Source: a bacterium
GTDB lineage: Bacteria > Pseudomonadota > Gammaproteobacteria > Burkholderiales > Thiobacillaceae
Direction of reading: 5' to 3'
Length of the DNA stretch: 64,000 nt
Assembly (NCBI GenBank): GCA_009772925.1
Contig: WOUQ01000001.1
Location: 1-64,000, forward strand
Shown: positions 1-64,000 of the stretch, in pieces
How positions within the stretch are numbered: the stretch's first letter is position 1
Layout: each line of letters opens with the position of its first letter
Position numbers and translations under genes: made by a program
Notes under the pieces: model-generated
Told to the model about the DNA's origin: nothing
The model's input: the letters and a program-made list of their open reading frames with translations, nothing else
The model's database searches: none

Positions 1-80
1 ATACGATCTTCAGGTTGAAGCTGGCGGTACGAACTTTGTGTTTGCATCCGTGCACCTTACGACATCCAAGGTGTTGCACT

Positions 81-1046
81 TCAGATTTGAGGCCGCCCTT
101 CCTCTCTCTGGCCCGCCGCCAGCTCGAACGCCCTGCCGAAGTAGCTCAACAAGTCGGTCTGCTGCGTGCCCGGCGATGATGACCGGAAGGCGAACAAGCG
201 AAGATGGGGCACCCAGGATGCCTCCAACTCCGAAGGAAGATCGGTAATCCGTGTCTTCTTCGGGTTCAGTTGGAGCTGGAGGTTGCCAATCAATCGCTGC
301 AACTCACCCAATGTTGCCTCGGCCTCGGCAATCGTCCGAAAGCCGCAGGCAATGTCGTCGATGTAGCGAAAGCCCCGCTTCGTAATTGCGCCCGTAAGCT
401 GAACATCGACCGACGACAAGATCGCCTCCGCAATGACGAGCGAGGTATCCGGCCCGATAGGAATGCCGATGGTCTGCTTGTCCTGTCCATTGCGCATTGC
501 CAGGTCCAGCACGTTGCCGAGCAACGAGTAGTCGTTCGGGCTGGCCTTCGCTACGCTCTTGGTATGCAGCGCCCAGGGAATCGAATGGGTGTAGATGCTC
601 GGGTAGAACTGGCTCAGGTCGGTCGCAAGCAAGTAGCGGGAAGCGGTGCGCGAGCGCGCCCGCGCGACGGGGATCGCATCGAACGGATTTTTCGCACTGA
701 TGGCGCGGGCGCCAAGTTTCTGGTATCGCGGCGTGGTCAGCGAAATCGTTGACTTGACGCAAACGGACTTGAGTTCTCCCCAGCCCTCGGCGACGGCACG
801 CGCGATCTGATACTGATTGACCGGATTGGGGATGGTCAGCTTTCGCCGCAGCGTGCCGGTGCGGGCCAGGTTGTGAATCGCCGGCCGTGTCGTCAGGTTG
901 TTCTTGAGCCCCTTCTTCGTCGTAGCCAGATGAAAGTCGGCCGGTGCAGTCTCGGCAAATGCGCCGAAGGATTTCGTATTGAACGGCGGGGGCAACTCCT
1001 TCGGGAAATATCCGCGAGCCAGAATGATGGACAGAGGCGAGGCCAT
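81..1046 (-). CDS. Reverse transcriptase, Abi/UG (defence-type) like, probably C-terminally shortened
   Basis: A 321-residue RNA-directed DNA polymerase. The N terminus has the RGYFPKELPPPF signature common in Abi/UG-type phage-defence reverse transcriptases. Motif A is ATDLSQFYPSI (Asp143), motif B GIPIGPDTS (about 194-202), motif C YIDD (228-231) and the following LQLNPKKT (about 258-265), so all catalytic residues are present. The ORF stops soon after a DLLSYFGRAFELA segment, where relatives as I remember them continue with a further helical domain, so the 3' end may be cut by a frameshift or rearrangement. The ATG at 1046 follows a 173-base spacer behind the helicase/methylase cluster. 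It could be an accessory to that cluster or a stand-alone defence gene; membership is inference. Confidence 0.8.
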   Translation of the reverse strand: MASPLSIILARGYFPKELPPPFNTKSFGAFAETAPADFHLATTKKGLKNNLTTRPAIHNLARTGTLRRKLTIPNPVNQYQIARAVAEGWGELKSVCVKSTISLTTPRYQKLGARAISAKNPFDAIPVARARSRTASRYLLATDLSQFYPSIYTHSIPWALHTKSVAKASPNDYSLLGNVLDLAMRNGQDKQTIGIPIGPDTSLVIAEAILSSVDVQLTGAITKRGFRYIDDIACGFRTIAEAEATLGELQRLIGNLQLQLNPKKTRITDLPSELEASWVPHLRLFAFRSSSPGTQQTDLLSYFGRAFELAAGQREEGRPQI

Positions 1047-1097
1047 GGTGTTGGAATGCTATCGGCGTATCGCGACGACTGATTTTTCGGGCAACAC

Positions 1098-1139
1098 CGC
1101 ACTTCCGGCGGGCGGGGGGTGATAACCAGCATCTGGTCG
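1098..1139 (-). pseudogene. Short relic resembling the SLOG gene at 2712-3224
   Basis: Bases 1098-1139 match 2842-2883, inside the DprA-like gene, at about 35 of 42 positions by eye. On the minus strand they encode QMLVIT..PPEVR against RMLVITACPPEVR in the intact gene. Outside this block the similarity stops. It may be what remains of a second, lost copy, with the reverse transcriptase joined where the rest of that copy used to be. The match is short, so this is tentative. Confidence 0.35.
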
Positions 1140-1219
1140 TCCTTGACACAATCCGGCACGCGGTAGAGGGCTCGGGATAATAAGAAATGCCTTATGAAAT
1201 TGTTTTAGCACGACTTTTT

Positions 1220-2719
1220 TTATTGCTCCGGCCCATTATCCAGCGTCAAAGATAAAGAAGACGCTGCTTCGACGATGCCGTCCGGGAGAGGCTTTCGGTA
1301 CACCGTGTGGCGTTTGCCGGCGGAATCATCCCGCAGCAACACCCCCTGCTCGACCCAGCGTTTGAGCATCTTCGACGCCTTCAAGGTGTCCACCCCCGCG
1401 ATTTGACACAGGTCGCTGTTGGCCAGTGGGCCGTGGCGGTCTATCCAGTCGCTCACCTGTTCCCAAATAGGCGGGCGTTCCTCGTTGAGCAGGCTGACGA
1501 CGACCGAGGCTTGAGCGGCGTCGCGGTTCTCGCTGTAGAAGGGTGGGTACAGATTGGCGGCGCGCATCTCGGCGAACATCATGCGCACCCCCTCGCCGGC
1601 ATCCACATTGGGCGGTTCGGGAAATTCGCGCAGGTTGCGAGCGATGAGCGGATTACGGGCGAAGGAACCGGCCTTGGCCACATTGGAGGGGGTGATGGTA
1701 CCGGGAAACAGGCCGGGGCTTTCGATCTCGATGCGGTTGTCGAAGATACGAATCTGGATGTCGCGATTCAAGCGGTAATCGCGGTGGATCACCGCGTTGG
1801 TGATGGCTTCCTTGATCACCCGTTCCGGGTAGCGGTGCACCGTCTTGAAGCCGGAAGCCGCCAGGGTCAGGCCCGCCGCCAGTTCGTCCAGCACATAGGC
1901 GCTGGCCTGGGCGATCTGCATAGGCAGGGGGCCGGACAGGGTTTTGGGCGGTTTCAGCAGGTTGGGCACTGCCCCGGGCTCGATGCGGTTGCCCCGGTAA
2001 TGGAACACCCGCACATCGGCCCGCGTCTGTTGCGCCGCCAGCAGGCCGCCCGGTTCGTCGGCGAACAACAGCACCGCCGCACGCACCGGCTGCAACTCGC
2101 CCGCCACCCGTTTTGCCAGACCGATGCGAAACAGCCGGTCGGCCAAGTCGCCAGACTGAAAACCCCGGTTGGAGGCGAAACGATGCCAGGTGTCGGTGGC
2201 CAGTAACTCGAAGGACACGGCCACCGGCTCGGACTCGGCGCTGATGACGCCGCGCCGGTAAGAAAGCTCGGTGATCTCGGCGGCGGACATCTCGCGGTTG
2301 CTGGCATCCAGCCGCGTCCAGGTGCCGTCGTCGAGGATGGAATGCACCTTGGGACTTTGCGGAACAACCAACAGCAGGACATGGCCGTCCGTGCCATCGC
2401 GCAGGCGGCACGCCACCCGCACCCAGCGCAACCCCTCCACCGCCGGCAGCAAGTGGGTGAGGGTCTTGCGGCGTAGTTCGTCCACCGCCTCGGTGTTTTC
2501 TTCCAGGCCATACAACCGTTCCGGCCCTGTGGCCTTGGCCAGGTCTTCCAGGCCCAGGGCCAGGGTGCCGCCCGCCGTGTTGGCGAAGGCACAGATGGCT
2601 TCCAGTGCCTTGCCCACCATCTTGCCGGACACCCGCTTGGACTCGAAGCGGCTTGTCTCCGGCTGAGCCAGTAGGGTGGCTATCAGGGCTTCAGCGTCTG
2701 GGCCGGTGATTTCATTCAT
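1220..2719 (-). CDS. AlbA_2/Schlafen-type ATP-binding protein with HATPase_c_4 domain (RecG-like annotation)
   Basis: A 499-residue protein often annotated as a putative transcriptional regulator or RecG-like ATP-dependent helicase, although no helicase motifs are present. The N-terminal AlbA_2 (divergent AAA-4/Schlafen) domain is marked by FESKRVSGKMVGK and AFANTAGGTLALGLED (about 25-60). A GHKL-type ATP-binding segment with KEAITNAVIHRDY and IEIESPGLFPG lies near residues 300-340. A winged-helix-like tail (LANSDLCQIAG...MLKRW) ends the protein. Its start overlaps the end of the upstream SLOG gene by 8 bases, so the two are probably translationally coupled. Such proteins recur in restriction and defence islands, where they are thought to bind or cleave nucleic acid or sense infection; the role here is inferred from context. 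Confidence 0.85.
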   Translation of the reverse strand: MNEITGPDAEALIATLLAQPETSRFESKRVSGKMVGKALEAICAFANTAGGTLALGLEDLAKATGPERLYGLEENTEAVDELRRKTLTHLLPAVEGLRWVRVACRLRDGTDGHVLLLVVPQSPKVHSILDDGTWTRLDASNREMSAAEITELSYRRGVISAESEPVAVSFELLATDTWHRFASNRGFQSGDLADRLFRIGLAKRVAGELQPVRAAVLLFADEPGGLLAAQQTRADVRVFHYRGNRIEPGAVPNLLKPPKTLSGPLPMQIAQASAYVLDELAAGLTLAASGFKTVHRYPERVIKEAITNAVIHRDYRLNRDIQIRIFDNRIEIESPGLFPGTITPSNVAKAGSFARNPLIARNLREFPEPPNVDAGEGVRMMFAEMRAANLYPPFYSENRDAAQASVVVSLLNEERPPIWEQVSDWIDRHGPLANSDLCQIAGVDTLKASKMLKRWVEQGVLLRDDSAGKRHTVYRKPLPDGIVEAASSLSLTLDNGPEQ

Positions 2720-3224
2720 GGTGGTGTTCCTTCAGCAGGCGGGCCAGAGGGCTTTCAGCCGCGACATAAGGCACAACAACCTCGCTGGCGAGCGCCAGCA
2801 CCAGTCGGTTGCGCTCCAGCGCGGTTTCGCGGGTGGTACGGCGCACCTCGGGCGGGCAGGCGGTGATGACCAGCATCCGGCCGGTTGCCAGCGGTTCGCG
2901 CTCTTCGGCGGCGGGACGGTAGTCGGTCATGCCGCGCGCCAGCACCTTGACTGCGCGACCCTTGCGGCGGAGCACCGAGCGCAGCACCTGCTGTTCCAGG
3001 GGCGAGTGAAAGCCGCTGACGATGACGCGGCCGACCTTGACCCATTCCGGTAGGCTGTCGAGGGTTTCGAGCAGGACATCGCCGGGGCATTCGCGCGAGG
3101 CGATGAGGCCGAGCAGCGGTTCCGAAAGCAATGCCGTCTCGCCAGCACCGACTATGCGCGTGGCGGCTTCAATACCGGCATGCTGAGCGCAGAGAGATGG
3201 CAGAGCTACGGGCGTGGGCTTCAT
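2712..3224 (-). CDS. DprA-like SLOG-domain protein
   Basis: A 170-residue Rossmann-like protein. The pattern VGRVIVSGFHSPLEQQVL, then GRAVKVLARG, then a LVITACPPEV strand, then ERNRLVLALASEVVVPYVA resembles the DprA/Smf core (VSG-ARGID, SE-P and RNRIIAGL-VVVEA blocks), with the last block clearest. It lacks the extra domains of true DprA and is about half its length. It overlaps the methyltransferase stop by 4 bases (ATGA) and the downstream AlbA gene by 8, so it belongs to the same operon. Stand-alone SLOG proteins bind nucleotide-derived ligands and are frequent in anti-phage gene sets, so a sensor role is plausible but inferred. Confidence 0.65.
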   Translation of the reverse strand: MKPTPVALPSLCAQHAGIEAATRIVGAGETALLSEPLLGLIASRECPGDVLLETLDSLPEWVKVGRVIVSGFHSPLEQQVLRSVLRRKGRAVKVLARGMTDYRPAAEEREPLATGRMLVITACPPEVRRTTRETALERNRLVLALASEVVVPYVAAESPLARLLKEHHHE

Positions 3225-6200
3225 TCTTCGTCAGCGTCTTCTTCGACTTGTGCGGTCGAAAATGATGCATTGAAGTCACGAATGTCTAGGAAAAATTCTG
3301 CCGACAATGAAGAGACATGTTTTCCTAAGCATGCATCGATTTCGTCGATAGTCGTCTGACATGCAGGTAAATAGTAATTACCGATTCGCCCCCGGTTGTC
3401 TTTGTAGACGTACTGTTGTTCCAATTCCGACGCAAGCTTCTCACCCAACGCGGCCAACTCCTTCTTTGCAACATTCGACATGCTTCGAAGTGAAAGTGGA
3501 AAGCGGTCAAGAAGCCATTTCTTGAGGTTAAAGCCGTCTGATGCCACAGCCCACCACCAATAACCGAGCGAACTGCAGAGCATCGCAAATACAGCATTCG
3601 CATCCTCCGCATTGTCGAACCTGAAACCCGCTGTTCGTGCAGGAAGCGACGGCGCACCTGTAGCAGTAGTAGTGGCGGGGATGCTCCGCCACGCTGGAAA
3701 CCAGTTGTAGGCTACGCCCCCAACAAAAACAGAGTTCTTTGGGAAGTTAGGTGCTGACGCAGCAAGCGAAGAAAAAGGTAGCGATTGCCTTAACTCTTCT
3801 CCCAGCTTATGGCCAGCAAGAGAAAGCTGCTGATAGGCTTGAGCCTGCAATGCAGACCCGAGCTTAGGAATCCCATCGGCAATCCCTGTGCGCACAAAGG
3901 CATAATTCACCGTCTGGAACAAAACATCGCGTTCCTCTGCGGTCCACCTCATCAATGCGGATGTAAATCTATTCCAAGAGCTATCTCTCTGGGAGGATCG
4001 AGAAAGAATGGCAATCGTGCATCGGGTCCGAACCTCATTTCCGAAGAGTGCGCTTGGTATCCGGTCGTAGTGGGTCCACCACCAATGGCCTCGCTCTTCG
4101 GCCATAACTTGCCGCATCAGGATAAATGATCGCTTTGTCGAGAACGCCAAAGAGAGGGGCAATATCAGTCCAAGCTTTCCGGTTGCCTTTAGTAAGGAAA
4201 AGCTTCGCTCGGTCATTAAGGTGTACAGGTCTTCGTCCCGACTCCACCGTTCCAAAGCAGTTCGATAGAGCGACCTAAGAAGGTTGCGACTGTACTCTGT
4301 TGGTATCTCTACATACGGCGGATTTCCAATCACGACATCGAACCCACCCTCTCGCATCACCCCGTAGAACTCGGCAAACCAGTGAAAGGGGCGATGACTC
4401 TCGCGCCAAGCACTAAATGTCTTCGGTTTGTCGGGGTCAATGCCGGAGTCGCGGGCGAGATAGCGATCCAGTTCCAGGGCCAGGCTGTTTAGCTTATCGC
4501 GCAGCTTGCGCTTATCTTCCGCCGTGACCTTCCCGCCGTGCACCGTCTGCTGTTCGCGGAAGCGGTCGAAGAGGTCGGCCAAATCAGCGGTGCTGGCCTT
4601 GATCTCATCGCGATGACTCTGGTCGCTGGCGAGCGTGTTGGCGGCGTCGAACTGGGCTTCGGTGGCGTAGCCAACTAGGGTATTGCCGGCGCGGATGTTG
4701 AAATCGATGTCGGGCAGCGGTTCCAGCTCGCGCCTGGCATCCACCTGCGACACCAGCTTGAGGAAGAGGCGCAGCTTACAGATTTCCACCGCCTCGGCCA
4801 TGATGTCCACGCCGAAGAGATTGTGCAGGATGATGCTCTTGAAGATGTAGTAACGGCGCGAGGGGTGCTTGTCCACTTCGGCCAGCACCTTGGCGAAGTC
4901 GGGGAAAGCACCCTCACCCCCGGCCCCTCTCCCGCCAGCGGGCGAGGGGAGTTTCTTGGCATCCTCGACAAAGCCTTCCATGCGCTCCAGGCAGGCTTCG
5001 TAGAGCGGTTCGAGTACGCCCAGCGCGGCGAATAGGAAGGCGCCCGAACCACAGGTGGGATCGAGGATGGTGATGCCGTGGCGGAACTTCTCGTTGGCCT
5101 TTTCCGGCACGCGCCCGACGATGGCCTGCCACACGGCGCGCAGCAGGTCGGGGGAGGTGGCGGTGTCGATCACATCCTGCATGAACTGGCGGATGTCGAG
5201 ATTCAGGGTGATGAGGTCGTCAGCGCTCTTCACCTCGCCCTTGGCCAGTTTCTCGCGCAGGGCCAGGCAGCGGCTGCGGCGTTCCACATACTCGCGCCAG
5301 GTCTCGGTGGGCAGGGTGCCGCGCTCGCCGGTGGCAGTGTGGAATACGGCTTCACCCAGGTTGTAGCGACGATCAAACATCCGCGCCTTGGGGTCTTTCA
5401 TGCCGGCCTGCACGAAATCCGGCAGGGCCGATTCGGGCACGACCTTGCCGGCTGCGTCGATCACGCCCGTCTTCATCGCCGGGTAGATGTAGCGGTCGGG
5501 GTCGGCCTGGAGCAGGTTCCACACTGAGGCCTCGCCATCGAACGCCACTTTGCAACGCTCGCGCGCCTGCTCGATCAGGTGCGGGACGACCGTGTTCTTG
5601 CTGATGTACTCGGTGATGTCTTCCTTGGTGTAGTACGCCCCCATCTGCTTCTGGTTGATGTACTTCTCGAAGATGTAGCCGAGCACGTCGGGGTTGATTT
5701 CTTTGCCGCTGGAGAGCGGGCGGTCATCCAAGTGCCAGTCCCAGGCATCAAAAAAAGCGAACAGGCGTTCGAAGGCCTCGTCGGGCACATCGATGCCAGG
5801 GTTGGCTTCTTCCAGCTCGTGCAGCGAAAAGAGGCCGCCGTTCAGATAGGGCACTTCGCCGATCAGGTGATTGAGCTCGGGGTTGCGCTCGGACTTGGCC
5901 TGCCCCAGGCCTTCATGGAACAGGCGGCGCAGGAACTGGCGGTAGAAGCTGTGGAACTTGCCCTTGCCGGCGGCGGCCTGCACCTGGGCCATGCGGTTGG
6001 CGAGGTAATTTTCGTCGCCATCGAGAAAGCCCTTCTTCTGGATAAAGTAGACGAACATCAGCCGGTTGAGCATCAGCGAGGCGTACCAGGCCTGGTCGCT
6101 GGCTGCACTCAGGCCTTCGATGAAACCGGCGAAGGCTTCGTGCTGGGCCTTGAACTTGTCGTAGAAGCTCTTGGAGATGCGGTCGCGGTCGAAGGCATGC

Positions 6201-6664
6201 TTGAGGCCGGTGATCACGTCGGTGAGCGTGATGGCCTCTTCCTCTTCCAGCGACCAGACAATCTGGGAGAGCTTCTGCCGCAGCGATTCGCCGCTCTGGC
6301 CCTTGTGCCAAGTGTGGGTGCGGGTTGTGGTGGGCTGTCCGGGTGCGCGCGAGACCCACAGCCAGGTGAGCATTGACTCCTTGGCATCGGCAAATACCAA
6401 GAGATGCTCGTGGGCGAGCTTCGCCGCCTCCTTCTCGATCTTGAGCAGCATCGGTCGCGCGGGCACCTTGCCGGTACTGTCCGGTGAACAGCGGAATACC
6501 GCCACGCCACGCTTGTGGGCGATGTTGGTCAGAGTGAAAGACTCGCCGTTGGCTGTAATGGCCTGCGGCTTGAGGTGGGGGCGCTCCCAACCGAGCTCAT
6601 TGAAAAGCTGCTCCAGCTTGAATTCGCCAAGCAGTTTGTGAAAGCGGGCGGCATCTATCGTCAT
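3221..6664 (-). CDS. Eco57I-type class I adenine-specific DNA methyltransferase / type IIG-like restriction-modification protein
   Basis: A 1147-residue protein. I place the start at the ATG at 6664 (MTIDAARFHKLLGEF), 22 bases after the helicase stop and behind a purine-rich site, rather than at an upstream codon inside the helicase gene. DPTCGSGAFLFAALG (about residue 533) is the SAM-binding motif and GNPPYV (about 778) the catalytic motif IV of N6-adenine methylases. The long N-terminal part (QKKGFLDGDENYL, GAYYTKEDITEYI) matches the helical region of Eco57I-like enzymes. I do not see a clear PD-(D/E)XK motif, so nuclease activity is unproven. The C-terminal third, the likely target-recognition region (3221 to about 4440), is visibly richer in A+T than the rest. 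A REP-like repeat lies in frame at about residues 571-585. Confidence 0.88.
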   Translation of the reverse strand: MTIDAARFHKLLGEFKLEQLFNELGWERPHLKPQAITANGESFTLTNIAHKRGVAVFRCSPDSTGKVPARPMLLKIEKEAAKLAHEHLLVFADAKESMLTWLWVSRAPGQPTTTRTHTWHKGQSGESLRQKLSQIVWSLEEEEAITLTDVITGLKHAFDRDRISKSFYDKFKAQHEAFAGFIEGLSAASDQAWYASLMLNRLMFVYFIQKKGFLDGDENYLANRMAQVQAAAGKGKFHSFYRQFLRRLFHEGLGQAKSERNPELNHLIGEVPYLNGGLFSLHELEEANPGIDVPDEAFERLFAFFDAWDWHLDDRPLSSGKEINPDVLGYIFEKYINQKQMGAYYTKEDITEYISKNTVVPHLIEQARERCKVAFDGEASVWNLLQADPDRYIYPAMKTGVIDAAGKVVPESALPDFVQAGMKDPKARMFDRRYNLGEAVFHTATGERGTLPTETWREYVERRSRCLALREKLAKGEVKSADDLITLNLDIRQFMQDVIDTATSPDLLRAVWQAIVGRVPEKANEKFRHGITILDPTCGSGAFLFAALGVLEPLYEACLERMEGFVEDAKKLPSPAGGRGAGGEGAFPDFAKVLAEVDKHPSRRYYIFKSIILHNLFGVDIMAEAVEICKLRLFLKLVSQVDARRELEPLPDIDFNIRAGNTLVGYATEAQFDAANTLASDQSHRDEIKASTADLADLFDRFREQQTVHGGKVTAEDKRKLRDKLNSLALELDRYLARDSGIDPDKPKTFSAWRESHRPFHWFAEFYGVMREGGFDVVIGNPPYVEIPTEYSRNLLRSLYRTALERWSRDEDLYTLMTERSFSLLKATGKLGLILPLSLAFSTKRSFILMRQVMAEERGHWWWTHYDRIPSALFGNEVRTRCTIAILSRSSQRDSSWNRFTSALMRWTAEERDVLFQTVNYAFVRTGIADGIPKLGSALQAQAYQQLSLAGHKLGEELRQSLPFSSLAASAPNFPKNSVFVGGVAYNWFPAWRSIPATTTATGAPSLPARTAGFRFDNAEDANAVFAMLCSSLGYWWWAVASDGFNLKKWLLDRFPLSLRSMSNVAKKELAALGEKLASELEQQYVYKDNRGRIGNYYLPACQTTIDEIDACLGKHVSSLSAEFFLDIRDFNASFSTAQVEEDADEE
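4912..4952. repeat. REP-like GC-rich palindromic repeat inside the methyltransferase gene
   Basis: CACCCTCACCCCCGG followed by CCCCTCTCCCGCCAGCGGG and CGAGGGGA forms an imperfect palindrome of the same type as the repeats at 47002-47068, 48932-49034 and 50916-51016. Here it lies inside coding sequence without breaking the frame and encodes a Pro/Gly-rich linker (LPSPAGGRGAGGEG). Confidence 0.75.
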
Positions 6665-6686
6665 GTTCAGTTCTTTCCCGGACGGC

Positions 6687-9600
6687 TCAGGCCAGGCCCA
6701 TGGAGCAGATGAGCTTGGGCTCCTTCTGCTTGTCTTGATCCTCAATCACGCACAGGCGTCCGTCTTCCCTCAGCGAGAAAATCAGATCGAGTAGCTGGTG
6801 GTCGCCGATACCGGCCTTGAGCTGGCGGTTGAGGCTGTCGGTCGCCGACTGGTAGAGCGGATAGCGGTAGATTTCCTCCATCACCCGGTCGATGCGTCGC
6901 ACGTATTCGTCGGTGATGAAGAGGTCGCGCTTGTCGCCCAGCCCCTCGCGGAAGCGTTTAAGGCGCTCGAATGCCTTGAAGCGCGCGCCGGAGGGGCGGC
7001 CCAATGCACCGCCAAAGGACTTTTCCTCTTCGACGATGTGCGCCAGGCCCTGTTGGGTGAGCGCGTGGTGATGTTCGGTGCGCGGCTGGGCAGGGGTATC
7101 CGCTGCACAGGCCGCCGCTTTCAGGATGGTGAGTTGAGACTGAGTGACCGGCTTGCCGGCCTCGTCCATCCAGGCAAGGGCGTCGTTGCCCTGCGCGGTG
7201 CGCATGTAGACCAGCACACCCCTGGGGGATGCCGGGTTGTGCTCGTGCGCCTTGGTCGCATACACAACATTGGGCATGGCCTCGATCTTGGCGGCCAGCG
7301 ACGGATCGGCATCGGTGGCGTTCTTCCAGATCTGGTAGGCGTAGGACGCGAGGTCCACCTCGGTGTCGCCGTCGTCATCCAGGATGCCGTTCTTCTCGGT
7401 GTAGAGATCGCGGATCAGTTCTTCGTCCGTGTCGTCGTCGAAGAAGCTTTCGTCAGACCCCACGACCTCGGCGTTCTGAATCAGGCGCTGCTTGACCCGG
7501 GCACGCAGATTGATGAGCCGCTCGACGCCATCGGCGGGCACAAAGGAATAACAGAGGATGGTGTCGGACTGCTGACCGATACGGTCGACACGACCGGCAC
7601 GCTGGATCAGGCGAATGATGGCCCAGGGTAGGTCATAGTTGACGATGATGTGCGCGTCCTGGAGGTTCTGACCTTCGGAGAGCACATCGGTGGCGATCAG
7701 TACGCGCAGCTCGTCCGTTTTCTTGATCTGCTCGCGCTTGCCGTTCGATTCCGGCGAGAAGCGCCAGGCCAAGGAGGTGGGATCGGCGCTTTGCCCGGTT
7801 GCCTCCTCCACCTGTTTGATGCCACGAGCCAGCAACTGGGCATTGAGATAGCGAGCCGTGTCGGCAAACTGGGTGAAGACGAGAAGTTTCTCCTTCGGGT
7901 AGCTCTGATTGATCAGCTCGATCAGGGCAGCCAGTTTGGTATCCGCATCGGCCTGCCAGTCTCCACAGAGCTTCAGAAGCTGGAGCAAGGATTGCGCATC
8001 CGCAAGCAGGTCTTTGGCCAGCGCCTTGATGAACAGGGAACCCGGCAGCCACTTGAAGCGACTTTTCAGCGCACCGCTATACGCCTCATAAGCCTTGGCG
8101 GCGCGGGCACGGTAATCAGCCTCGGTGCGCAAGCCATTGGTGGCGGTTGGGTCGGCAACGTCTTCGTCGCCGCCATCATCCCCATTGCCGGCTAGTAGAC
8201 CATCGGGGTCCTCGTCGTAATGGCGGGTGTCGAGCAGTTCGGCCCCTTGCGTGCCCAGCGGAATATCCAGACCGTTCTCGATGGCGTGCAGAACGATGAA
8301 ATTGCGCAGGATGTGTCTCTCGATGGACAGGATGAATGCCGGGCCGGCGCTTTCCAGCCGCTTGAAAAGATTGGTGCGACAGAAACCCATCAGGCGCGTG
8401 CCGGCACGGGAAAGTCCTTCGATGATTTTGGCCTGATGGGGCGTGGGCGGCGTCTTGGGCTTCGGGGCGACATAGTTGCCCAAGCCGTAGCGTGGCAGGA
8501 TCAGCTCGTTGACTGCATTGACTACCGGGTCGCTGTAAAAGCGTGCGTATGGGTCGGAAGGATTCGCGTCGTCAATCTTGAAGCTGAGATTCTTCGGAAT
8601 CCGCTTCGGAAAATAGGACTTGCGGCCATCCGAGAACAGCAAGTATTTGCCGCGCTCATCTTCACGGGTGTAGTGCTGCATGATGAAGCCACGCGTGCGG
8701 CGCACCATGTACAGGCGCATGAGATCGCGCCAGTCATCCGGGATTTCGCTCTTCTCAAATGCCGCCAGCGACCGTACACCACACTGATGACGGCGGATGA
8801 ATTCGTGCTCGCCGCCCAACTCGGTGAGCAGTTTTTCCGGGCGGATGCCGATGTCGGCATCTTCATTCAGGAACAGCGCTAGTTGTGCGGAAAGGTCAAG
8901 GTAGGTCTTGTTGTAGGGCGTGGCCGAGAGGAGAACAGTCAGGCTGTCGTTGCGCTCGATGTATTCGCGGATGACCTTCCAGCGCTTGCCTTCCTTGTTG
9001 CGCAGGTTGTGGGATTCGTCGATGAGGACCAGCCGGTAACGCCGGGTTTTCTCTGGCAGTTCAGTCAGCACCTTGGATAACGGCAGCACCTTGGCATGCA
9101 GGCGATACCGGTGGGCATAGTCTTCCCACATCGACACGAGGTTCTTGGGGCAGATGATGAGCGTTTCAGTGTGGTAGTCGTCCTCGAACACCTTGGCCAG
9201 GGCGGTGGCCATCATGGACTTGCCCAGGCCCACCACGTCGCCGATGAGCACGCCGCCACGCTTGTTGAGGTGGTGCGCCGCAATCTTTACGGCGGCGATC
9301 TGGAAGTCAAACAAGGTGTTGCCGAAAACTGCTGGAATGCGAAATTCTGAAAGACCGGAACGCGCTTCCTGTGCCAGGTGATAGGCCATCTTGAGGTAGA
9401 CGTGATACGGCGGCACCAGCCGCTCTCCCGCCCAGCTTTCGTCGATGATGTCGGCCAGTTCTTTCGATATGTCGATACACCAGCGATCCTGCCAGCGGTC
9501 CTCGAACCAATCGACCAGCTTGTTGCAGGCGTCATGTTCCAGCACATCGACGTTCAACTCGCCCTGCTTGGCAAGCCCGGCCAGCGTGAGGTTGCTGCTG

Positions 9601-10073
9601 CCGAGGAAGCCAGTGACGGGGTTGTTGGCGTCCTGCCGGTGCAGCAGATAAAGCTTGGCGTGCAGCGGGTGACGCAGATGGACCTTGACGACCAGTTTCT
9701 TGGTCCGAATCTGTTCGGCCAGTTGGCGCAGTGCGGCCTCGTCGTCATTGGTGGGAACGCCGAAAGTCAGTTGCTGACGAAACTCCTCGGCAATTCTGCG
9801 CTTTTCGCGCATGGCGGTCTGATTGTCGAGCGTGTCCTCTTCGTGCGAACGCAACGCACGGCGCAACTCATCGGTTGGCGTGACGTGCATGCCAACGAGT
9901 AGGCGACAGCATTGACCGTCGCCGCCAGCCCAGCGATCAACATGCTCGGCGAGGTGCCGCCAGCCACGCAGGTTGAAGTAACCAACGCAGAAATCGGCAC
10001 GCTCGGCAACATCAAGCGTCTCCCGAAGCGCCGGCAGCAGCGATTTTTGGATGTTGTCAAAGATTCTCGGCAT
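6687..10073 (-). CDS. SNF2-family helicase with N-terminal phospholipase-D-like nuclease domain
   Basis: An 1128-residue protein. The N-terminal PLD-like domain carries HAKLYLLH (about 136) followed by GFLGSSNLTLAG, the HxK...SSN pattern of PLD nucleases. A SNF2 superfamily 2 motor follows: GDVVGLGKSMMA (Walker A, about 278), DESHN (motif II, about 349), LLSATP (motif III), then LIATDVLSEGQNLQ and RAGRVDRIGQ (motifs V and VI, near 820). This architecture occurs in helicases paired with DNA methyltransferases in phage-defence loci. It is the first gene of the minus-strand cluster and is 22 bases from the methyltransferase start. The start MPRIFDNIQ follows a GAGGTAGGGA ribosome-binding site. 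By domain content it should translocate on DNA and cut or remodel it. Confidence 0.9.
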   Translation of the reverse strand: MPRIFDNIQKSLLPALRETLDVAERADFCVGYFNLRGWRHLAEHVDRWAGGDGQCCRLLVGMHVTPTDELRRALRSHEEDTLDNQTAMREKRRIAEEFRQQLTFGVPTNDDEAALRQLAEQIRTKKLVVKVHLRHPLHAKLYLLHRQDANNPVTGFLGSSNLTLAGLAKQGELNVDVLEHDACNKLVDWFEDRWQDRWCIDISKELADIIDESWAGERLVPPYHVYLKMAYHLAQEARSGLSEFRIPAVFGNTLFDFQIAAVKIAAHHLNKRGGVLIGDVVGLGKSMMATALAKVFEDDYHTETLIICPKNLVSMWEDYAHRYRLHAKVLPLSKVLTELPEKTRRYRLVLIDESHNLRNKEGKRWKVIREYIERNDSLTVLLSATPYNKTYLDLSAQLALFLNEDADIGIRPEKLLTELGGEHEFIRRHQCGVRSLAAFEKSEIPDDWRDLMRLYMVRRTRGFIMQHYTREDERGKYLLFSDGRKSYFPKRIPKNLSFKIDDANPSDPYARFYSDPVVNAVNELILPRYGLGNYVAPKPKTPPTPHQAKIIEGLSRAGTRLMGFCRTNLFKRLESAGPAFILSIERHILRNFIVLHAIENGLDIPLGTQGAELLDTRHYDEDPDGLLAGNGDDGGDEDVADPTATNGLRTEADYRARAAKAYEAYSGALKSRFKWLPGSLFIKALAKDLLADAQSLLQLLKLCGDWQADADTKLAALIELINQSYPKEKLLVFTQFADTARYLNAQLLARGIKQVEEATGQSADPTSLAWRFSPESNGKREQIKKTDELRVLIATDVLSEGQNLQDAHIIVNYDLPWAIIRLIQRAGRVDRIGQQSDTILCYSFVPADGVERLINLRARVKQRLIQNAEVVGSDESFFDDDTDEELIRDLYTEKNGILDDDGDTEVDLASYAYQIWKNATDADPSLAAKIEAMPNVVYATKAHEHNPASPRGVLVYMRTAQGNDALAWMDEAGKPVTQSQLTILKAAACAADTPAQPRTEHHHALTQQGLAHIVEEEKSFGGALGRPSGARFKAFERLKRFREGLGDKRDLFITDEYVRRIDRVMEEIYRYPLYQSATDSLNRQLKAGIGDHQLLDLIFSLREDGRLCVIEDQDKQKEPKLICSMGLA

Positions 10074-10119
10074 GTGGTCTCCCTACCTCTTCACGCGTCT
10101 TTTTCTGGCTAGGTACGAC

Positions 10120-10147
10120 AATTTACTGGAACGTCCAGCACAATCAA
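10120..10147 (-). promoter_or_regulatory. Possible promoter of the helicase-methylase operon with a palindrome in its spacer
   Basis: Read on the minus strand, TTGATT (10142-10147) and TAAATT (10120-10125) are separated by 16 bases. The spacer contains the palindrome CTGGA-CGT-TCCAG (10126-10138 on the plus strand). The arrangement fits a repressible promoter about 50 bases upstream of the helicase start. It is based on consensus matching only. Confidence 0.35.
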
Positions 10148-10375
10148 AAATATGTGGGGCTCACCCGATCTGAATGGTGGTAAGGGAGCGGACGTTCAAG
10201 CCGGGCTCCTGCCAACGTCAGCTAACTGGAGAGGCCCCGACGGGCAAGTCAGAAGCTGGAGCAGCCGTTCACGGAATCAGGACCGCGGTCATTCGAACGG
10301 CTGCAAGGCTTTGAAAGCTGCCCGATGGGCTATGCCTTCAAATCGGCCGGAACGGTCGCTCATACGCTAAAAGCG
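10148..10375. other. Intergenic stretch without recognised content
   Basis: Between the helicase promoter region and the hsdR relic I see no convincing coding sequence, repeat or RNA. Short open frames on the plus strand give low-similarity, arginine-rich translations typical of shadow frames. It is probably scar sequence left by loss of a restriction locus. Confidence 0.5.
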
Positions 10376-10655
10376 CCGTGTCCGTATCCCCTGCGCTACT
10401 ACCAGCAGGATGCTATCCGCGCGTCAGAACAGCCGATAGCCGCCGGCCGCCGCGAGATGCTGCTGGCCATGGCCACCGGCACCGGCAAAACCAGGACCTG
10501 CATCGCGTTGATCTATCGGCTGCTGAAGGCGCAGCGCTTCCGCCGCATCCTGTTCCTGGTGGACTGCTCAGCCCTGGGCGAACGGGTGCCAATGCCTTCA
10601 AAGACAACTGCTGCAAACCCTGGAAGCATTCAACGAAGCGCTCTGGGCAGCTTGA
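10376..10655 (+). pseudogene. hsdR: Relic of a type I restriction subunit gene (hsdR) with large internal deletion
   Basis: Bases from about 10376 encode YPLRYYQQDAIRA, REMLLAMATGTGKTRT and RRILFLVDCSALGE, the region up to and just past the Walker A motif of HsdR-type motor subunits. A frameshift near 10585 then exposes ANAFKD in the next frame, the normal continuation. At 10608-10655 a third frame reads LLQTLEAFNEALWAA followed by TGA, which looks like the C-terminal tail of the same protein. Most of the gene has therefore been removed and the ends joined with frame changes. The start, if kept, lies upstream of the recognisable part. No activity is expected. Confidence 0.7.
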
Positions 10656-10672
10656 ACGAGTCGGCATCACAA

Positions 10673-10694
10673 GGTATAAACCACGGTATATACC
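10673..10694. promoter_or_regulatory. Tandem palindromic operators before vapB
   Basis: GGTATAAACC (10673-10682) and the perfect palindrome GGTATATACC (10685-10694) start 12 bases apart, about one helical turn. They lie 34-55 bases before the vapB start and contain TATA-rich -10-like sequence. This is the usual place for autorepression by a VapB-VapC complex; binding is inferred. Confidence 0.5.
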
Positions 10695-10727
10695 AGCAGC
10701 AAAGTATCGGAAACAAAGGAGCCCCTC

Positions 10728-10985
10728 ATGCAAACCGCCAAACTCTTCAAAAATGGCCGCAGCCAAGCCGTGCGCCTGCCGGCGGAGTTCCGCTTCGAGG
10801 GCGATGAAGTCGTGATCCGGCGCGACCCGCTCACCGGCGACGTCATCCTCAGTCAGCGCAACCGCAAATTCTCCGAGTGGTTGAAGCTGCGCGATGCACT
10901 GCTCGCCGACATCCCCGAAGAAGAACTTTCAGCCCTGGACAACCTGCGTGATCCCGGCCCGCCCGTCGAAAGGGATTGGCCGTGA
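10728..10985 (+). CDS. vapB: VapB-type antitoxin
   Basis: An 85-residue antitoxin with an N-terminal swapped-hairpin AbrB/MazE-like DNA-binding domain ([20 protein letters not shown]...DEVVIRR, about 4-33) and an acidic C-terminal toxin-binding tail. An AAAGGAG ribosome-binding site precedes the ATG. Its stop codon overlaps the vapC ATG (TGATG), so the pair is translationally coupled. The tandem palindromes upstream suggest autoregulation. The pair lies between hsdR and possible hsdM relics, a position also occupied by such modules inside intact type I restriction operons. Confidence 0.92.
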
Positions 10986-11401
10986 TGGGCGATCTGATGC
11001 TGGACACCAACGCGGTGTCCGCGCTCGCCAAAGGCCGGGCGGAAACGCTGGTGGCGCTGCTTGAAGAGCGGAGGTATTGCGTGTCGGGCATCACCGAGGC
11101 AGAACTGCGCTTCGGCCTGGCGCGCAGGCAGGTCAATGCAGACCTGCGCCGCATCGTCGAAAGCTTCCTGCGCACGACGGACATCCGGCCATGGAACTCC
11201 GTTTGCGCGGAACGTTACGCCAACCTGCGCAGCGAACTGGAAATCCGCGGCAAACCGCTGGCCCCCATGGACCTGCTGATCGCCGCCCACGCCCTGGCGG
11301 AAGATTGCACCCTGATCAGCGCCGACCTCGCCTTCAGTCAAGTACCCGGCCTGCGCGTGCTGGACTGGTCCGCCCCGCTCAACCCGCCCGCCAAACCATG
11401 A
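10985..11401 (+). CDS. vapC: VapC-type PIN-domain ribonuclease toxin
   Basis: A 138-residue PIN-domain toxin. The acidic residues expected of the active site are visible: MLDTNAVSALAKG near the start, ITEAELRFG (about 35-40), PMDLLIAAHAL (about 95) and TLISADLAF. I chose the ATG at 10985, which overlaps the vapB stop, over TTG or GTG codons a few bases upstream. Family members cleave tRNA or rRNA when not bound by VapB. The stop codon overlaps the ATG of a short downstream frame (11398), suggesting that a further gene of the old operon began there. Confidence 0.92.
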   Translation: MGDLMLDTNAVSALAKGRAETLVALLEERRYCVSGITEAELRFGLARRQVNADLRRIVESFLRTTDIRPWNSVCAERYANLRSELEIRGKPLAPMDLLIAAHALAEDCTLISADLAFSQVPGLRVLDWSAPLNPPAKP

Positions 11402-11499
11402 CCACCCACGACTTCGTCGACAATCCAATTGAAGGCGGAACCTCACGCCTCACGCCACGGATGACCGCAGCAGCGGCATTGCGGCCATCGAAAACGTAA
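11398..11499 (+). pseudogene. Possible stub of hsdM (type I methyltransferase) start
   Basis: An ATG at 11398 overlaps the vapC stop (ATGA) and opens with MTTHDFVD, which resembles the first residues of many HsdM proteins. The frame then diverges and ends after 33 codons. With the hsdR relic upstream this suggests an hsdR-vapBC-hsdM layout that has been deleted. The match is only a few residues, so confidence is low. Confidence 0.3.
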
Positions 11500-11580
11500 A
11501 GCGCAACAGCGCCCCCAATTTTCGAGGCGGGCGCACCGAGGTCCGCTCGACGCTGTAATCCCACACCGCATTCCGGACAC

Positions 11581-11604
11581 AAAAAAGCCCGCCAGGGGCG
11601 GGCT
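11581..11604 (-). terminator. Rho-independent terminator of the SCP2-like gene
   Basis: Read on the minus strand, AGCCCGCC and GGCGGGCT form a perfect 8-bp stem with a 3-base loop, followed by six T residues. It lies 20 bases after the stop of the minus-strand gene at 11624. Confidence 0.85.
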
Positions 11605-11623
11605 CTTCGTCACAGGGAAAGCC

Positions 11624-12124
11624 TTATTTCGCAGGGCAGGCGGCTTCGCCGGGCACCTTGCTGGCCAGGGTCATGAAGGCCTTGAACGGGCCCATGACGC
11701 TCATCGCCTCCAGCTTGGGGCCGTCGAACTTCAGGTTGCCGAACATCATGGCGGTGGCCGGGTTCATGTCCGATTTCCAGTCCTTGGTGGTGGCGTGCAT
11801 CTGGTAGTCGACGTCGTAGTCCAGCTTGGCGTTGGCCACCGGACCGGCGCTGGCGCACAGCGCCTTGCCGCCCTGCGACACGATCTTCATTTCCACCTTG
11901 CTGTCCACGCCGCAGTCGGTGCGGAACATGTGGATGATCTTGTAGCCGCGGCCCTTGTCGTTCTTGATCCATTTGGCGCCCAGTTCGTTGGATAGCTGCG
12001 GGCTGGCGTTCCAGCCCTGGCAGGCCTGGGTGGCCCACTCGGCGGACATGTAGGGGGTGGAGGCATGGGCGCCGGCGGCGAACAGGGTGGCGGCCAGGGT
12101 GGACAGGATCACGTTCGGTTTCAT
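11624..12124 (-). CDS. Exported SCP2-like (sterol carrier fold) protein
   Basis: A 166-residue protein with a cleavable signal peptide (MKPNVILSTLAATLFAAGAHAS). The mature part has two Cys pairs, a YDVDYQMHATTKDW segment and a C-terminal LKFDGPKLEAMSVMGPFKAFM stretch that looks like the SCP2 lipid-binding fold. I take the ATG at 12124, with GAGGAAA 6 bases upstream, over a TTG one codon earlier. It is transcribed alone and ends at a strong terminator. A periplasmic lipid-binding role is inferred from the fold resemblance only. Confidence 0.6.
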   Translation of the reverse strand: MKPNVILSTLAATLFAAGAHASTPYMSAEWATQACQGWNASPQLSNELGAKWIKNDKGRGYKIIHMFRTDCGVDSKVEMKIVSQGGKALCASAGPVANAKLDYDVDYQMHATTKDWKSDMNPATAMMFGNLKFDGPKLEAMSVMGPFKAFMTLASKVPGEAACPAK

Positions 12125-12272
12125 CAAGGTTTCCTCGGGTTGGGGGCAATCGGCGGCGCAAAGTAGCGAGCGAGCCGCCGGGCTGTCAATGCAACCCTGT
12201 TAATCACGGGGCTGAAAAGTTTTATGGGCGGGTCGCGCGGGTTGCCCGCCCCGATCGCTGTCGGCCGATCCA

Positions 12273-12350
12273 GGCAGCCGGCTGCCAAAGTGGCAGAGTC
12301 GATCAACGGTTTTACGGGGCTCCCCGCGAGGGCGCCTGTCAACTTGGCAG
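12273..12350. promoter_or_regulatory. Two palindromic enhancer-like sites upstream of a sigma-54 promoter
   Basis: CTGCCA-AAG-TGGCAG (12282-12296) and CTGTCA-ACT-TGGCAG (12336-12350) are two copies of one inverted repeat, 54 bases apart. The first also overlaps a perfect 14-bp palindrome, GGCAGCCGGCTGCC (12273-12286). They lie roughly 75-150 bases upstream of the -24/-12 promoter, the position expected for binding sites of a sigma-54 activator. An A/T-rich stretch (about 12375-12420) between them and the promoter could be an IHF bend. Confidence 0.55.
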
Positions 12351-12424
12351 AGATGCCCCCGGTCGGGTCCATCGGGCAAAACAAAACATTCAATAAAACA
12401 TAGAGTTACAAAACTATTTTCGGT

Positions 12425-12440
12425 TGGCACAGGCCTTGCT
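12425..12440 (+). promoter_or_regulatory. Sigma-54 (RpoN) promoter
   Basis: TGGCAC-AGGCC-TTGCT is an exact match to the TGGCAC-N5-TTGCW consensus, with GG and GC elements separated by 10 bases. It points toward the plus-strand cluster that begins at 12510 and would give a leader of about 60 bases. Confidence 0.75.
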
Positions 12441-12509
12441 GAAGGACTTGCATGCGTGCCGTGGCGATTCACCGGTGCGTGTCTCGACGGCGAACCTTCA
12501 GGAGGCAGC

Positions 12510-12860
12510 ATGTTCCACGACCCGACCCGCAAAGCCCGGTTCACCCTGGTTGTCCTGCTTGCCTCGCTTGCCGCGTTTTCGCCGGTCAGTTCGGTGGCCG
12601 AGGATTTCGTCGCCGGCGTGGAACCGTCCAAGCGCCCCGCGGGCGCCCCCGTGCAGACCGCCACCGTTCAGGACGCGGCCTGGTATCGCCAGGCCCTTAC
12701 CGGCGTCTCCCGACCCTACCCCGCCAGCCTGCGTTTTCTGGAAAACCAGGGCGCTTGGCACACCCCCTTCAATCGGCCGGGCATGACCGGCCCCTATGAC
12801 ATCCGCAATTGGCACGGCTCCGCTTCATCAGGCGCTGGCCGGTCCGTCCCAGGACGGTAA
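12510..12860 (+). CDS. Small exported protein of unknown function
   Basis: A 116-residue protein starting at the ATG at 12510 behind a GGAGG site. Residues 1-30 form a signal peptide (RKARFTLVVLLASLAAF...SSVAED). The mature part has no Cys and ends in a region rich in Pro, Trp and Gly (YPASLRFLENQGAWHTPF, then GPYDIRNWHGS). I do not recognise the family. It is the first gene after the sigma-54 promoter and is followed by two tandem terminator-like hairpins. It may therefore be an abundant separate transcript, with partial read-through into the repeat protein. Confidence 0.65.
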   Translation: MFHDPTRKARFTLVVLLASLAAFSPVSSVAEDFVAGVEPSKRPAGAPVQTATVQDAAWYRQALTGVSRPYPASLRFLENQGAWHTPFNRPGMTGPYDIRNWHGSASSGAGRSVPGR

Positions 12861-12864
12861 ATCG

Positions 12865-12912
12865 AACGCTCTCGCGAGCGTTTTTCCATGCCGGTCAGAA
12901 ACCGGCTTTTTT
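12865..12912 (+). terminator. Two tandem terminator-like hairpins
   Basis: AACGCTC-TCGC-GAGCGTT followed by TTT (12865-12885) and GCCGG-TCAGAAA-CCGGC followed by TTTTTT (12890-12912) lie between the small exported protein and the Met-rich repeat protein. Together they should attenuate transcription before 12931, unless the second gene has its own promoter. Confidence 0.75.
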
Positions 12913-12930
12913 GTTCTCAAGGAGAAGACG

Positions 12931-14127
12931 ATGACTCGAATGCGAGTGTTGAAACTGATTGCCGCGATGGTCGCCGTGACCGCGGTGGGTGCCGTCCACG
13001 CACAAACCGGCATGTCCGGCATGGGCGGGATGTCCGGCATGAGTGGTATGGGTGGCATGTCCGGGATGTCCGGTATGGGCGGGATGTCCGGCATGAGCGG
13101 CATGTCGGGCATGAGCGGCATGTCCGGTATGAGTGGCTATTTCCGGATTTCCCCGACCGGTGAAATCTTCTTCTACCCCATGCAACAAGGCATGTCTGGA
13201 ATGTCCGGCATGGGTGGCATGAGCGGCATGTCCGGAATGGGTGGTATGTCCGGGATGTCCGGCATGGGCGGGATGTCCGGCATGGGCGGCATGTCTGGCA
13301 TGAGTGGCCAGCAAGGCATGGGCGGTATGTCCGGAATGGGTGGCATGTCCGGCATGTCCGGCCAGCAAGGCATGGGCGGGATGTCCGGCATGTCTGGCAT
13401 GGGCGGAATGTCCGGGATGTCCGGCATGGGTGGTATGTCCGGCATGAGCGGCATGGCTGGCACCTGGAATCCGGTGACCACGCCCTATGGGCTGATGTGG
13501 TTCTACTCCCCGCCCACGGGTATGTCCGGCATGAGCGGCATGAGCGGCATGGGTGGCATGTCCGGGATGTCCGGCATGGGTGGCATGTCCGGCATGTCCG
13601 GTATGTCCGGTATGTCCGGTATGTCCGGCATGGGCGGGATGTCCGGCATGTCCGGCCAGCAAGGCATGGGCGGGATGTCCGGCATGTCCGGCATGGGTGG
13701 CATGTCCGGGATGTCCGGCCAGCAAGGCATGGGCGGCATGTCCGGGATGAGCGGCATGGGCGGCATGTCCGGCATGTCGGGCATGAGCGGCATGTCCGGC
13801 TACTTCCGCATTTCCCCTACCGGTGAAATCTTCTTCTACCCGATGCAACAAGGCATGAGCGGCATGTCCGGCATGGGCGGCATGTCTGGCATGTCCGGCA
13901 TGGGTGGCATGTCCGGGATGAGCGGCATGGGTGGCATGTCCGGCATGTCCGGCCAGCAAGGCATGGGCGGCATGTCCGGCATGTCCGGCCAGCAAGGCAT
14001 GGGCGGCATGTCCGGCATGTCTGGCATGAGCGGGATGTCCGGCATGTCCGGCCAGCAAGGCATGGGTGGTATGTCGGGCATGTCTGGCATGGGCGGCATG
14101 TCCGGCTGGACGCCTCCGGCCAAGTAA
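12931..14127 (+). CDS. Exported Met-Gly-Ser repeat protein with three aromatic modules
   Basis: A 398-residue protein starting at the ATG at 12931 behind AAGGAG. Residues 1-25 form a signal peptide ending in VHAQ. Nearly all the rest is tandem MSG and MGG triplets (MSGMGG units), with Met at about every third residue and occasional QQG breaks. Three non-repetitive modules interrupt it: YFRISPTGEIFFYPMQQ at about 13135-13185, TWNPVTTPYGLMWFYSPPT at about 13462-13518, and YFRISPTGEIFFYPMQQ again at about 13798-13848. The C terminus is GWTPPAK. There is no Cys or His in the repeat. Met-rich MxxM arrays in other proteins bind Cu(I) or Ag(I), and Gly-rich repeats can form adhesive or filamentous structures; neither role is shown here. 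It lies just before a respiratory molybdoenzyme cluster. Confidence 0.8.
   Translation: MTRMRVLKLIAAMVAVTAVGAVHAQTGMSGMGGMSGMSGMGGMSGMSGMGGMSGMSGMSGMSGMSGMSGYFRISPTGEIFFYPMQQGMSGMSGMGGMSGMSGMGGMSGMSGMGGMSGMGGMSGMSGQQGMGGMSGMGGMSGMSGQQGMGGMSGMSGMGGMSGMSGMGGMSGMSGMAGTWNPVTTPYGLMWFYSPPTGMSGMSGMSGMGGMSGMSGMGGMSGMSGMSGMSGMSGMGGMSGMSGQQGMGGMSGMSGMGGMSGMSGQQGMGGMSGMSGMGGMSGMSGMSGMSGYFRISPTGEIFFYPMQQGMSGMSGMGGMSGMSGMGGMSGMSGMGGMSGMSGQQGMGGMSGMSGQQGMGGMSGMSGMSGMSGMSGQQGMGGMSGMSGMGGMSGWTPPAK
13009..14106 (+). repeat. Tandem DNA repeat encoding Met-Ser-Gly/Met-Gly-Gly units
   Basis: About 1.1 kb of degenerate 9- and 18-base units (ATGTCCGGC, ATGGGCGGC and variants) is interrupted by the three aromatic modules. 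Silent differences between units (TCC/TCT/TCG/AGC/AGT for Ser) show that the amino-acid pattern is kept while the DNA drifts. That argues for selection on the protein rather than very recent slippage. Confidence 0.9.
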
Positions 14128-14161
14128 GTCGCCGTGCGCGCCGCTTTCGCGGTGCGCCGAC
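14127..14161. terminator. Imperfect GC-rich stem-loop after the repeat protein gene
   Basis: Starting at the stop codon of the repeat-protein gene, GTCGCCGTGCGCGCCGC pairs imperfectly with GCGGTGCGCCGAC around a TTTC loop. There is no T tract, so it may act as an mRNA-stabilising or pausing hairpin rather than a full terminator. Confidence 0.35.
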
Positions 14162-14234
14162 TTCTCGGGGTGGCGGGCGCGTCCCGTCACCCCCCTCCCA
14201 AGTCATTGCGGCCGATCAGGCCAAGGAGAGGACG

Positions 14235-15212
14235 ATGTCGCACTATTTCGAGACCGATCATGACAAGCACGAGTTTGCCGGCAGACTCATCGTATCGGTG
14301 GGGCTGGGTTTGGCACTCATGCTCCTGGCCGTTCTGGTCTTTGCCGCCGAGTCACCCACGAATTACGCCGCCGCGCGCTGGTATCCGCTGCATTTCAAGC
14401 CGGCCATCGAGCGGGCGGATGACAAGGAATGCCTGGTCTGCCATGCCGAGGTGCTGAAACCCAGCGTGCGCGCCCAGTCGCCGGCCGGGGTCCGCGCCGA
14501 CCAGAGCCTGGCCTGGTACCAGACCCTGGAGATCTATAGCGGCGCTCAGGACACCTTCCACCGTCGCCATCTGCTTGGTGAGATGGCCAAGCGCTACATG
14601 AATCTGCGCTGCAATACCTGTCATCAGGGCCACGACCCGCGCGACGAGGCGCCGGGCACTTCGGTCACCGCCCAGGCGACCGGCTACACCCTGCGCAAAC
14701 AGGTCGATCCGAAAACCTGCCTGATGTGCCATGGCCAGTTCAATGCCGAGGTCATGGGCCTGCCCGGACCCTGGGCGGAGCATGGCGAAACCTTCGGCAA
14801 CAACTGCCTGACCTGCCACGAAGGTATCCGCACCACCCGACACAACGTCAATTTCCTGAAACCCCGCGCCATCGAGGAGGCGGGGCGCGAGTCCTCCGAA
14901 CACTGTTATGGCTGTCACGGGGGACGCGCCTGGTATCGCATTCCCTTCCCGTATCCGCGCCATGCCTGGGAAGGCATGGACAAGGATATCCCGGATTGGG
15001 CGAAGCATCGGCCCACGCAATCGGAGCCGCGCTTCCGCCTGGAGGCGTGGACCTCCACGCCCGCCGCGCCGGCGACTGTGAACCCGTCGCCCGCCGCCAA
15101 AACCAGCGGCGCGACCCCAGCCCAGCCACGCGCGATGGCCGCCGGCAAGGCGCCCGCAAGCCCTGAACTGCGCATGAACGTGAAAGGGAAGAACCATGTC
15201 CGCCCGCTTTGA
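14235..15212 (+). CDS. Membrane-anchored pentahaem c-type cytochrome
   Basis: A 325-residue protein with one N-terminal membrane helix (about 17-38, LIVSVGLGLALMLLAVLVF) and five CxxCH haem-binding motifs: CLVCH (66-70), CNTCH (about 126), CLMCH (about 162), CLTCH (about 191) and CYGCH (about 224). The topology resembles NapC/NirT-like quinol-linked or electron-transfer cytochromes. It has a Pro/Ala-rich C-terminal tail. AAGGAG precedes the ATG, and the 3' end overlaps the molybdoenzyme gene by 17 bases. It probably carries electrons between the membrane quinone pool and the periplasmic molybdoenzyme, taking the place of the usual DmsC-type anchor, which is absent. Confidence 0.85.
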   Translation: MSHYFETDHDKHEFAGRLIVSVGLGLALMLLAVLVFAAESPTNYAAARWYPLHFKPAIERADDKECLVCHAEVLKPSVRAQSPAGVRADQSLAWYQTLEIYSGAQDTFHRRHLLGEMAKRYMNLRCNTCHQGHDPRDEAPGTSVTAQATGYTLRKQVDPKTCLMCHGQFNAEVMGLPGPWAEHGETFGNNCLTCHEGIRTTRHNVNFLKPRAIEEAGRESSEHCYGCHGGRAWYRIPFPYPRHAWEGMDKDIPDWAKHRPTQSEPRFRLEAWTSTPAAPATVNPSPAAKTSGATPAQPRAMAAGKAPASPELRMNVKGKNHVRPL

Positions 15213-17793
15213 ATTCGACCTGAACCGCCTTGCCGAGCGCCTCAATCCCGGCCGGCGCGATTTCCTGAAAACCACCGCAGCGGGTGCGGGCGCCCTCGCC
15301 GCCGGCGGCCTGGTGAATCTGGGCGCGGTGAAGGAGGCCCAGGCTTTCGCCTACGAGCCTTATCCGCGCGACGACGAACTCACCACCGTGGTCACCTCCT
15401 GCGCCCACAACTGCGGCTCGCGCCACGTGCTGGTGGCGCACAAGAAGGGCGACGTGATCGTCCGCCTGTCCTCCGACGATGGCCGCTACCAGGCCGACGG
15501 CGCCTTCGGCAAGGACACCTTCGAGGAACCGCAACTGCGGGCCTGCCTGCGCGGCCGTTCCTACCGCCAGCGCCTGTATTCGGCGGAGCGCCTGCTGTAT
15601 CCGATGCTGCGGGTGGGCGAGCGCGGCGAGGGCAAGTTCAAGCGCGTGTCCTGGGACGAGGCCCTGGACTACGTGGCCAGCAAGATGATCGAGATCAAGG
15701 ACAAGTACGGCTCCACCGCGCTGCTCGACCAGTCCTACGCCGGCGCCTCCTACGGTGTGCTGCACAAGTCGGATCAGATCGAGGGTCTGCTCGGACGTTT
15801 CCTGGGCATGTTCGCCTGCCGCACCAACTCCTGGTCGGTGCCCTCCTACCAGGGCACCACCACCAGCTCGCGCTGGACCTTCGGCACCATCAAGGACGGC
15901 AACGAGGACGATGCCTACGCGCATACCAAGCTGATGATCATGTGGGGCTGGAACCCGGCCTACACCTTCCACGGCGGCAACACCTTCTACTACATGCGCA
16001 TGGCCAAGCAGAAAGGCTGCAAGTTCGTCCTGATCGATCCGCAGTACACCGATTCGGCGGCGGCCTACGACGCCTGGTGGATCCCCATCAAGCCCAACAC
16101 CGATGCCGCGATGATGGCCGGCATGGCGCATCACATCTTCGTCAACAACTTGCAGGACCAGGCCTTCATCGACAAGTTCTGTTCCGGCATGGATGCCGCC
16201 ACCATGCCGGACTGGGCGAAGAACACGCCCAACGGCCAGGAGAACTTCAAGGACTACATCCTGGGAACCTATGACGGCGTGCCGAAGACCCCGGAGTGGG
16301 CGGAAGCGATCTGCGGCGTCAAGGCGGCGGACATCCGCAAGCTGGCGCAGATGTATGCCACCACAAGGCCGGCGGCGCTGAAGGCATCCTGGGCGCCGGG
16401 CCGGGCCGAGTATGGCGAACAGTACAACCGCATGGCGGCGGCCCTGCAGGCCATGACCGGCAACATCGGCGTGCTCGGCGGCTGTGCCGAAGGCGTCGGC
16501 AAAGGCTGGGATGCGAAGGCCGTGGCCTACCCGTACGACGAGTACTCCAATGTCTGGTTCGCCTCGATCAAGAGCGACCGCTGGGCGCATTGCGTGTTGA
16601 ATTACCCCAACGTCAAGCGCGAGGACATCGGCCTGTGGCCGCGTCAGGACAAGCTGGACGGTGTCATCCCCAACATCAAGGGCATCTTCTGGCAGGGCTC
16701 GGACTGGTTCAACCAGCTCACCAACATCAACAAGGAAATCCAGGCCATCAACAAGCTGGAACTGGTGGTGTGCATGGATTCCACCATCACCCCCTCGGCC
16801 CTCTACGCCGACGTGCTGTTCCCCATCGCCACCCACTTCGAGCGGCATGACGTGGCGCTGCCCTGGTACAAGGGCCACTACTACATCCACCGGCCCAAGG
16901 TGATCCAGCCGCTGGGCGAATCGAAGACCGATTTCCAGGTGTTCACCGAACTGGCCTACCGCATCGGCCACAAGACCGGGATCGGCGATGCCTTCGGCAA
17001 GGCCTTCAATCCGAAGGCCGGGCGCAACTACTTCCACCACGACGACGACGTCGACGAGGCCTATCTGCGCGACTGGTGGCACAACCAGGTGATGGCCGGG
17101 CAGGGCGTGACCATGCCGTGGGAGACGTTCAAGCAACACGGCATCTACAAGTTCGTCTTCAAGGAGCCGCTGGTCGCGTTCAGGAAACAGATCGAGAAGG
17201 GCGTGCCGTTCGAGACCCCGTCCGGCAAGATCGAGATCCTGTGCAGCGAACTGGCCTGGATCGCCGACTGGAAGAAAACCCGTTACGGCAGCCACATCCC
17301 GTCCATTCCGAAGTGGATTGAGCCGACCGAATACCTGGGCGGCAAGATCGCCGAGAAATACCCCTTCCACCTGATCTCGCCGCATCCGCGCCACCGCACC
17401 CATTCCATCTTCCACAACTGTTCCTGGCTGCAGGAAGCCTTCCAGCAGGAAGTGACCATCAATGCCAGCGACGCGAAGAAGCTGGGCATCCGCACCGGCG
17501 ATACCGTGGAAATCTGGAACGATCGCGGCGGCGTCGTGGTGCCGGCCTATGTGACCGAGCGCCTGTTGCCCGGCGTGCTGGTGCTGCACGAGGGCGCCTG
17601 GCTGGATCTGGACAAGGAAGGCTGGGACCGCGGCGGCAACCCGGATTTCCTCACCGACGACAATCCCAGCCCGGCCGGCGCCTTCACCTACAACAACGCC
17701 CAGGTGCGCATCCGCAAGACCGACAAGGTGCACCGTCCCGGCTGGGACCAGCTGGCCACCGCGCGTTCGCATGTATTCCGGCGCGATTACTGA
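15196..17793 (+). CDS. Tat-exported DMSO-reductase-family molybdopterin catalytic subunit
   Basis: An 865-residue molybdopterin-guanine-dinucleotide oxidoreductase. The twin-arginine signal GRRDFLKTTAAGAGALAAGG (about 19-38) predicts periplasmic location. The N-terminal cluster region reads C69-x3-C73-x3-H77 and ends with RACLRGRS (C117), followed by the RLLYPM motif of the DmsA branch. The third ligand, Cys in E. coli DmsA (CGSRCPL), is His here (CGSRHVL). Later blocks (MWGWNPAYTFHGGNTFYY, VCMDSTITPSALYADVLFP, HPRHRTHSIFHN) are typical of the family. Substrate cannot be read from the sequence; S-oxide, N-oxide, tetrathionate-like or oxyanion reduction, or an oxidase direction, all remain possible. 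It forms a unit with the ferredoxin subunit, chaperone and cytochromes around it. Confidence 0.9.
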   Translation: MSARFEFDLNRLAERLNPGRRDFLKTTAAGAGALAAGGLVNLGAVKEAQAFAYEPYPRDDELTTVVTSCAHNCGSRHVLVAHKKGDVIVRLSSDDGRYQADGAFGKDTFEEPQLRACLRGRSYRQRLYSAERLLYPMLRVGERGEGKFKRVSWDEALDYVASKMIEIKDKYGSTALLDQSYAGASYGVLHKSDQIEGLLGRFLGMFACRTNSWSVPSYQGTTTSSRWTFGTIKDGNEDDAYAHTKLMIMWGWNPAYTFHGGNTFYYMRMAKQKGCKFVLIDPQYTDSAAAYDAWWIPIKPNTDAAMMAGMAHHIFVNNLQDQAFIDKFCSGMDAATMPDWAKNTPNGQENFKDYILGTYDGVPKTPEWAEAICGVKAADIRKLAQMYATTRPAALKASWAPGRAEYGEQYNRMAAALQAMTGNIGVLGGCAEGVGKGWDAKAVAYPYDEYSNVWFASIKSDRWAHCVLNYPNVKREDIGLWPRQDKLDGVIPNIKGIFWQGSDWFNQLTNINKEIQAINKLELVVCMDSTITPSALYADVLFPIATHFERHDVALPWYKGHYYIHRPKVIQPLGESKTDFQVFTELAYRIGHKTGIGDAFGKAFNPKAGRNYFHHDDDVDEAYLRDWWHNQVMAGQGVTMPWETFKQHGIYKFVFKEPLVAFRKQIEKGVPFETPSGKIEILCSELAWIADWKKTRYGSHIPSIPKWIEPTEYLGGKIAEKYPFHLISPHPRHRTHSIFHNCSWLQEAFQQEVTINASDAKKLGIRTGDTVEIWNDRGGVVVPAYVTERLLPGVLVLHEGAWLDLDKEGWDRGGNPDFLTDDNPSPAGAFTYNNAQVRIRKTDKVHRPGWDQLATARSHVFRRDY

Positions 17794-17806
17794 GAGGGGA
17801 TAGACC

Positions 17807-18472
17807 ATGGACCAGTCCAAAGATCGCGAACTCATCAAGGCCGCCGTCAAGCGCCGCAAGAAGGAGGTCTACACCCCGGTCGTGCCGGAGATGCAACTGG
17901 GCTTCGTGCACAACAACGTCGATTGCATCGGCTGCCGCGCCTGCGAGATCGCCTGCAAGGACAAGAACGGCCTGGAAGCGGGGCCGCGCTTCCGCCGCGT
18001 GATGTATGTCGAAGGCGGCACCTTCCCGGAGGTGTTCGCCTACAAGCTGAACATGTCCTGCAACCACTGCGCAGAGCCGGCCTGCCTGCCGACCTGTCCC
18101 ACTGGCGCCATCTTCAAGCGCAAGCAGGACGGCATCGTCGACATCGATTCCAGCCTGTGCATCGGTTGCCGCAAGTGCGAGGCCGCCTGCCCCTACGGCG
18201 CGCCGCAGTTCATGCCGAACCAGAACATCGTCTCCAAATGCAACCTGTGCGTCGACGAGATCGACGCCGGCCGCAAGCCCTACTGCGTCATGGCCTGCAT
18301 GATGCGGGTGCTGGACATCGGCCCGATCGACAAGATCCTCGCCAAGGAATGGCAGACCAAGGCGATGGCCGAGTTCGAGACGCCGGTGCGCGCGGTGAAG
18401 AACCTGGCCGACCCGGAGCTCACCAAGCCCTCCATCGCCTTCATCGCCCACAGCAAGGCCAAGGTGGAATGA
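17807..18472 (+). CDS. DmsB-like four-cluster ferredoxin subunit
   Basis: A 221-residue electron-transfer subunit with four Cys clusters: CIGCRACEIAC, CNHCAEPACLPTCPTGA, CIGCRKCEAACPYGA and CNLCVDEI...YCVMAC. This is the usual ligand set of DmsB/NrfC/PsrB proteins. There is no signal peptide, so it is expected to be carried out with the Tat substrate at 15196 as a preformed complex. It starts 13 bases after that gene, behind AGAGGGG. It should pass electrons between the molybdenum subunit and the pentahaem cytochrome. Confidence 0.92.
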   Translation: MDQSKDRELIKAAVKRRKKEVYTPVVPEMQLGFVHNNVDCIGCRACEIACKDKNGLEAGPRFRRVMYVEGGTFPEVFAYKLNMSCNHCAEPACLPTCPTGAIFKRKQDGIVDIDSSLCIGCRKCEAACPYGAPQFMPNQNIVSKCNLCVDEIDAGRKPYCVMACMMRVLDIGPIDKILAKEWQTKAMAEFETPVRAVKNLADPELTKPSIAFIAHSKAKVE

Positions 18473-18512
18473 AGCCCGCCGACAAGCCATGCTCATTCAG
18501 AGGAGACCCGGC

Positions 18513-19262
18513 ATGAACACGGACGAACTGGAAGCCCTGGGCGAATTGCGCGAGGCGGTGGCGCAGGATCTGCTGGTTCTGGCAGCGCTGCATCACACGG
18601 AACTGGACGACGCCCTGCTGGCCGGATTGGCCGAGGCCGGCTTTCCCGACGGACTCGGCCTGCGCCTGCTCGGCGAGGAGAGCGGGCGGGCGCTGGAATT
18701 GATGCGCGAAGCCCTGGCGGAATTGCCGAGGCCGCTGACACCGGTGATGCGCGACGAACTGGCGGCCGACTATGCCGCCATCTACCTGACCTATGCCTAC
18801 CAGGCCTCGCCCTACGAGTCGGTGTGGCTGGACCAGGAGAACCTGGCCATGCAGGCACCCATGTTCCAGGTGCGCGAGTTCTACCGCCTGTTCGATCTGG
18901 TCGCCGCCGACTGGCGCACACGGCCCGACGACCACCTGGTGCTGGAACTCCAGTTTCTCGCCGCCTTGTTCCGCGACAGCCATCCGCAGGCCCTGGCCGA
19001 GGCCGCGCGCTTCCTCGACAGTCACCTGTTGCGCTGGCTGCCCCGTTTCGGCCAGCGCGTCGCCGCGCGCTGCGCGACCCCGTTCTACGCGGGCGCGGCG
19101 CGCCTGTCGGCGGCCTATTGCGACGAACTGCGCGACCTGCTCGCCGAAATGCTGGGCGAAGCGCGCCCCAGCGCCGAGGAGGTGGAAGCGCGCATGCGGC
19201 CGCGTCCCGCCCCAACGGTCGCGCCCGTCACCTTCGTGCCGGGCTTGGCACCCTCCTGGTAA
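18513..19262 (+). CDS. TorD/DmsD-family molybdoenzyme chaperone
   Basis: A 249-residue, mainly helical protein of the TorD family. The characteristic stretch ELAADYAAIYLTYAYQASPYESVWL lies in the middle (about residues 80-105), followed by helices typical of the fold. I take the ATG at 18513 (GAGGAGA upstream) rather than an ATG 24 bases earlier. Such chaperones hold the signal peptide and apo-enzyme of a Tat-exported molybdoenzyme until the cofactor is inserted. The gene position, directly after the catalytic and ferredoxin subunits, points to the enzyme at 15196 as its client. Confidence 0.88.
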   Translation: MNTDELEALGELREAVAQDLLVLAALHHTELDDALLAGLAEAGFPDGLGLRLLGEESGRALELMREALAELPRPLTPVMRDELAADYAAIYLTYAYQASPYESVWLDQENLAMQAPMFQVREFYRLFDLVAADWRTRPDDHLVLELQFLAALFRDSHPQALAEAARFLDSHLLRWLPRFGQRVAARCATPFYAGAARLSAAYCDELRDLLAEMLGEARPSAEEVEARMRPRPAPTVAPVTFVPGLAPSW

Positions 19263-19299
19263 GAGTTTTTCCACCCCCCGCATCCTCAAGGAGCACAGC

Positions 19300-19614
19300 A
19301 TGAACGCAACCCGACTCATCCCTCTCACCCTGTCCCTCGGACTCCTGCTTGCCGCCGGCCAGGCCGCGGCCGACGAGGCCACCGCGAAGACCAACGGCTG
19401 CCTGGCCTGCCACGCCGTCGACAAGAAAATGGTGGGGCCCTCCTTCAAGAGCATCGCCAGCAAGCACAAGGGGGAGGCCAACGCCGCCGACAAACTGGCG
19501 GCGTCGGTGCGCGCCGGTGGCAAGGGCACCTGGGGCCAGGTGCCGATGCCGCCGCAGGCCAAGATCAGCGACGCCGATCTGAAGAAAGTCCTGGCTTGGA
19601 TCCTGGCTCAGTAA
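19300..19614 (+). CDS. Small periplasmic cytochrome c (class I, c551/c8-like)
   Basis: A 104-residue protein with a signal peptide (LIPLTLSLGLLLAAGQAAA), one haem site CLACH and a likely distal Met in GQVPMPPQ. The spacing matches cytochrome c551/c8 electron shuttles. AAGGAG lies upstream of the ATG. Its 3' end overlaps the following ferredoxin gene by 19 bases. It probably exchanges electrons with the pentahaem cytochrome or a terminal enzyme in the periplasm. Confidence 0.92.
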   Translation: MNATRLIPLTLSLGLLLAAGQAAADEATAKTNGCLACHAVDKKMVGPSFKSIASKHKGEANAADKLAASVRAGGKGTWGQVPMPPQAKISDADLKKVLAWILAQ

Positions 19615-20663
19615 GTCCAGGGATTGCCCCCGCGGCGGAGGCCGCGGCCCTGCCTGAACTCCATGGCGCGCGCTGCGTGCACGCCGCCATCGAGACCGCG
19701 GCCTGCCGCGCCTGCGTCGAGGCCTGCCCGTGCGGCGCCTGGCACCTGGACGACACCGCGCTGGAGTTCAACGCCAGCCGCTGCGACGGCTGCGGCCTGT
19801 GCGTGCCGGCCTGCCCCGGGCAGGCGATCAGCCTGCCTCTGGCATTGGCGATTCGGCCGCTGGCGGGCAGCCATGCCGTGCTCGCCGCCTGCGCGCATGC
19901 CGGCGCCGAGGCGAGCGGCCATGTCGGTCCCGGCCTTGTGCCCTGTCTGCACGCCATCGGCACCGCCGATCTGCTGCGCGCCTATCGCGCCGGCCAGCAC
20001 GCCTGGCTGCTGGCGCATGGCGATTGCGCAGCGTGTCCGCGTGGGCAGGGAGAAACGCTGTTCGCGCGGGTGGCGCATGTGAACGCGGCCCTGCGCCAGC
20101 GTGGGCGGCGACCCATGCTGACGCGCCAGGTGTCGCCGGCGACCTGGTTCGCGCTGGTCACCGACGCGGACGCGGTCGGGGCGCAGGCGCGGCGCGCCTT
20201 CTTGCGCTCGCTGTCGCGCCGGCCGGCGACGCTGCTGACGGGCACCGCCGCCGTCACCGAAGCCGAGCGGACCGGGGCACCGGGTGAAGACCTGCCGGAC
20301 GGGGAGGATGCCCTGATGCCCTGGACGGTGAATCTCGATGCCGGCCGCTGTGTCGGCTGCCATGCCTGCACCCGCGTGTGTCCGCGCGGCGCCATTGAAT
20401 ACGACACGGCCGCATCGGCCTACCGCCTGCGCCACCGCGCCTGCACCGGCTGCGGCCTGTGCCGCGATGTCTGCGCGCATCGGGCGGTCGCCCTGCGTGC
20501 ATGGGCCGAACCCACGCAATGGCTGCTGCCGCTGGCCGAACGACGCTGCGCCCGCTGTGGCGTGACCTACACCGCGCCGACCGCTGCCGCCGGCAAGCAC
20601 GCACATTGCTGGGTATGCGCGGCCAAGCAACAGCCGTCACGGCTGTATCAGGTCATGGCCTAG
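19596..20663 (+). CDS. Multi-cluster 4Fe-4S protein with central domain and zinc-ribbon-like tail
   Basis: A 355-residue cytoplasmic iron-sulfur protein without signal peptide. N-terminal clusters are CRACVEACPCGA and CDGCGLCVPACPG. After a Cys-poor middle of about 150 residues come CVGCHACTRVCPRGA and CTGCGLCRDVCAH, then a CARCG...CWVC pair that looks like a zinc ribbon. The best start is TTG at 19596, inside the cytochrome gene; a GTG further in is possible. Similar proteins accompany DMSO-reductase-type operons and may feed electrons or help assembly. The middle domain I do not recognise. Confidence 0.75.
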   Translation: MDPGSVSPGIAPAAEAAALPELHGARCVHAAIETAACRACVEACPCGAWHLDDTALEFNASRCDGCGLCVPACPGQAISLPLALAIRPLAGSHAVLAACAHAGAEASGHVGPGLVPCLHAIGTADLLRAYRAGQHAWLLAHGDCAACPRGQGETLFARVAHVNAALRQRGRRPMLTRQVSPATWFALVTDADAVGAQARRAFLRSLSRRPATLLTGTAAVTEAERTGAPGEDLPDGEDALMPWTVNLDAGRCVGCHACTRVCPRGAIEYDTAASAYRLRHRACTGCGLCRDVCAHRAVALRAWAEPTQWLLPLAERRCARCGVTYTAPTAAAGKHAHCWVCAAKQQPSRLYQVMA

Positions 20664-20821
20664 CCCGGACTGGTCTGACGACGCATCTTCGGCCCGGCAA
20701 TCGAAGTCGGGCCACGGCAAGGCCTGGATTCCGCCGCCCGCGGAAACCGGCCTGGGAATATTCTGGTCAGCCCGCAAGGGCGACGTGATAATGCGTCATC
20801 AAAATTTCCCTGTTCGGCGTG

Positions 20822-22048
20822 ATGAACAAGAAAAAAATCTTCCTGCCGGTGCTGCTGCTGGCCTTGGGCGTCGGCGGCTTCGCCGCCCTCAAGGCGACCC
20901 GGCCGACGCCGCCGGTGGTGCCGCCGAAGGAGCCGGTGTGGCGGGTGGAGACCCTGGTGGTGTCGCCGCACACGGCCAGCCCCGTGCTGACCCTGAACGG
21001 CCGCGTGGAAAGCCCGGACCAGACCAAGGCGGCGGCGTCCGGCGTCGGCAGGGTGTTGACGGTGCGGGTGCGCGAAGGCCAGCGTGTGGCTGCCGGCGAT
21101 CCGCTGCTGGAACTGGATCCGCGCGATTTTCTGCCCAGGGTGGACCAGGCGCGCGGCGAGGTGATGGAACTGGATGCCGCCCTGCGCAGCGAGGAGCTGC
21201 GCCACAAGGCGGACCTGGACCAGCTCGAGCACGAGAAACACCTGCTCGACGCAGCCGCCGCCGACGTGCGGCGTTTCGAGCAATTGCAGCGGGAGAGCTT
21301 CTATTCGCAGTCGGCGGTCGAGCAGAGCCGCTCCAACCTGGCGCGCCAGAACATCAGCCTGCGCACGCGGGAACTGGCCATCGCCGACCATCAGGCCCGC
21401 CTCGCGCAGATCAAGGCGCGGCTGCTGCGGGCGCGCGCCAACCTCGACCAGGCCCAGCTGGCGGCCACGCGGGCGCGGGTGCTGGCGCCTTTCGCCGGCT
21501 TCGTCGCCAAGGTGGAGGTGGCGGTGGGCGACCAGGTCAACAACGGCCAGAGCATGCTCACCCTGTATCCCGCCGCGGCCCTGGAAGTGCGCGCGAAGCT
21601 GCCCGCCAGCCAGCAGGATGAATTCCTCGCCATGCATGCGGCGGGTGGACGCGCGCGGGCCACCGCCCTGGTCGGCGGTGAACGCCTCGGTTTCCGGCTG
21701 GCGCGCCTGGCCGCAGCCGCCGATGCCCGTGGCCTGGACGGGTTTTTCGTGCTGGAGACACCCGCCGCCGCCGTGCGGGTGGGCGAACTGGTGACCCTGG
21801 AAGTGACCCGTGCCGCCGTCGACAACGCGGTGACGGTGCCCTATGTCGCCCTCTACCACGGCCGCCAGGTCTACCGCATCGAGGACGGGCGCCTGCGCGC
21901 AATGGCGGTCAACGTGCTCGGCGAGGCCGGCGGTCAGCCGCCCATGCTGTTGGTGAGTTCGCCCGACTTGAAAAAGGGCGACGTGCTGTTGGCCACGCAT
22001 CTGCCCAATGCGGTGAATGGCCTTAAGGTGGAGGCCAGGGGAAAGTGA
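20822..22048 (+). CDS. RND efflux periplasmic adaptor (membrane fusion protein)
   Basis: A 408-residue HlyD/AcrA-type adaptor. It has an N-terminal membrane anchor (IFLPVLLLALGVGGFAAL), a biotinyl-lipoyl half motif (GVGRVLTVRVREGQRVAAGDPLLELDP), a long coiled-coil hairpin (about residues 100-210), the second half motif (APFAGFVAKVEVAVGDQV) and a beta-barrel tail. The ATG at 20822 is used; a GTG one codon before it is possible. It precedes the RND pump at 22191, which it should link to an outer-membrane channel not encoded here. Confidence 0.9.
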   Translation: MNKKKIFLPVLLLALGVGGFAALKATRPTPPVVPPKEPVWRVETLVVSPHTASPVLTLNGRVESPDQTKAAASGVGRVLTVRVREGQRVAAGDPLLELDPRDFLPRVDQARGEVMELDAALRSEELRHKADLDQLEHEKHLLDAAAADVRRFEQLQRESFYSQSAVEQSRSNLARQNISLRTRELAIADHQARLAQIKARLLRARANLDQAQLAATRARVLAPFAGFVAKVEVAVGDQVNNGQSMLTLYPAAALEVRAKLPASQQDEFLAMHAAGGRARATALVGGERLGFRLARLAAAADARGLDGFFVLETPAAAVRVGELVTLEVTRAAVDNAVTVPYVALYHGRQVYRIEDGRLRAMAVNVLGEAGGQPPMLLVSSPDLKKGDVLLATHLPNAVNGLKVEARGK

Positions 22049-22062
22049 GCAGGGGGATGTTC

Positions 22063-22168
22063 GGGAAACGGGAAACGGGAAAAGGGAAACGCCAACGCTC
22101 TGCTCCGACCACGAGCGCAGGTTTTGAATTCACGTTTCCCATTTCCCGTTTCCCATTTCCCGTTTCCG
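22063..22168. repeat. Inverted arrays of GGGAAAC-type heptamers
   Basis: GGGAAAC/GGGAAAA units (22063-22091) face CGTTTCCC/ATTTCCC units (22132-22168) across a 40-base spacer containing CGCTCTG...CGAGCG. The transcript could fold into a long imperfect stem between the adaptor and pump genes, ending about 20 bases before the pump start. Confidence 0.8.
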
Positions 22169-22190
22169 GTTCCCCGTCTCCCGCAATGCA

Positions 22191-25100
22191 ATGAAGCGCG
22201 ACCTCCTCGGCACCTTCGTCCACCATCCGGTGGCGGCCAACCTGCTGATGCTGCTGCTGATGGTGGCCGGCTTGTTCGCCGTGAGTCGGCTGAACGTCCA
22301 GTTCTTCCCCAGCTTCAACCTGGATTTCGTCACCGTGCGGGTCGAATGGCGCGGGGCGGCGGCGGAGGATGTGGAGGAGGGCATCACGACGCCACTGGAG
22401 CAGAAGCTGAAGACCGTCTCCGGCATCAAGCACCTGACTTCCACCTCCAGCCAGGGCGTGAGTTCCATCTCCATCGAATTCCACGAGGGCAGCGACCCCA
22501 TCGCCGCCGTCGACGAGGTGAAGCAGGCGGTCGAGCAGTTCCGCAATCTGCCGCAGGAGGCGGAACAGCCGGAGGTGTCGCGGGTGATCCGCTACGAACC
22601 CATCGGCCGCGTGCTGCTCACCGGCGGTAGCCTGCCCGAGCTGCGCAGCCTGGCCCGCCAGTTCGAGACCGACCTGCTGGCGCGCGGGGTCGACAAGGTC
22701 GATCTGCTGGGCCTGCCCGAGGAGGAAGTGGCCATCACCCTGCCGGCGCGAGAACTGGAACGCCTGGGCATGACCCTCGACCAGGTCGCCACGCGCATCG
22801 CCCAGACCAACCGCGACCTGCCCGCCGGCAAGCTGGGGGAGGGCGAGGTGCAGCGCGAGGTTCGCGGCATCAATCTGCGCAAGGATCCGCGCGACTATCG
22901 CGACCTGCCGCTGGTGACCGAGACCGGCTCACGCGTGGAACTCGGCCAGGTGGCCGAAATCACGCGGGCGCCGCGCGACAACAGCGTGTTCCTGGAGGTG
23001 AATGGCGAGCCCGCCGTCGAACTGGCCCTGCGCCGCGCGGAAACCGGCGATTCGCTGGCGGCGGCGAAGATCATGGAGACCTGGCTGGCGCAGGCGCGCG
23101 AACGCTTGCCGCCGGATATCCGCCTGCATGCCTACGACCAGCAGTGGACCCTGATCGAGGACCGCATCGGTCTTCTGGTGAGCAACGGCATCCTCGGCCT
23201 GATCATTGTCTTCTTCCTGCTGCTGCTGTTCCTCAACGGCCGCGTTACCGTCTGGGTGGCCATGGGCATTCCCACCGCCTTCCTGGCCGCCCTGGCGGTG
23301 CTCTGGCTGGCCGGCGGCTCCATCAACATGATCAGCCTGTTCGCCCTGATCATGGCCCTGGGCGTCATCGTCGACGACGCCATCGTCGTCGGCGAGGACG
23401 CCTATGCCCACTACAGGATGGGCGAGCAGCCCATGTACGCCTCGGAAGGCGGCGCCCGGCGCATGTTCTGGCCGGTGATGGCGTCCAGTCTCACCACCAT
23501 CGCCGCCTTCATCCCTCTGATGATGGTGTCCGGTCCCATGGGCAAGATTCTCGGCGACATCCCCTTCATCATGGTCTGCGTGCTGGTGGCTTCCCTGGTG
23601 GAGTGCTTCTTCATACTGCCCGGCCACCTGCGCCACGCCTTCGTGCACGGTGCCGGCGACCGGGTGCACCCCCTGCGCGTGCGCCTGGACGGCGCCTTCG
23701 AACGTTTCCGCGACGGCCCCTTCCGGCGCGCCGTCAGCGCTTGCGTGGACTACCGCGGCGCCACCGTCGCCGCGGGGGTGGCGATCCTGATCCTGGCAGT
23801 CGGCCTGCTCGCCGGCGGCCGCGTCAAGTTCACCTTCTTCCCGACGCCGGAACCTCAGGTGGTGTTCGCCAACGCCACCTTTTCCAGCGGCACGCCGCGC
23901 CAGACCGTCGAGACGTTCCTCGATCACCTGCGCGAGACCCTGGAAGCCACCGAGAAAAGCTATGGCGCCGACATCGTCGAGCAGGCGGTGTTCCGCGCCG
24001 GCGCCCTGTCCGGCGACCAGAATCCGCGCCAGGGTGACCAGTTCGGCTCGGTGACCGTCGAACTGGTGCCCTCGGAGGCACGCGACGTGCGCACGGAAAC
24101 CTTCATCCGCGACTGGCAGGCGCGGGTGCGGGTGCCGGCGGGCATGGAAAACTTCCTGGTGGTGCCGCGTCGGCAGGGCCCGCCCGGCCAGGATCTGGTG
24201 ATTCGCATGAGCGGCCGCGACGCCCACAGCCTCAAGCTCGCGGCCCTGGAGGCGCAGGCCAGCCTGCGCCAGATCGTCGGCGTTTACGGCATCGAGGACG
24301 ACATGCCCTACGGCAGGGAGCAGGTGGTGTTCAACCTCACCCCGGCCGGCGAGGCCCTGGGCCTGACCCTTGAGGAGCTCTCGCGCCAGTTGCGCGCCGC
24401 CCTCGACGGCCGTCTCGTGCAGTTGTTCCAGGACGGTCCCGAGGAGGTGGAGGTGCGCGTGCGTCTGCCCGAGGCGGAACGCGCCAGTCTTGCCCTGCTG
24501 GAACGCATGACCGTGCGCACCCCCGCCGGCGACTGGGTGCCGCTCGACACCGTCGCGCGCTGGACCTCGCGCCAGGGCTTCGAGGCGCTGCGCCACGCGG
24601 AAGGGCAGCTGGCGGTGGAAGTGAACGCGGCGGTCAACAGCGCCGTTGCCAACACCAACGAAATCCTGGCCGGCCTGCAGGACGTCACCCTGCCCGCCCT
24701 GGTCGAGAAATACGGCATCGAATGGTCGTTCGAGGGCAGGGCGGCCGACCAGCGGGAAACCCTGGCCGACATGCGCGCGGGACTGCTGCTCGGACTGTCC
24801 CTCATCTACCTGGTGCTGGCCTGGGTGTTCGGCCATTACGGCTGGCCGCTCATCATCATGCTGGCCATTCCCTTCGGCCTGGTGGGGGCTGTCGCCGGGC
24901 ACTGGATCATGGACATCAACCTCACCCTGCTGTCCCTGTTCGGCCTGTTCGGCCTGTCCGGCATCGTCGTCAACGATTCCATCGTGCTGGTGGAGTTCTA
25001 CCGCCACCAGCGGGAAAAGGGCGTGCCGGTGCGGGAGGCGGTGATCAACGCCGCCTGCCTGCGCCTGCGCGCCATCCTGCTCACCTCGCTGACCACCATC

Positions 25101-25292
25101 GGCGGCCTCTCCACCCTGATGGCGGAAACCTCCCTGCAGGCGCAGTTCCTCATCCCCATGGCCACCTCCATTACCTTCGGCCTTGCCTTCACCACCATCC
25201 TGGCGCTGTTCTGGCTGCCGGCCATGCTGTCCCTCTACGAATCTGCGCACGCCCGGGTGATGGCCTGGCTGGGCCGTCCCGCGACGGCCTGA
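22191..25292 (+). CDS. RND-family efflux pump inner-membrane subunit
   Basis: A 1033-residue AcrB/MdtB-type pump. The usual opening (HHPVAANLLMLLLMVAGLF), porter-domain motif EGITTPLEQKLKTVSGI, twelve predicted membrane helices and the proton-relay Asp pair in ALGVIVDDAIVV (TM4) are present. GLSGIVVNDSIVLVEF lies in TM10-11. Length is normal for the family. It is most like the subgroup of unknown or lipid-like substrates that pair with a single adaptor. The heptamer inverted repeat lies in the leader between the two genes. Confidence 0.92.
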   Translation: MKRDLLGTFVHHPVAANLLMLLLMVAGLFAVSRLNVQFFPSFNLDFVTVRVEWRGAAAEDVEEGITTPLEQKLKTVSGIKHLTSTSSQGVSSISIEFHEGSDPIAAVDEVKQAVEQFRNLPQEAEQPEVSRVIRYEPIGRVLLTGGSLPELRSLARQFETDLLARGVDKVDLLGLPEEEVAITLPARELERLGMTLDQVATRIAQTNRDLPAGKLGEGEVQREVRGINLRKDPRDYRDLPLVTETGSRVELGQVAEITRAPRDNSVFLEVNGEPAVELALRRAETGDSLAAAKIMETWLAQARERLPPDIRLHAYDQQWTLIEDRIGLLVSNGILGLIIVFFLLLLFLNGRVTVWVAMGIPTAFLAALAVLWLAGGSINMISLFALIMALGVIVDDAIVVGEDAYAHYRMGEQPMYASEGGARRMFWPVMASSLTTIAAFIPLMMVSGPMGKILGDIPFIMVCVLVASLVECFFILPGHLRHAFVHGAGDRVHPLRVRLDGAFERFRDGPFRRAVSACVDYRGATVAAGVAILILAVGLLAGGRVKFTFFPTPEPQVVFANATFSSGTPRQTVETFLDHLRETLEATEKSYGADIVEQAVFRAGALSGDQNPRQGDQFGSVTVELVPSEARDVRTETFIRDWQARVRVPAGMENFLVVPRRQGPPGQDLVIRMSGRDAHSLKLAALEAQASLRQIVGVYGIEDDMPYGREQVVFNLTPAGEALGLTLEELSRQLRAALDGRLVQLFQDGPEEVEVRVRLPEAERASLALLERMTVRTPAGDWVPLDTVARWTSRQGFEALRHAEGQLAVEVNAAVNSAVANTNEILAGLQDVTLPALVEKYGIEWSFEGRAADQRETLADMRAGLLLGLSLIYLVLAWVFGHYGWPLIIMLAIPFGLVGAVAGHWIMDINLTLLSLFGLFGLSGIVVNDSIVLVEFYRHQREKGVPVREAVINAACLRLRAILLTSLTTIGGLSTLMAETSLQAQFLIPMATSITFGLAFTTILALFWLPAMLSLYESAHARVMAWLGRPATA

Positions 25293-25319
25293 GGTTTCCA
25301 CCGCGGCGGCGCCCTGTCC

Positions 25320-26519
25320 ATGTCGAAGTTCCCGTTCCCCACCCGGCGATGGTTGTTCGGACTGATCCTGGTCCTGGTCGCCCTGTTCCTCGGCCGCGGG
25401 TTGATCCTGGGCACGGCCGCGACCACGGTGCGGGCGGACCGGCGTGCCATCACCGAAACGGTGATCTCCAGCGGCCGGGTCGCCACCCCGGACCGGGTAA
25501 TGGTGGGGTCCGAGCTGGTGGGCCGGCTGCTGCGGTTGTCGGTGGAGGAGGGCGACCGCGTGGCGGCCGGCCAGGTGCTGGCCGAGCTGGACGACGCGGA
25601 ACAGCGTGCCGCCGTGGCCCAGTCCGCGCGCGGCGTGGACGAGGCCGAAGCCCGGCTGGCCGAGCTCGCCCAGGTGAGCCGGCCGGTGGCCGAACAGAAC
25701 CTGTTGCAGGCGGAGGCCGGCCTGGCTCAGGCTACGGCGGAGCACGCCCGGGTCAAGGCAATGACGGACGCCGGTTTTATCAACCAGTCGCGTCTGGACG
25801 AGGCCCGCCGGGCCCTCGATGGCGCCCGGGCGGCGCGGGACGGCGCCCAGGCCCAGGCCCGCGGCAACCGGCCCGACGGCGTCGAGGTTCGGCTCGCCCA
25901 GGCCCGGCTTGCTCAGGCACATGCCGCCCTGGCGCTGGCCCGGGCCAGGCAGGCCAAGATGGTGCTGCGCGCGCCGGTGTCCGGTCTGCTGGTGCGCAAG
26001 GCCGTGGAGGCGGGGGACACCGTCAGCCAGGGCAAGGTGCTGTTTGAAATCGCCGCTGCCGGTCAGACCGAGATCGTCCTGCAGGTGGACGAAAAGAACC
26101 TCGGCCGGCTGGCTCCGGGACAGGTCGCCAGCGTGCTGGCCGACGCCTATCCGGGGCAGCCCTTCCAGGCTGCCATCTTCCACATCGCGCCGGCCGTGGA
26201 TGCCGCCAAGGGTTCGGTTGAAGTGAAATTGCGGGTGCCCGAGCCCCCCGCCTTCCTGCGCGCCGATATGACCGTGTCCGTCGAAATCGTGGTGGGCCGC
26301 CGCGAAGGCGCCCTGACCCTGCCGGTGGGTGCGTTGCGCGAGGTAACCTCGCCCAAGCCCTGGGTGCTGGTGGCGGAAGGCGGGCGCGCGCTGCGCCGCG
26401 ACGTCCAGCTCGGCCTGCGCGGTACCGGCGTGGTGGAAGTGCGGGCGGGCCTCAAGGGCGGCGAGCGGGTGATCCTGCCCGAGTCCGGCGCCGAGCCCGG
26501 CGACCGGGTCCGCGACTAG
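25320..26519 (+). CDS. MacA-like HlyD-family adaptor of ABC exporter
   Basis: A 399-residue periplasmic adaptor with an N-terminal membrane helix (LFGLILVLVALFLGRGLIL), lipoyl-like halves (VGGRLLRLSVEEGDRV type near residue 65 and APVSGLLVRKAVEAGDTV near 220), an Ala/Glu/Arg-rich coiled coil and a C-terminal barrel. It starts 27 bases after the RND gene and ends 9 bases before the ABC permease, so it most likely serves the ABC exporter while remaining in the RND transcript. Confidence 0.88.
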   Translation: MSKFPFPTRRWLFGLILVLVALFLGRGLILGTAATTVRADRRAITETVISSGRVATPDRVMVGSELVGRLLRLSVEEGDRVAAGQVLAELDDAEQRAAVAQSARGVDEAEARLAELAQVSRPVAEQNLLQAEAGLAQATAEHARVKAMTDAGFINQSRLDEARRALDGARAARDGAQAQARGNRPDGVEVRLAQARLAQAHAALALARARQAKMVLRAPVSGLLVRKAVEAGDTVSQGKVLFEIAAAGQTEIVLQVDEKNLGRLAPGQVASVLADAYPGQPFQAAIFHIAPAVDAAKGSVEVKLRVPEPPAFLRADMTVSVEIVVGRREGALTLPVGALREVTSPKPWVLVAEGGRALRRDVQLGLRGTGVVEVRAGLKGGERVILPESGAEPGDRVRD

Positions 26520-26528
26520 GCCCTCACG

Positions 26529-27746
26529 ATGCGTTTCGAATGGGTGCTGGCCCTGCGCTTCCTACGCGAAGGCCGCATGCAGACGGCGCTGATCATGGCC
26601 GGCACCACGGTGGGGGTGGCGGTGATCATCTTCATCACCGCCCTGGTCAACGGTCTCCAGGCCAGCCTGGCCAGCCGCACACTGTCGACGCAGGCCCATA
26701 TCACGGTGCGCGCCGCGGACGAGGCCCCCAGCCCGGTGCTCGATCGCGGCCAGGGCGAGGTGGCGGCCCGCGTCGAGCCGCGGGTGCAGCGACTGCGTTC
26801 GATCGACCAGTGGGAACGGGTGTTCCGGGAATTATCGGATTTGCCCCACGTGGTGCACGTGTCGCCGCTCGCCGCCGGCTCCGGATTCGCCTATCGCGGC
26901 AACGCCAGCAAGTCCGTGGCCCTCATGGGGGTAGAGCCGGAACGCTACAACCGCATCGTCGGCGTGGCCGACAAGCTCACCGCCGGCAGCTACCGCGTCG
27001 GCCCGGGCGAGGCCCTGATCGGCGTCGAACTGGCCCGCGACCTTGGCGCGGCGGTGGGCGACCGCATCCGGGTGCGCAGCAGCGAGAACCGGGAAGACGT
27101 GTTTCGCGTCACCGGCCTGTTCGACCTGGGCGTGAAGGACCTGAACCGGCGCTGGGTCATCGTGCCCCTGCGTTCGGCCCAGACCATGCTGGACCTGCCC
27201 GGCGGCGTCACCCACATCGACCTCACCGTGGACGACATCTTCGCGGCCGAGACCGTGGCCCGGCGCATCGCCTCGCAGACCGGCCTGACGGCGGAGAGCT
27301 GGATGGCCATCAACACCCAACTGCTCACCGCCTTCAACAACCAGACCATGACCACCCGCACCGTGCGGGCTTTCCTGGTGCTCATCGTCGCCCTGGGCAT
27401 CGCCAGCGTGCTGGTGGTGTCGGTGGTGCAGAAGCAGCGCGAGATCGGCATCCTGCGCGCCATGGGGGCCTCGCCGCGGCGGATCATGCAAGTCTTCCTG
27501 ATCCAGGGTGGTCTGGTGGGCGGCGTCGGTGCTGCGCTGGGGTCCGGACTCGCCACCCTGATGGTCTACGGCGCCGCCTTCGTCCTGCGCCAGGACGACG
27601 GATCGCCCCTGTTGTCGGGCGCGATCGAGCTGGAGGTTTACCTGACCGCTGCCGCCGTGGCCCTGGTCACCGGCCTCCTGGCCGCCGTCGCCCCGGCCCG
27701 TCGGGCTGCGCGCATGGACCCGGTGGAGGCCATCCGCTATGGCTGA
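26529..27746 (+). CDS. MacB/LolC-type ABC transporter permease
   Basis: A 405-residue permease with one N-terminal helix ([22 protein letters not shown]), a large periplasmic MacB_PCD-type domain (about 45-270) and three C-terminal helices of the FtsX fold. The cytoplasmic segment [23 protein letters not shown] before the last two helices is the family signature. It overlaps the ATPase gene by 8 bases. With the adaptor it should form a mechanotransmission-type exporter acting on periplasmic or membrane-embedded substrates. Confidence 0.9.
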
Positions 27747-28443
27747 GACCGCTCCGCCCATCCTGCGCCTGGAAGGGGTGCGCAAGTCCTACAACGTCGG
27801 CACGCCCATCGAGGTGGAGATCCTGCACGGCATCGACCTTGCCCTGGCAGCCAGTGAGTTTGCCGCCCTCATCGGTCCATCCGGTTCCGGCAAGAGCACC
27901 CTGCTGCACATCATCGGCCTTCTGGAACGACCCACCGTCGGGCGCATCCTGATTCAGGGCCGCGACATCGGCGCCCTGGACGAGGCCGGCATCACCGAAC
28001 TGCGCGGCCGCACGCTGGGCTTCATCTTCCAGTTCCACCACCTGCTGCCGGAATTCACCGCCCTGGAGAACGTCATGATGCCCACCCTCATCGAGGTCGG
28101 GCGCTACGACCAGACCATGCGCGACCGGGCCCGCTGGCTGCTGGCCCGGGTGGGCCTGGCCGACGCCGTCGACAAGCGTCCCAGCGCCCTGTCGGGCGGC
28201 ATGCAGCAGCGCGTCGCCATCGCCCGGGCCCTGGCCATGAAACCGCCCCTGGTGCTTGCCGACGAACCCACGGGCAACCTGGACAGCCACACCGCCGACG
28301 AAATCTTTGCCCTGATGCGCGAATTCAACCGGCAGGAGGGCGCCGCCTTCCTCATCGTCACCCACGACCCGCGCCTGGCCGCCCGTTGCGACCGTCGGGT
28401 CGAACTGATCGACGGCCAACTGCGTCGCGCGCAGACTCCATGA
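27739..28443 (+). CDS. LolD/MacB-type ABC transporter ATP-binding protein
   Basis: A 234-residue ATPase. Walker A is [12 protein letters not shown] (about residues 53-64), the Q-loop follows in [18 protein letters not shown], the signature is [15 protein letters not shown] and Walker B is [12 protein letters not shown], with a switch His in IVTHDPRLA. The sequence is closest to the LolD/MacB/FtsE group, which fits the FtsX-fold permease overlapping it by 8 bases. It powers the exporter formed with the two preceding genes. Confidence 0.93.
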
Positions 28444-28477
28444 GCCACGAGGCCCCCCTTCACTCAGTACACCAGCC

Positions 28478-29317
28478 ATGAAAACCATCCTCATCACCGG
28501 CTGTTCCTCCGGCATCGGTCTGGCCGCCGCGCGGGCCTTGCGCGAGCGTGGCTGGCGGGTGTTCGCCACGGCGAGAAAGCCCGCCGACGTCGAACGCCTG
28601 GCCGCCGAGGGGCTGGAAAGCCTGCTGCTGGACCTTGACGATTCCGCCGGCCTGCGCGCCGCCGTGGCGGAGGTGCTGGAACGCGCGGGAGGCCGCCTGG
28701 ACGCGCTGTTCAACAACGGCGGCTTCGGCCAGGTGGGGGCGGTCGAGGACCTCACCCGCGACGCCCTGCGCGAACAGTTCGAGACCAACCTGTTCGGCTG
28801 GGTGGAACTCACCAATCTGCTCATTCCGGTGATGCGCGCCCAGGGCGGCGGACGCATCGTCATGAACAGTTCGGTGCTCGGCTACGCTGCCTTCGCCTAT
28901 CGCGGCGCCTACAACGCCGCCAAGTTCGCGCTGGAAGGGCTTACCGACACCTTGCGCCAGGAGCTCGCCGGCACCGGCATCCACGTCAGCCTCATCGAAC
29001 CCGGCCCCATCACCAGCCGCTTCCGCGAGAACTGCCTGCCGCACTTCGAGAAGCACATCGACTGGCGCGCCAGCGTGCATCGGGCTCGCTACGAGGCCCA
29101 GCTCGCGCGCCTGCGCACGCCCGGCCCGGCCGCCCCTTTCACCCTGGGGCCCGAGGCGGTGGTGGCCAAGCTGCTGCACGCCCTGGAAAGCCCGCGTCCG
29201 CGCGCCCGCTATCCGGTGACCGTGCCGGCGGTGGCGTTCTGGTGGCTGAGGCGAGTGCTCTCGGTAGGCGCGATGGACTGGCTGCTGACGCGGGCTTCGG
29301 GGGGTGGCAGGCGCTGA
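28478..29317 (+). CDS. Short-chain dehydrogenase/reductase
   Basis: A 279-residue SDR with the NAD(P) motif TGCSSGIGLAAARAL (residues 7-21), NNGG (about 84, variant of NNAG), a catalytic Ser in MNSSVLGYAAF and YNAAK for the Tyr-Lys pair. The Arg after the first strand region favours NADPH. It lies 34 bases after the ABC ATPase and is convergent with the methyltransferase at 29324. Substrate unknown; family members in similar settings act on fatty or steroid-like alcohols and ketones. Confidence 0.88.
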   Translation: MKTILITGCSSGIGLAAARALRERGWRVFATARKPADVERLAAEGLESLLLDLDDSAGLRAAVAEVLERAGGRLDALFNNGGFGQVGAVEDLTRDALREQFETNLFGWVELTNLLIPVMRAQGGGRIVMNSSVLGYAAFAYRGAYNAAKFALEGLTDTLRQELAGTGIHVSLIEPGPITSRFRENCLPHFEKHIDWRASVHRARYEAQLARLRTPGPAAPFTLGPEAVVAKLLHALESPRPRARYPVTVPAVAFWWLRRVLSVGAMDWLLTRASGGGRR

Positions 29318-29323
29318 ACAGTG

Positions 29324-30106
29324 CTAGACCAGGAAGGCGCTGTCCGAACAGGGATTGCACCAGCCCATGCGCACCAGGAAGTCGTCGAATTCCAGGCGGT
29401 GATCCGCCTCCAGGCGAGCGGCGCGGCCGGCGAGATGGGCGAAGCCGGTTTCCGGCAGGGGAGGCCGAAAGGCGAAGGCCACCACGTTGGCCTTGGACTC
29501 CGCCGGCAGCCGCAGGACATGGCCGGCGAAGACCTCGGCGAGGCGCTCGAGATGCGCGCGGTAGTCGGGATCCGACTCCCACAGGTTGAACACCGCCACG
29601 CCGCCGGGCCGCAGCATTTCCCGGCAGTCGCGGTAGAAGCCCGCATCGGTGAAAGCCTCGACGATGCCCTCGGCGCCGTAGCAGTCCACCAGCACGGCAT
29701 CCTGGCTGTCCGGGTGCGCGCGCGCGAAGGCGGCGCCGTCGCCGAGGAGGACCCGCAGGCGCTCGTCGTCGGGCGGCAACTGGAAGGCGTCGCGCGCGGC
29801 GGCGATCACCCCGGCATGGATTTCCACCGCGGTGACGCGGCTGGCGGGCAGCCGGCGATGCAGGAACTTGGCCAGGGATCCGCCGCCCAGGCCGATCAGG
29901 GCGATATCGCGCGGATTCCGGTGGAACAGCAGGAATCCCATCATCGCGCGGGTGTATTCCAGTTCCAGGCGGAACGGCGCGTTCAGGCGCATGGCGCTTT
30001 GCACGGCGCTGCCGCCCAGATGCAGGAAACGCACGCCGTCGCGCTCGCTGACCCGGACGGGCAGGGCGTCGGGGGAGGTGTCTGGGGAAGTGTCGGGATC
30101 CCGCAT
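29324..30106 (-). CDS. Spermidine-synthase-like methyltransferase-fold protein
   Basis: A 260-residue Rossmann protein similar to polyamine aminopropyltransferases. The cofactor motif is IALIGLGGGSLAKFL, followed by VTAVEIHAGVIAAAR and LVDCYGAEGI. The N-terminal part is short compared with true spermidine synthases, so it may be a spermidine synthase-like protein of other function. I use the ATG at 30106, which lies after the MerR stop; an upstream ATG would overlap that gene by 47 bases. It sits downstream of the CarH-like regulator on the same strand and is probably co-transcribed with it. Confidence 0.75.
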   Translation of the reverse strand: MRDPDTSPDTSPDALPVRVSERDGVRFLHLGGSAVQSAMRLNAPFRLELEYTRAMMGFLLFHRNPRDIALIGLGGGSLAKFLHRRLPASRVTAVEIHAGVIAAARDAFQLPPDDERLRVLLGDGAAFARAHPDSQDAVLVDCYGAEGIVEAFTDAGFYRDCREMLRPGGVAVFNLWESDPDYRAHLERLAEVFAGHVLRLPAESKANVVAFAFRPPLPETGFAHLAGRAARLEADHRLEFDDFLVRMGWCNPCSDSAFLV

Positions 30107-30116
30107 GCCGAACCAA

Positions 30117-31040
30117 TCAGGCAGCCGGTTCCGCCTTGGCAACGCGCCATGCGTCGAGGGCATCGAGGGTTTCCCGCATGCCCGGACACAGGCGCACTCC
30201 GGGCAAGGCTACGCTGACCCGGGCGCAGCCGGCGCCGCCGGCCCATAGTTCCGTTTCCTCGTCTAGACGCTGCCGCAGCTCGGCCAGGGCGGGGGCGATG
30301 CGGCGGTGCGGATAGGCGATGCTGAAGGACAGGGCGACCACGTTGGCATTGTAGGCAGGCGCCGCCTGCGCGATGTCCTGCACCGGCGTCTGCGTGCCCA
30401 GCGACACGCAGTAGGCGCCGCGCAGGGAGAGCAGGGCGGCGACCATGAGCAGGCCGATGCCGTGTTCTTCCTCCGGCAGGGTGGTCAGCAGCACGCGCGG
30501 CCGCGCGCGGGTGTCGGCCAATTGCGCGACGACGTCGCGCAGCAGGCCCTGGACGACCTCGGTGTAGACGTGTTCCTCGTGGATATCGATGCCGCCACGC
30601 GCCCAGGATTCGCCCACGGCATGGTTGAGGGGGGTAATGACGTCCTGGACAAAACTCTCAACGCCACGACTCAGCATTTCCCGTTGCAGGCGCCGGCGCA
30701 GCCCCGCCGGATCCTCGTGGCGCAACATTTCCAGGGTCAGGTCGCGCATCCGGGCGATGCTGGCCGTCGCCTCGACAGGGGGTTTCGCCAGTATCAGCGC
30801 GTGCAGGTTCTCCGCGCTTTCGGCGACGATGCGCGAGGGCCGCAGGCCTGTATCCATCAGGCGTTTGATGAGGCGAAGGCGGTCGACCTGGTCGGCCGGA
30901 TAGCTGCGTTCGCCCTGCGCGTCGCGCAGCGGCGCGGGAAATCCGTAGCGACTTTCCCATTTGCGCAGCACGTCCTTGGAGATTCCCGTCTCGCGCTCGA
31001 CGGCTCGGATCGACAGGGCTTCCTGATCAGCGATATTCAT
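30117..31040 (-). CDS. MerR-family regulator with B12-binding domain (CarH/LitR type)
   Basis: A 307-residue regulator. The N-terminal winged helix (LSIRAVERETGISKDVLRKW, then RYGFPAPLRDAQGERSY) is MerR-type. A helical segment with WARGGIDIHEEH (W-x9-EH type) and then EEEHGIG (an ExHxxG lower-ligand motif) identify the cobalamin-binding C-terminal domain of CarH/LitR light sensors, which hold adenosylcobalamin and release DNA on illumination. The ATG at 31040 is preferred over a TTG at 31076. Palindromes TGTCCTGGACA and TTGTCCAGGACAA in the divergent promoter region probably bind it. Light sensing is inferred from the family and from the BLUF gene nearby. Confidence 0.85.
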   Translation of the reverse strand: MNIADQEALSIRAVERETGISKDVLRKWESRYGFPAPLRDAQGERSYPADQVDRLRLIKRLMDTGLRPSRIVAESAENLHALILAKPPVEATASIARMRDLTLEMLRHEDPAGLRRRLQREMLSRGVESFVQDVITPLNHAVGESWARGGIDIHEEHVYTEVVQGLLRDVVAQLADTRARPRVLLTTLPEEEHGIGLLMVAALLSLRGAYCVSLGTQTPVQDIAQAAPAYNANVVALSFSIAYPHRRIAPALAELRQRLDEETELWAGGAGCARVSVALPGVRLCPGMRETLDALDAWRVAKAEPAA

Positions 31041-31047
31041 CGTTGTC

Positions 31048-31122
31048 TGTCCTGGACAAATGTCTTGACATGGCAATCTTGTCCAACTATCTTACGTCCA
31101 TCGATGTAATTGTCCAGGACAA
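31048..31122. promoter_or_regulatory. Divergent promoter with paired CarH/LitR-type operators
   Basis: TTGACA (31065-31070), a 17-base spacer and TATCTT (31088-31093) form a strong sigma-70 promoter toward 31126. Flanking it are TGTCC-T-GGACA (31048-31058) and TTGTCC-A-GGACAA (31110-31122). The second ends 3 bases before the glutathione peroxidase start and replaces a normal ribosome-binding site. A half-like TGTC-TT-GACA (31061-31070) overlaps the -35. Bound regulator would block both divergent genes. Confidence 0.75.
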
Positions 31123-31125
31123 AAT

Positions 31126-31743
31126 ATGAAAACCTTCTCCTTGTCCATGCCTGTGTTGCGTCGCTTCCTGCTGCCGGCCGGCTTCCTCTTCCTCGTGACT
31201 GTCGCTGTGCTGCGGCCGACCCCGGCCATCGCCGAGTCCTGCCCTGAGCTGTTGCGGCACAGCTTTGCCGACCTCAATACCGGCGCGCCGGGCGACCTGT
31301 GCCAATACCAAGGCAAGGTCATCCTGGTGGTGAATACCGCCAGTTACTGTGCCTTCACCGACCAGTACGGCGGTCTCGAAGCGCTCTACCGCAAGTACAA
31401 GGACCATGGCCTGGTGGTGCTGGGCTTTCCTTCGAACGACTTCGCCGGCCAGGAGCCGGGCAGCAACCGGCAGATCGCCGAGTTCTGCCGGCTGACCTAC
31501 GGCGTGGAATTCCCCATGTTCGCCAAATCGCACGTGACCGGCGCGCAACGAAACGCCCTCTTTGCCGAACTGGCGCGGCGCACCGGCGAGGTGCCGCGCT
31601 GGAACTTCCACAAATACCTGATCGATCGCGACGGCAGCCGCGTGCAGAGCTTTTCTTCGTCGGTGCCGCCGGATGACCCGCGTCTGACGAAGCCGATCCT
31701 GCGCTTGCTGGAGACCGGCAAGAGCCTGAAACGCGAGACCTGA
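31126..31743 (+). CDS. Exported glutathione peroxidase family protein
   Basis: A 205-residue thiol peroxidase with a long signal peptide or anchor (to about residue 36, PTPAIAES). The catalytic Cys75 lies in NTASYCAFTDQY, Gln109 in AGQEPGSN and Trp159-Asn160 in WNFHKYL, so the tetrad is complete. The usual Gly after the Cys is Ala. It is the first gene of the run controlled by the CarH-type operators. It probably reduces lipid or hydrogen peroxides formed by light and singlet oxygen in the envelope, as expected for a photo-oxidative response. Confidence 0.88.
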   Translation: MKTFSLSMPVLRRFLLPAGFLFLVTVAVLRPTPAIAESCPELLRHSFADLNTGAPGDLCQYQGKVILVVNTASYCAFTDQYGGLEALYRKYKDHGLVVLGFPSNDFAGQEPGSNRQIAEFCRLTYGVEFPMFAKSHVTGAQRNALFAELARRTGEVPRWNFHKYLIDRDGSRVQSFSSSVPPDDPRLTKPILRLLETGKSLKRET

Positions 31744-31771
31744 ACGAATAAGGATGAGAGGAGACAACGCC

Positions 31772-31936
31772 ATGCACCTGCAGCAGAGCACCGCCACACC
31801 CCAGTCAGCCGAGCAATCCTCGGGGCTGGTTTCGCCGGTCCCGGCCGGCGAGCCCGCGGCCAGGCCGAGCCGCCCGAGCGAGCACTTCATTACCGAATGG
31901 GCCATCCATCACGGCGCCGACGCGCCGCGTAACTAG
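31772..31936 (+). CDS. Short protein of unknown function (54 residues)
   Basis: A small, Ser/Pro/Gln-rich protein starting at the ATG at 31772 behind GAGGAG (an ATG 18 bases earlier is also open). It ends with RPSEHFITEWAIHHGADAPRN. There is no signal peptide or membrane helix and I recognise no family. It lies 28 bases after the peroxidase and 12 before the methyltransferase, with AGGAGG leading into the latter. The conserved-looking C-terminal HFITEWAIHHGA segment suggests a real product. Confidence 0.5.
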   Translation: MHLQQSTATPQSAEQSSGLVSPVPAGEPAARPSRPSEHFITEWAIHHGADAPRN

Positions 31937-31948
31937 GAGGAGCACAGC

Positions 31949-33010
31949 ATGGGCGCCGCTGAACGAGCCATCGGTTGGGTGGAACAGGGCTACGTGCCGG
32001 ATGCCGTGATCCGGCGCGGCATCCGGCGTCTGTGCAAGGCGCGGCTGGAGGAGATCGCCGATGCCGACTGCGCGGCCGCGGCCGAGGCGGAAGCGGACTT
32101 CCTCGCGGCCATGGCGGCGGCGCCTGTCGCCGAAGTGCCGCAGCTCGCCAATGCCCAGCACTACGAGGTGCCGGCGGCGTTCTTCGCTCAGGTGCTGGGG
32201 CCCGAGCGCAAATACAGTTGTGCTTACTGGCCGGACGCCATGACCGATCTGGCCAGCGCCGAGTCCGCCGCGCTGGCGCTGACCTGCGCCCGCGCCGAAC
32301 TCGCCGACGGCCAGGACATTCTCGAACTGGGCTGCGGCTGGGGCAGCCTCACGTTGTGGATGGCCCGGCGCTATCCCGGCGCCCGTATCACCGCCGTCTC
32401 CAACTCCGCCTCCCAGCGCGCCTACATCGAGACCCGCGCGCGCAGCCTGGGTGTTTCCAACCTGCGGGTGATCACCGCCGACATGAACCATTTCGAGGCG
32501 GGCGCCCAGTTCGACCGGGTGGTGTCGGTGGAGATGTTCGAGCACATGCGCAACTGGGCCGCGCTGATGGCGCGCGTGCATGACTGGTTGCGGCCCGGCG
32601 GCAAGTTCTTCATGCACATCTTTGCGCACCGTCAGCACGCCTACCTGTTCGAGGACCGCGGCGGCGACGACTGGATGAGCCGTCACTTCTTCAGCGGCGG
32701 CATGATGCCCGCCCAGCATCTGCCGGCGCGCTTCCAGGAACACCTGCGCCTGCGCCGGCAATGGACCTGGAGCGGCCGCCACTACGAAAAGACCGCCAAC
32801 GCCTGGCTGGCCAACATGGACGCCCGGCGCGAGGCCATCCTGCCCATCCTGGCCGAGACTTACGGCGCCGATGACGCGCAACTCTGGTGGATGCGCTGGC
32901 GCCTGTTCTTCATGGCCTGCGCCGAGACCTTCGGCTACGACGGCGGCGAAACCTGGCGCGTCGGCCACTATCTGTTCGAGCGGCCCGCCGCGCGGGAAAT
33001 GGCGCCATGA
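31949..33010 (+). CDS. Cfa-like SAM-dependent methyltransferase (first copy)
   Basis: A 353-residue class I methyltransferase with the SAM motif LELGCGWGSLTLWMA, then ITAVSNSASQRAYIE and VVSVEMFEHMRNW. It belongs to the cyclopropane fatty acid synthase-like group but has the shorter form also seen in plant-type and coclaurine-like relatives. AGGAGG precedes the ATG. Its end overlaps the DUF2878 gene by 4 bases. Placement in a light-stress run suggests methylation of unsaturated acyl chains in membrane lipids; the exact product is unknown. Confidence 0.85.
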   Translation: MGAAERAIGWVEQGYVPDAVIRRGIRRLCKARLEEIADADCAAAAEAEADFLAAMAAAPVAEVPQLANAQHYEVPAAFFAQVLGPERKYSCAYWPDAMTDLASAESAALALTCARAELADGQDILELGCGWGSLTLWMARRYPGARITAVSNSASQRAYIETRARSLGVSNLRVITADMNHFEAGAQFDRVVSVEMFEHMRNWAALMARVHDWLRPGGKFFMHIFAHRQHAYLFEDRGGDDWMSRHFFSGGMMPAQHLPARFQEHLRLRRQWTWSGRHYEKTANAWLANMDARREAILPILAETYGADDAQLWWMRWRLFFMACAETFGYDGGETWRVGHYLFERPAAREMAP

Positions 33011-33567
33011 CCGCGGCCAGCCTGGCACGCCGCGCTGCGGCGGGTACGCGCACCAGCCCGGTGCTGGTCAACGCCCTGGCCTTCCAGGCCGGCTGGTGGG
33101 CGGTGGTGCTGAGCGCCGCCCGAGATGTCACGGCCATCGGCCTCCTGGTGGTGACCCTGGTGCTGGCCTGGCACCTGACGCGGGTGCGGCCGGGTCGCAC
33201 GGAAGCTGCACTGATTGCCGGCGCTGCCTTGATCGGCCTGGTCTTCGACAGCCTGCTGCTGGCCACCGGCTGGGTGGCATTCACCGGCGGCGCCCTGTTC
33301 GGCGTGCTGGCCCCCCTGTGGATGGTGGCGCTGTGGGCCAATTTCGCCGCCACCCTCAACGTCTCCCTCCGCGTTCTGCGCGCGCGGCCCTGGCTCGCCG
33401 CCCTGCTCGGCGGCCTCGGCGGTCCCCTGGCCTACTGGGGCGGCGCCGGCCTAGGCGCCATGCGCCTGATCGAGCCGCTGCCTGCCCTGCTCGTCCTGGC
33501 CGCGGGCTGGGCCGTGCTCACCCCCCTGTTGTTCCGCCTGGCCACCTGGCTGGAGGCGCGGCCATGA
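33007..33567 (+). CDS. DUF2878 membrane protein
   Basis: A 186-residue membrane protein with about five helices (for example LVNALAFQAGWWAVVL, AIGLLVVTLVLAWHL and LIAGAALIGLVFDSLLLATGW). The VFDS segment in the third helix fits DUF2878 as I know it. It overlaps the genes on both sides by 4 bases, so it is translated as part of the run. DUF2878 genes are regular neighbours of Cfa and DUF1295 genes in photo-oxidative stress clusters. No catalytic role can be assigned. Confidence 0.75.
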   Translation: MTAASLARRAAAGTRTSPVLVNALAFQAGWWAVVLSAARDVTAIGLLVVTLVLAWHLTRVRPGRTEAALIAGAALIGLVFDSLLLATGWVAFTGGALFGVLAPLWMVALWANFAATLNVSLRVLRARPWLAALLGGLGGPLAYWGGAGLGAMRLIEPLPALLVLAAGWAVLTPLLFRLATWLEARP

Positions 33568-34361
33568 CGCTGAGCGGCGCCGCCGTCGCCCTCGCCGCCG
33601 TCCTGCTGGCGGCCTTCGCCACCTGGCTGGTCAGCCTGGCGCGTCGCGACGTCAGCATCGTCGACAGCCTGTGGGGCCCGATGATCGCCCTGGCCCCCTG
33701 GGCCTACCTCGCGGCCATCGCCCAGCCCGGGCCGCGCGCAACCCTGGTGCTGGCCCTGGCCAGCGCCTGGGCCCTGCGCTTGGCGCTGCACATCACCTGG
33801 CGCAACCGGGGGCACGGCGAGGACCGCCGCTACCAGGCCATACGCGCCCGCAACGAACCCCATTTCGCCTACAAGAGCCTGTACCTGGTGTTCGGCCTGC
33901 AGGCCGTGCTGGCGTGGATCGTCGCCCTGCCGCTGATGGCCGCCGTCGATTCCACGCGGCCCCTGGGCTGGCTGGATTACGTTGGCGCCGGCCTGTGGCT
34001 CGCCGCCATCGTTTTCGAGGCGGTGGCGGACCGGCAGCTCGCCCGCTTCAAGGCCGACCCGGCCCATCGCGGACGCGTCATGGACCGCGGCCTCTGGGCC
34101 TGGAGCCGGCACCCCAACTACTTCGGCGAGTGCCTGGCCTGGTGGGGTGCCTGGCTGCTGGCGGTAGGTGCCGGTGCCGCCTGGACGGTGGTCTCGCCCC
34201 TGCTCATGACGCTGCTGTTGTTGCGCGTGTCCGGCGTCGCCCTGCTGGAAAAGGATATTGCCGAGCGCCGGCCGGCCTACCGCGACTACGTGGCGCGCAC
34301 CAGCGCCTTCATCCCCTGGCCGCCAAGGCGCACCGCGGCGCGCGCCACGGAATCGGTATGA
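33564..34361 (+). CDS. DUF1295 (steroid 5-alpha-reductase-like) membrane protein
   Basis: A 265-residue integral membrane protein with about seven helices and the C-terminal signature GLWAWSRHPNYFGECLAWWGAWL. This is shared with steroid 5-alpha-reductase and ICMT-type enzymes and binds NAD(P)H or SAM-like cofactors in relatives. It overlaps both neighbours by 4 bases. In this run it could reduce or modify a lipid double bond next to the Cfa-like methyltransferases; this is inferred from fold and context. Confidence 0.85.
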   Translation: MTLSGAAVALAAVLLAAFATWLVSLARRDVSIVDSLWGPMIALAPWAYLAAIAQPGPRATLVLALASAWALRLALHITWRNRGHGEDRRYQAIRARNEPHFAYKSLYLVFGLQAVLAWIVALPLMAAVDSTRPLGWLDYVGAGLWLAAIVFEAVADRQLARFKADPAHRGRVMDRGLWAWSRHPNYFGECLAWWGAWLLAVGAGAAWTVVSPLLMTLLLLRVSGVALLEKDIAERRPAYRDYVARTSAFIPWPPRRTAARATESV

Positions 34362-34987
34362 GCCCGCGTTGGCCGGCGTTCGCGCTCGCCTTGCTCACCG
34401 CCGGGACCGTGCAGGCGGCGGCCCAGGAAACCTGGCGCTTCCGGGTGTTGCTGGATGGCGACGAAATCGGCCGCCACGTGTTCGAGGCGCGCGGCGACGG
34501 CGCCACGCGGGAACTGGTCAGCCAGGCGGATTTCCGCGTGCGACTGCTGTTCTTCGACGCCTTCCGCTACGACCACCGCGCCACCGAACGCTGGCGCGGC
34601 GACTGCCTGGAGTCGATGCGCGCCCGCACCCGTCAGAACGGCCGCGTCGATACCGTGGAAGCGGCGCGCGACGGTGAAGGATTCGTGGTGCGTACCCCGC
34701 GCGGCGAGCAGCGCCTGCAGGGCTGCGTGCGCTCTTTCGCCTACTGGAACCCCGACATCCTGCGTGGCGGTCCCCTGCTGAACGCGCAGACCGGCGAGTC
34801 GGTGCCGGTCAGCGTCACGCCCCTGGGCCGCGAAACCCTGAGCGTGCGCGGGCGCCCGGAATCCACTCGCCGCTATCGCCTGTCCGGCCCGGACATCGCC
34901 ATCGACCTCTGGTATGCCGGCAACGGCGACTGGGTCGCCCTGGAGTCGCGCTTGCCCAGCGGCGTGCTGCGCTACGAGATCCTTTAG
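34358..34987 (+). CDS. DUF6134-like exported protein
   Basis: A 209-residue protein with a signal peptide (PRWPAFALALLTAGTVQAAAQ) and a beta-rich mature part: FRVLLDGDEIGRHVFEA, FDAFRYDHRATERW, CVRSFAYWNPDIL and RYRLSGPDIAIDLWY. The GD-IG-H and YWNP features fit the DUF6134 group of periplasmic proteins as I remember it. It overlaps DUF1295 by 4 bases and is 9 bases before the lipocalin. A lipid-binding or lipid-transfer role is possible; function unknown. Confidence 0.65.
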   Translation: MSPRWPAFALALLTAGTVQAAAQETWRFRVLLDGDEIGRHVFEARGDGATRELVSQADFRVRLLFFDAFRYDHRATERWRGDCLESMRARTRQNGRVDTVEAARDGEGFVVRTPRGEQRLQGCVRSFAYWNPDILRGGPLLNAQTGESVPVSVTPLGRETLSVRGRPESTRRYRLSGPDIAIDLWYAGNGDWVALESRLPSGVLRYEIL

Positions 34988-34996
34988 GGAGCTGCC

Positions 34997-35533
34997 ATGC
35001 TGAAGTCCACCCTGCTAGCCACCGCCGCCCTGTTCCTGGCCGGCTGCCAGTCCGCGCCGCGACCGCCCATCGCCCTGGCCGGGCCGGTCGACCTGCCGCG
35101 CTTCATGGGCGACTGGTACGTCATCGCCAACATCCCCACCTTCCTGGAGAAGGGCGCCCACAACGCGGTGGAGTCCTACCGGCTGGAGCCGGACGGCAGC
35201 ATCGCCACCACCTTCACCTTCCGCGCCGGCGCCTTCGACGGCCCGGAAAAACGCTACACGCCGCGCGGCTTCGTGCGCGAGGGCCAGGGCAACGCGGTGT
35301 GGGGCATGCAGTTCCTCTGGCCGATCCAGGCCGACTTCCGCATCGTCTATCTCACCCCGGATTACGGCCAGACCGTGATCGGCCGCGAGGCGCGCGACTA
35401 TGTCTGGATCATGGCGCGCACGCCGGCGATTCCGGAGGCCGACTACCAGTCCATCCTGGCCTTCCTGGCCGGACAGGGCTACGACGTCACCCGTATCCAG
35501 CGGGTGCCGCAACGCTGGGAGAAATCATCGTGA
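34997..35533 (+). CDS. Lipocalin family lipoprotein (Blc-like, first copy)
   Basis: A 178-residue lipoprotein. The signal sequence ends at lipobox LAGC (Cys16). The lipocalin core carries FMGDWYVIANIPTF (GxW motif), TFTFRAGAF and DYVWIMARTP, as in bacterial Blc proteins that bind lysophospholipids or fatty acids at the outer membrane. GGAGCTGCC precedes the ATG. It overlaps the FAD enzyme start by 4 bases. It differs strongly from the second lipocalin in the same run (38826), so they are not a recent duplicate. Confidence 0.9.
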   Translation: MLKSTLLATAALFLAGCQSAPRPPIALAGPVDLPRFMGDWYVIANIPTFLEKGAHNAVESYRLEPDGSIATTFTFRAGAFDGPEKRYTPRGFVREGQGNAVWGMQFLWPIQADFRIVYLTPDYGQTVIGREARDYVWIMARTPAIPEADYQSILAFLAGQGYDVTRIQRVPQRWEKSS

Positions 35534-36804
35534 AGATCGCCATCATCGGCAGCGGCATCGCCGGGCTCACCGCCGCGCACCACCTGCATCCCGAGCACGA
35601 CATCAGCGTGTTCGAGGCCGGCGAGCACATCGGCGGCCACGTCCACACCCACGAGGTGATGTCGGGCGGACGCGCGCACCGGGTGGACACCGGTTTCATC
35701 GTCTTCAACCACCGCACCTACCCGCGCTTCGTCGAACTGCTCGCCGACCTTGGCGTGGACAGCCAGCCCAGCGACATGAGCTTCGCCGTGAGCTGCGGCC
35801 GCAGCGGCCTGGAATACAACGGCAGTTCCCTCAACGCCCTGTTCGCCCAGCGCGAGAACTTGGTGAAGCCCGGCTTCTGGCGCATGCTCCAGGACATCCT
35901 GCGCTTCAACCGCGAGGCGCCGGAACTGCTGCGCCGGCCCGACGACGGCGAGAGCCTGGCCGATTTTCTGGCGCGCGGCGGCTACGGCGAGCGTTTCCGC
36001 GACTACTACATCCTGCCCATGGGGGCCGCCATCTGGTCCACCGATCCTGCCCGCATGCTGGCCTTCCCCGCCCGCTTCTTCATCCGCTTCTTCGCCAACC
36101 ACGGCCTGCTGTCCCTGGACGACCGGCCGCAGTGGCGGGTGATCCGGGGTGGCTCCCGCGCCTACGTCGAGCGCCTGGTGGCGCCGTTCCGCGAGCGCGT
36201 GCGCCTGGCCACGCCGGTGCGGCGTCTGGCGCGCCGGCCGGATCACGTGACCGTCTACACGGACGCGGGCGCCGAGCGCTTCGACGCGGTGTTCATGGCC
36301 TGCCACAGCGACCAGGCCCTGGCCCTGCTGGACGTCCCCTCGCCGCAGGAGGCGGAGGTGCTGGGCGCGATTCCCTACCAGGCCAACGAGGCGGTGCTGC
36401 ACACCGATACCCGCCTGCTGCCCAGGAAACGCCTGGCCTGGGCGGCCTGGAACTACCGCATGCCCGATGGGCCCGGCGGGCGCGTGAGCCTGACCTACAA
36501 TATGAACATCCTGCAAAGCCTGGACGCGGAGGACACCTTCTGCGTCAGCCTCAACCCGGGTGAGCGCATCGATCCCCGGCGGGTGCTCGCGCGCATGACC
36601 TACCACCACCCCCTGTTCACCCGCGCCGGCGTCGCCGCCCAGGGCCGCCACCGGGAGATCGACGGCACCCTGCGCACCTACTACTGTGGCGCCTGGTGGG
36701 CCAACGGCTTCCACGAGGACGGCGTGGTGAGCGCCCTGGATGCCCTGCGCCATTTCGAAGCGGACCACGGCCATGCAAAGCTGCCTCTACGTCGGCTGGG
36801 TTAG
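35530..36804 (+). CDS. FAD/NAD(P)-binding amine-oxidase-like oxidoreductase
   Basis: A 424-residue flavoprotein starting at GTG 35530 (MKIAIIGSGIAGLTAAHHL), overlapping the lipocalin stop. The dinucleotide motif GSGIAG, then FEAGEHIGGHVHTHE and a C-terminal YYCGAWWANGFHEDGVVSA block match the amine-oxidase/phytoene-desaturase-like proteins always found with DUF1365 and Cfa genes. R. sphaeroides has counterparts in its singlet-oxygen (sigma-E/ChrR) regulon. A desaturase or oxidase step on methylated acyl chains is plausible. Confidence 0.88.
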   Translation: MKIAIIGSGIAGLTAAHHLHPEHDISVFEAGEHIGGHVHTHEVMSGGRAHRVDTGFIVFNHRTYPRFVELLADLGVDSQPSDMSFAVSCGRSGLEYNGSSLNALFAQRENLVKPGFWRMLQDILRFNREAPELLRRPDDGESLADFLARGGYGERFRDYYILPMGAAIWSTDPARMLAFPARFFIRFFANHGLLSLDDRPQWRVIRGGSRAYVERLVAPFRERVRLATPVRRLARRPDHVTVYTDAGAERFDAVFMACHSDQALALLDVPSPQEAEVLGAIPYQANEAVLHTDTRLLPRKRLAWAAWNYRMPDGPGGRVSLTYNMNILQSLDAEDTFCVSLNPGERIDPRRVLARMTYHHPLFTRAGVAAQGRHREIDGTLRTYYCGAWWANGFHEDGVVSALDALRHFEADHGHAKLPLRRLG

Positions 36805-37549
36805 GCACCGGCGCCTGGCGCCGCGGCCGCACGACTTCCGCTACGGTCTGTGCATGCTGTGGCTGGACCTGGACGAGCTCGACCGGGTGTTCGCAGGTCG
36901 CTGGCTGTGGTCGACGCGGCGTCCCAACCTGGCCTGGTGGCGGCGCGCCGACCACCTGGGCGACCCGGCCATGCCGCTGGCCGACGCGGTGCGCGACGCG
37001 GTGGCGCGCCAAAGCGGCAGCCGCCCGCTCGGCCCCGTGCGGCTGCTCACCCACCCGCGCTATTTCGGTTTCGGCTTCAATCCCATCAGCCTGTTTTATT
37101 GCTACGCCGAGGACGGCACCACCCTGGAAGCGGTGCTGGCCGAGGTCACCAACACCCCCTGGCGGGAGCGGCACGCCTACGTGCTGCCCATGCGGCGCAA
37201 CCTGGGCTCGCCGGAGAAGCCGGCCTTCCGCTGCGCCAAGGCGATGCACGTGTCGCCCTTCCTGCCCATGGACCTGGAATACGCCTGGCGCCTGACCGTG
37301 CCCGGCGACACCCTGTTGCTGCACCTGGAAGACCTGGATCGGGGCGCCAGGGTGTTCGACGCCACCCTCAGCCTGCGCCGCCGGCCCCTGACCGGAACCA
37401 GCCTGGCCTGGGCCCTGGCGCGCTTCCCCTTCATGACCGGACAGGTAGTGTTCGGCATCTACTGGCAGGCCCTGCGCCTGTGGCTCAAGGGCACGCCGCT
37501 GTTCGACCATCCGCCGGCGGCCGGCACACCCCGGGAGACTTCCGCATGA
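36773..37549 (+). CDS. DUF1365 family protein
   Basis: A 258-residue protein of the DUF1365 family, with YVGWVRHRRLAPRPHDFRY at the N terminus and the signature HPRYFGFGFNPISLFYCY in the middle. The start at ATG 36773 overlaps the FAD enzyme by 32 bases; an ATG 33 bases earlier is possible. It is coupled by a 4-base overlap to the second Cfa-like gene. The FAD-DUF1365-Cfa trio is a widely conserved block in light and singlet-oxygen responses. Confidence 0.88.
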   Translation: MQSCLYVGWVRHRRLAPRPHDFRYGLCMLWLDLDELDRVFAGRWLWSTRRPNLAWWRRADHLGDPAMPLADAVRDAVARQSGSRPLGPVRLLTHPRYFGFGFNPISLFYCYAEDGTTLEAVLAEVTNTPWRERHAYVLPMRRNLGSPEKPAFRCAKAMHVSPFLPMDLEYAWRLTVPGDTLLLHLEDLDRGARVFDATLSLRRRPLTGTSLAWALARFPFMTGQVVFGIYWQALRLWLKGTPLFDHPPAAGTPRETSA

Positions 37550-38832
37550 ATGACACTGTCCTCACCCATCCCGAGCTGGCGACGCCCGCCGCCACCCCGC
37601 TCGCGGCCCTCGCCCGGCGCGCCGTGCTGGGCCGATTGCGGTATCTCGCCCAGGGCACCCTGCTGATCCAGGAAGGCGGTCGCCTGCACCGCTTCGGCAA
37701 CGGCCAGCCCGAGGCGCGGGTGCGCGTGCTGCATCCGGCGTTCTGGTCCCGCGTGGCCTTCGGCGGCAGCGTCGGCGCCGGCGAGTCCTACATGGCCGGC
37801 GACTGGCACAGCGACGACCTCAGCGGCCTGATGCGCCTGCTGCTGCGCAACCGGGCAGTGGTGGATGGCCTGGAGACCGGCCTGGCGCGGCTGTCGGCGC
37901 CGCTGCGCCGGCTTGCCCACCGCCTCAACCGCAACACCCGCGCCGGCAGCCGGCGCAATATCGCCGCCCACTACGACCTGGGCAACGACTTCTACCGGCT
38001 CTGGCTGGACGAGACCCTGATGTATTCCAGTGCCGTGTTCGAGCGGCCGGAGATGACGCTGGCCGAGGCTTCCACCGCCAAGCTGGAACGCATCTGCCGC
38101 AAGCTCGGCCTCGGCCCGCATCACCACGTGCTGGAAATCGGCACCGGCTGGGGCGGCTTCGCCCTGCACGCGGCCGGCCGCCATGGTTGCCGGGTGACCA
38201 CCGCCACCCTGTCGCGGCAACAGTACGAACTGGCGAGCGAACGCGTGGCGGCGGCGGGGCTGACGGACCGGGTCGAGGTGCTGCTGACCGACTACCGGGA
38301 TCTGACGGGACGCTTCGATCATCTGGTGTCCATCGAGATGGTCGAGGCGGTGGGCGCCGCCAACCTGGACACCTACTTCCGCCAGTGTGCCCGCCTGCTC
38401 AAGCCCGAGGGCGCCATGCTGCTGCAGGCCATCACCATTGCCGACCAGCGCTACCAGGTGGCCCTGGGCGAGGTCGACTTCATCCAGAAGCACATCTTCC
38501 CGGGCGGCTTCCTGCCCAGCGTCACCGCGCTGAGTGCGAGCCTGACCCAGGCTTCCGACCTGCGCGCCGTGCATCTCGAGGACATCGGCCCGCACTACGG
38601 CGAGACCCTGGCGCGCTGGCGCGAGAACTTCCTGGCTGCCGTCGACGCCGTGCGCGCCCTGGGCTACCCGGAATCCTTCCTGCGCATGTGGCTGTTCTAT
38701 TTCGCCTACTGCGAGGCGGGCTTCCGCGAACGCGACCTGGGCACGGTGCAGATGCTGCTGGCCAAGCCGGGCTGGCGCGGGGAGCCGGTGCTGGGACAAC
38801 TGCCGATGTCAGCCGGGGTGTCGCCATGCTGA
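37546..38832 (+). CDS. Cyclopropane-fatty-acid synthase-like methyltransferase (second copy)
   Basis: A 428-residue methyltransferase of the Cfa family, with SAM motif VLEIGTGWGGFALHAAG, FDHLVSIEMVEAVG and the family landmark IQKHIFPGGFLPS. The N-terminal lipid-binding region (FWSRVAFGGSVGAGESYMAGDW) is complete, unlike the first copy at 31949. It should act on unsaturated acyl chains in phospholipids, making cyclopropane or branched/methylated derivatives. It overlaps DUF1365 by 4 bases and the second lipocalin by 7. Confidence 0.92.
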   Translation: MNDTVLTHPELATPAATPLAALARRAVLGRLRYLAQGTLLIQEGGRLHRFGNGQPEARVRVLHPAFWSRVAFGGSVGAGESYMAGDWHSDDLSGLMRLLLRNRAVVDGLETGLARLSAPLRRLAHRLNRNTRAGSRRNIAAHYDLGNDFYRLWLDETLMYSSAVFERPEMTLAEASTAKLERICRKLGLGPHHHVLEIGTGWGGFALHAAGRHGCRVTTATLSRQQYELASERVAAAGLTDRVEVLLTDYRDLTGRFDHLVSIEMVEAVGAANLDTYFRQCARLLKPEGAMLLQAITIADQRYQVALGEVDFIQKHIFPGGFLPSVTALSASLTQASDLRAVHLEDIGPHYGETLARWRENFLAAVDAVRALGYPESFLRMWLFYFAYCEAGFRERDLGTVQMLLAKPGWRGEPVLGQLPMSAGVSPC

Positions 38833-39371
38833 AGCGGCTGCCTATCCTGGCCCTGCTCCTGCTGGCGGTGCTGAACCTGGCCGGCTGTACCGGCGTGCCC
38901 GATGGCGTCACGCCGGTACGCGGCTTCCAGGCCGAGCGCTACCTGGGCACCTGGTACGAGATCGCCCGACTGGATCACAGCTTCGAGCGTGGCCTCAGCA
39001 ACGTTTCAGCCACCTACGTGCGCCGCGAGGACGGCGGTATCGACGTGCTCAACCGCGGCTTCGACCCGGCCAAGGGAGCCTGGCGGGAGGCGCGCGGGCG
39101 CGCCTATTTCATCGACCGTCCCGACGTGGGCAGCCTCAAGGTCAGCTTCTTCGGTCCCTTCTACGGCGGTTATCACGTCATGGCCCTGGACCCGGACTAC
39201 CGCTGGTCGGTCGTGGCAGGTCCCGACCACGACTATTTCTGGATCCTGGCGCGCACGCCCAGCCTGCCCGAAGCGCAGGTGGCGGACCTGCTGGCCCGAG
39301 CCCGCCAGGCCGGCTTCGACCTGTCCGGCCTGATTCGCGTCGAACACGGCCGCGCCGCGGCTGGGCGCTGA
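38826..39371 (+). CDS. blc: Lipocalin family lipoprotein (Blc-like, second copy)
   Basis: A 181-residue outer-membrane-type lipoprotein. The signal sequence ends at lipobox LAGC (Cys21). The lipocalin core YLGTWYEIARLDHSFERGL, then LKVSFFGPFYGGYHVMALD and YFWILARTP match E. coli Blc closely in layout. It probably binds lysophospholipids or modified fatty acids released during membrane repair. It overlaps the Cfa gene by 7 bases and is 8 bases before the CIA30 gene. Confidence 0.92.
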   Translation: MLKRLPILALLLLAVLNLAGCTGVPDGVTPVRGFQAERYLGTWYEIARLDHSFERGLSNVSATYVRREDGGIDVLNRGFDPAKGAWREARGRAYFIDRPDVGSLKVSFFGPFYGGYHVMALDPDYRWSVVAGPDHDYFWILARTPSLPEAQVADLLARARQAGFDLSGLIRVEHGRAAAGR

Positions 39372-39379
39372 ACCATGCC

Positions 39380-39949
39380 ATGGCGCGCCTCGTCACCGTG
39401 TTGTTTGCCCTGGGCGGGAGCGCCTGGGTGATGGCCGCCGAGCCGCTGGTCCTCGACGACCGCCGCGATCCCGGCCTGTGCGCCGCCAACGGCGCCTGCT
39501 GGCGCGCGGTCACCGACACGGTGATGGGTGGCGTCTCCGGCGGCCGCCTGCGACCCGACCGGGTGGAAGGCCGGCCTTGCCTGCGCCTGACCGGTGAAGT
39601 CAGCCTGGAGAACGACGGCGGCTTCGTCCAGGCCAGCCTGGACCTGGACCGGCACGGTCCCCTGGATGCCAGCGGCCATGCCGGCGTGGAGCTGGAGGTG
39701 TACGGCAACGGCGAAACCTACAACCTGCATCTGCGCACCGCCGATACCCGCATCGTCTGGCAGTCCTATCGGGCGTCCTTCGCGGCGCCGCCCACCTGGC
39801 AGACGCTGCGCCTGCCGTTCGCCGCCTTCCAGCCCCACAGCATCGAGCGTCCCCTGGACCTGACCACCCTGCGCCGCCTGGGCCTGGTCGCCATCGGTCG
39901 GGAGATGCGGGTGGATCTCTGCCTGGCCCGTCTGTCCCTCTATCCCTGA
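39380..39949 (+). CDS. CIA30-domain protein
   Basis: A 189-residue protein with a short signal-like N terminus (ARLVTVLFALGGSAWVMAAE). The CIA30/NADH:ubiquinone intermediate-associated domain is marked by WRAVTDTVMGGVSGG, a central VELEVYGNGETYNLHLRT and the C-terminal LRRLGLVAIGREMRVDL. In bacteria such domains look like carbohydrate- or lipid-binding jelly rolls and recur in photo-oxidative clusters. It follows the lipocalin by 8 bases. Function unproven. Confidence 0.82.
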   Translation: MARLVTVLFALGGSAWVMAAEPLVLDDRRDPGLCAANGACWRAVTDTVMGGVSGGRLRPDRVEGRPCLRLTGEVSLENDGGFVQASLDLDRHGPLDASGHAGVELEVYGNGETYNLHLRTADTRIVWQSYRASFAAPPTWQTLRLPFAAFQPHSIERPLDLTTLRRLGLVAIGREMRVDLCLARLSLYP

Positions 39950-39960
39950 AAGGAACCGCC

Positions 39961-40191
39961 ATGATCACCTGTACCCGCGACCCCATCACCCTGAACGACG
40001 TCACCAACCTGGCCGAAGCCCCCTTCGTCATCGAGGGGCAGGGGTCCGGCCGCATGAAGATCTACTTCGAGTCGGAGGCCAACCGCCGGGAATACCTGGA
40101 GACGGAGACGCACGGTGGCGTACGCTCCCCCGGCCTGCGCGCGATCTTCGACGCCATGGCCGACAACCCCAATACCGGCAGCATCAATTGA
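39961..40191 (+). CDS. Conserved-looking small protein (76 residues)
   Basis: A 76-residue soluble protein preceded by AAAGGAA. It contains PFVIEGQGSGRMKIYFESEA and RREYLETETHGGVRSPGL and ends NPNTGSIN. There are no Cys, signal peptide or membrane helix. I do not recognise a family with certainty. Its place between CIA30 and CbiX, in the same frame-tight run, suggests it is expressed with the light-response genes. Confidence 0.65.
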   Translation: MITCTRDPITLNDVTNLAEAPFVIEGQGSGRMKIYFESEANRREYLETETHGGVRSPGLRAIFDAMADNPNTGSIN

Positions 40192-40202
40192 GGCCCGCCG
40201 AC

Positions 40203-40583
40203 GTGTCGCCCCGCCATCTGCTCATCGTCGCCCACGGCAGCCGGCGCCAGGCCTCGAACGAGGAAGTGCGGCAACTCGCAGAGCGCGTGCGCGAACTGCG
40301 CTCGCCCGGCATCGATCACGTGGAAACCGCCTTTCTCGAACTCGCCGAGCCGGACATCTCGGCCGGGCTGGCCCGCTGTGTGGCCCTGGGTGCGCGCGAG
40401 ATCGTGCTGTTCCCCTATTTTCTTGCCGCCGGCACTCACGTGGTGGAGGACATCCCCGAGGTGGTGGCGGCCTTCCGCTCCGGCCATCCGCACGTGGCGG
40501 TGCGCGTCACCGGCCACCTGGGTGCCTCCGAGGCCCTGCCGCGCGCCATTCTGGACGTGGCGGCCAGCCCGCTAGCCGCATGA
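40203..40583 (+). CDS. cbiX: CbiX-type sirohydrochlorin chelatase, short form
   Basis: A 126-residue protein from GTG 40203 (GAGG nine bases upstream); TTG at 40188 would add five residues. AHGSRRQASNEEV and ELAEPDISAGL...GAREIVLFPYFLAAGTHV are the core motifs of short CbiX/SirB chelatases, which insert cobalt or iron into sirohydrochlorin. The His of AHGS and of AGTHV should bind metal. As the last gene of a run controlled by a B12-dependent regulator, it may supply cobalamin or sirohaem under light. Confidence 0.85.
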   Translation: MSPRHLLIVAHGSRRQASNEEVRQLAERVRELRSPGIDHVETAFLELAEPDISAGLARCVALGAREIVLFPYFLAAGTHVVEDIPEVVAAFRSGHPHVAVRVTGHLGASEALPRAILDVAASPLAA

Positions 40584-40741
40584 GGTTTTATCGGGTATCC
40601 GGAATCTGGTGTTGAAACTGGCGACTGGACGGTCATTGCAGATAGCATCGATAAGTCACTTGGAAGTTTGCAAGGATTGCCCCAATTTCTTACGATCTCT
40701 ACCATTCCTTTCATTTATATCAATATAGAAAGGTAAGGAAT

Positions 40742-40975
40742 ATGCTCGCCACGATGACATCCAAAGGCCAGATCACCATCCCGAAGCAGGCGCGTGATGC
40801 ATTGCAGTTGCATCCCGGTGATCGGGTCGAGTTTGTTTTCGACGATGACGGACGCTTGTTTCTGCTCTCGGCAAGCCGGCCGCTCGCAAGCTTGAAAGGC
40901 ATGCTGCCCAAGCCGGCTCGCCCTGTCTCGCTCGAAGAAATGGATGCGGCGATTGCCGCATCCGCACGCAAATGA
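40742..40975 (+). CDS. AbrB/MazE-type antitoxin
   Basis: A 77-residue antitoxin with the swapped-hairpin DNA-binding motif ATMTSKGQITIPKQARDAL and PGDRVEFVFDDDGRLFL, followed by a toxin-binding tail. An A/T-rich, near-palindromic sequence (TATATCAATATA, about 40716-40727) and AAGGTAAGGA lie just before the ATG and may form operator and ribosome-binding site. It overlaps the PIN-toxin gene by 4 bases. The pair is inserted after the light-response run and has a different promoter. Confidence 0.92.
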   Translation: MLATMTSKGQITIPKQARDALQLHPGDRVEFVFDDDGRLFLLSASRPLASLKGMLPKPARPVSLEEMDAAIAASARK

Positions 40976-41370
40976 TCGGGCTCGACACCAATGTGCTGGT
41001 GCGCTTTCTCACGCAGGACGATCCGCTGCAATCGGCGCAAGCCAATGCCTTCATCGAGCGGCAGCTTTCCCCGGCGGAGCCGGGCATCATCGGCCATATT
41101 GTCCTGTGCGAAGTAGGCTGGGTGCTGTCGCGGGCCTACGGCTATAGCCGCGAGCAGGTTGCCGATGCCCTGGGCGCCCTGTTGACCTGCCGTGATTTCC
41201 AGGTCGAATCGCCGGATCTTGGCATTCTCGCCTTGCAGGACTATCGGCATGGGACGGCAGACTTCTCCGATTACCTCCTGGGTCGCGCCCATCAGCGCCT
41301 GGGCGCTCGGTATACGGTTACGTTCGACCGCAAAGCGGCTGAAGTGTCGCAGTTCGCTCTGCTGGCTTGA
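40972..41370 (+). CDS. PIN-domain ribonuclease toxin (VapC-like)
   Basis: A 132-residue PIN-domain toxin. Acidic residues are in MIGLDTNVLVRFLTQDD (start), IVLCEVGWVL (about 45), DFSDYLLGRAHQRLG (about 97) and TVTFDRKAAE. Coupled to the AbrB-type antitoxin by a 4-base overlap. It is unlike the VapC at 10985, so the two modules were acquired independently. Expected activity is RNA cleavage when free of antitoxin. Confidence 0.92.
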   Translation: MIGLDTNVLVRFLTQDDPLQSAQANAFIERQLSPAEPGIIGHIVLCEVGWVLSRAYGYSREQVADALGALLTCRDFQVESPDLGILALQDYRHGTADFSDYLLGRAHQRLGARYTVTFDRKAAEVSQFALLA

Positions 41371-41418
41371 TGTCGGCGCCTGCGAAACCGGCCCACAGGA
41401 CCGGGCATCGCACAGGGT

Positions 41419-41904
41419 TCACCCCAGCAGGGCTTCGATGTCGCGGGCCAGTTCGGCCGGTGTGGTGGTCGGGGCGTAGCGGCGCGTCACCCGACCCTGG
41501 CGGTCGGCCAGGAACTTGGTGAAGTTCCACTTGATGGCTTCGCTGCCCAGCAGGCCGGGCGCGGCATGGGTGAGGAAACGGTAAAGGGGATGGGCGTCGG
41601 CTCCGTTCACCTGGATCTTCGCGGACAGGGGAAAGCTGACGCCGTAACGGCTGGTGCAGAAGTCGCGGATGCGGGCCGCGTCGCCGGGTTCCTGGTGGCC
41701 GAACTGGTCGCAGGGGCAGCCCAGCACCACCAGGCCGCGCTCCCGGTATTCGCGCCAAAGGGCTTCCAGGCCCACGTATTGTGGGGTGAAGCCGCATTCG
41801 CTGGCGGTGTTCACCACCAGCAGCACCCGCCCGGCGTAGTCCGCCAGGTTCAGCGTGCCGCCGTCCAGGGCGGGCAGGGTGAAGTCGTGCAGTGATGTGC
41901 TCAT
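41419..41904 (-). CDS. Glutathione peroxidase family protein (cytoplasmic)
   Basis: A 161-residue thiol peroxidase without signal peptide, from ATG 41904 (MSTSLHDFTLPALDGG). Catalytic Cys37 lies in NTASECGFTPQY, Gln71 in FGHQEPG and Trp126-Asn127 in WNFTKFL. It differs from the exported peroxidase at 31126 and would protect the cytoplasm. It lies downstream of the AF1514-like gene and its palindromic operators, so it may belong to the same light regulon. A GC-rich hairpin (about 41975-41995) lies between the two genes. Confidence 0.9.
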   Translation of the reverse strand: MSTSLHDFTLPALDGGTLNLADYAGRVLLVVNTASECGFTPQYVGLEALWREYRERGLVVLGCPCDQFGHQEPGDAARIRDFCTSRYGVSFPLSAKIQVNGADAHPLYRFLTHAAPGLLGSEAIKWNFTKFLADRQGRVTRRYAPTTTPAELARDIEALLG

Positions 41905-41972
41905 GTGGGGCCTGCGAAGCTGAGATATCGGTATGCGAAGACCCATGCCGTTAAAGGTCAAGCCGACCGGCC

Positions 41973-42003
41973 ACGCCCGCCCCGCCGGGGCGGACGGGGC
42001 GGC
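41973..42003. terminator. GC-rich hairpin between AF1514-like and peroxidase genes
   Basis: CCGCCCCG and CGGGGCGG arms around CC, extended by flanking GC pairs, form a strong stem just after the minus-strand gene at 42010. There is no clear T tract, so it may only attenuate or stabilise the transcript. Confidence 0.4.
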
Positions 42004-42009
42004 AGGAAC

Positions 42010-42423
42010 TCAATATTGATCGGCCATCCATTCGTCCAGCGGCACGCAGGCGCGTTCGTTGGGCTTGGCGCTTCCGCCCAGCAAGGGGGTCAGGCAGATG
42101 TATTCCACGCCGTCCTCGGCCACCAGGTTGCTGACGGGCAGCCTGCCCACGGTCTCGAAGCCGCGGGTCTCCATGAGAATGAAATCGAACTGGTCGCCGA
42201 CGGTGACCTCCAGCCGGCCGCCGTTGCCTTCCCCATACTTGGCCCACCAGGATTGGGGATCGATGCCGTCGTAGCTGGGCGAGACCGAATCGGTGCCATG
42301 CTGGTGCCAGGCCATGATGGTGGGGCTCTGCATCTGGCTGTCGCAGGCGGCGGACTTGGCCATTGCACTGGCCATGGCGAAAGTCAGATTGTGGTCGGGG
42401 TAGTCAACGCGAAGGGTCTGCAT
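42010..42423 (-). CDS. AF1514-like (DUF5619-type) small protein
   Basis: A 137-residue soluble protein. The layout LTFAMASAMAKSAACDSQMQSPTIMAWHQ, then P..YDGIDPQSWWAKYGEGNGGRLEVTVGD..DFIL resembles the AF1514/DUF5619 family (helix, LAW strand, GW-Y, GG-L-V pattern). The match is from memory and imperfect. AAGGAGAAG precedes the ATG, and two TTGTC-type palindromes lie 54-122 bases upstream. The shared operators suggest control by the CarH-like regulator. Confidence 0.55.
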   Translation of the reverse strand: MQTLRVDYPDHNLTFAMASAMAKSAACDSQMQSPTIMAWHQHGTDSVSPSYDGIDPQSWWAKYGEGNGGRLEVTVGDQFDFILMETRGFETVGRLPVSNLVAEDGVEYICLTPLLGGSAKPNERACVPLDEWMADQY

Positions 42424-42476
42424 GGTCTTCTCCTTGAGTGTGAGAGGTTGCGGAGGACAGCGTGTGTCACCCCGTA

Positions 42477-42545
42477 TTTATTTGTCTAGGACAAATAAAA
42501 TATAGTTCAAGGAAAATTTAGAAAATTTATTAAATGTCCAGGACA
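42477..42545. promoter_or_regulatory. Second pair of CarH/LitR-type operators
   Basis: TTATTTGTC-TAG-GACAAATAA (42478-42498) and TGTCC-A-GGACA (42535-42545) have the same core as the operators at 31048-31122. The spacing between palindromes is about 52 bases (63 at the first locus). The DNA between is unusually A/T-rich for this genome. They lie before the minus-strand AF1514-like gene. Confidence 0.7.
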
Positions 42546-42620
42546 GAAATGGATTGAACATGCCCAGGAGGCAAGCGTAAGCAGGCTGGGAATCGCAGGT
42601 TGGCCGAGGTGGCTGGGGAC

Positions 42621-43037
42621 TCAGGTGTCTGCTTCCGCCATCAGCGAAAGGAACAGATTCAGCGCCCGCTGCGCCCCGCAGGGCGCGGTGTCGCGCAGCC
42701 GGCGCAGGCGCTCGGCGGCCTGCGTGCCGGCGTCGCCCGCCACGCAGGGGCCGTAGCCCATGCTCCAGTCGGCGAACTGCCTGCGCTGCAACGGTTCCCG
42801 GAACAGCAGGCGCATATCCGCGTGGCGGGGATCGGTGCCCAAGCGCGCCAGCAGTTCGTCCAGCGCGGCACCCGGTCCCTCCAGTATCTGGAAGAACAGA
42901 CCGCCGTGGCATTGCAGGTGGCCGCTGATGTCGCGGCTTGCATTGTTTCGCCTGGATTGTTCGAGGATGCGCTCGATGTCGGCCTGCCCGATGCCGGGAG
43001 CGGCCACGCTGATGTAGGCGAGATGCTGGAGGGGCAT
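42621..43037 (-). CDS. BLUF-domain blue-light photoreceptor
   Basis: A 138-residue protein from ATG 43037, almost entirely a BLUF domain with a short helical tail. The residues that define the FAD photocycle are all in register with AppA: Tyr8 (HLAYIS), Asn32 (RRNNAS), Gln50 (LFFQILEGP), Trp91 and Met93 (ADWSMGY). There is no output domain, so it should signal by protein-protein contact, as in other short BLUF proteins. It lies upstream of the operator pair at 42477-42545 and adds a second light sensor to the region. Confidence 0.92.
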   Translation of the reverse strand: MPLQHLAYISVAAPGIGQADIERILEQSRRNNASRDISGHLQCHGGLFFQILEGPGAALDELLARLGTDPRHADMRLLFREPLQRRQFADWSMGYGPCVAGDAGTQAAERLRRLRDTAPCGAQRALNLFLSLMAEADT

Positions 43038-43204
43038 GGCTGGAGGGTGGAGATGCGCGAGGGCGGCAAGCTTGCGGCAACTTCCACGGCCCGGCAAGCA
43101 CAGGCCTGCCACGATGTGCCCGCGTGCATTCGGGAACCATGGCGCCCCCGCCGCGACAAACACAGGGTTCGGCAGCGAGCCGAAATCACCGAAGGAGACT
43201 GACC

Positions 43205-43732
43205 ATGTCATTGCACAAGCATTTTTCCGCGAGCCGGCTCCTGACAGCCCTGGCCTGCGCTGTCGTCCTGTCCGCTCCCGCCGCCGCCGATCACTGGCGC
43301 GGCCATCCCGGCATGGGCAATTACGGCCACTGCCCGCAGTACCACGGCATGGACAACTGCCCGCACAAACCCGCCGGGCCGATGATGCAACGCATGTCCG
43401 GCAAGATGCTGGGCGTGCAGATCAGCGACCTGCCCAACGCCATGCTGGACGCGGGCGAGGTGGGCTATGGCGTCAACGTGGAGAAGGTTCAGCCCGACAG
43501 CGCGGCCGCCAGCGCCGGCATCCAGGCCGGCGACCTGATCGTCGAATTCGCCGGCAAGCCGGTGCTGTCGGCGGAACGCCTGCGCTGGCTGGTGCGCAAA
43601 TCGGAAGCGGGCAAGGCCCTCGACGTCAAACTTATGCGCGAAGGCAAGCCGGTCGCGGTGAAGGTCACCCTTGCCGAGCCGGCGCCCAAGGAGAAGTGCG
43701 AGCCCAAAGGTCCTCCCCGCGTCGGCACCTGA
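43205..43732 (+). CDS. Exported PDZ-domain protein with metal-ligand-rich N terminus
   Basis: A 175-residue protein from ATG 43205 with AAGGAG upstream. The signal peptide ends AAAAD. The next 30 residues are rich in His, Met and Cys (HWRGHPGMGNYGHCPQYHGM, then DNCPHKP). A PDZ domain follows (GYGVNVEKVQPDSAAASAGIQAGDLIVEFAGKPV). The layout suggests a periplasmic adaptor that could bind metal through its N terminus. There is no protease domain. It is convergent with a cytochrome c gene. Confidence 0.8.
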   Translation: MSLHKHFSASRLLTALACAVVLSAPAAADHWRGHPGMGNYGHCPQYHGMDNCPHKPAGPMMQRMSGKMLGVQISDLPNAMLDAGEVGYGVNVEKVQPDSAAASAGIQAGDLIVEFAGKPVLSAERLRWLVRKSEAGKALDVKLMREGKPVAVKVTLAEPAPKEKCEPKGPPRVGT

Positions 43733-43742
43733 ATGCCACCCC

Positions 43743-43766
43743 CCTCCGGGACCTCGGTCCCGGAGG
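43743..43766. terminator. Bidirectional hairpin between convergent genes
   Basis: CCTCCGGGACC and GGTCCCGGAGG form a perfect 11-bp stem with a 2-base loop just after the PDZ gene and before the convergent cytochrome gene. It lacks a T tract but is placed as a shared 3' end structure. Confidence 0.55.
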
Positions 43767-43811
43767 CGTGGCCGGCATCAGGCCCGGCTGAAGCGCCTCC
43801 CGGGACTCCCG

Positions 43812-44240
43812 CTATTTCGTCTGCAATCGGTTGAGGTAGTCGATCAAGGCGAAGATGCGGCTGCGTACGAAGAACTCGGCGTTATAGGGATAGTCGTCGA
43901 ACTCAGGACTGCCGCTGGCCAGATAGGCATTGCCCCAGATCGGCATGTCCCGGCTGCCATGGGCGGGATACGTGACGCGGCCGTCGATGGCCTCGTAGAC
44001 GCGGGCAAACGGGAAAACGCCGCCGTTGTTCTTGGTCATCACCGTCAGGTCAGGCATCTGAACCTTCAGCAATGGTGCGAAGAACCCCTCGCCCTTGCCG
44101 CTGAGGCCATGACATGAGGCACAGTTGGCGCGATATTCCCTCATGCCGATGTCTGGCTGCTCGCCTGCGGCCAGACCGGTTCCCGCCACGAGGGCGAGCA
44201 GCCCGGCGCATGCCGCCAGTCTTTGCATGCGTGATTTCAT
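43812..44240 (-). CDS. Exported single-haem cytochrome c
   Basis: A 142-residue protein with a signal peptide (RLAACAGLLALVAGTGLAAG), haem site CASCHG and likely distal Met in SRDMPIWGNAY. The spacing fits class I cytochromes such as those linked to sulfur or alcohol oxidation. AAAAGGAGG lies 5 bases upstream of the ATG, a very strong site. It is transcribed toward the PDZ gene. Partner enzyme unknown. Confidence 0.88.
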   Translation of the reverse strand: MKSRMQRLAACAGLLALVAGTGLAAGEQPDIGMREYRANCASCHGLSGKGEGFFAPLLKVQMPDLTVMTKNNGGVFPFARVYEAIDGRVTYPAHGSRDMPIWGNAYLASGSPEFDDYPYNAEFFVRSRIFALIDYLNRLQTK

Positions 44241-44329
44241 AAGAACCTCCTTTTAGGAAAACTGAAACTCCACCGTTCCCCCACTTTCTTTCTAGCCCAA
44301 GGGGGCCGCTGCAAGGTCAATAAGGAGGT

Positions 44330-45061
44330 TCAGCGCGGGAGATTGTTCCCTGGCGAGGGCTGCAGCAATGCCTTGATAAAGGCATTGCCATGGCCTGGGC
44401 TGCGATAGTGGAGGTAGGACTTCACCATGAACTGGCAGGGATTCATGGCGTAATAAATCTCGCTGATCTCATCGACGCCTGCGAAGCCTTCGAGTTGGCC
44501 GTAGCCGGCCAACAATGCGCTGCGCTCCGGTTCCGGCAGGACAGAGAGCTGGGCTACGGCGGCGATGTATTCATGCGCGGCCAGTTCCGGGCATGACCGG
44601 CCGCAAGCGGCATGGATGGCGGCATGCGTCAGTTCGTGCGTGATATAGCTGCGCCACACGCCGGGACTCATGCCCAGTCGCAGCCCCGGGCTGTCGACGG
44701 CACTGAACGCGGCCTGTGCCCGGGCGAAATCGAGGATGTGGATGCTGCGCTGACGGCTATCGTAATCGGCGAGGGCGAACGGTTCCGAGATGGCGCCCTC
44801 CAGGTGGCCGACAACGTGAATGGTCATCCCCGCCGGCAACTTCAGGCCGCTTGCGGTAAGGAAGGCTTCCGATTCAGACACCGCCTTGCAGGCCTGTTGG
44901 CGGTCATGTTCGCTCGCGGCGAGCACGTCTATGCTGGTGTCGAGGCAGGCGACGGGCGCGGCCTGGGCTGGTGACGATATTGCCGCGGCGAGGGCCCAGC
45001 AGATCACCCCGAGCAAAAAAGGCCCGGGAAATGCGGGCAAGCGGTGGGTTCGGGTGGGCAT
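44330..45061 (-). CDS. Exported HExxH putative zinc metallopeptidase-like protein (DUF6639-like)
   Basis: A 243-residue protein from the ATG at 45061 (an ATG 27 bases earlier is possible), with a signal peptide or anchor (FPGPFLLGVICWALAAAISS). The zinc motif ITHELTHAAIHAACG is followed about 17 residues later by AAHEYIAAVAQLS, giving HELTH plus a likely third ligand. Four Cys could form disulfides. It resembles DUF6639 proteins as I recall them. No propeptide or obvious substrate. It ends 89 bases before the cytochrome start on the same strand. Confidence 0.65.
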   Translation of the reverse strand: MPTRTHRLPAFPGPFLLGVICWALAAAISSPAQAAPVACLDTSIDVLAASEHDRQQACKAVSESEAFLTASGLKLPAGMTIHVVGHLEGAISEPFALADYDSRQRSIHILDFARAQAAFSAVDSPGLRLGMSPGVWRSYITHELTHAAIHAACGRSCPELAAHEYIAAVAQLSVLPEPERSALLAGYGQLEGFAGVDEISEIYYAMNPCQFMVKSYLHYRSPGHGNAFIKALLQPSPGNNLPR

Positions 45062-45341
45062 GGTTTGTCGGGCTGTTGTGTTCAGCATAGCCCGTTAGCA
45101 TCCGCCCAACGCTGAATCGGACAGAGTCCAGCCCGCGTGCCGAACTGCGGCGGCTTGAACATGAAGCGTTCCATAGGCGGACCGAGGACCAACGATCCCG
45201 GCTCGGCCAATGTGGATGCTTACTTGCCCTGTATGTTGCCCGAGCGGCTCACCCGGTACCGCCCTTGAGTCAGGTCAAGCAACCCTCGCGGAAGCCCGTT
45301 AATGGCTGCCGGCGCTCAGTCCGGCAAGCCTTCACGAAGGC

Positions 45342-45641
45342 TTAGACGCAGCCAGTCGGCTGGGGCAGACCACCGTACTTGGTGATCATCTTCATGGGGC
45401 CCCGGGGGAAGAGGTCGTACAGCTTTTGCGCCTTGCGGTCCATGCCGTGCAGCTTGGCGAAATCGCGGATGGGCGGCACGGTCTGGGTTTCGCCGAACAC
45501 TTCCCGAGCCGACAGGATGTACTTCACATGTTCATCCGTGAGTTCGAAGTTGTCGTCCAGGCGAGCCAGTTCGTACATGATTTCCTCCGTCCAGATGGAG
45601 GGGTCTACCAGATAACCGTTGCCGGTAAGTTCGAGTTCCAT
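45342..45641 (-). CDS. DsrC/TusE-family sulfur-carrier-like protein
   Basis: A 99-residue protein from ATG 45641 (MELELTGNGYLVDPSIWTEE). Family landmarks are HVKYILSAREVF, PPIRDFAKLHG and the C-terminal GGLPQPTGCV. The conserved penultimate Cys is present, but the second C-terminal Cys of true DsrC (about ten residues upstream) is absent (MKMITKYGG). That favours a TusE-like or regulatory relative. It may carry sulfur for tRNA thiolation or act with heterodisulfide-type enzymes. The stop codon lies inside an 8-bp palindrome (45326-45343). Confidence 0.88.
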   Translation of the reverse strand: MELELTGNGYLVDPSIWTEEIMYELARLDDNFELTDEHVKYILSAREVFGETQTVPPIRDFAKLHGMDRKAQKLYDLFPRGPMKMITKYGGLPQPTGCV

Positions 45642-45906
45642 GGGGAATCCTGTTGCGTTGAGACTGGTTCGAAGTATACCGGGACTGCCGCGCAAACCCG
45701 CGCTAAACCCCATGGTGAGTAGGGGCCCTGAAGACTCGCAGCACCCATCCCTGTCCATGGTCCCTGCGCCGACCGGTTTGATGCCTTTCGGCCTGAAGAT
45801 TGGCGGGTTACCGCTGGTTCCTGCCAGTCGGCCCGGGCGAACCACCGTCGCGGAATCGGCTAGCCCGGTCAGCCATACGTGGGCCGGCGCCTATAGCACG
45901 TGCCAG

Positions 45907-46230
45907 TCAAGCCGCCAGTTTGGAGCTTGCCAGCCTATTCAGGCTCACACCCTGTTCCGCAGCCTGCATGGCAAGTGCACGATGCAGTTCGGGCGGAATC
46001 CTGACCCGAAACTCGCCGCTGTAGTGCTTCTCAGCCAAGGGGATCGGGATCGCCTCGCCCGAAGCCTCCATTTCGGCCACAACCTCGCACACAAGTTGGC
46101 GAATGCCCTGCAGAGCCGCCACTGGATCGTCCGCGAGCCAGGATAGGGAAGGAAACTCCGTGCATAAGCCAACTTGTTCCCCGTCTTCCGGCGACCAAGT
46201 GACCCGATAAGTGTAGTGATCAGCGCTCAT
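45907..46230 (-). CDS. hicB: HicB-type antitoxin
   Basis: A 107-residue antitoxin from ATG 46230 (MSADHYTYRVTWSPEDGEQ). It has the partial RNase-H-like HicB fold with GLCTEFPSLSWLADDPVAAL, then a ribbon-helix-helix DNA-binding domain (FRVRIPPELHRALAMQAAEQGVSLNRLASS). It overlaps the hicA gene by 11 bases and follows it. In HicAB systems HicB blocks the toxin and represses the operon. Confidence 0.9.
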   Translation of the reverse strand: MSADHYTYRVTWSPEDGEQVGLCTEFPSLSWLADDPVAALQGIRQLVCEVVAEMEASGEAIPIPLAEKHYSGEFRVRIPPELHRALAMQAAEQGVSLNRLASSKLAA

Positions 46231-46477
46231 GACGCATGCCCTCAAGCTTGTCGATTGCCAACAGCACCTGTCGAACCTGATAGGGCTTTGCCTTGCCCTT
46301 GGTTTCCTGGATGTTGATCCGCGGGTCGCCCACCCAGGGCGTCTTGAAGATCGCATGGCTGGTGCCAGTCTGGCGCGCCTTCCCAAAGTACTCCTCACAA
46401 ACCTTCTTGAGGTCGTTGTAGCGGACGTTCGCGGGTTCGCGACGCATCTGCTCGATGATCTTCCGAGAGGCTACCAT
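46220..46477 (-). CDS. hicA: HicA-type mRNA interferase toxin
   Basis: An 85-residue toxin of the HicA family. The dsRBD-like fold includes RYNDLKKVCEEYFGKARQTG and the catalytic-His segment TSHAIFKTPW, then INIQETKGKAKPYQVRQVL. The gene comes before its antitoxin, the usual order. A TATATT-like sequence lies just upstream of the ATG. It should cleave mRNA on the ribosome or nearby when not bound by HicB. Confidence 0.9.
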   Translation of the reverse strand: MVASRKIIEQMRREPANVRYNDLKKVCEEYFGKARQTGTSHAIFKTPWVGDPRINIQETKGKAKPYQVRQVLLAIDKLEGMRHER

Positions 46478-46613
46478 GCGAGAATGGTATCAATATAGGC
46501 ACCAAGCGCAAAGCCGTCCGATGGTTGAGCCAGCTCGGATACCGCGAAGTCCGGAATAGACACCGACCTGTCCGACGATGATGCGCGCCCCGATGGCAGC
46601 CCTCGTGGAAAGA

Positions 46614-46976
46614 TCAGCCCTTGCGGTAGACCGTGCCGGTGAACAGGGCCACCCGCTTGTCGCCGGCGCGGATTTCCACTTGGTAGACGCCGGTCTTGCG
46701 GGTCAGGCTGACTTCTTTGGCCACGGCCTCCAGGGTGTCGCCGGCGGCACAGGGCGCCAGGTGCTCGATGTGGGCGGCGAGGGACACGGCCAGGGTGCCG
46801 TGCGAGTTGGAGGCCAGGGCGAAGGCGGAATCGGCGAGGGCGAAGAGGAAGCCGCCGTGGGCGGAACCCCAGTTGTTGAGATGCTCGCGCCGGAGTTGCA
46901 CGCTCATGCGGGCTTCACCGGGGGCGGTAACCTCGCCTTCGAAGCCGAGGAGTTTCATGAACGGGTCGAGGTGCAT
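46614..46976 (-). CDS. paaI: PaaI-type hotdog thioesterase
   Basis: A 120-residue hotdog thioesterase from ATG 46976 (MHLDPFMKLLGFEGE). Motif HGGFLFALADSAFALASNSHG contains the HGG and Asp of the PaaI active site. PaaI removes CoA from stalled hydroxyphenylacetyl-CoA-type intermediates. It is the last gene of the arylacetate operon and is separated from paaK by a spacer holding a REP-like repeat. Confidence 0.88.
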   Translation of the reverse strand: MHLDPFMKLLGFEGEVTAPGEARMSVQLRREHLNNWGSAHGGFLFALADSAFALASNSHGTLAVSLAAHIEHLAPCAAGDTLEAVAKEVSLTRKTGVYQVEIRAGDKRVALFTGTVYRKG

Positions 46977-47001
46977 GGCCTTCGCTCCAGAAGAATGTCC
47001 A

Positions 47002-47068
47002 GAACCCTCTCCCGCGCTGCCGCGCACCCCTCCCCCGCCTGCGGGGGAGGGGCTGGGGGAGAGGGAAA
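47002..47068. repeat. REP-like GC-rich palindrome between paaI and paaK
   Basis: CCCCTCCCCCGCCTGCGG and GGGAGGGGCTGGGGGAGAGG make a palindrome of the family also seen at 4912-4952, 48932-49034 and 50916-51016. Confidence 0.85.
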
Positions 47069-47090
47069 AGTGGTGGCTACCCGCACCCGT

Positions 47091-48419
47091 TCAGTTCTGC
47101 CCCCGCTTGTCCACCACCCGCTTGGCCTTGCCGGTGAAGCGCTCCAGGGTGCGCGGCGCGGCCAGCTCGACGTTGGCGCGGATGCCGGCGACGGTGAGGA
47201 TTTCCTTGCCGATGCGGTCCTTCAGGCGCTGCATGCGGTCCATGCGGTCGGACAGCAGCTCGGGCAGCACCTCCACCTTCACCGTGAGCTGGTCCAGGGT
47301 GCCGGGGCGCTCCACCTCGATCATGTAGTGGGGCGTGGTGCCCTCCACGCGCAGCAGGGCTTCCTCGATCTGCGAGGGGAAGACGTTGACGCCGCGGATG
47401 ATGAGCATGTCGTCGGTGCGCCCGGTGACCCGGCTCATGCGCACCGTGGTGCGGCCGCAGGCGCAGGGTTCTCGGGTCAGGCGGGCGATGTCGCGGGTGC
47501 GGTAGCGCAGCAGCGGCATGGCTTCCTTGGTCAGGGCGGTGAATACCAGCTCGCCTTCCTCGCCGTCCCCGACCGACTCCAGGGTGTCCGGGTCCAGGCA
47601 CTCGACGAGGAAATGGTCTTCCTGGATGTGCATGCCGTCGCGGTGGGCGCATTCGCCGGAGACGCCGGGGCCGATGACTTCCGACAGGCCGTAGTTGTTG
47701 AAGGCCAGGATGTCCAGGTCGGCTTCGATCTGCTGGCGCATCTCCTCGGTCCACGGCTCGGCGCCGAAATGGCCGAACTTCAGCGGTAGGCGGCGCGGGT
47801 CGATGCCCATCTCACGCGCCGTCTCGGCGATGGTCAGGGCGTAGCTGGGCGTGCACACCAGGACCTCGGCGCCCAGGTCCTGGATGATCTCGATCTGCCG
47901 GCGGGTGTTGCCGGAAGCGGCCGGTACCACCGCCGCGCCCACCTTCTCGATGCCGTAGTGCAGGCCGAAGCCCCCGGTGAAGAGGCCGTAGCCGAAGGCC
48001 ACGTGCACGGTGTGCCGGGGCTGGAGGCCTCCGGCGACGAGGAAGCGGGCGCACAGGTCGGACCAGGTTTGCAGGTCCTTCGCCGTGTAGGCGACGAAGG
48101 TGGGCTTGCCGGTGGTGCCCGATGAGCCGTGGATGCGGGCGAGTTGCTCGCGCGGCACGGTGATGAAGCCCAGGGGATGGTGGCGGCGCAGGTCGTCCTT
48201 GGTGGTGAAGGGCAGGCGGCGCAGGTCGTCGAGGGACTTGATGGTCCTGGCCGTGATGCCGCGCAGGGCGAAGGCTTCGCGGTAGAAGGGCACGTGCGCC
48301 ACCCGTTCCACGACCTCGCGCAGACGGGTCAGTTGCAGGGCCTCCAGCTCGGCGCGGGGCAGGGTTTCGTCGCGGTCGCGGACGGCGTTGTCGATGGGGG
48401 GCGGTTGGACGGTGTGCAT
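47091..48419 (-). CDS. paaK: Phenylacetate-CoA ligase (first copy)
   Basis: A 442-residue AMP-forming ligase. The P-loop is [21 protein letters not shown], followed by [33 protein letters not shown] and [22 protein letters not shown], all typical of PaaK. A C-terminal domain with [12 protein letters not shown] completes it. It activates phenylacetate or a substituted arylacetate to the CoA thioester. It lies 34 bases downstream of the ACT gene, in the same transcription unit as a second ligase (49052). Confidence 0.95.
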
Positions 48420-48453
48420 GGCGTCAGGTCAGGTGAGCCGCTGGCCGGGGCCC

Positions 48454-48879
48454 TCAATACAACTCTTCCTCCTGGATCACGCCGATCCCCGCCTGCTCCA
48501 GCACCTCGATGGCCGCGTCCGGGTCCTCGAAGCGGAACAGCAGCACGGCCTTGACGTTGCGGCGCAGGGCGAAGGCGTACATGTACTCGATGTTGATGCC
48601 GGCCTCGGCCAGCACGGCCAGCATCTTTACCAGGCCGCCGGGCTGGTCATCCACGTCCACGGCCACCACGTCGGTGACGTTCACCACCCAGCCGTCCTTT
48701 TCCAGCACCGACTTGGCGAATTCCCAGTCCTTCAGCACCAGGCGCAGGATGCCGAACTGCTCGGTGTCGGCGAGCGAGATGCTGACCAGGTTGATGTCGG
48801 CGGCGGCCAGCACCTGGAGCGGTTCCAGCAGGCTGCCAGGGCGGTTTTCCAGGAAGACGGAGAGTTGCGGGAGTTTCAT
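48454..48879 (-). CDS. Tandem ACT-domain protein
   Basis: A 141-residue protein made of two ACT domains: residues 1-65 (LSVFLENRPGSLLEPLQVLA...INLVSISLADTEQFGILRLV) and 70-141 (VVAVDVDDQPGGLVKMLAVLAEAGINIEYMYAF). ACT pairs bind amino acids or related acids. Between two phenylacetate-CoA ligase genes it probably senses an aromatic ligand and tunes the pathway, as proposed for similar gene pairs. Confidence 0.9.
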   Translation of the reverse strand: MKLPQLSVFLENRPGSLLEPLQVLAAADINLVSISLADTEQFGILRLVLKDWEFAKSVLEKDGWVVNVTDVVAVDVDDQPGGLVKMLAVLAEAGINIEYMYAFALRRNVKAVLLFRFEDPDAAIEVLEQAGIGVIQEEELY

Positions 48880-48931
48880 GGATGACTCCTATCGATGGAT
48901 CCGAAGAACATGGCGGAAGGCACGGCGTATT

Positions 48932-49034
48932 TCCCCCTCTCCCCCCGGGAGAGGGTCGGGGTGAGGGAACACGGGCGGGTTCCAGCAAGCGCCGTTCCCT
49001 CTCCCCCAGCCCCTCCCCCGGCGGGGGAGGGGGG
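48932..49034. repeat. Two REP-like palindromes between the ACT and second paaK genes
   Basis: CCCCTCTCCCCCCGGGAGAG with GGTCGGGGTGAGGG, then CCCTCTCCCCCAGCCCCTCC with GGGGGAGGGGGG, form two copies about 35 bases apart. Confidence 0.85.
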
Positions 49035-49051
49035 TGTTGTTTCGGCCTGCT

Positions 49052-50386
49052 TCAGCCATTGCGTTTATCGATCACCCGTTTGGCCTTGCCTTCGCTGCGC
49101 TGGATGCTGTGCGGACCGACCAGGCGCAGGCCGACGCGGATGCCGAGAATGTGCTCGATGGCATGGGCGAGGCGGGCGCGCACTTCCTCGAGGGCGCGCA
49201 CCTTGTCGCTGAACACTTCCGGCGTGACTTCCACTTCCACGGTCATCTGATCCAGGCCCTGCTCGCGGGTCAGGAGGATCTGGTAGTGGGGCAGGGTGCC
49301 TTCGACATTCAGCAGGGCGGCTTCCACCTGGGACGGATAGACATTGACGCCACGGATGATGAACATGTCGTCGGAACGCCTACCGATGCGCCGGATGCGG
49401 CGGATGGTGCGACCGCAGCCGCAACGCTCGGGCAGGATGGCGGTGATGTCGCGGGTGCGGTAGCGGATCATCGGCATGGCCTTCTTGCTGAGCGTGGTCA
49501 GCACCAGCTCGCCCTCGCTGCCGTCCGGCAGCACCTCGCCGGTTTCCGGATCGATGATCTCCGGATAGAAGTGATCCTCGAACACGTGCAGGCCCTCGTG
49601 CTGGCTGCATTCGCTGGCCACGCCCGGGCCGATGATTTCCGAGAGGCCGTAGATGTCGAAGGCCTTGATGCCGGTGTCCGCCTCGATGCGGGCGCGCATG
49701 GCGTCGGACCAGGGCTCGGCGCCGAAGACGCCGACGCGCAGCGGCATGGCCTTGAGGTCGACGCCCATTTCCATGGCCTTCTCGGCCAGGTGCATGAAGT
49801 AGCTGGGCGTGGCGCAGATCGCCGTCACGCCGAAGTCGCGCAGGACCATGATCTGCCGGTCGGTGTTGCCGCCGGAGATGGGGATCACCGTCGCGCCCAG
49901 GGTCTCGGCGCCGTAGTGGGCGCCCAGGCCGCCGGTGAAGAGGCCGTAGCCGAAGGCGTTCTGCACGATGTCGCCGCGGTGCAGGCCGCAGGCGGCGAAG
50001 GTGCGGGTCATCACCTCGGCCCAGACCTCGACGTCCTCGCGGGTGTAGGCGACGACGATGGGCTTGCCGGTGGTGCCCGAGGAGGCGTGCAGCCGCACCA
50101 CGTCGGCCATGGGGCTGGCGAACAGGCCGAAGGGGTAGGTATCGCGCAGGTCGGTCTTCACCGTGAAGGGCAGTTTGGCAATGTCGGCCAGGCTCTGCAT
50201 GGACTCCGGCGTCAGGCCGCGTTTCTCCAGGCGCTGGCGGAACAGGGGCACCTTCTCGTAGGCGCGGCCCACCACCGCCTTGAGGCGGCGCAGTTGCACC
50301 TCGCGCAACTGGGCTTCGGGCAGGAAGTCGGGGGCGCTGACCGGGTGGAAACCACCGGCGGCATCGTTCCAGAGTTCGTGGTGCAT
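49052..50386 (-). CDS. paaK: Phenylacetate-CoA ligase (second copy)
   Basis: A 444-residue AMP-forming ligase with P-loop [54 protein letters not shown] and GELVLTTLSKKAMPMIRYRTRD. It is clearly related to but distinct from the first copy, so the two may prefer different arylacetates (for example phenyl- versus indole- or hydroxyphenylacetate). It starts 14 bases after iorB, which supports a direct link from arylpyruvate oxidation to CoA-ester chemistry. Confidence 0.95.
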   Translation of the reverse strand: MHHELWNDAAGGFHPVSAPDFLPEAQLREVQLRRLKAVVGRAYEKVPLFRQRLEKRGLTPESMQSLADIAKLPFTVKTDLRDTYPFGLFASPMADVVRLHASSGTTGKPIVVAYTREDVEVWAEVMTRTFAACGLHRGDIVQNAFGYGLFTGGLGAHYGAETLGATVIPISGGNTDRQIMVLRDFGVTAICATPSYFMHLAEKAMEMGVDLKAMPLRVGVFGAEPWSDAMRARIEADTGIKAFDIYGLSEIIGPGVASECSQHEGLHVFEDHFYPEIIDPETGEVLPDGSEGELVLTTLSKKAMPMIRYRTRDITAILPERCGCGRTIRRIRRIGRRSDDMFIIRGVNVYPSQVEAALLNVEGTLPHYQILLTREQGLDQMTVEVEVTPEVFSDKVRALEEVRARLAHAIEHILGIRVGLRLVGPHSIQRSEGKAKRVIDKRNG

Positions 50387-50400
50387 GCTCGCTCCGGTCG

Positions 50401-50895
50401 TCAGGTCGGATGGAAACGGTCGCGCGCGGCGGCGCGGCCGAGGGCGAAGGCCTCGTCGTTGAGGCGGTGCAGCTTGGCGGCCAGGCGGGCATGGATGGCA
50501 TCCAGCCAGGCCGCCTCGGGGATGTCGAGCAGGGCCGAGAGGGCGCCCAGCATGGCGACGTTGAAGCTCTTCTTGTTCTTCAGCTTGTCCAGGGGGATGA
50601 CGTCCGGCGCGATCAGCACGCCGTCGGCCTTCAGCACGGGCCGGTTCACCTCCACCTGGGTGGGCTCCAGGACCAGCAAGTAATCCGCCTCGCCGGCCGG
50701 CACCATGGGCGAAAAAACCTTCGCCCCGTAGCGCACGTCGCTGGACACCGAACCGCCGCGCTGGCTCATGCCGTGCAGCTCGCTTTTCTTGACGTCGAAG
50801 CCGGCGCGGAAGACGGCGTCGGCGAGGATGTCCGAGGCGGTGAGGACGCCCTGGCCGCCGAGGCCGCCGAGGACGATGTTGGTGACTTTATGCAT
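50401..50895 (-). CDS. iorB: Indolepyruvate ferredoxin oxidoreductase, beta subunit
   Basis: A 164-residue protein from ATG 50895 (MHKVTNIVLGGLGGQGVLTAS). GGLGGQG and SELHGMSQRGGSVSSDVRYG identify the gamma-type domain of 2-oxoacid:ferredoxin oxidoreductases. With IorA it would turn aryl pyruvates, derived from aromatic amino acids, into arylacetyl-CoA. A REP-like pair fills the spacer to iorA. Confidence 0.93.
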   Translation of the reverse strand: MHKVTNIVLGGLGGQGVLTASDILADAVFRAGFDVKKSELHGMSQRGGSVSSDVRYGAKVFSPMVPAGEADYLLVLEPTQVEVNRPVLKADGVLIAPDVIPLDKLKNKKSFNVAMLGALSALLDIPEAAWLDAIHARLAAKLHRLNDEAFALGRAAARDRFHPT

Positions 50896-50915
50896 GTGTC
50901 GCGTTCCTAGGTTTT

Positions 50916-51016
50916 CTCCCTCTCCCCATGGGAGAGGGCCGCGGTGAGGGAGCCCGGATGGTGGATCCAGGCCGGGTTCCCTCACCCCCAACCCCTCTCC
51001 CGGTGGGAGAGGGGAG
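50916..51016. repeat. Two REP-like palindromes between iorB and iorA
   Basis: CCCTCTCCCCATGGGAGAGG with CCGCGGTGAGGG and, in inverse order, CCCTCACCCCCAACCCCTCT with CCCGGTGGGAGAGGGG, separated by about 27 bases. Confidence 0.85.
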
Positions 51017-51021
51017 TTCGA

Positions 51022-52665
51022 TCAATCCGCCGGCATGGCGGCGCAGGCGTGGCTCATCTTTTCCAGGGCGGCCCGCTCGTAGATGCGGATCTTCGGCGCC
51101 GCCAGCACGCAGGGCTGGCGCACCACCACCAGGGAAGTCTCCGGCTTGTCCAGCAGTTCGCGCAACACCGACTCCAGGCGATGGCCGTCGGCGAAGCGCT
51201 CCAGGCTGAGCACGTTCTGGATGCCCATGGCCTTGCCCAGCGCCTCGAAGTGGATCTTGCCGGTGGGGTCGTGGTTGAGGCTGCGGCCGGTGCCCGGGTG
51301 CTCCTGTAATCCGGTCATGGCGGTGGTGCCGTTGTCGAGGATGATGACCACGTGGCCGGTCTTCGGTGGGTTGTAGACCATCTCGGCGAGGCCGGTGATG
51401 CCCGAATGCACGAAGGTGGAATCGCCGATGACGCTGACCACGCGCTTCGCCTGCTCGTCCGGCAGGCTGTGGCGCAGGCCGAGGCCGACGCCGATGGAGG
51501 CCCCCATGCAGACGCAGGTGTCCATGGCGGAGAAGGGCGGCAGCACGCCCAGGGTGTAGCAGCCGATGTCGCCGGAGACGATGCAGTCCATGTCGCGCAG
51601 CACCTCGAACACGTCGCGGTGCGAGCAGCCCTGGCACAACTCGGGCGGCTTGCCCTTGGGCGGCACGGGTTCCGGCGAGGTGTCGCCGGCGAGGATGCGG
51701 CGCACGCGGTTGACGTTGAGTTCGCCGAAACGGTACATCTCAGGCTTGCCCTCCACCGGGATGCCGGCAGCGCGCAGGGATTCGAGCAGCACCGGATCGC
51801 CTTCCTCCACCACCATCAGGCGCTCGACGCCGGCGGCGAAACGGCGGATGGTCTCGATGGGCAGCGGGTAGCTCATGCCCAGGATGAGGTGGCTGGCTTC
51901 GGGCGCGGCCTCCTGGGCGTGCACGGCGGCGATGCCGCTGCTGACGATGCCCAGATCCTTGTCGCCGGCAACCACCCGGTTCGGTCCCTGCGCCTCGTTC
52001 CAGGCGGCGATTTCCACCATCTTCGCGCGCAGCCGCAGATGCGCCGGCTTGGCGAAGGCGGGGATCATGACGCGCGCCGGCACGTCGCGGCGGAAGCCCG
52101 GCGCGGGCGGCGGCGCCACCTCGGCGCGCGGGCGCACCAGGGTCTTGGAATGGCACACCCGCGTGGTCAGGCGCAGGATCACCGGGATCTTCCAGCGTTC
52201 CGAGAGTTCGAAGGCCAGCAGGGTGTAGTCGTAGGCTTCCTGCGAATCGCACGGCTCCAGCATGGGCGCCACGGCGGCGCGGGCATAGTGGCGGTTGTCC
52301 TGCTCGTTCTGGCTGGAGGCCATGCCGGGGTCGTCGGCGGAGACCACCACCAGGCCGCCGTCGACATCGGTATAGGTGGCCGTGAAGAATGGATCGGCGG
52401 CGACGTTGAGGCCGACGTGCTTCATGGTCACCAGGGCGCGGCCGCCGGCGAAGGCGACACCGATGCCGACCTCCAGCGCGACCTTCTCGTTGGGCGACCA
52501 TTGCGCTCGGCCGCCGATATGGTCGAGGTATTCCAGGATTTCCGTGGAGGGGGTGCCTGGATAGCCGGTGCCGAGGGCGACGCCGGCGTGCAGGGCGGCG
52601 AGGGCGACGGCCTCGTCGCCGTTGAGGAGCTGTGGTTCAGTGGACATGGGTTCACAAGCGGTCAT
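51022..52665 (-). CDS. iorA: Indolepyruvate ferredoxin oxidoreductase, alpha subunit, without ferredoxin tail
   Basis: A 547-residue thiamine-diphosphate enzyme. It contains the N-terminal LNGDEAVALAALHAGVALG and GYPGTPSTEILEYL, the CQGCSHRD segment and the ThDP motif GDSTF...VIILDNGTTAMTG. Archaeal IorA proteins carry a further C-terminal two-cluster ferredoxin domain; this one ends soon after VRQPCVLAAPKIRIYE with no CxxCxxC motif. Electrons must therefore leave through another route. The start at 52665 or an ATG 18 bases inside (MSTEPQL) are both possible. Confidence 0.92.
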   Translation of the reverse strand: MTACEPMSTEPQLLNGDEAVALAALHAGVALGTGYPGTPSTEILEYLDHIGGRAQWSPNEKVALEVGIGVAFAGGRALVTMKHVGLNVAADPFFTATYTDVDGGLVVVSADDPGMASSQNEQDNRHYARAAVAPMLEPCDSQEAYDYTLLAFELSERWKIPVILRLTTRVCHSKTLVRPRAEVAPPPAPGFRRDVPARVMIPAFAKPAHLRLRAKMVEIAAWNEAQGPNRVVAGDKDLGIVSSGIAAVHAQEAAPEASHLILGMSYPLPIETIRRFAAGVERLMVVEEGDPVLLESLRAAGIPVEGKPEMYRFGELNVNRVRRILAGDTSPEPVPPKGKPPELCQGCSHRDVFEVLRDMDCIVSGDIGCYTLGVLPPFSAMDTCVCMGASIGVGLGLRHSLPDEQAKRVVSVIGDSTFVHSGITGLAEMVYNPPKTGHVVIILDNGTTAMTGLQEHPGTGRSLNHDPTGKIHFEALGKAMGIQNVLSLERFADGHRLESVLRELLDKPETSLVVVRQPCVLAAPKIRIYERAALEKMSHACAAMPAD

Positions 52666-52708
52666 GGGAAATCGGGAAGGGTCGGAAGGGTGCGCGCAAG
52701 CGCGGGGC

Positions 52709-54088
52709 TCACCAGGTCAGGTTCACCTCGGCGCGGAAGAACCAGGCGTTGTCGTCATTCGACGAGGCGTAGTAATCGCCCGGCAGGAAATACTCCGCCA
52801 CCAGGTGGCCGGAGATCGTCTTGTCGAACTTCGCGCGGATCCAGCTGGTGAACAGGTGGCCGCGGAAGCTGCCGTCGCAACCGTAATCGAGGGCGCCGAC
52901 CGTGCATGTTTTTTCATCAGCGAACAGGGCGTGCCAGTCCAGACTGAGATTGGCCTTGGCATGTACCTGGGCGGTCCAGCCCAGGTTGAGGCGATGCAGG
53001 TTGGTGATTTCGCCGATGCGGCTCTCGGCGGCATAGGTATAGATGATCAGCTCGCTCCATTGCGGCCAGCGTCCCCACAGGGGGTCGAAAGCCTCGTTGT
53101 CGGAGGTGTCCGGGTCGTCGCCGGAGAGGAATTCGTAGCCGAGGTGGGCGCGCTGCTTCCAGTCACCGCCGAAGTCGCGGGTCAGGCGTCCGTTGAAGCC
53201 CCAGGCACGCAGGTCGCGATCGGAGATGGTGCCGCCGCTGGCATTGCGAGTTTCGCGCCGGCCCCATTGGTAAGCGGCCTCGGCGCGCAGGCTCCAGCGC
53301 TCGGCGAACCTGCTTTCGACGCGGCCGCCGACGGCGTGGGTATGGCCGTCGTCGGCGAAGGAACGGGCGGCGGCGCCGTTGTTGTACCAGCGCGGCGGCG
53401 CTTCGCCCCTGGAGGCATCGTTGTCCTTGTACATGTAGAAGCCATCGATGCTGGTATCAGGGTTCCACTTGTGGCGGGCGTAGAGGATCAGGCCCTGCTC
53501 GTCCTGCTCGATCTGGTCCTCGTCTTTGTTGTTGAGCACCAGGGTGGACTTGGCGTCGTTGTCGACGAGGATCAGGTCGAGGCTGGTGTCGCCGCGGCTA
53601 TAGGTGGCGCGCAGGGCATCGAAGTAGATGGTACGGGAACCGTCGAAGGGGGTGCCGTCCAGCACCAGCCAGCCGTTGCCGAGGATGATGTCCTGGCGGC
53701 CCAGCTTCAGCGACAGCGGCAGGCCGCCGAGCCGATCGGCCTGCAGATACAGGCTGTCGAACATCAGCGCGCCGTTGTAGGTGTCGTCGTGCGGGGTGGT
53801 GGCGGGCAGGTCGAGGGTGGAGTAATGCCGGCCTTCCCACATCAGGCGGCCATGGGCCTTGATGTTTTCCGCCGGCGCGGCCTGTCCCCAGGCGCGGGCG
53901 CGGTAGCGCTGGAAGCTGCGTTTGTGATCGTCGTTGGTGCTGTCGAGCCAGATGGCGTTGTCGAACATCTCCTGGCGCAGGCGCAGGTCGGCGCCACCGC
54001 TGAACACCGGGGCGGGATCGGCGGCGCTCGCCAGGCCAGCGCAGAGAGCCAGGAACAGCAGGCCGCATGCGCGGGGATCAGAGTTCAT
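52709..54088 (-). CDS. Outer-membrane alginate-export-family porin
   Basis: A 459-residue protein with signal peptide (CGLLFLALCAGLASAADP). It alternates amphipathic strands throughout and ends with the aromatic-terminal strand FFRAEVNLTW. LRLRQEMFDNAIWLDS and LKLGRQDIILGNGWLVLDG are features of the AlgE/alginate export family. Its start overlaps the small accessory gene by 11 bases. Between an aromatic-acid symporter and catabolic genes it is best read as an uptake channel for the pathway substrate. Confidence 0.85.
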   Translation of the reverse strand: MNSDPRACGLLFLALCAGLASAADPAPVFSGGADLRLRQEMFDNAIWLDSTNDDHKRSFQRYRARAWGQAAPAENIKAHGRLMWEGRHYSTLDLPATTPHDDTYNGALMFDSLYLQADRLGGLPLSLKLGRQDIILGNGWLVLDGTPFDGSRTIYFDALRATYSRGDTSLDLILVDNDAKSTLVLNNKDEDQIEQDEQGLILYARHKWNPDTSIDGFYMYKDNDASRGEAPPRWYNNGAAARSFADDGHTHAVGGRVESRFAERWSLRAEAAYQWGRRETRNASGGTISDRDLRAWGFNGRLTRDFGGDWKQRAHLGYEFLSGDDPDTSDNEAFDPLWGRWPQWSELIIYTYAAESRIGEITNLHRLNLGWTAQVHAKANLSLDWHALFADEKTCTVGALDYGCDGSFRGHLFTSWIRAKFDKTISGHLVAEYFLPGDYYASSNDDNAWFFRAEVNLTW

Positions 54089-54248
54089 CTTCCACCTTCT
54101 TTTCTTCGCGCGCCCAGCGGCGGTCCTCGCTGCTTACCGTGTCGCTGGCGCGATTGCGGCGGACCAGGCCGTAGACGACGGACAGGGCGGCGGCGCCCAG
54201 GCAGGCCAGGTAGGCCAGCCAGATCAGGTGATCCTCGATGCCGAGCAT
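54078..54248 (-). CDS. Symporter small accessory protein (56 residues)
   Basis: A 56-residue membrane protein, MLGIEDHLIWLAYLACLG at the start, then AALSVVYGLVRRN and a charged tail (WAREEKKVEDEL). One helix spans about residues 8-28. The ATG at 54248 is 9 bases after the symporter stop, and the end overlaps the porin start by 11 bases. Small proteins of this type accompany certain sodium:solute symporters and may stabilise them. Confidence 0.75.
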   Translation of the reverse strand: MLGIEDHLIWLAYLACLGAAALSVVYGLVRRNRASDTVSSEDRRWAREEKKVEDEL

Positions 54249-54257
54249 GGCGATTCC

Positions 54258-56096
54258 TCAGCGGGTCTTTTCGGGAAAGCAGCGCGCCAGATGGGCGGCA
54301 TCCGGTGGCCGGGTGAAGGCGCTGACCACGATCAGGGTCAGGATGGACAGGGGCAGGGCGACGATGATGGGATCCACCGAGGGCCAGTTGAGGCGGTCCT
54401 CGACCAGGCTGCTCTTGCCGTCGGTGACCAGCTTGACCAAGCCGATGGCGCCGGCCTCGCGCGCCTTGATGAACAGCAGCCAGAACAGCGACACGGCGAA
54501 ACCCACCAGCATGGAGGCGGCGGCGCCGGCGCGCGTGATGCGCCGGCTGAACAGGCCGCCGATGTAGGCGGGCAGGAAGGTGGCGGCGCACAGGCCGAAG
54601 AAGATGGCGGTGAAACGGGCGATGACGTATTCGTCGCGCACCGTGTAGGCCAGGGTCACCGAGACCAGCAGGCCGACCAGGATGGCGACGCGCACCACCT
54701 TCAGGCTGGGCTGGCCGTCGCCGGATTTGCCGAAGAACTGCTCCCACAGGTCGCGCCCGGCCGCGGTGCCGAGGGTGTGGAACTGGCCGGACATGGTGCT
54801 CATGGCCGCCGACAGCAGGGTCAGGAAGAAGACCAGGCCGAACCAGCGCGGCAGGGCCTGGGTGATGTAGGTGGGAATGATCTCGTCAGCCTGGCCCTTG
54901 GCGTAGACCACGGATATGGAGCGGCCGCTGACCTTCTCGAAGGGCTGGCCGTGGATGTCGATGGCGGGTTCGCGCGCGGTGACGGCCACCGGTGCCAGGC
55001 TCGGCTTGCCGGTCTTTGGATTCATCACCGCCTCCCAGCGGCCCGGCGAGATTTCCTTCATGACGTGGATGACGGCGCGCTCCGGCTCGGCGCTGATCGC
55101 CTTGACCAGCTTGCCGGAGAGCGGCGCGCCGTTCTGCATGAACCAGGCGTTGGACAGGCTGCCCACCACGAAGGGCGTGCCGGTCATGAGGACGATGAAC
55201 AGGGCGCCGGTGGGCACGGCGCGGTCCAGTTCGCGCCGGCTGCGCACGGTCATGAAGCGCACGATCAGTTGCGGCTGCGCCAGCACGCCGATACCCACGC
55301 CGAGGATGATGGCGGTGACGACGGTCCACCACAGCTCGTAATTCTTCGCCCCCCAGCCGAATTCGGGCATGGCGGTCCAGCCCTGGTGGCCCATCTCCTT
55401 CAACGGCCCCGGCACCATGTCGGCCATGCCGGTGAGGGTCTGGTGCGCCTGGGTGACGCCGCCCAGGCTGTGGTAGGTGAACCAGAGCAGGAACAGCATG
55501 CCCAGGATCATGATGATGCCTTGCAGGGTGTCGGTGTACATCACCGCCTTGAGGCCGCCGGTGATGACGTAGGCGGCGGTGATCAGGCTGAAGATGAGCA
55601 GGGCTGCCTCGAAGGAGATGCCGAACTGGGCGGCGGCGAAGACGCTGCCACCGGTCATCACGGCGGCGATGTAGAGGGGCATGAACAGGAAGATGAGGCC
55701 GCCGGCGAAGATCTGGATGCCCCTGCTCTGATAGCGCAGGCCGAGCAGTTCCGGGAAGGTGTGGGCGCCGAGATGGTGGCCGATGCGCCGGGTCGGCTCG
55801 CCCAGCACCGTGAAGGCGATGAAGATGCCGACGCCGATGTTGAGGAAGGTGAGCCACAGCAGGCTCATGCCGAACATCCCGGCAACGCCGCCGAAACCGA
55901 CGATGGCGGCGGTGGAGATGAAGGTGGCGCCGTAGGAAACGGCCATGATGATGGGATGCGCGCCACGCCCGGCGAGCAGGAAGTCGGAGGCCGACTTGGT
56001 GCCCTTCCAGCCCAGCCAGCCGAGATAGCCTGTCGCCGTGAGATAGAGCAGGATGACGACGATGTCGATCCAGTCGAGAGCGGTCTGGGCGGGCAT
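54258..56096 (-). CDS. Sodium:solute symporter (SSS family)
   Basis: A 612-residue transporter with about 13 helices, beginning ALDWIDIVVILLYLTATGYL. Family features include GATFISTAAIVGFGG, ITGGLKAVMYTDTLQG and LLSAAMSTMSGQFHTLGTAAGRD. A large non-membrane insertion of about 100 residues (from near AVIHVMKEISPGRWE to EIIPTYITQAL) is unusual compared with ActP or PutP. As first gene of the arylacetate operon it probably imports an aromatic acid or short carboxylate. Confidence 0.92.
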   Translation of the reverse strand: MPAQTALDWIDIVVILLYLTATGYLGWLGWKGTKSASDFLLAGRGAHPIIMAVSYGATFISTAAIVGFGGVAGMFGMSLLWLTFLNIGVGIFIAFTVLGEPTRRIGHHLGAHTFPELLGLRYQSRGIQIFAGGLIFLFMPLYIAAVMTGGSVFAAAQFGISFEAALLIFSLITAAYVITGGLKAVMYTDTLQGIIMILGMLFLLWFTYHSLGGVTQAHQTLTGMADMVPGPLKEMGHQGWTAMPEFGWGAKNYELWWTVVTAIILGVGIGVLAQPQLIVRFMTVRSRRELDRAVPTGALFIVLMTGTPFVVGSLSNAWFMQNGAPLSGKLVKAISAEPERAVIHVMKEISPGRWEAVMNPKTGKPSLAPVAVTAREPAIDIHGQPFEKVSGRSISVVYAKGQADEIIPTYITQALPRWFGLVFFLTLLSAAMSTMSGQFHTLGTAAGRDLWEQFFGKSGDGQPSLKVVRVAILVGLLVSVTLAYTVRDEYVIARFTAIFFGLCAATFLPAYIGGLFSRRITRAGAAASMLVGFAVSLFWLLFIKAREAGAIGLVKLVTDGKSSLVEDRLNWPSVDPIIVALPLSILTLIVVSAFTRPPDAAHLARCFPEKTR

Positions 56097-56220
56097 GATG
56101 GCTGATGTCCGGGCAACGAAGATATCAGGATAGAACTATCTTCTTATTTTTGCGGTGCGACAAGATTGATCTGCGGCAAGCCGGGGCAAATAATCCGCCG
56201 TCATCAGCAAGGATCCCATC

Positions 56221-56586
56221 ATGGAAAGCTTCAAGGTCGTACGCCCGGAACACCTCAACCACTATGGCTACCTGTTCGGCGGCTTCCTGCTGAAATGGGT
56301 GGACGAGATCTCCTGGATCGCCGCCAGCCGCGACTATCCAGGCTGCCGTTTCGTCACCGTCGCCATGGACAAGGTGGAATTCCGCAGCAGCGTGCACCAG
56401 GGCACCGTGCTGCGCTTCAAGGCGCGGCGCGCGCGGGTCGGCGGCACCTCGGTACAGTACACGGTGAAGGTCTATGCCGACGATCTGGAGACCGGCGCCG
56501 AGGAGGCCATCTTTTCCACGCACGTGAGCTTCGTCTGCCTCGACGGACAGGGGGAGAAGAAAGCCCTGCCGGTTGCCGACGCCTGA
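56221..56586 (+). CDS. Acyl-CoA thioesterase (YciA-like hotdog)
   Basis: A 121-residue hotdog protein with [19 protein letters not shown] (the N-x4-FGG-D pattern of YciA/BFIT thioesterases) and [18 protein letters not shown]. It hydrolyses acyl-CoA esters; chain preference cannot be told. It is divergent from the symporter operon, with 124 bases between them, and may use a shared regulatory region. AAGGA precedes the ATG. Confidence 0.88.
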
Positions 56587-56633
56587 GCGGCCATGGTGTA
56601 TCTTCCCGCGGGCCGCATGCCGCCGTCGCCGAG

Positions 56634-57164
56634 ATGCTGAAAAAACTGCTGCCCTTCCTGCTCGCCTTCGTCCTGCCCCTGGTGCTGATCTATGCCTGGT
56701 GGGGCGGCTTCAATTCGGCGCGGATCGAGGAAACCACGGCCGGCCCCTACACCTACGCCTATCTGGAACAGAAGGGCGATTACGCCAAGCTGCCGGAACT
56801 GGCGGTGAAGGCCCGCCAGGCGCTGGAAGCCGGCGGGCTGAGCGCGGGTACGCCGATCACCGTGCTGTATTCCAATCCCGATCTGGTCGACCCGCCCGAG
56901 CGCCTGGCGCGCGCGGGCTTCCTGGTGCCGGCGGACAGCCAGGTCGGCGGCGGCCTGCGCATCGACACCATTCCCGCCCGGCGTGTGCTTTCCGTGCAGG
57001 TGCGGGCGGGCAGCCTGCTCGCCCCGAGCAAGGCCTACCTGGCCCTGGACCGCTACCTGCAGGAGCGCGGCCGCGGCATCCACATGCCCACCGTCGAACT
57101 CTATGCCCCCGCCGAGAGCCGGCTGCGCATGGGTCTGCTCACCGTGGAGATGGAATGGCGCTGA
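56634..57164 (+). CDS. Membrane-anchored GyrI-like domain protein
   Basis: A 176-residue protein with an N-terminal membrane helix (LLPFLLAFVLPLVLIYAWW) and a GyrI/SOUL-like small-molecule-binding domain (GPYTYAYLEQKGDYAKLPELA, RVLSVQVRAGSLLAPSKAY). It starts at ATG 56634 and is 47 bases after the thioesterase. GyrI-like domains bind hydrophobic or amphipathic ligands; in this context the ligand is unknown. Confidence 0.8.
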   Translation: MLKKLLPFLLAFVLPLVLIYAWWGGFNSARIEETTAGPYTYAYLEQKGDYAKLPELAVKARQALEAGGLSAGTPITVLYSNPDLVDPPERLARAGFLVPADSQVGGGLRIDTIPARRVLSVQVRAGSLLAPSKAYLALDRYLQERGRGIHMPTVELYAPAESRLRMGLLTVEMEWR

Positions 57165-57219
57165 GGCGGGCGCCCGTGAGCGTCCCGGCCCGGTCGAGCG
57201 GCGACGGAAAGCCGAGCCG

Positions 57220-58128
57220 GTGAGCCTGTTCGCCCTGCTTGCCGCCCTCGGCCTGGAGCACTGGCGTCCGGAGCGCCCGGACGGACCCCGGCAGTGGGCC
57301 GGGGAATGGCTGGCGCGCCTGCTCGACAACCTGAATGCCGGTGGCGAGCAGCACGGCGTCCTCGCCTGGACCCTGGGCGTCCTGCTGCCAGCCCTGGCGG
57401 TGGCCCTGGCGGGCTGGGCGCTGGCGGGTGTGTGGACTCCCCTGGCCTGGGTCTATGGCGCCGCCGTGCTGTATTTCTGCCTCGGTTTCAGGAGTGCCTC
57501 ATACCTCGCCGCCGGAGTGTTCAAGGCCCTGCGCGCCGACGAACTCGAGACTGCGCGCGCGCAACTGAGCGCATGGCGACCCGGCCAGCCGGCGGGCGCC
57601 GATGCCGACACCCTGATGCGCCAGACCCTGGAGGAGATCCTGCGGCAGTCGCTGATCCGCCTGTTCGGCGTGGTGTTCTGGTTTCTCCTGCTCGGGCCGG
57701 CCGGCGCCGTGCTCTACCTGCTCACCCGCCTGGCGCGCGACCGCTGGCAGGCCGAGCCGGAGTTCGCCCGATTCGCCCGCCGCGTCGCCCACTGGCTGGA
57801 CTGGCTGCCGGCGCGTCTGCTTGCCTTCAGCTTCGCCATCGTCGGCAACTTCCAGGATGCCCAGGCCTGCTGGCGCACCCAGGCCGCAAGCTGGGGCGAG
57901 GCGGGCGACGGCATCGTGCTGGCCGCCGGCGCCGGCGCCCTCGGCCTGCGTCTGGGCGGCGACGCGCGCCTGCCCGGCGGCGAACTGCCGCGCCCGCCGC
58001 TGGGACCGGACGAACCGCAGGGCATGGCGCCTGGTCCGGATTCCCTGGATGCCGTGGTGGCCCTGGTCTGGCGCGCCGCCCTGCTCTGGGTGGCGGTGCT
58101 GGGGCTGCTCTGGCTGGGCAGCCTGTAA
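57220..58128 (+). CDS. CobD/CbiB-like membrane protein
   Basis: A 302-residue integral membrane protein from GTG 57220 (SLFALLAALGLEHWRP). Helices include WTLGVLLPALAVALAGWAL and LFGVVFWFLLLGPAGAVLYLL. The pattern is that of the CobD/CbiB/AmpE superfamily (the LGPAG segment and the SFAIVGNFQDA region). Beta-proteobacterial relatives are annotated CobD/CbiB family. Whether it amidates cobyric acid or is an AmpE-like regulator is unclear; the local presence of a B12-dependent regulator makes the first attractive but unproven. Confidence 0.78.
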   Translation: MSLFALLAALGLEHWRPERPDGPRQWAGEWLARLLDNLNAGGEQHGVLAWTLGVLLPALAVALAGWALAGVWTPLAWVYGAAVLYFCLGFRSASYLAAGVFKALRADELETARAQLSAWRPGQPAGADADTLMRQTLEEILRQSLIRLFGVVFWFLLLGPAGAVLYLLTRLARDRWQAEPEFARFARRVAHWLDWLPARLLAFSFAIVGNFQDAQACWRTQAASWGEAGDGIVLAAGAGALGLRLGGDARLPGGELPRPPLGPDEPQGMAPGPDSLDAVVALVWRAALLWVAVLGLLWLGSL

Positions 58129-58134
58129 CGCCGC

Positions 58135-59367
58135 ATGCTCAACGTCCTCTGGATCGGCTTCTTCGCCATCGCTTTCGTCGCCGCGGTGCTGCAATACCTG
58201 GGCGGTGACGCGGCCATCTTTGGCGCGGTGATGAAGGCGGCCTTCGATTCCGCCAAGACCGCTTTCGAGGTGGCCCTGGGCCTGACCGGCGTCATGTGCC
58301 TGTGGCTGGGGGTGATGAAGGTGGGCGAGCGGGCGGGCTTCCTCGACCTGGTGGGGCGCGGGCTCGGGCCGCTGTTCGCGCGCCTGTTCCCCGACGTGCC
58401 GCGCGGCCACCCGGCGCTGGGCTCCATCACCATGAACATGTCGGCCAACGTGCTCGGCCTGGACAATGCGGCCACGCCCATGGGTCTCAAGGCGATGAAG
58501 GAATTGCAGGACCTGAACCCCGACAAGGACACGGCGAGCAACGCGCAAATCCTGTTCCTGGTGCTCAACGCCTCCTCGGTGACCCTGCTGCCGGTGACCA
58601 TCTTCACCTACCGGGCGCAGCTGGGGGCGGCGGACCCCACCGACGTCTTCATTCCCATCCTCATGGCCACCTATGCCTCCACCCTGGCGGGTTTTTTGTT
58701 CGTGGCGTCGGTGCAGAGGATCCGCCTGGACGCGGTGGTGCTGGCCTGGCTCGCCGGCGTCACGGCGGTGGTGGGCGGCCTGGCCTGGCATTTCTCGAGG
58801 ATGCCGGCGGCGGAGATGACGGCCAGTTCCTCCACCCTGTCCAACTTCCTGCTGCTCGCCCTGGTACTGGTGTTCCTGCTGGGCGCGGCGTGGAAGCGGG
58901 TGAATGCCTACGAGGCCTTCATCGACGGCGCCAAGGAGGGCTTCCAGACCGCGGTGACCATCATTCCCTACCTGGTGGCCATGCTGGTGGCCATCGGCAT
59001 GCTGCGCGCCAGCGGCGCCCTGCCGGCCTTCGTCGAAGCGGTGCGCGGCGCGGTCGCGGCCCTGGGCTTCGACACCGCCTGGGTGGATGCCCTGCCCACC
59101 ATGCTGATGAAACCCCTGTCCGGTTCCGGCGCCCGCGCCATGATGGTGGAAACCATGCAGGCCCAGGGCGCCGACAGCTTCGCCGGCCGGCTCGCCAGCA
59201 TCGTCCAGGGCAGCACCGAGACCACTTTCTACGTGCTGGCGGTGTATTTCGGCGCGGTGGGCATCAAGCGCGTACGCCATGCCGTCGCCGGCGGCCTGGT
59301 GGCGGACGCGGCCGGCTTCGCGGCGGCGGTGGCGGCGGGGTATCTGTTCTTCGCCCACGTTGCCTGA
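58135..59367 (+). CDS. SpmA-SpmB-like nucleoside recognition (Gate domain) fusion protein
   Basis: A 410-residue membrane protein in which SpmA-like (about 1-210, with MNMSANVLGLDNAATPMGLK) and SpmB-like (about 240-410, with MLMKPLSGSGARAMMVE and IVQGSTETTFYVLAVYFG) halves are fused. In Bacillus these are separate spore-maturation proteins; in non-sporing bacteria the fused form is widespread and of unknown transport role. It starts 6 bases after the CobD/CbiB-like gene. Confidence 0.9.
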   Translation: MLNVLWIGFFAIAFVAAVLQYLGGDAAIFGAVMKAAFDSAKTAFEVALGLTGVMCLWLGVMKVGERAGFLDLVGRGLGPLFARLFPDVPRGHPALGSITMNMSANVLGLDNAATPMGLKAMKELQDLNPDKDTASNAQILFLVLNASSVTLLPVTIFTYRAQLGAADPTDVFIPILMATYASTLAGFLFVASVQRIRLDAVVLAWLAGVTAVVGGLAWHFSRMPAAEMTASSSTLSNFLLLALVLVFLLGAAWKRVNAYEAFIDGAKEGFQTAVTIIPYLVAMLVAIGMLRASGALPAFVEAVRGAVAALGFDTAWVDALPTMLMKPLSGSGARAMMVETMQAQGADSFAGRLASIVQGSTETTFYVLAVYFGAVGIKRVRHAVAGGLVADAAGFAAAVAAGYLFFAHVA

Positions 59368-59423
59368 CAGGGTGGTTCCCGGGCCCCGGCGGGGTTCCAG
59401 TCAAGAGTTGCCGGTTTTTGCCG

Positions 59424-59450
59424 TAAATCTCGGTGCTTCCCCGCCGTCGC
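59424..59450 (+). promoter_or_regulatory. Sigma-28 (FliA)-type promoter of chemoreceptor
   Basis: TAAA (59424-59427), exactly 15 bases, then GCCGTCGC (59443-59450) match the TAAA-N15-GCCGATAA consensus in both core elements. It lies about 50 bases before the chemoreceptor start. Confidence 0.65.
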
Positions 59451-59502
59451 CGAGACGCGATGAGTCGGGATTCACTCAACCTCGGATGCAAAGGAAGGCG
59501 TC

Positions 59503-61230
59503 ATGACGCGCGACGTGAACAATGCACAGATGGGTAGCCCAGCCCCGGTTGCGGGCCCGCAGGGTATGTCACGCGACGTGGGCGGCGGCTTCAGCATCGC
59601 CCTGCGGCTGTGGCTGATGGTCGGGCTTTCCGCCCTGCTGTTCGCGCTCTCCGTCGCGGTCGGTTGGCAGGGCCTGGATCAGTCGCGCAATGCGCTCAAG
59701 ACGGTGTACGAGGACCGCGCCGTGCCCCTGCATGACCTCGCCCGCATCGACGCCGGCATCCGCGAGAACACGGCGCAAATCCTGCTCGCCTTCCAGCACG
59801 CGCCCGACAGCCCCACCGCCGCCCTGCACGACCATCCGGTCAGCATGCACCTGGATGCGGTGGCGGGCCGCAAGGCGGAACTGGACGGCCTGTGGACGAA
59901 ATACCTGGTCACTTACCTGACCGAGGAGGAAAAGCTGCTCGCGGCCGATTTCGCGGACAAGCGCAAGGCCTGGGTGGCCAAGCTGCTGGCCGCCTCGGAA
60001 GCGATGCGGGCGGGGAATTACGGGTACGAGGTGTTCCACTCCTTTGTGATGGCGGTGCGCACCGAAGGCAAGGCCGCCCACCAAGCCCTGGCCAAGCTCA
60101 TGGCCTACCAGACCCAGGTGGCGAAGGCGGAATTCGAGCGCGCCGAAGCCGCGTACGAGCGGGGTCGTCTGATTTATCTCGCCTTGTTCGTGGTCGGCCT
60201 GGTATCCGTCCTGTCCCTGGCCCATTTCACCGTGCGGCATCTCACCCGTTCCCTGCACGAGGCGGGGGAGGCCGCGGCAGCCATCGCCGCCGGCGATCTC
60301 ACCCGCGCCATGCCCAAGGCGGGACGGGACGAGATTGGTGCATTCATCGCCAGGCTGGCGCGCATGCGCGACGATCTGCGCGAACTCATCGCCGGCATCG
60401 CCGGCAATGCCCGGGCGCTGGCGCAAGCCGCCGGTGATTTGTCGGCCTCGGCGGCGGGCAGCGCCCGCTCCACCGAGATGCAGGCGGAGGCGGCTTCCAG
60501 CATGGCGGCCTCGGTGGAACAGCTGTCGGTGTCCATCGACCAGGTGGAGGAACACGCCCGCGAGGCGCGTGCCGTCACCCAGGATTCCAGCGCCCGCTCC
60601 GGCGAGGGCGGCCGCATCATCCACCAGGCGGCGGGCGAGATGAAGCGCATCGCCGAGGCGGTGAACGGCACGGCTTCCACCATCCGCGAGCTGGAGGGAT
60701 ATTCCGACCAGATTTCCAGCATCGTCCAGGTCATCAAGGACATCGCCGACCAGACCAACCTGCTCGCGCTCAACGCGGCCATCGAGGCGGCGCGTGCCGG
60801 CGAGCAGGGGCGCGGCTTCGCCGTGGTGGCGGACGAGGTGAGGAAGCTAGCGGAGCGCACCGGCAACTCCACCCAGGAGATCGGTGCCATGATCGCCAAG
60901 ATCCAGCAGGGCACCGAGCGCGCCGTGCAGGAAATGCAGGCCGGCGTCCGGCAAGTCGACGAGGGCGTCAATCTCGCGCACCAGGCCGGTGATTCGGTCA
61001 CCGGCATCCAGGCCGGAGCCGAGCGCGCCACCCACGCCGTGGACGACATCAGCCTGGCCATACGGGAGCAGACCGTCGCCGCGCGCGACATCGCCCAGAA
61101 GGTGGAACGCATCGCCCAGGGTTCCGAGGAGAACAGCGCGGCGGTGGCTCAGACCGCCGCCGCGGCGCAGCGACTGGAACATCTGGCCGCCGAATTGAAC
61201 GCCCTGGCGGGACGCTTCCGCGTCGCCTGA
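59503..61230 (+). CDS. Methyl-accepting chemotaxis protein
   Basis: A 575-residue chemoreceptor. TM1 is at about 35-55 ([20 protein letters not shown]), followed by a four-helix-bundle periplasmic sensor with [22 protein letters not shown]2 lies near 225-245, then HAMP ([20 protein letters not shown]), a kinase-control tip with [20 protein letters not shown] and [16 protein letters not shown]. No C-terminal receptor-tether pentapeptide is seen. AAAGGAAG precedes the ATG. A sigma-28 promoter links it to the flagellar regulon. Confidence 0.93.
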
Positions 61231-61419
61231 GGCGCGCACAGCGCCCCCTTGCGCGGGTGACGGCTCGCCCCACGCAGGCTGGGCGCGGCGTATTAGGCCA
61301 TGACCTCAGGCCCGGCTGGCAGGCCAGACGCCCGCCCCGGGTGTGACCGCCTTCACTGTCCTGCCTTCGCGGGGGTCGCATTCTTTGGCAATATGGCTGC
61401 AAGAACCCGAGGAAGCCCC

Positions 61420-64000
61420 ATGCTCGCCCGCCTACGCTCGTTTCTGCTGAAGATCCCCGTCCTGGTCGCACTGGCGCTGGTGGCAGCCTGGTTCCTGTTC
61501 GCCTGGTTCGGTTTCGATCCCCTGGTGAAATGGGCCGCGCCCAAGTTTATCGCCGACAAGAGTCGGCACCAGCTCAGCATCGCCGAGGCGCGCTTCGATC
61601 CTTTCGCCCTGTCGGTGTCGGTGAAGGGGCTCAAGCTCGCCGAGCCGGATGGCAAGCCTCTGCTGGCCTTCGACGATCTGTTCGTGGACTTCGAGGCGGC
61701 CAGCCTGTTCAAGTGGGCCTGGACCTTCGACGCCATCCGCCTCACTGGTCCCCGCGCCCGGATGGAACTGCTGGCCGACGGCCGCCTGAACTGGAGCGGC
61801 CTGATCGAGGCCTTCAAGGACGAGGAGGAAAAACCCGAGAAGCCCCTGCCGCGCCTGTTGATCCGGCGCATCGTCCTGGAAAGGGGCTGGGTGGACGTGG
61901 CCGACCGCAAGGTGGATTTCGAGACCAGCCTGAGCCCCCTGGCCCTCACCCTCACCGATCTCTCCACCTTGCCCGAGGACAAGGGCGCCCATACCCTGGC
62001 CGCGACCACGGAAATCGGCGCCCGCGTGCGCTGGAAGGGTGACGTGACCCTGAAACCGGTGCTGGCCACCGGCGAACTGGCCGTGGACAGCCTGCCCCTG
62101 GCCAAGGCCTGGCCCTATCTGGAGGCCAGGCTGAACATGGCGCCGCCCGAGGGCGTGGCAGCCCTGGGCCTCAAGTACAAGGTAGGCTGGGCCGACAAGA
62201 AGCTCAGCCTGAACGTGGATGACCTCAGCCTGGCGGTGGACAGGCTGGCCCTGCGCGGCGCGCCGGCCGCGGCACCCGCCGTGACCCTGGAGCGACTCGC
62301 CCTCAGCGGCGGCCGTTTCGACCTGGGCCGGCGCAGCCTGGAGATCGGCGAGATCGCCCTCAACGGCGGGCGGGTCGCCCTCACCCGCGCCGCGGATGGC
62401 CGCATCGATCTGCAGGACTGGTTCGTCGCTCCGGCCCAGGGCCAGGTGGCGTCCGCGCCGGATATAACTGGCAAGGCGCCGGCTCCCGCGGCGCCGGCTA
62501 AGGCCGGGCAGGCTCCGGCAGCAGCGCAGCCTGCGGCGGCCGAGCCGGCCTGGCGCATCGGCCTGGGCCGCTTCAGCCTCGACCAGATGGCCATCCACTT
62601 CACCGATCTGGGCTTCGTCAAGCCGCTGACGGCGGAAGTGGGCAATCTCAAGATTGGTTTCAAGGCCCATGCCGAGCTGGGGGCGGGGGAACCCAAGGCC
62701 GAGCTGGAGGACCTCGGCATCGATGTATCCGGCATTCGCCTGTTGTCCGGGGAAGTGAAGGATCCCGTGCTGGTTCTGGGCGGTGTGGTGGTGGAGGAGG
62801 GCCGCGTCGATCTCGCCGGCCAGAACGCCACGCTGGGCCGCATCGCCCTGCTCAACGGGCAGATGGAGGTGGTGCGCGACGCTCGGGGGCAACGGCCCCT
62901 GCTGGAGGCCCTGCGCCGACAGCCGGCCAAGGCGGTCGCCGAGCGCGTGGTGGTGGTGGCCGCCAGGAAGACCCTGGACTGGCGCTATCGCGTCGGCGAA
63001 GTGGAGGCCAACGGGTTCCGGCTGGCCTTGCGCGACGAGTCCATCACGCCGTTCGTGAAGTTCACCGTCCAGGATATCCAGGCCAGCGCCAAGGGGCTGA
63101 GCGAGGACCTCAAGGCCGCCATTCCCGTGCGCATGGGATTCCGCGTGCTCGAAGGCGGCCGCTTCGAAGCGTCCGGCAAGGTGGCGCCGGGGCGTCCGAC
63201 GGCCGACCTGAAGCTGAACCTGGTCGACCTGGCCCTGAGCCCGGTCCAGCCCTATCTGGCCAAGGCCTCCAATCTGCTGCTGGCCGGCGGCCGCGCTTCC
63301 ACGGCCGGCCAGGTGCGCTACGGCGACGGCAAGGTCCGGTACACGGGTGGCTTCCATGTGGACGACCTGCTGATCAACGAAATCAGCACCGGCGAGCGCT
63401 TCCTGGCCTGGAAGTCGGTGTCCAGCAATGACCTGGCGGCCACGCCGACCAGCCTGGACATCGGCGAATTGCGCCTGGACCGGCCCGGCCTGAAGCTGGT
63501 GATCTTCAAGGACAAGTCGACCAGCCTCGCCAAGGCCTTCCAGAAGGGCGCGCCGACCGCCGAGGCGGGCAACAAGGAAGCCAAGGCGCCGGCCTCGCCC
63601 TGGGATGAGGACGATGCGGCCGTCAGCACCGCCGTAACCCCCGCGGTTGCCAAAGCGGCCGAAGCCAAGCCGGCGCCGGCCGGGCAGGCTTCCGCCGGCG
63701 GCAAGGCCGATCCCGCCTTCCGGGTCAACATCGAGCGGGTGCGCATCGACCAGGGCGAGATGGATTTCGCCGACCTGTCCCTGGCCCTGCCCTTCGGTAC
63801 CCGCATCCACGAGTTCAAGGGCAACATCAACGGCATCAGCAACAAGCCCGGCGGCCAGGCCGAGCTGGAACTGGACGGCCGCGTCGACGAATTCGGCCTG
63901 GCCCGCGCCGTGGGGCAGCTGGACACCTTCGATCCCACCGGCTTCATGGACATCAAGGTGGTGTTCCAGAACGTGGAGATGACCCGGTTGACGCCCTACA
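61420..64000 (+). CDS. DUF748 family envelope protein, partial at window end
   Basis: At least 860 residues, running past the window edge. It starts at ATG 61420 behind GAGGAAG. It has one N-terminal membrane helix (IPVLVALALVAAWFLFAWFG), then AsmA/DUF748-like repeats of beta-rich modules: RFDPFALSVSVKGLKLAEPDG, LLIRRIVLERGWVDVADRK, LALSGGRFDLGRRSLEIGE and FRVNIERVRIDQGEMDFAD. Two Ala/Pro/Lys-rich linkers (about residues 345-375 and 705-765) separate modules. Such proteins span the periplasm and are linked to outer-membrane lipid transport. No stop is seen before 64000. Confidence 0.9.
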   Translation, partial: MLARLRSFLLKIPVLVALALVAAWFLFAWFGFDPLVKWAAPKFIADKSRHQLSIAEARFDPFALSVSVKGLKLAEPDGKPLLAFDDLFVDFEAASLFKWAWTFDAIRLTGPRARMELLADGRLNWSGLIEAFKDEEEKPEKPLPRLLIRRIVLERGWVDVADRKVDFETSLSPLALTLTDLSTLPEDKGAHTLAATTEIGARVRWKGDVTLKPVLATGELAVDSLPLAKAWPYLEARLNMAPPEGVAALGLKYKVGWADKKLSLNVDDLSLAVDRLALRGAPAAAPAVTLERLALSGGRFDLGRRSLEIGEIALNGGRVALTRAADGRIDLQDWFVAPAQGQVASAPDITGKAPAPAAPAKAGQAPAAAQPAAAEPAWRIGLGRFSLDQMAIHFTDLGFVKPLTAEVGNLKIGFKAHAELGAGEPKAELEDLGIDVSGIRLLSGEVKDPVLVLGGVVVEEGRVDLAGQNATLGRIALLNGQMEVVRDARGQRPLLEALRRQPAKAVAERVVVVAARKTLDWRYRVGEVEANGFRLALRDESITPFVKFTVQDIQASAKGLSEDLKAAIPVRMGFRVLEGGRFEASGKVAPGRPTADLKLNLVDLALSPVQPYLAKASNLLLAGGRASTAGQVRYGDGKVRYTGGFHVDDLLINEISTGERFLAWKSVSSNDLAATPTSLDIGELRLDRPGLKLVIFKDKSTSLAKAFQKGAPTAEAGNKEAKAPASPWDEDDAAVSTAVTPAVAKAAEAKPAPAGQASAGGKADPAFRVNIERVRIDQGEMDFADLSLALPFGTRIHEFKGNINGISNKPGGQAELELDGRVDEFGLARAVGQLDTFDPTGFMDIKVVFQNVEMTRLTPY

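Follow-up and report, generated by a model that had tools for sequence, protein, structure and literature searches.

The question raised by this locus is whether a regulator of the CarH/LitR type reads a palindromic motif that occurs as a pair at two promoter regions, and whether the BLUF gene encoded beside the second region is under the same control. Within the 64,000-nucleotide stretch analysed here (the window), two sets of genes for stress protection appear to be under the control of a repressor that senses light through vitamin B12 and acts via this conserved motif.

The regulator gene, litR/carH, lies on the reverse strand (30120..31040, stop codon at 30117-30119) and encodes a 307-aa MerR-type protein with a two-part B12-binding domain; its Pfam scores of 49.2 bits for MerR_1, 28.3 bits for B12-binding_2 and 37.9 bits for B12-binding are all over the cut-off. 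Class I LitR/CarH proteins are known by a W-x9-EH motif in the helical bundle and a lower-ligand histidine in ExHxxG. The window LitR matches CarH of Thermus thermophilus with an E-value of about 1e-29, with the W, E, H and lower-ligand H aligned, and across the order all four residues, including the cobalt-ligand H, are kept in 144 of 147 LitR genes. In 75-76 of the 147 genes the local alignments stop short of the GG of the B12 fold, which is therefore unaligned there. The domain set of class I (MerR helix-turn-helix, bundle and Rossmann B12-binding domain) is present, and so is the class I arrangement of an operator over the target promoter, in the form of conserved predicted sites around a consensus promoter; the incomplete B12 domain typical of class II is not found, the window LitR having B12 domains. 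As part of the overall explanation given below, LitR is probably a class I, adenosylcobalamin-type CarH/LitR repressor, which would bind this cofactor and be released by light.

Divergently from litR, on the forward strand, a series of genes begins with gpx1, a glutathione peroxidase gene (31126..31743; Pfam GSHPx) whose product has an N-terminal hydrophobic stretch that, read by eye, resembles an export signal. It is followed by cfa1, encoding a CMAS methyltransferase (31949..33010), DUF2878, DUF1295 and DUF6134 genes forming part of a putative operon (33007..34987), a first lipocalin (34997..35533; Lipocalin_2), an FAD amine-oxidase-like enzyme (35527..36804; Amino_oxidase), a DUF1365 protein (36740..37549), a second CMAS methyltransferase, cfa2 (37546..38832), a second lipocalin (38829..39371) and a CIA30-domain protein (39380..39949), all assigned by Pfam; the start codons of the FAD enzyme, the DUF1365 protein and lipocalin 2 are not fixed. 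A CbiX chelatase gene (40188..40583; Pfam) comes on this strand too, after a gap of 238 bp, and its membership of the operon is uncertain; among 59 LitR loci examined, many of them incomplete, eight have CbiX behind the same gene series, and two of these share one sequence. Pfam agrees with the gene content described in the earlier note, namely two glutathione peroxidases, two CMAS/Cfa enzymes, two lipocalins, an FAD enzyme, LitR, BLUF and an AF1514-like protein, which corresponds to DUF5619. The annotated operon consists of lipid and peroxide genes and includes none for carotenoids, and the proposal of a single regulon of photo-oxidative type, under one operator read by CarH/LitR, is supported.

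Two pairs of predicted LitR operators were found in the window, sharing the 11-mer core TGTCY-N-RGACA. At litR/gpx1 they are the litR-proximal site at 31048-31058 (TGTCCTGGACA), upstream of LitR and conserved in relatives, and the gpx-proximal site at 31111-31121 (TGTCCAGGACA); a sigma-70-like promoter directed towards gpx1 (TTGACA-17-TATCTT, 31065..31093, forward strand, 10/12 in a consensus scan) lies between them. At DUF5619 they are the proximal site at 42483-42493 (TGTCCTAGACA on the DUF5619 strand), with a conserved core, and the distal site at 42535-42545. The palindrome had been reported as TTGTCC-N-GGACAA, twice at each promoter; all four sites lie where they were placed, the perfect 13-mer being confined to 31110-31122, with one mismatch each at 31047-31059 and 42482-42494 and two at 42534-42546. 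The pair spacing, described as similar, is so only loosely, at 63 bp start to start for litR/gpx1 and 52 bp for DUF5619, but both values fit an order-wide series of 52/63/74/85. A genome scan, which had been suggested as a check, revealed no enrichment by number, since the strict 11-mer occurs seven times in the 3,221,383-bp genome versus 12 occurrences of the reversed pattern; the seven comprise the two pairs at the named places and three copies in ORFs. Single 11-mers are present in 59 of 61 relatives. Looser counts were set aside as evidence, the 13-mer with up to two mismatches giving 148 matches in the genome versus 234 for the reversed pattern; with up to three mismatches, it has 44 matches within the window against a shuffle mean of 18.5. 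The evidence for the motif is its pairing and conserved place rather than its copy number.

Pairing and place were computed directly over 399 genomes of the order. Close pairs, defined as two cores separated by 38-66 bp (pairs at least 78 bp apart start to start fall outside), number 12, in 11 of the 399 genomes, and the reversed pattern gave none. Eleven of the 12 immediately precede LitR; the remaining one is at the DUF5619 promoter of the window. LitR was found in 123 of the 399 genomes; 169 loci with a usable match were reduced to 148 after removal of copies, 147 of which span the intragenic codons discussed below, and one match at a contig edge (G038:C140) was left out. The exact core is present at 71 of these 148 non-identical loci and a core with at most one mismatch at 118, with two or more such cores at 77; 30 loci have none, and shuffled upstream regions contain such a core in 101 of 2960 cases. 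Adjacent cores 30-100 bp apart (n=76) are mostly spaced by 62-64 bp (61 cases), the others by 52-53 bp (2), 65 bp (1), 74-76 bp (7), 85 bp (4) and 89 bp (1). Because 11 of 12 close pairs lie upstream of LitR, with none for the reversed pattern, and 118 of 148 loci have a site, the motif almost certainly serves as operator for the CarH/LitR gene at 30120-31040. Together with the DUF5619 genes, these comparative data make the link between motif and regulator much stronger than the window alone did. Exact cores also occur elsewhere in genomes G018, G025, G029 and G039, several inside ORFs or before genes unconnected with the regulon, and these were not counted as targets.

The second operator pair sits between the stop codon of BLUF and the start of DUF5619 (42010..42423, reverse strand; Pfam PF18505), and gpx2, another glutathione peroxidase gene (41419..41904, reverse strand; Pfam GSHPx, scanned as 41419-41961), lies downstream of DUF5619. 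The position of the pair thus points to DUF5619, and probably also gpx2, as its targets, and not to BLUF. The search yielded 29 DUF5619 matches, two of which (L307 and L310) gave no tblastn row. An exact core was detected 59-74 nt upstream in all six DUF5619 genes with 57-100% identity, distributed over five genomes that all have LitR; the 52-bp pair is found among these six only here and in G020. None of the 26 other DUF5619 genes (29-54% identity), one of which is this genome's own second copy, is preceded by a core with at most one mismatch, and no LitR match was found in the 22 other genomes holding such site-free genes. Since the site-free genes are also more distant and these 22 genomes are without LitR, similarity and LitR presence are confounded in this comparison. 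At the DUF5619-proximal operator, TTGAAC stands 16 bp before TAGACA, and no sigma-70-like promoter passed the consensus scan there. A single-sequence structure model of DUF5619 had a mean pLDDT of 44, and a search of solved structures gave a best E-value of 0.029, with no convincing relative.

A candidate third operator with one mismatch is located within litR at 30641..30651, over the codons TTT GTC CAG GAC. A core with at most one mismatch occupies the same codon position in 22 of 147 LitR genes, making an intragenic operator probable. The FVLD subset fails a codon test (6/21 versus 5.3 expected, p 0.44), which was devised after the pattern had been seen and counts related genes as independent. 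The distance from this site to the nearest upstream core is 395-422 bp in 18 of 23 genes having both and 344-467 bp in the others; being largely set by the protein alignment, it was not used as evidence.

The following explanation is, taken as a whole, a likely one. In the dark, an oligomer of B12-bound LitR would occupy the paired 11-bp palindromes. Between litR and gpx1 they would lie on either side of the sigma-70-like gpx1 promoter and also cover part of the divergent litR promoter, and at DUF5619 the near palindrome would overlap a likely, weak -10 region. Light would cleave the cofactor, LitR would release the DNA, and the gpx1-to-CIA30 operon (perhaps with CbiX), litR and DUF5619-gpx2 would be turned on against photo-oxidative damage. 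The intragenic site may anchor a repression loop in the manner of the auxiliary operator of the lac system. The BLUF protein would be a separate blue-light input encoded beside a LitR target. The DNA binding, B12 loading, light response, looping and gene functions in this scheme are predictions from sequence; the sites, their conservation and spacing, their tie to LitR and the conserved residues are direct observations.

The place of the BLUF gene (42621..43037, reverse strand; Pfam BLUF, with a match to AppA), the sole BLUF gene of the genome and upstream neighbour of DUF5619, needs closer consideration. Photoactive BLUF domains conserve Tyr, Asn and Gln around the flavin, and, read against AppA in the alignment, the protein has the corresponding Tyr, Asn, Gln and Trp. 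One alternative is that BLUF, once activated by blue light, assists the release of LitR, either by binding to it or by changing how it binds its operators, and that B12 and flavin inputs meet at the same operators. Linkage is consistent with this: BLUF adjoins a LitR-site-bearing DUF5619 here and in G020, lies 4.3 kb from one at G029:C224, and at G029:C142 a second, apparently frame-disrupted BLUF is found about 2 kb from one, giving three kinds of locus in two genera. BLUF (E<=1e-10) and LitR (E<=1e-45) also co-occur over 34 genomes (both in 7, BLUF only in 2, LitR only in 5, neither in 20; Fisher p 0.0037), but this test ignores phylogeny, and lit habitats could explain the result. Flavin photoreceptors acting on MerR/LitR repressors have precedents, as excerpts of two papers describe for E. 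coli BluF-BluR and P. mendocina LOV-PmlR2 (PMC3509220, PMC9758184). Against such a meeting of inputs, a close BLUF (E<=1e-25) was found in one of 399 genomes versus 123 for LitR, leaving 122 of 123 LitR genomes without one, and the residues for light sensing are retained in LitR itself, in contrast to the account of class II LitR in PMC9758184. The earlier note also had the BLUF sensor sharing the operator; the pair beside BLUF is real, but it follows BLUF and precedes DUF5619, no site with up to three mismatches to the 13-mer exists at 42547-47583, hence none before BLUF, and no core with at most one mismatch precedes the closest orthologue outside the genus, in G029. When 19 BLUF loci were examined together with flanks of up to 1.5 kb, the exact core was detected only in this genome and G020. 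The sharing of the operator is not supported, and integration of the two photoreceptors, possible in view of the linkage and the precedents, is unlikely. Its most specific form, in which the short BLUF is a blue-light antirepressor of B12-loaded LitR on helically spaced palindrome pairs looping to the intragenic operator, is quite improbable; if true, the result would be a dual-chromophore gate responding to green and blue light. An involvement of BLUF is suggested by linkage and co-occurrence; in the explanation preferred here, BLUF is probably a separate input outside the regulon.

The remaining alternatives concern the signal and the reader of the motif. LitR could respond to B12 or redox state rather than to light and control a B12-responsive oxidative-stress set ending in CbiX. 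The CbiX gene behind the operon here and at some other loci would suit this, as would the gene set, which also fits peroxide stress and is comparable to the Shewanella RpoE2-ChrR set in the excerpted account of PMC4336711; yet the four tested CarH residues are kept, and no cobalamin riboswitch or any other Rfam family reached the gathering threshold anywhere in the window, so that we give this reading little credence. That some other regulator reads the motif, for instance the MerR/B12-like paralogue with 30% identity that is encoded on contig C63, is very improbable, as the motif adjoins the LitR gene throughout the order. Mere coincidence of unrelated palindromes would agree with single copies being no commoner than the reversed control, but it is contradicted by the pairing, place and conservation of the sites, and its probability is negligible.

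The control of two gene sets by light through B12-bound LitR, which we prefer, would have several consequences. Across the order, targets of B12-type LitR could be listed from genomes without experiments by means of the predicted operator, and DUF5619, an uncharacterised family, becomes a likely member of a light regulon. The locus offers a concrete case for asking whether a single repressor receives input from two photoreceptor chemistries, and with the spacing steps and the intragenic site, DNA looping in a CarH-type switch becomes a model open to direct test. The operator design, with palindrome pairs for a B12-type LitR, the probable intragenic operator and DUF5619 as a predicted LitR target appear to be new here. 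Among the matches listed in full-text literature, we found no report of such an operator, of a LitR-controlled DUF5619 or of BLUF acting on a B12-type LitR, which is not a claim of absence from print.

Comparison with known systems draws on excerpts of the cited papers. As in CarH of T. thermophilus and Bacillus megaterium, the window LitR combines a MerR domain with a helical bundle and B12 domain, is predicted to act as a dark repressor over a promoter, and has the same W, E, H and H residues as the T. thermophilus protein. CarH operators are described as tandem 11-bp direct repeats nnnnTnnACAn (PMC9304148), whereas here 11-bp palindrome pairs mostly 52-85 bp apart and a probable intragenic site are found, and the annotated window operon differs in having no carotenoid gene. 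No two TnnACA at an 11-bp step are present in the window promoter; across the order, such tandems occur at 15 of 148 LitR loci versus 5 of 740 block-shuffled ones. The CarH relative CarA of Myxococcus xanthus binds cooperatively to inverted repeats over the promoter (PMC9304148), an arrangement that, by description, resembles the window LitR sites, but CarA works without B12, whereas the window LitR keeps its B12 residues. Class III LitR of Burkholderia multivorans is likewise betaproteobacterial, with a C-terminal sensing domain described as having no similarity (PMC9758184), unlike the clear B12 domain here. In E. coli, BluF and the MerR-like repressor BluR are encoded near their target, with a palindromic operator in the promoter (PMC3509220), much as BLUF and LitR are here; BluF carries an EAL domain, in contrast to the short window BLUF, and the BluR operator TGTAC..GTACA was found at 0 of 148 LitR loci. 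The ChrR-sigmaE/RpoE2 regulons of Shewanella and Vibrio include periplasmic glutathione peroxidase, cfa and photolyase (PMC4336711, PMC5241685); in Shewanella, RpoE2-ChrR governs a cfa/phr operon as well as a glutathione peroxidase of the periplasm (PMC4336711). The target types overlap those of the window regulon, but control is by sigma and anti-sigma factors, with no paired palindromic operator. The class II LitR proteins PplR1 and PmlR2 of Pseudomonas, described as having no full B12 domain, act through short LOV proteins, and P. putida light-induced genes include a furan fatty acid enzyme (PMC9758184). The class II site TGTACA-N12-TGTACA was found at 0 of 148 LitR loci, and the window LitR differs in keeping its B12 domain and in having BLUF, not LOV, as candidate partner. 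The arrangement itself is alike: with class II LitR, a single sigma-70 promoter has a site over the -35 and a second between the start site and the ATG (PMC9758184), and a pair of sites enclosing one sigma-70-like promoter is also predicted here.

The regulator gene litR (30120–31040, minus strand) is divergent from a plus-strand series comprising gpx1 (glutathione peroxidase), cfa1 (CMAS/Cfa methyltransferase), DUF2878, DUF1295, DUF6134, a lipocalin, an FAD amine-oxidase-like gene, DUF1365, cfa2, a lipocalin, and CIA30, at the end of which, after a gap, lies a CbiX chelatase gene (40188–40583, plus strand). On the minus strand, the BLUF gene (42621–43037), DUF5619 (42010–42423), and gpx2 (41419–41904) follow one another in transcription order. 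Of 59 LitR loci inspected, 8 have CbiX behind the same genes. Standing at the end of a series under a B12-based regulator, it could be part of LitR's own cofactor supply.

LitR contains the Pfam domains MerR_1, B12-binding_2, and B12-binding, and the solved structures closest to it are Thermus thermophilus CarH entries (E about 1e-29). CarH's Trp, Glu-His, and cobalt-ligand His residues are aligned in LitR, and 144 of 147 LitR genes retain all four; the GG further on is unaligned in about half. By these residues LitR belongs to class I rather than to class II, described in PMC9758184 as lacking a full B12 domain, or to class III, described there as unlike class I. The gene is single-copy in this genome. 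Contig C63 carries a distant paralogue (C63:29921–30625, 30% identity); this second MerR-like gene includes a region resembling a B12-binding domain and is adjoined by small ORFs with CxxCH cytochrome-like motifs recognised by eye. A further match, partial and of 27%, is on C1. All 20 named contigs carrying LitR relatives are metagenome-assembled, 15 of them with betaproteobacterial group names as read, and the closest named relative by LitR is VGVT01000043 (99% identical).

The earlier note had proposed that one palindrome is shared by four places in the window; the 11-bp core TGTCY-N-RGACA is present in all four, while the perfect 13-mer TTGTCC-N-GGACAA occurs solely at 31110–31122. Seven core copies were found in the 3,221,383 bases of the genome, four forming the two pairs and three lying inside ORFs. 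Motif number alone is no proof, since the motif is not commoner than its reversed control (strict core 7 versus 12; 13-mer with two mismatches allowed, 148 versus 234 places) and single cores are present in 59 of 61 relatives. Pairing, unlike motif number, is evidence for the motif: a search of 399 genomes from the order gave 12 close pairs (38–66 bp between cores), spread over 11 genomes, and none for the reversed pattern. By coordinates, 11 of them are directly upstream of LitR, and the twelfth is at the DUF5619 promoter of the window.

LitR matches (E ≤ 1e-45) were detected in 123 of the 399 genomes; their upstream regions, minus one match at a contig edge, were combined with those from the 20 named contigs and from five hand-picked relatives (G002, G018, G020, G025, and G029), leaving 148 loci once copies were removed. 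The predicted operator was present as an exact core at 71 loci and with up to one mismatch at 118, with two or more cores at 77, while a core occurred in 101 of 2960 shuffled regions. The 76 adjacent spacings of 30–100 bp were 62–64 bp (61 cases), 52–53 (2), 65 (1), 74–76 (7), 85 (4), and 89 (1). A step of roughly 11 bp is compatible with the helical repeat and also with the register of 11-bp repeats reported for CarH (PMC9304148). Rayleigh values overstate the significance of the spacing because closely related loci are counted together; the 11 distinct values alone gave p 0.0017 for a period of 11 bp and 0.0067 for one of 10.5 bp. Inside the litR–gpx1 core pair lies a sigma-70-like promoter TTGACA-17-TATCTT towards gpx1; TGGACA-16-TAAGAT, facing litR in the divergent direction, overlaps it.

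L271:4074–4146 and L270:2898–2970, two loci of relatives (G002:C37 and G018:C194), each hold a pair of exact cores at 62-bp spacing, with a conserved TTGACA/TATATTA promoter-like stretch between them. The downstream gene, BrnA-antitoxin-like by Pfam in L271 and similar by eye in L270, starts about 250–380 bp away, a distance that might accommodate a long leader or a small RNA under light control.

DUF5619 (E ≤ 1e-6) occurs in 23 of the 399 genomes. Six close genes (57–100% identity), from this genome, G020, G029 (twice), G018, and G025, all have the exact core TGTCCTAGACA 59–74 nt upstream of the start, with TAGACA preceded at 16 bp by TTGAAC (TTGAAA in G018), and LitR is present in all five genomes. 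Among 26 more distant DUF5619 genes, including a second copy in this genome (C22:230618–231022, 49% identity), no core with up to one mismatch was found within 300 nt upstream; since the other 22 DUF5619-holding genomes of the draw have no LitR match (E ≤ 1e-45), distance and LitR absence are inseparable in these site-free genes. The distal site of the window's pair, 52 bp off, is common to G020 alone, and at G029:C142 a one-mismatch core is 133 bp from the proximal site. At both G029 loci DUF5619 is divergent from a DUF3429 gene, with the site in the interval separating them; in the same genome, an exact core (L117:7359–7369) precedes by about 15 bp an ABC1 atypical kinase gene adjoining DUF5619. 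A DUF3429 gene in G002 has two cores at its start, separated by 132 bp, one of them overlapping the 5′ end of its longest ORF; it diverges from a small gene, behind which lies an ADP-ribosylglycohydrolase.

The single BLUF gene of the genome encodes a short protein that aligns with AppA across the flavin residues. The suggestion that it shares the operator was not borne out: the second site pair lies past the BLUF stop codon, ahead of DUF5619, and no 13-mer with up to three mismatches was found in 42547–47583. A search of 61 genomes gave 19 BLUF loci in 14 of them (this genome among the 14); with up to 1.5 kb of flank considered, exact cores were present in this genome and G020 only, and a close BLUF (E ≤ 1e-25) was detected in 1 of the 399 genomes versus 123 for LitR. 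On a less likely reading, BLUF would act as an antirepressor of LitR, for which BluF–BluR (PMC3509220) and LOV–PmlR2 (PMC9758184) are precedents. In favour of a link between the two, BLUF adjoins the site-bearing DUF5619 here and in G020, lies 4.3 kb from one at G029:C224, and is apparently frame-disrupted about 2 kb from one at G029:C142, where a photolyase-domain gene and DUF3429 intervene. BLUF and LitR co-occur: across the 34 genomes examined for both, the two were together in 7, BLUF only in 2, LitR only in 5, and neither in 20 (Fisher p 0.0037, uncorrected for phylogeny and with different E-value limits for the two). At the G029:C142 locus (L277), the two-frame-split BLUF-like sequence, photolyase-domain gene, DUF3429, DUF5619, and an ADP-ribosylglycohydrolase lie inside 5 kb. 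A scan of the minus strand of the BLUF–DUF5619 interval revealed no terminator-like site; therefore, read-through from BLUF into DUF5619 is possible.

A candidate third core with one mismatch (30641–30651) lies within litR over the codons TTT GTC CAG GAC (F-V-Q-D). The aligned place holds an exact core in 16 and a one-mismatch core in 6 of 147 LitR genes, whose aligned coding sequences contain 27 such cores in total. With codon expectations taken from each gene (for TTT, its other Phe codons), the 15 FVQD genes had TTT in 13 versus 5.1 expected (p 7e-6), GTC in 14 versus 7.4 (p 1e-4), and GAC in 15 versus 10.2 (p 0.002), in a post hoc test that counts relatives as independent. No codon bias was found in the 21 FVLD genes (TTT in 6 versus 5.3, p 0.44); TTT was used in 19 of 36 genes pooled (10.4 expected, p 0.001) and in 34 of 108 with Phe in other contexts (42.5 expected). 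In 18 of 23 genes some 400 bp separate the intragenic core from the closest core upstream. Judged from these sequences, an intragenic operator is probable in part of the LitR family, comparable to the auxiliary lac operator, which sits inside lacZ.

The best-supported reading, modelled on CarH (PMC4557120, PMC10442372, and PMC9304148), is a dark-closed, light-open switch: in darkness, B12-bound LitR would shut both the gpx1-side and DUF5619 promoters, and light would open them. PplR1 and BluR site types were each found at 0 of 148 LitR loci. CarH operators are described as tandem 11-bp direct repeats (PMC9304148), while palindrome pairs are found here and no such repeats occur at the litR–gpx1 promoter of the window. 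Two tandem TnnACA repeats at an 11-bp step were present at 15 of 148 LitR loci versus 5 of 740 block-shuffled regions, and three at 4 versus 0. These repeats, of the CarH operator form, stand beside or in place of the palindrome pairs at the 15 loci; the tandem-repeat and palindromic designs may therefore form a continuum. The target types match those of known photo-oxidative regulons: the RpoE2–ChrR regulon of Shewanella, which includes gpx, cfa, and photolyase (PMC4336711), and the blue-light-responsive photolyase gene of Vibrio, predicted to share an operon with a MerR-like regulator (PMC5241685).
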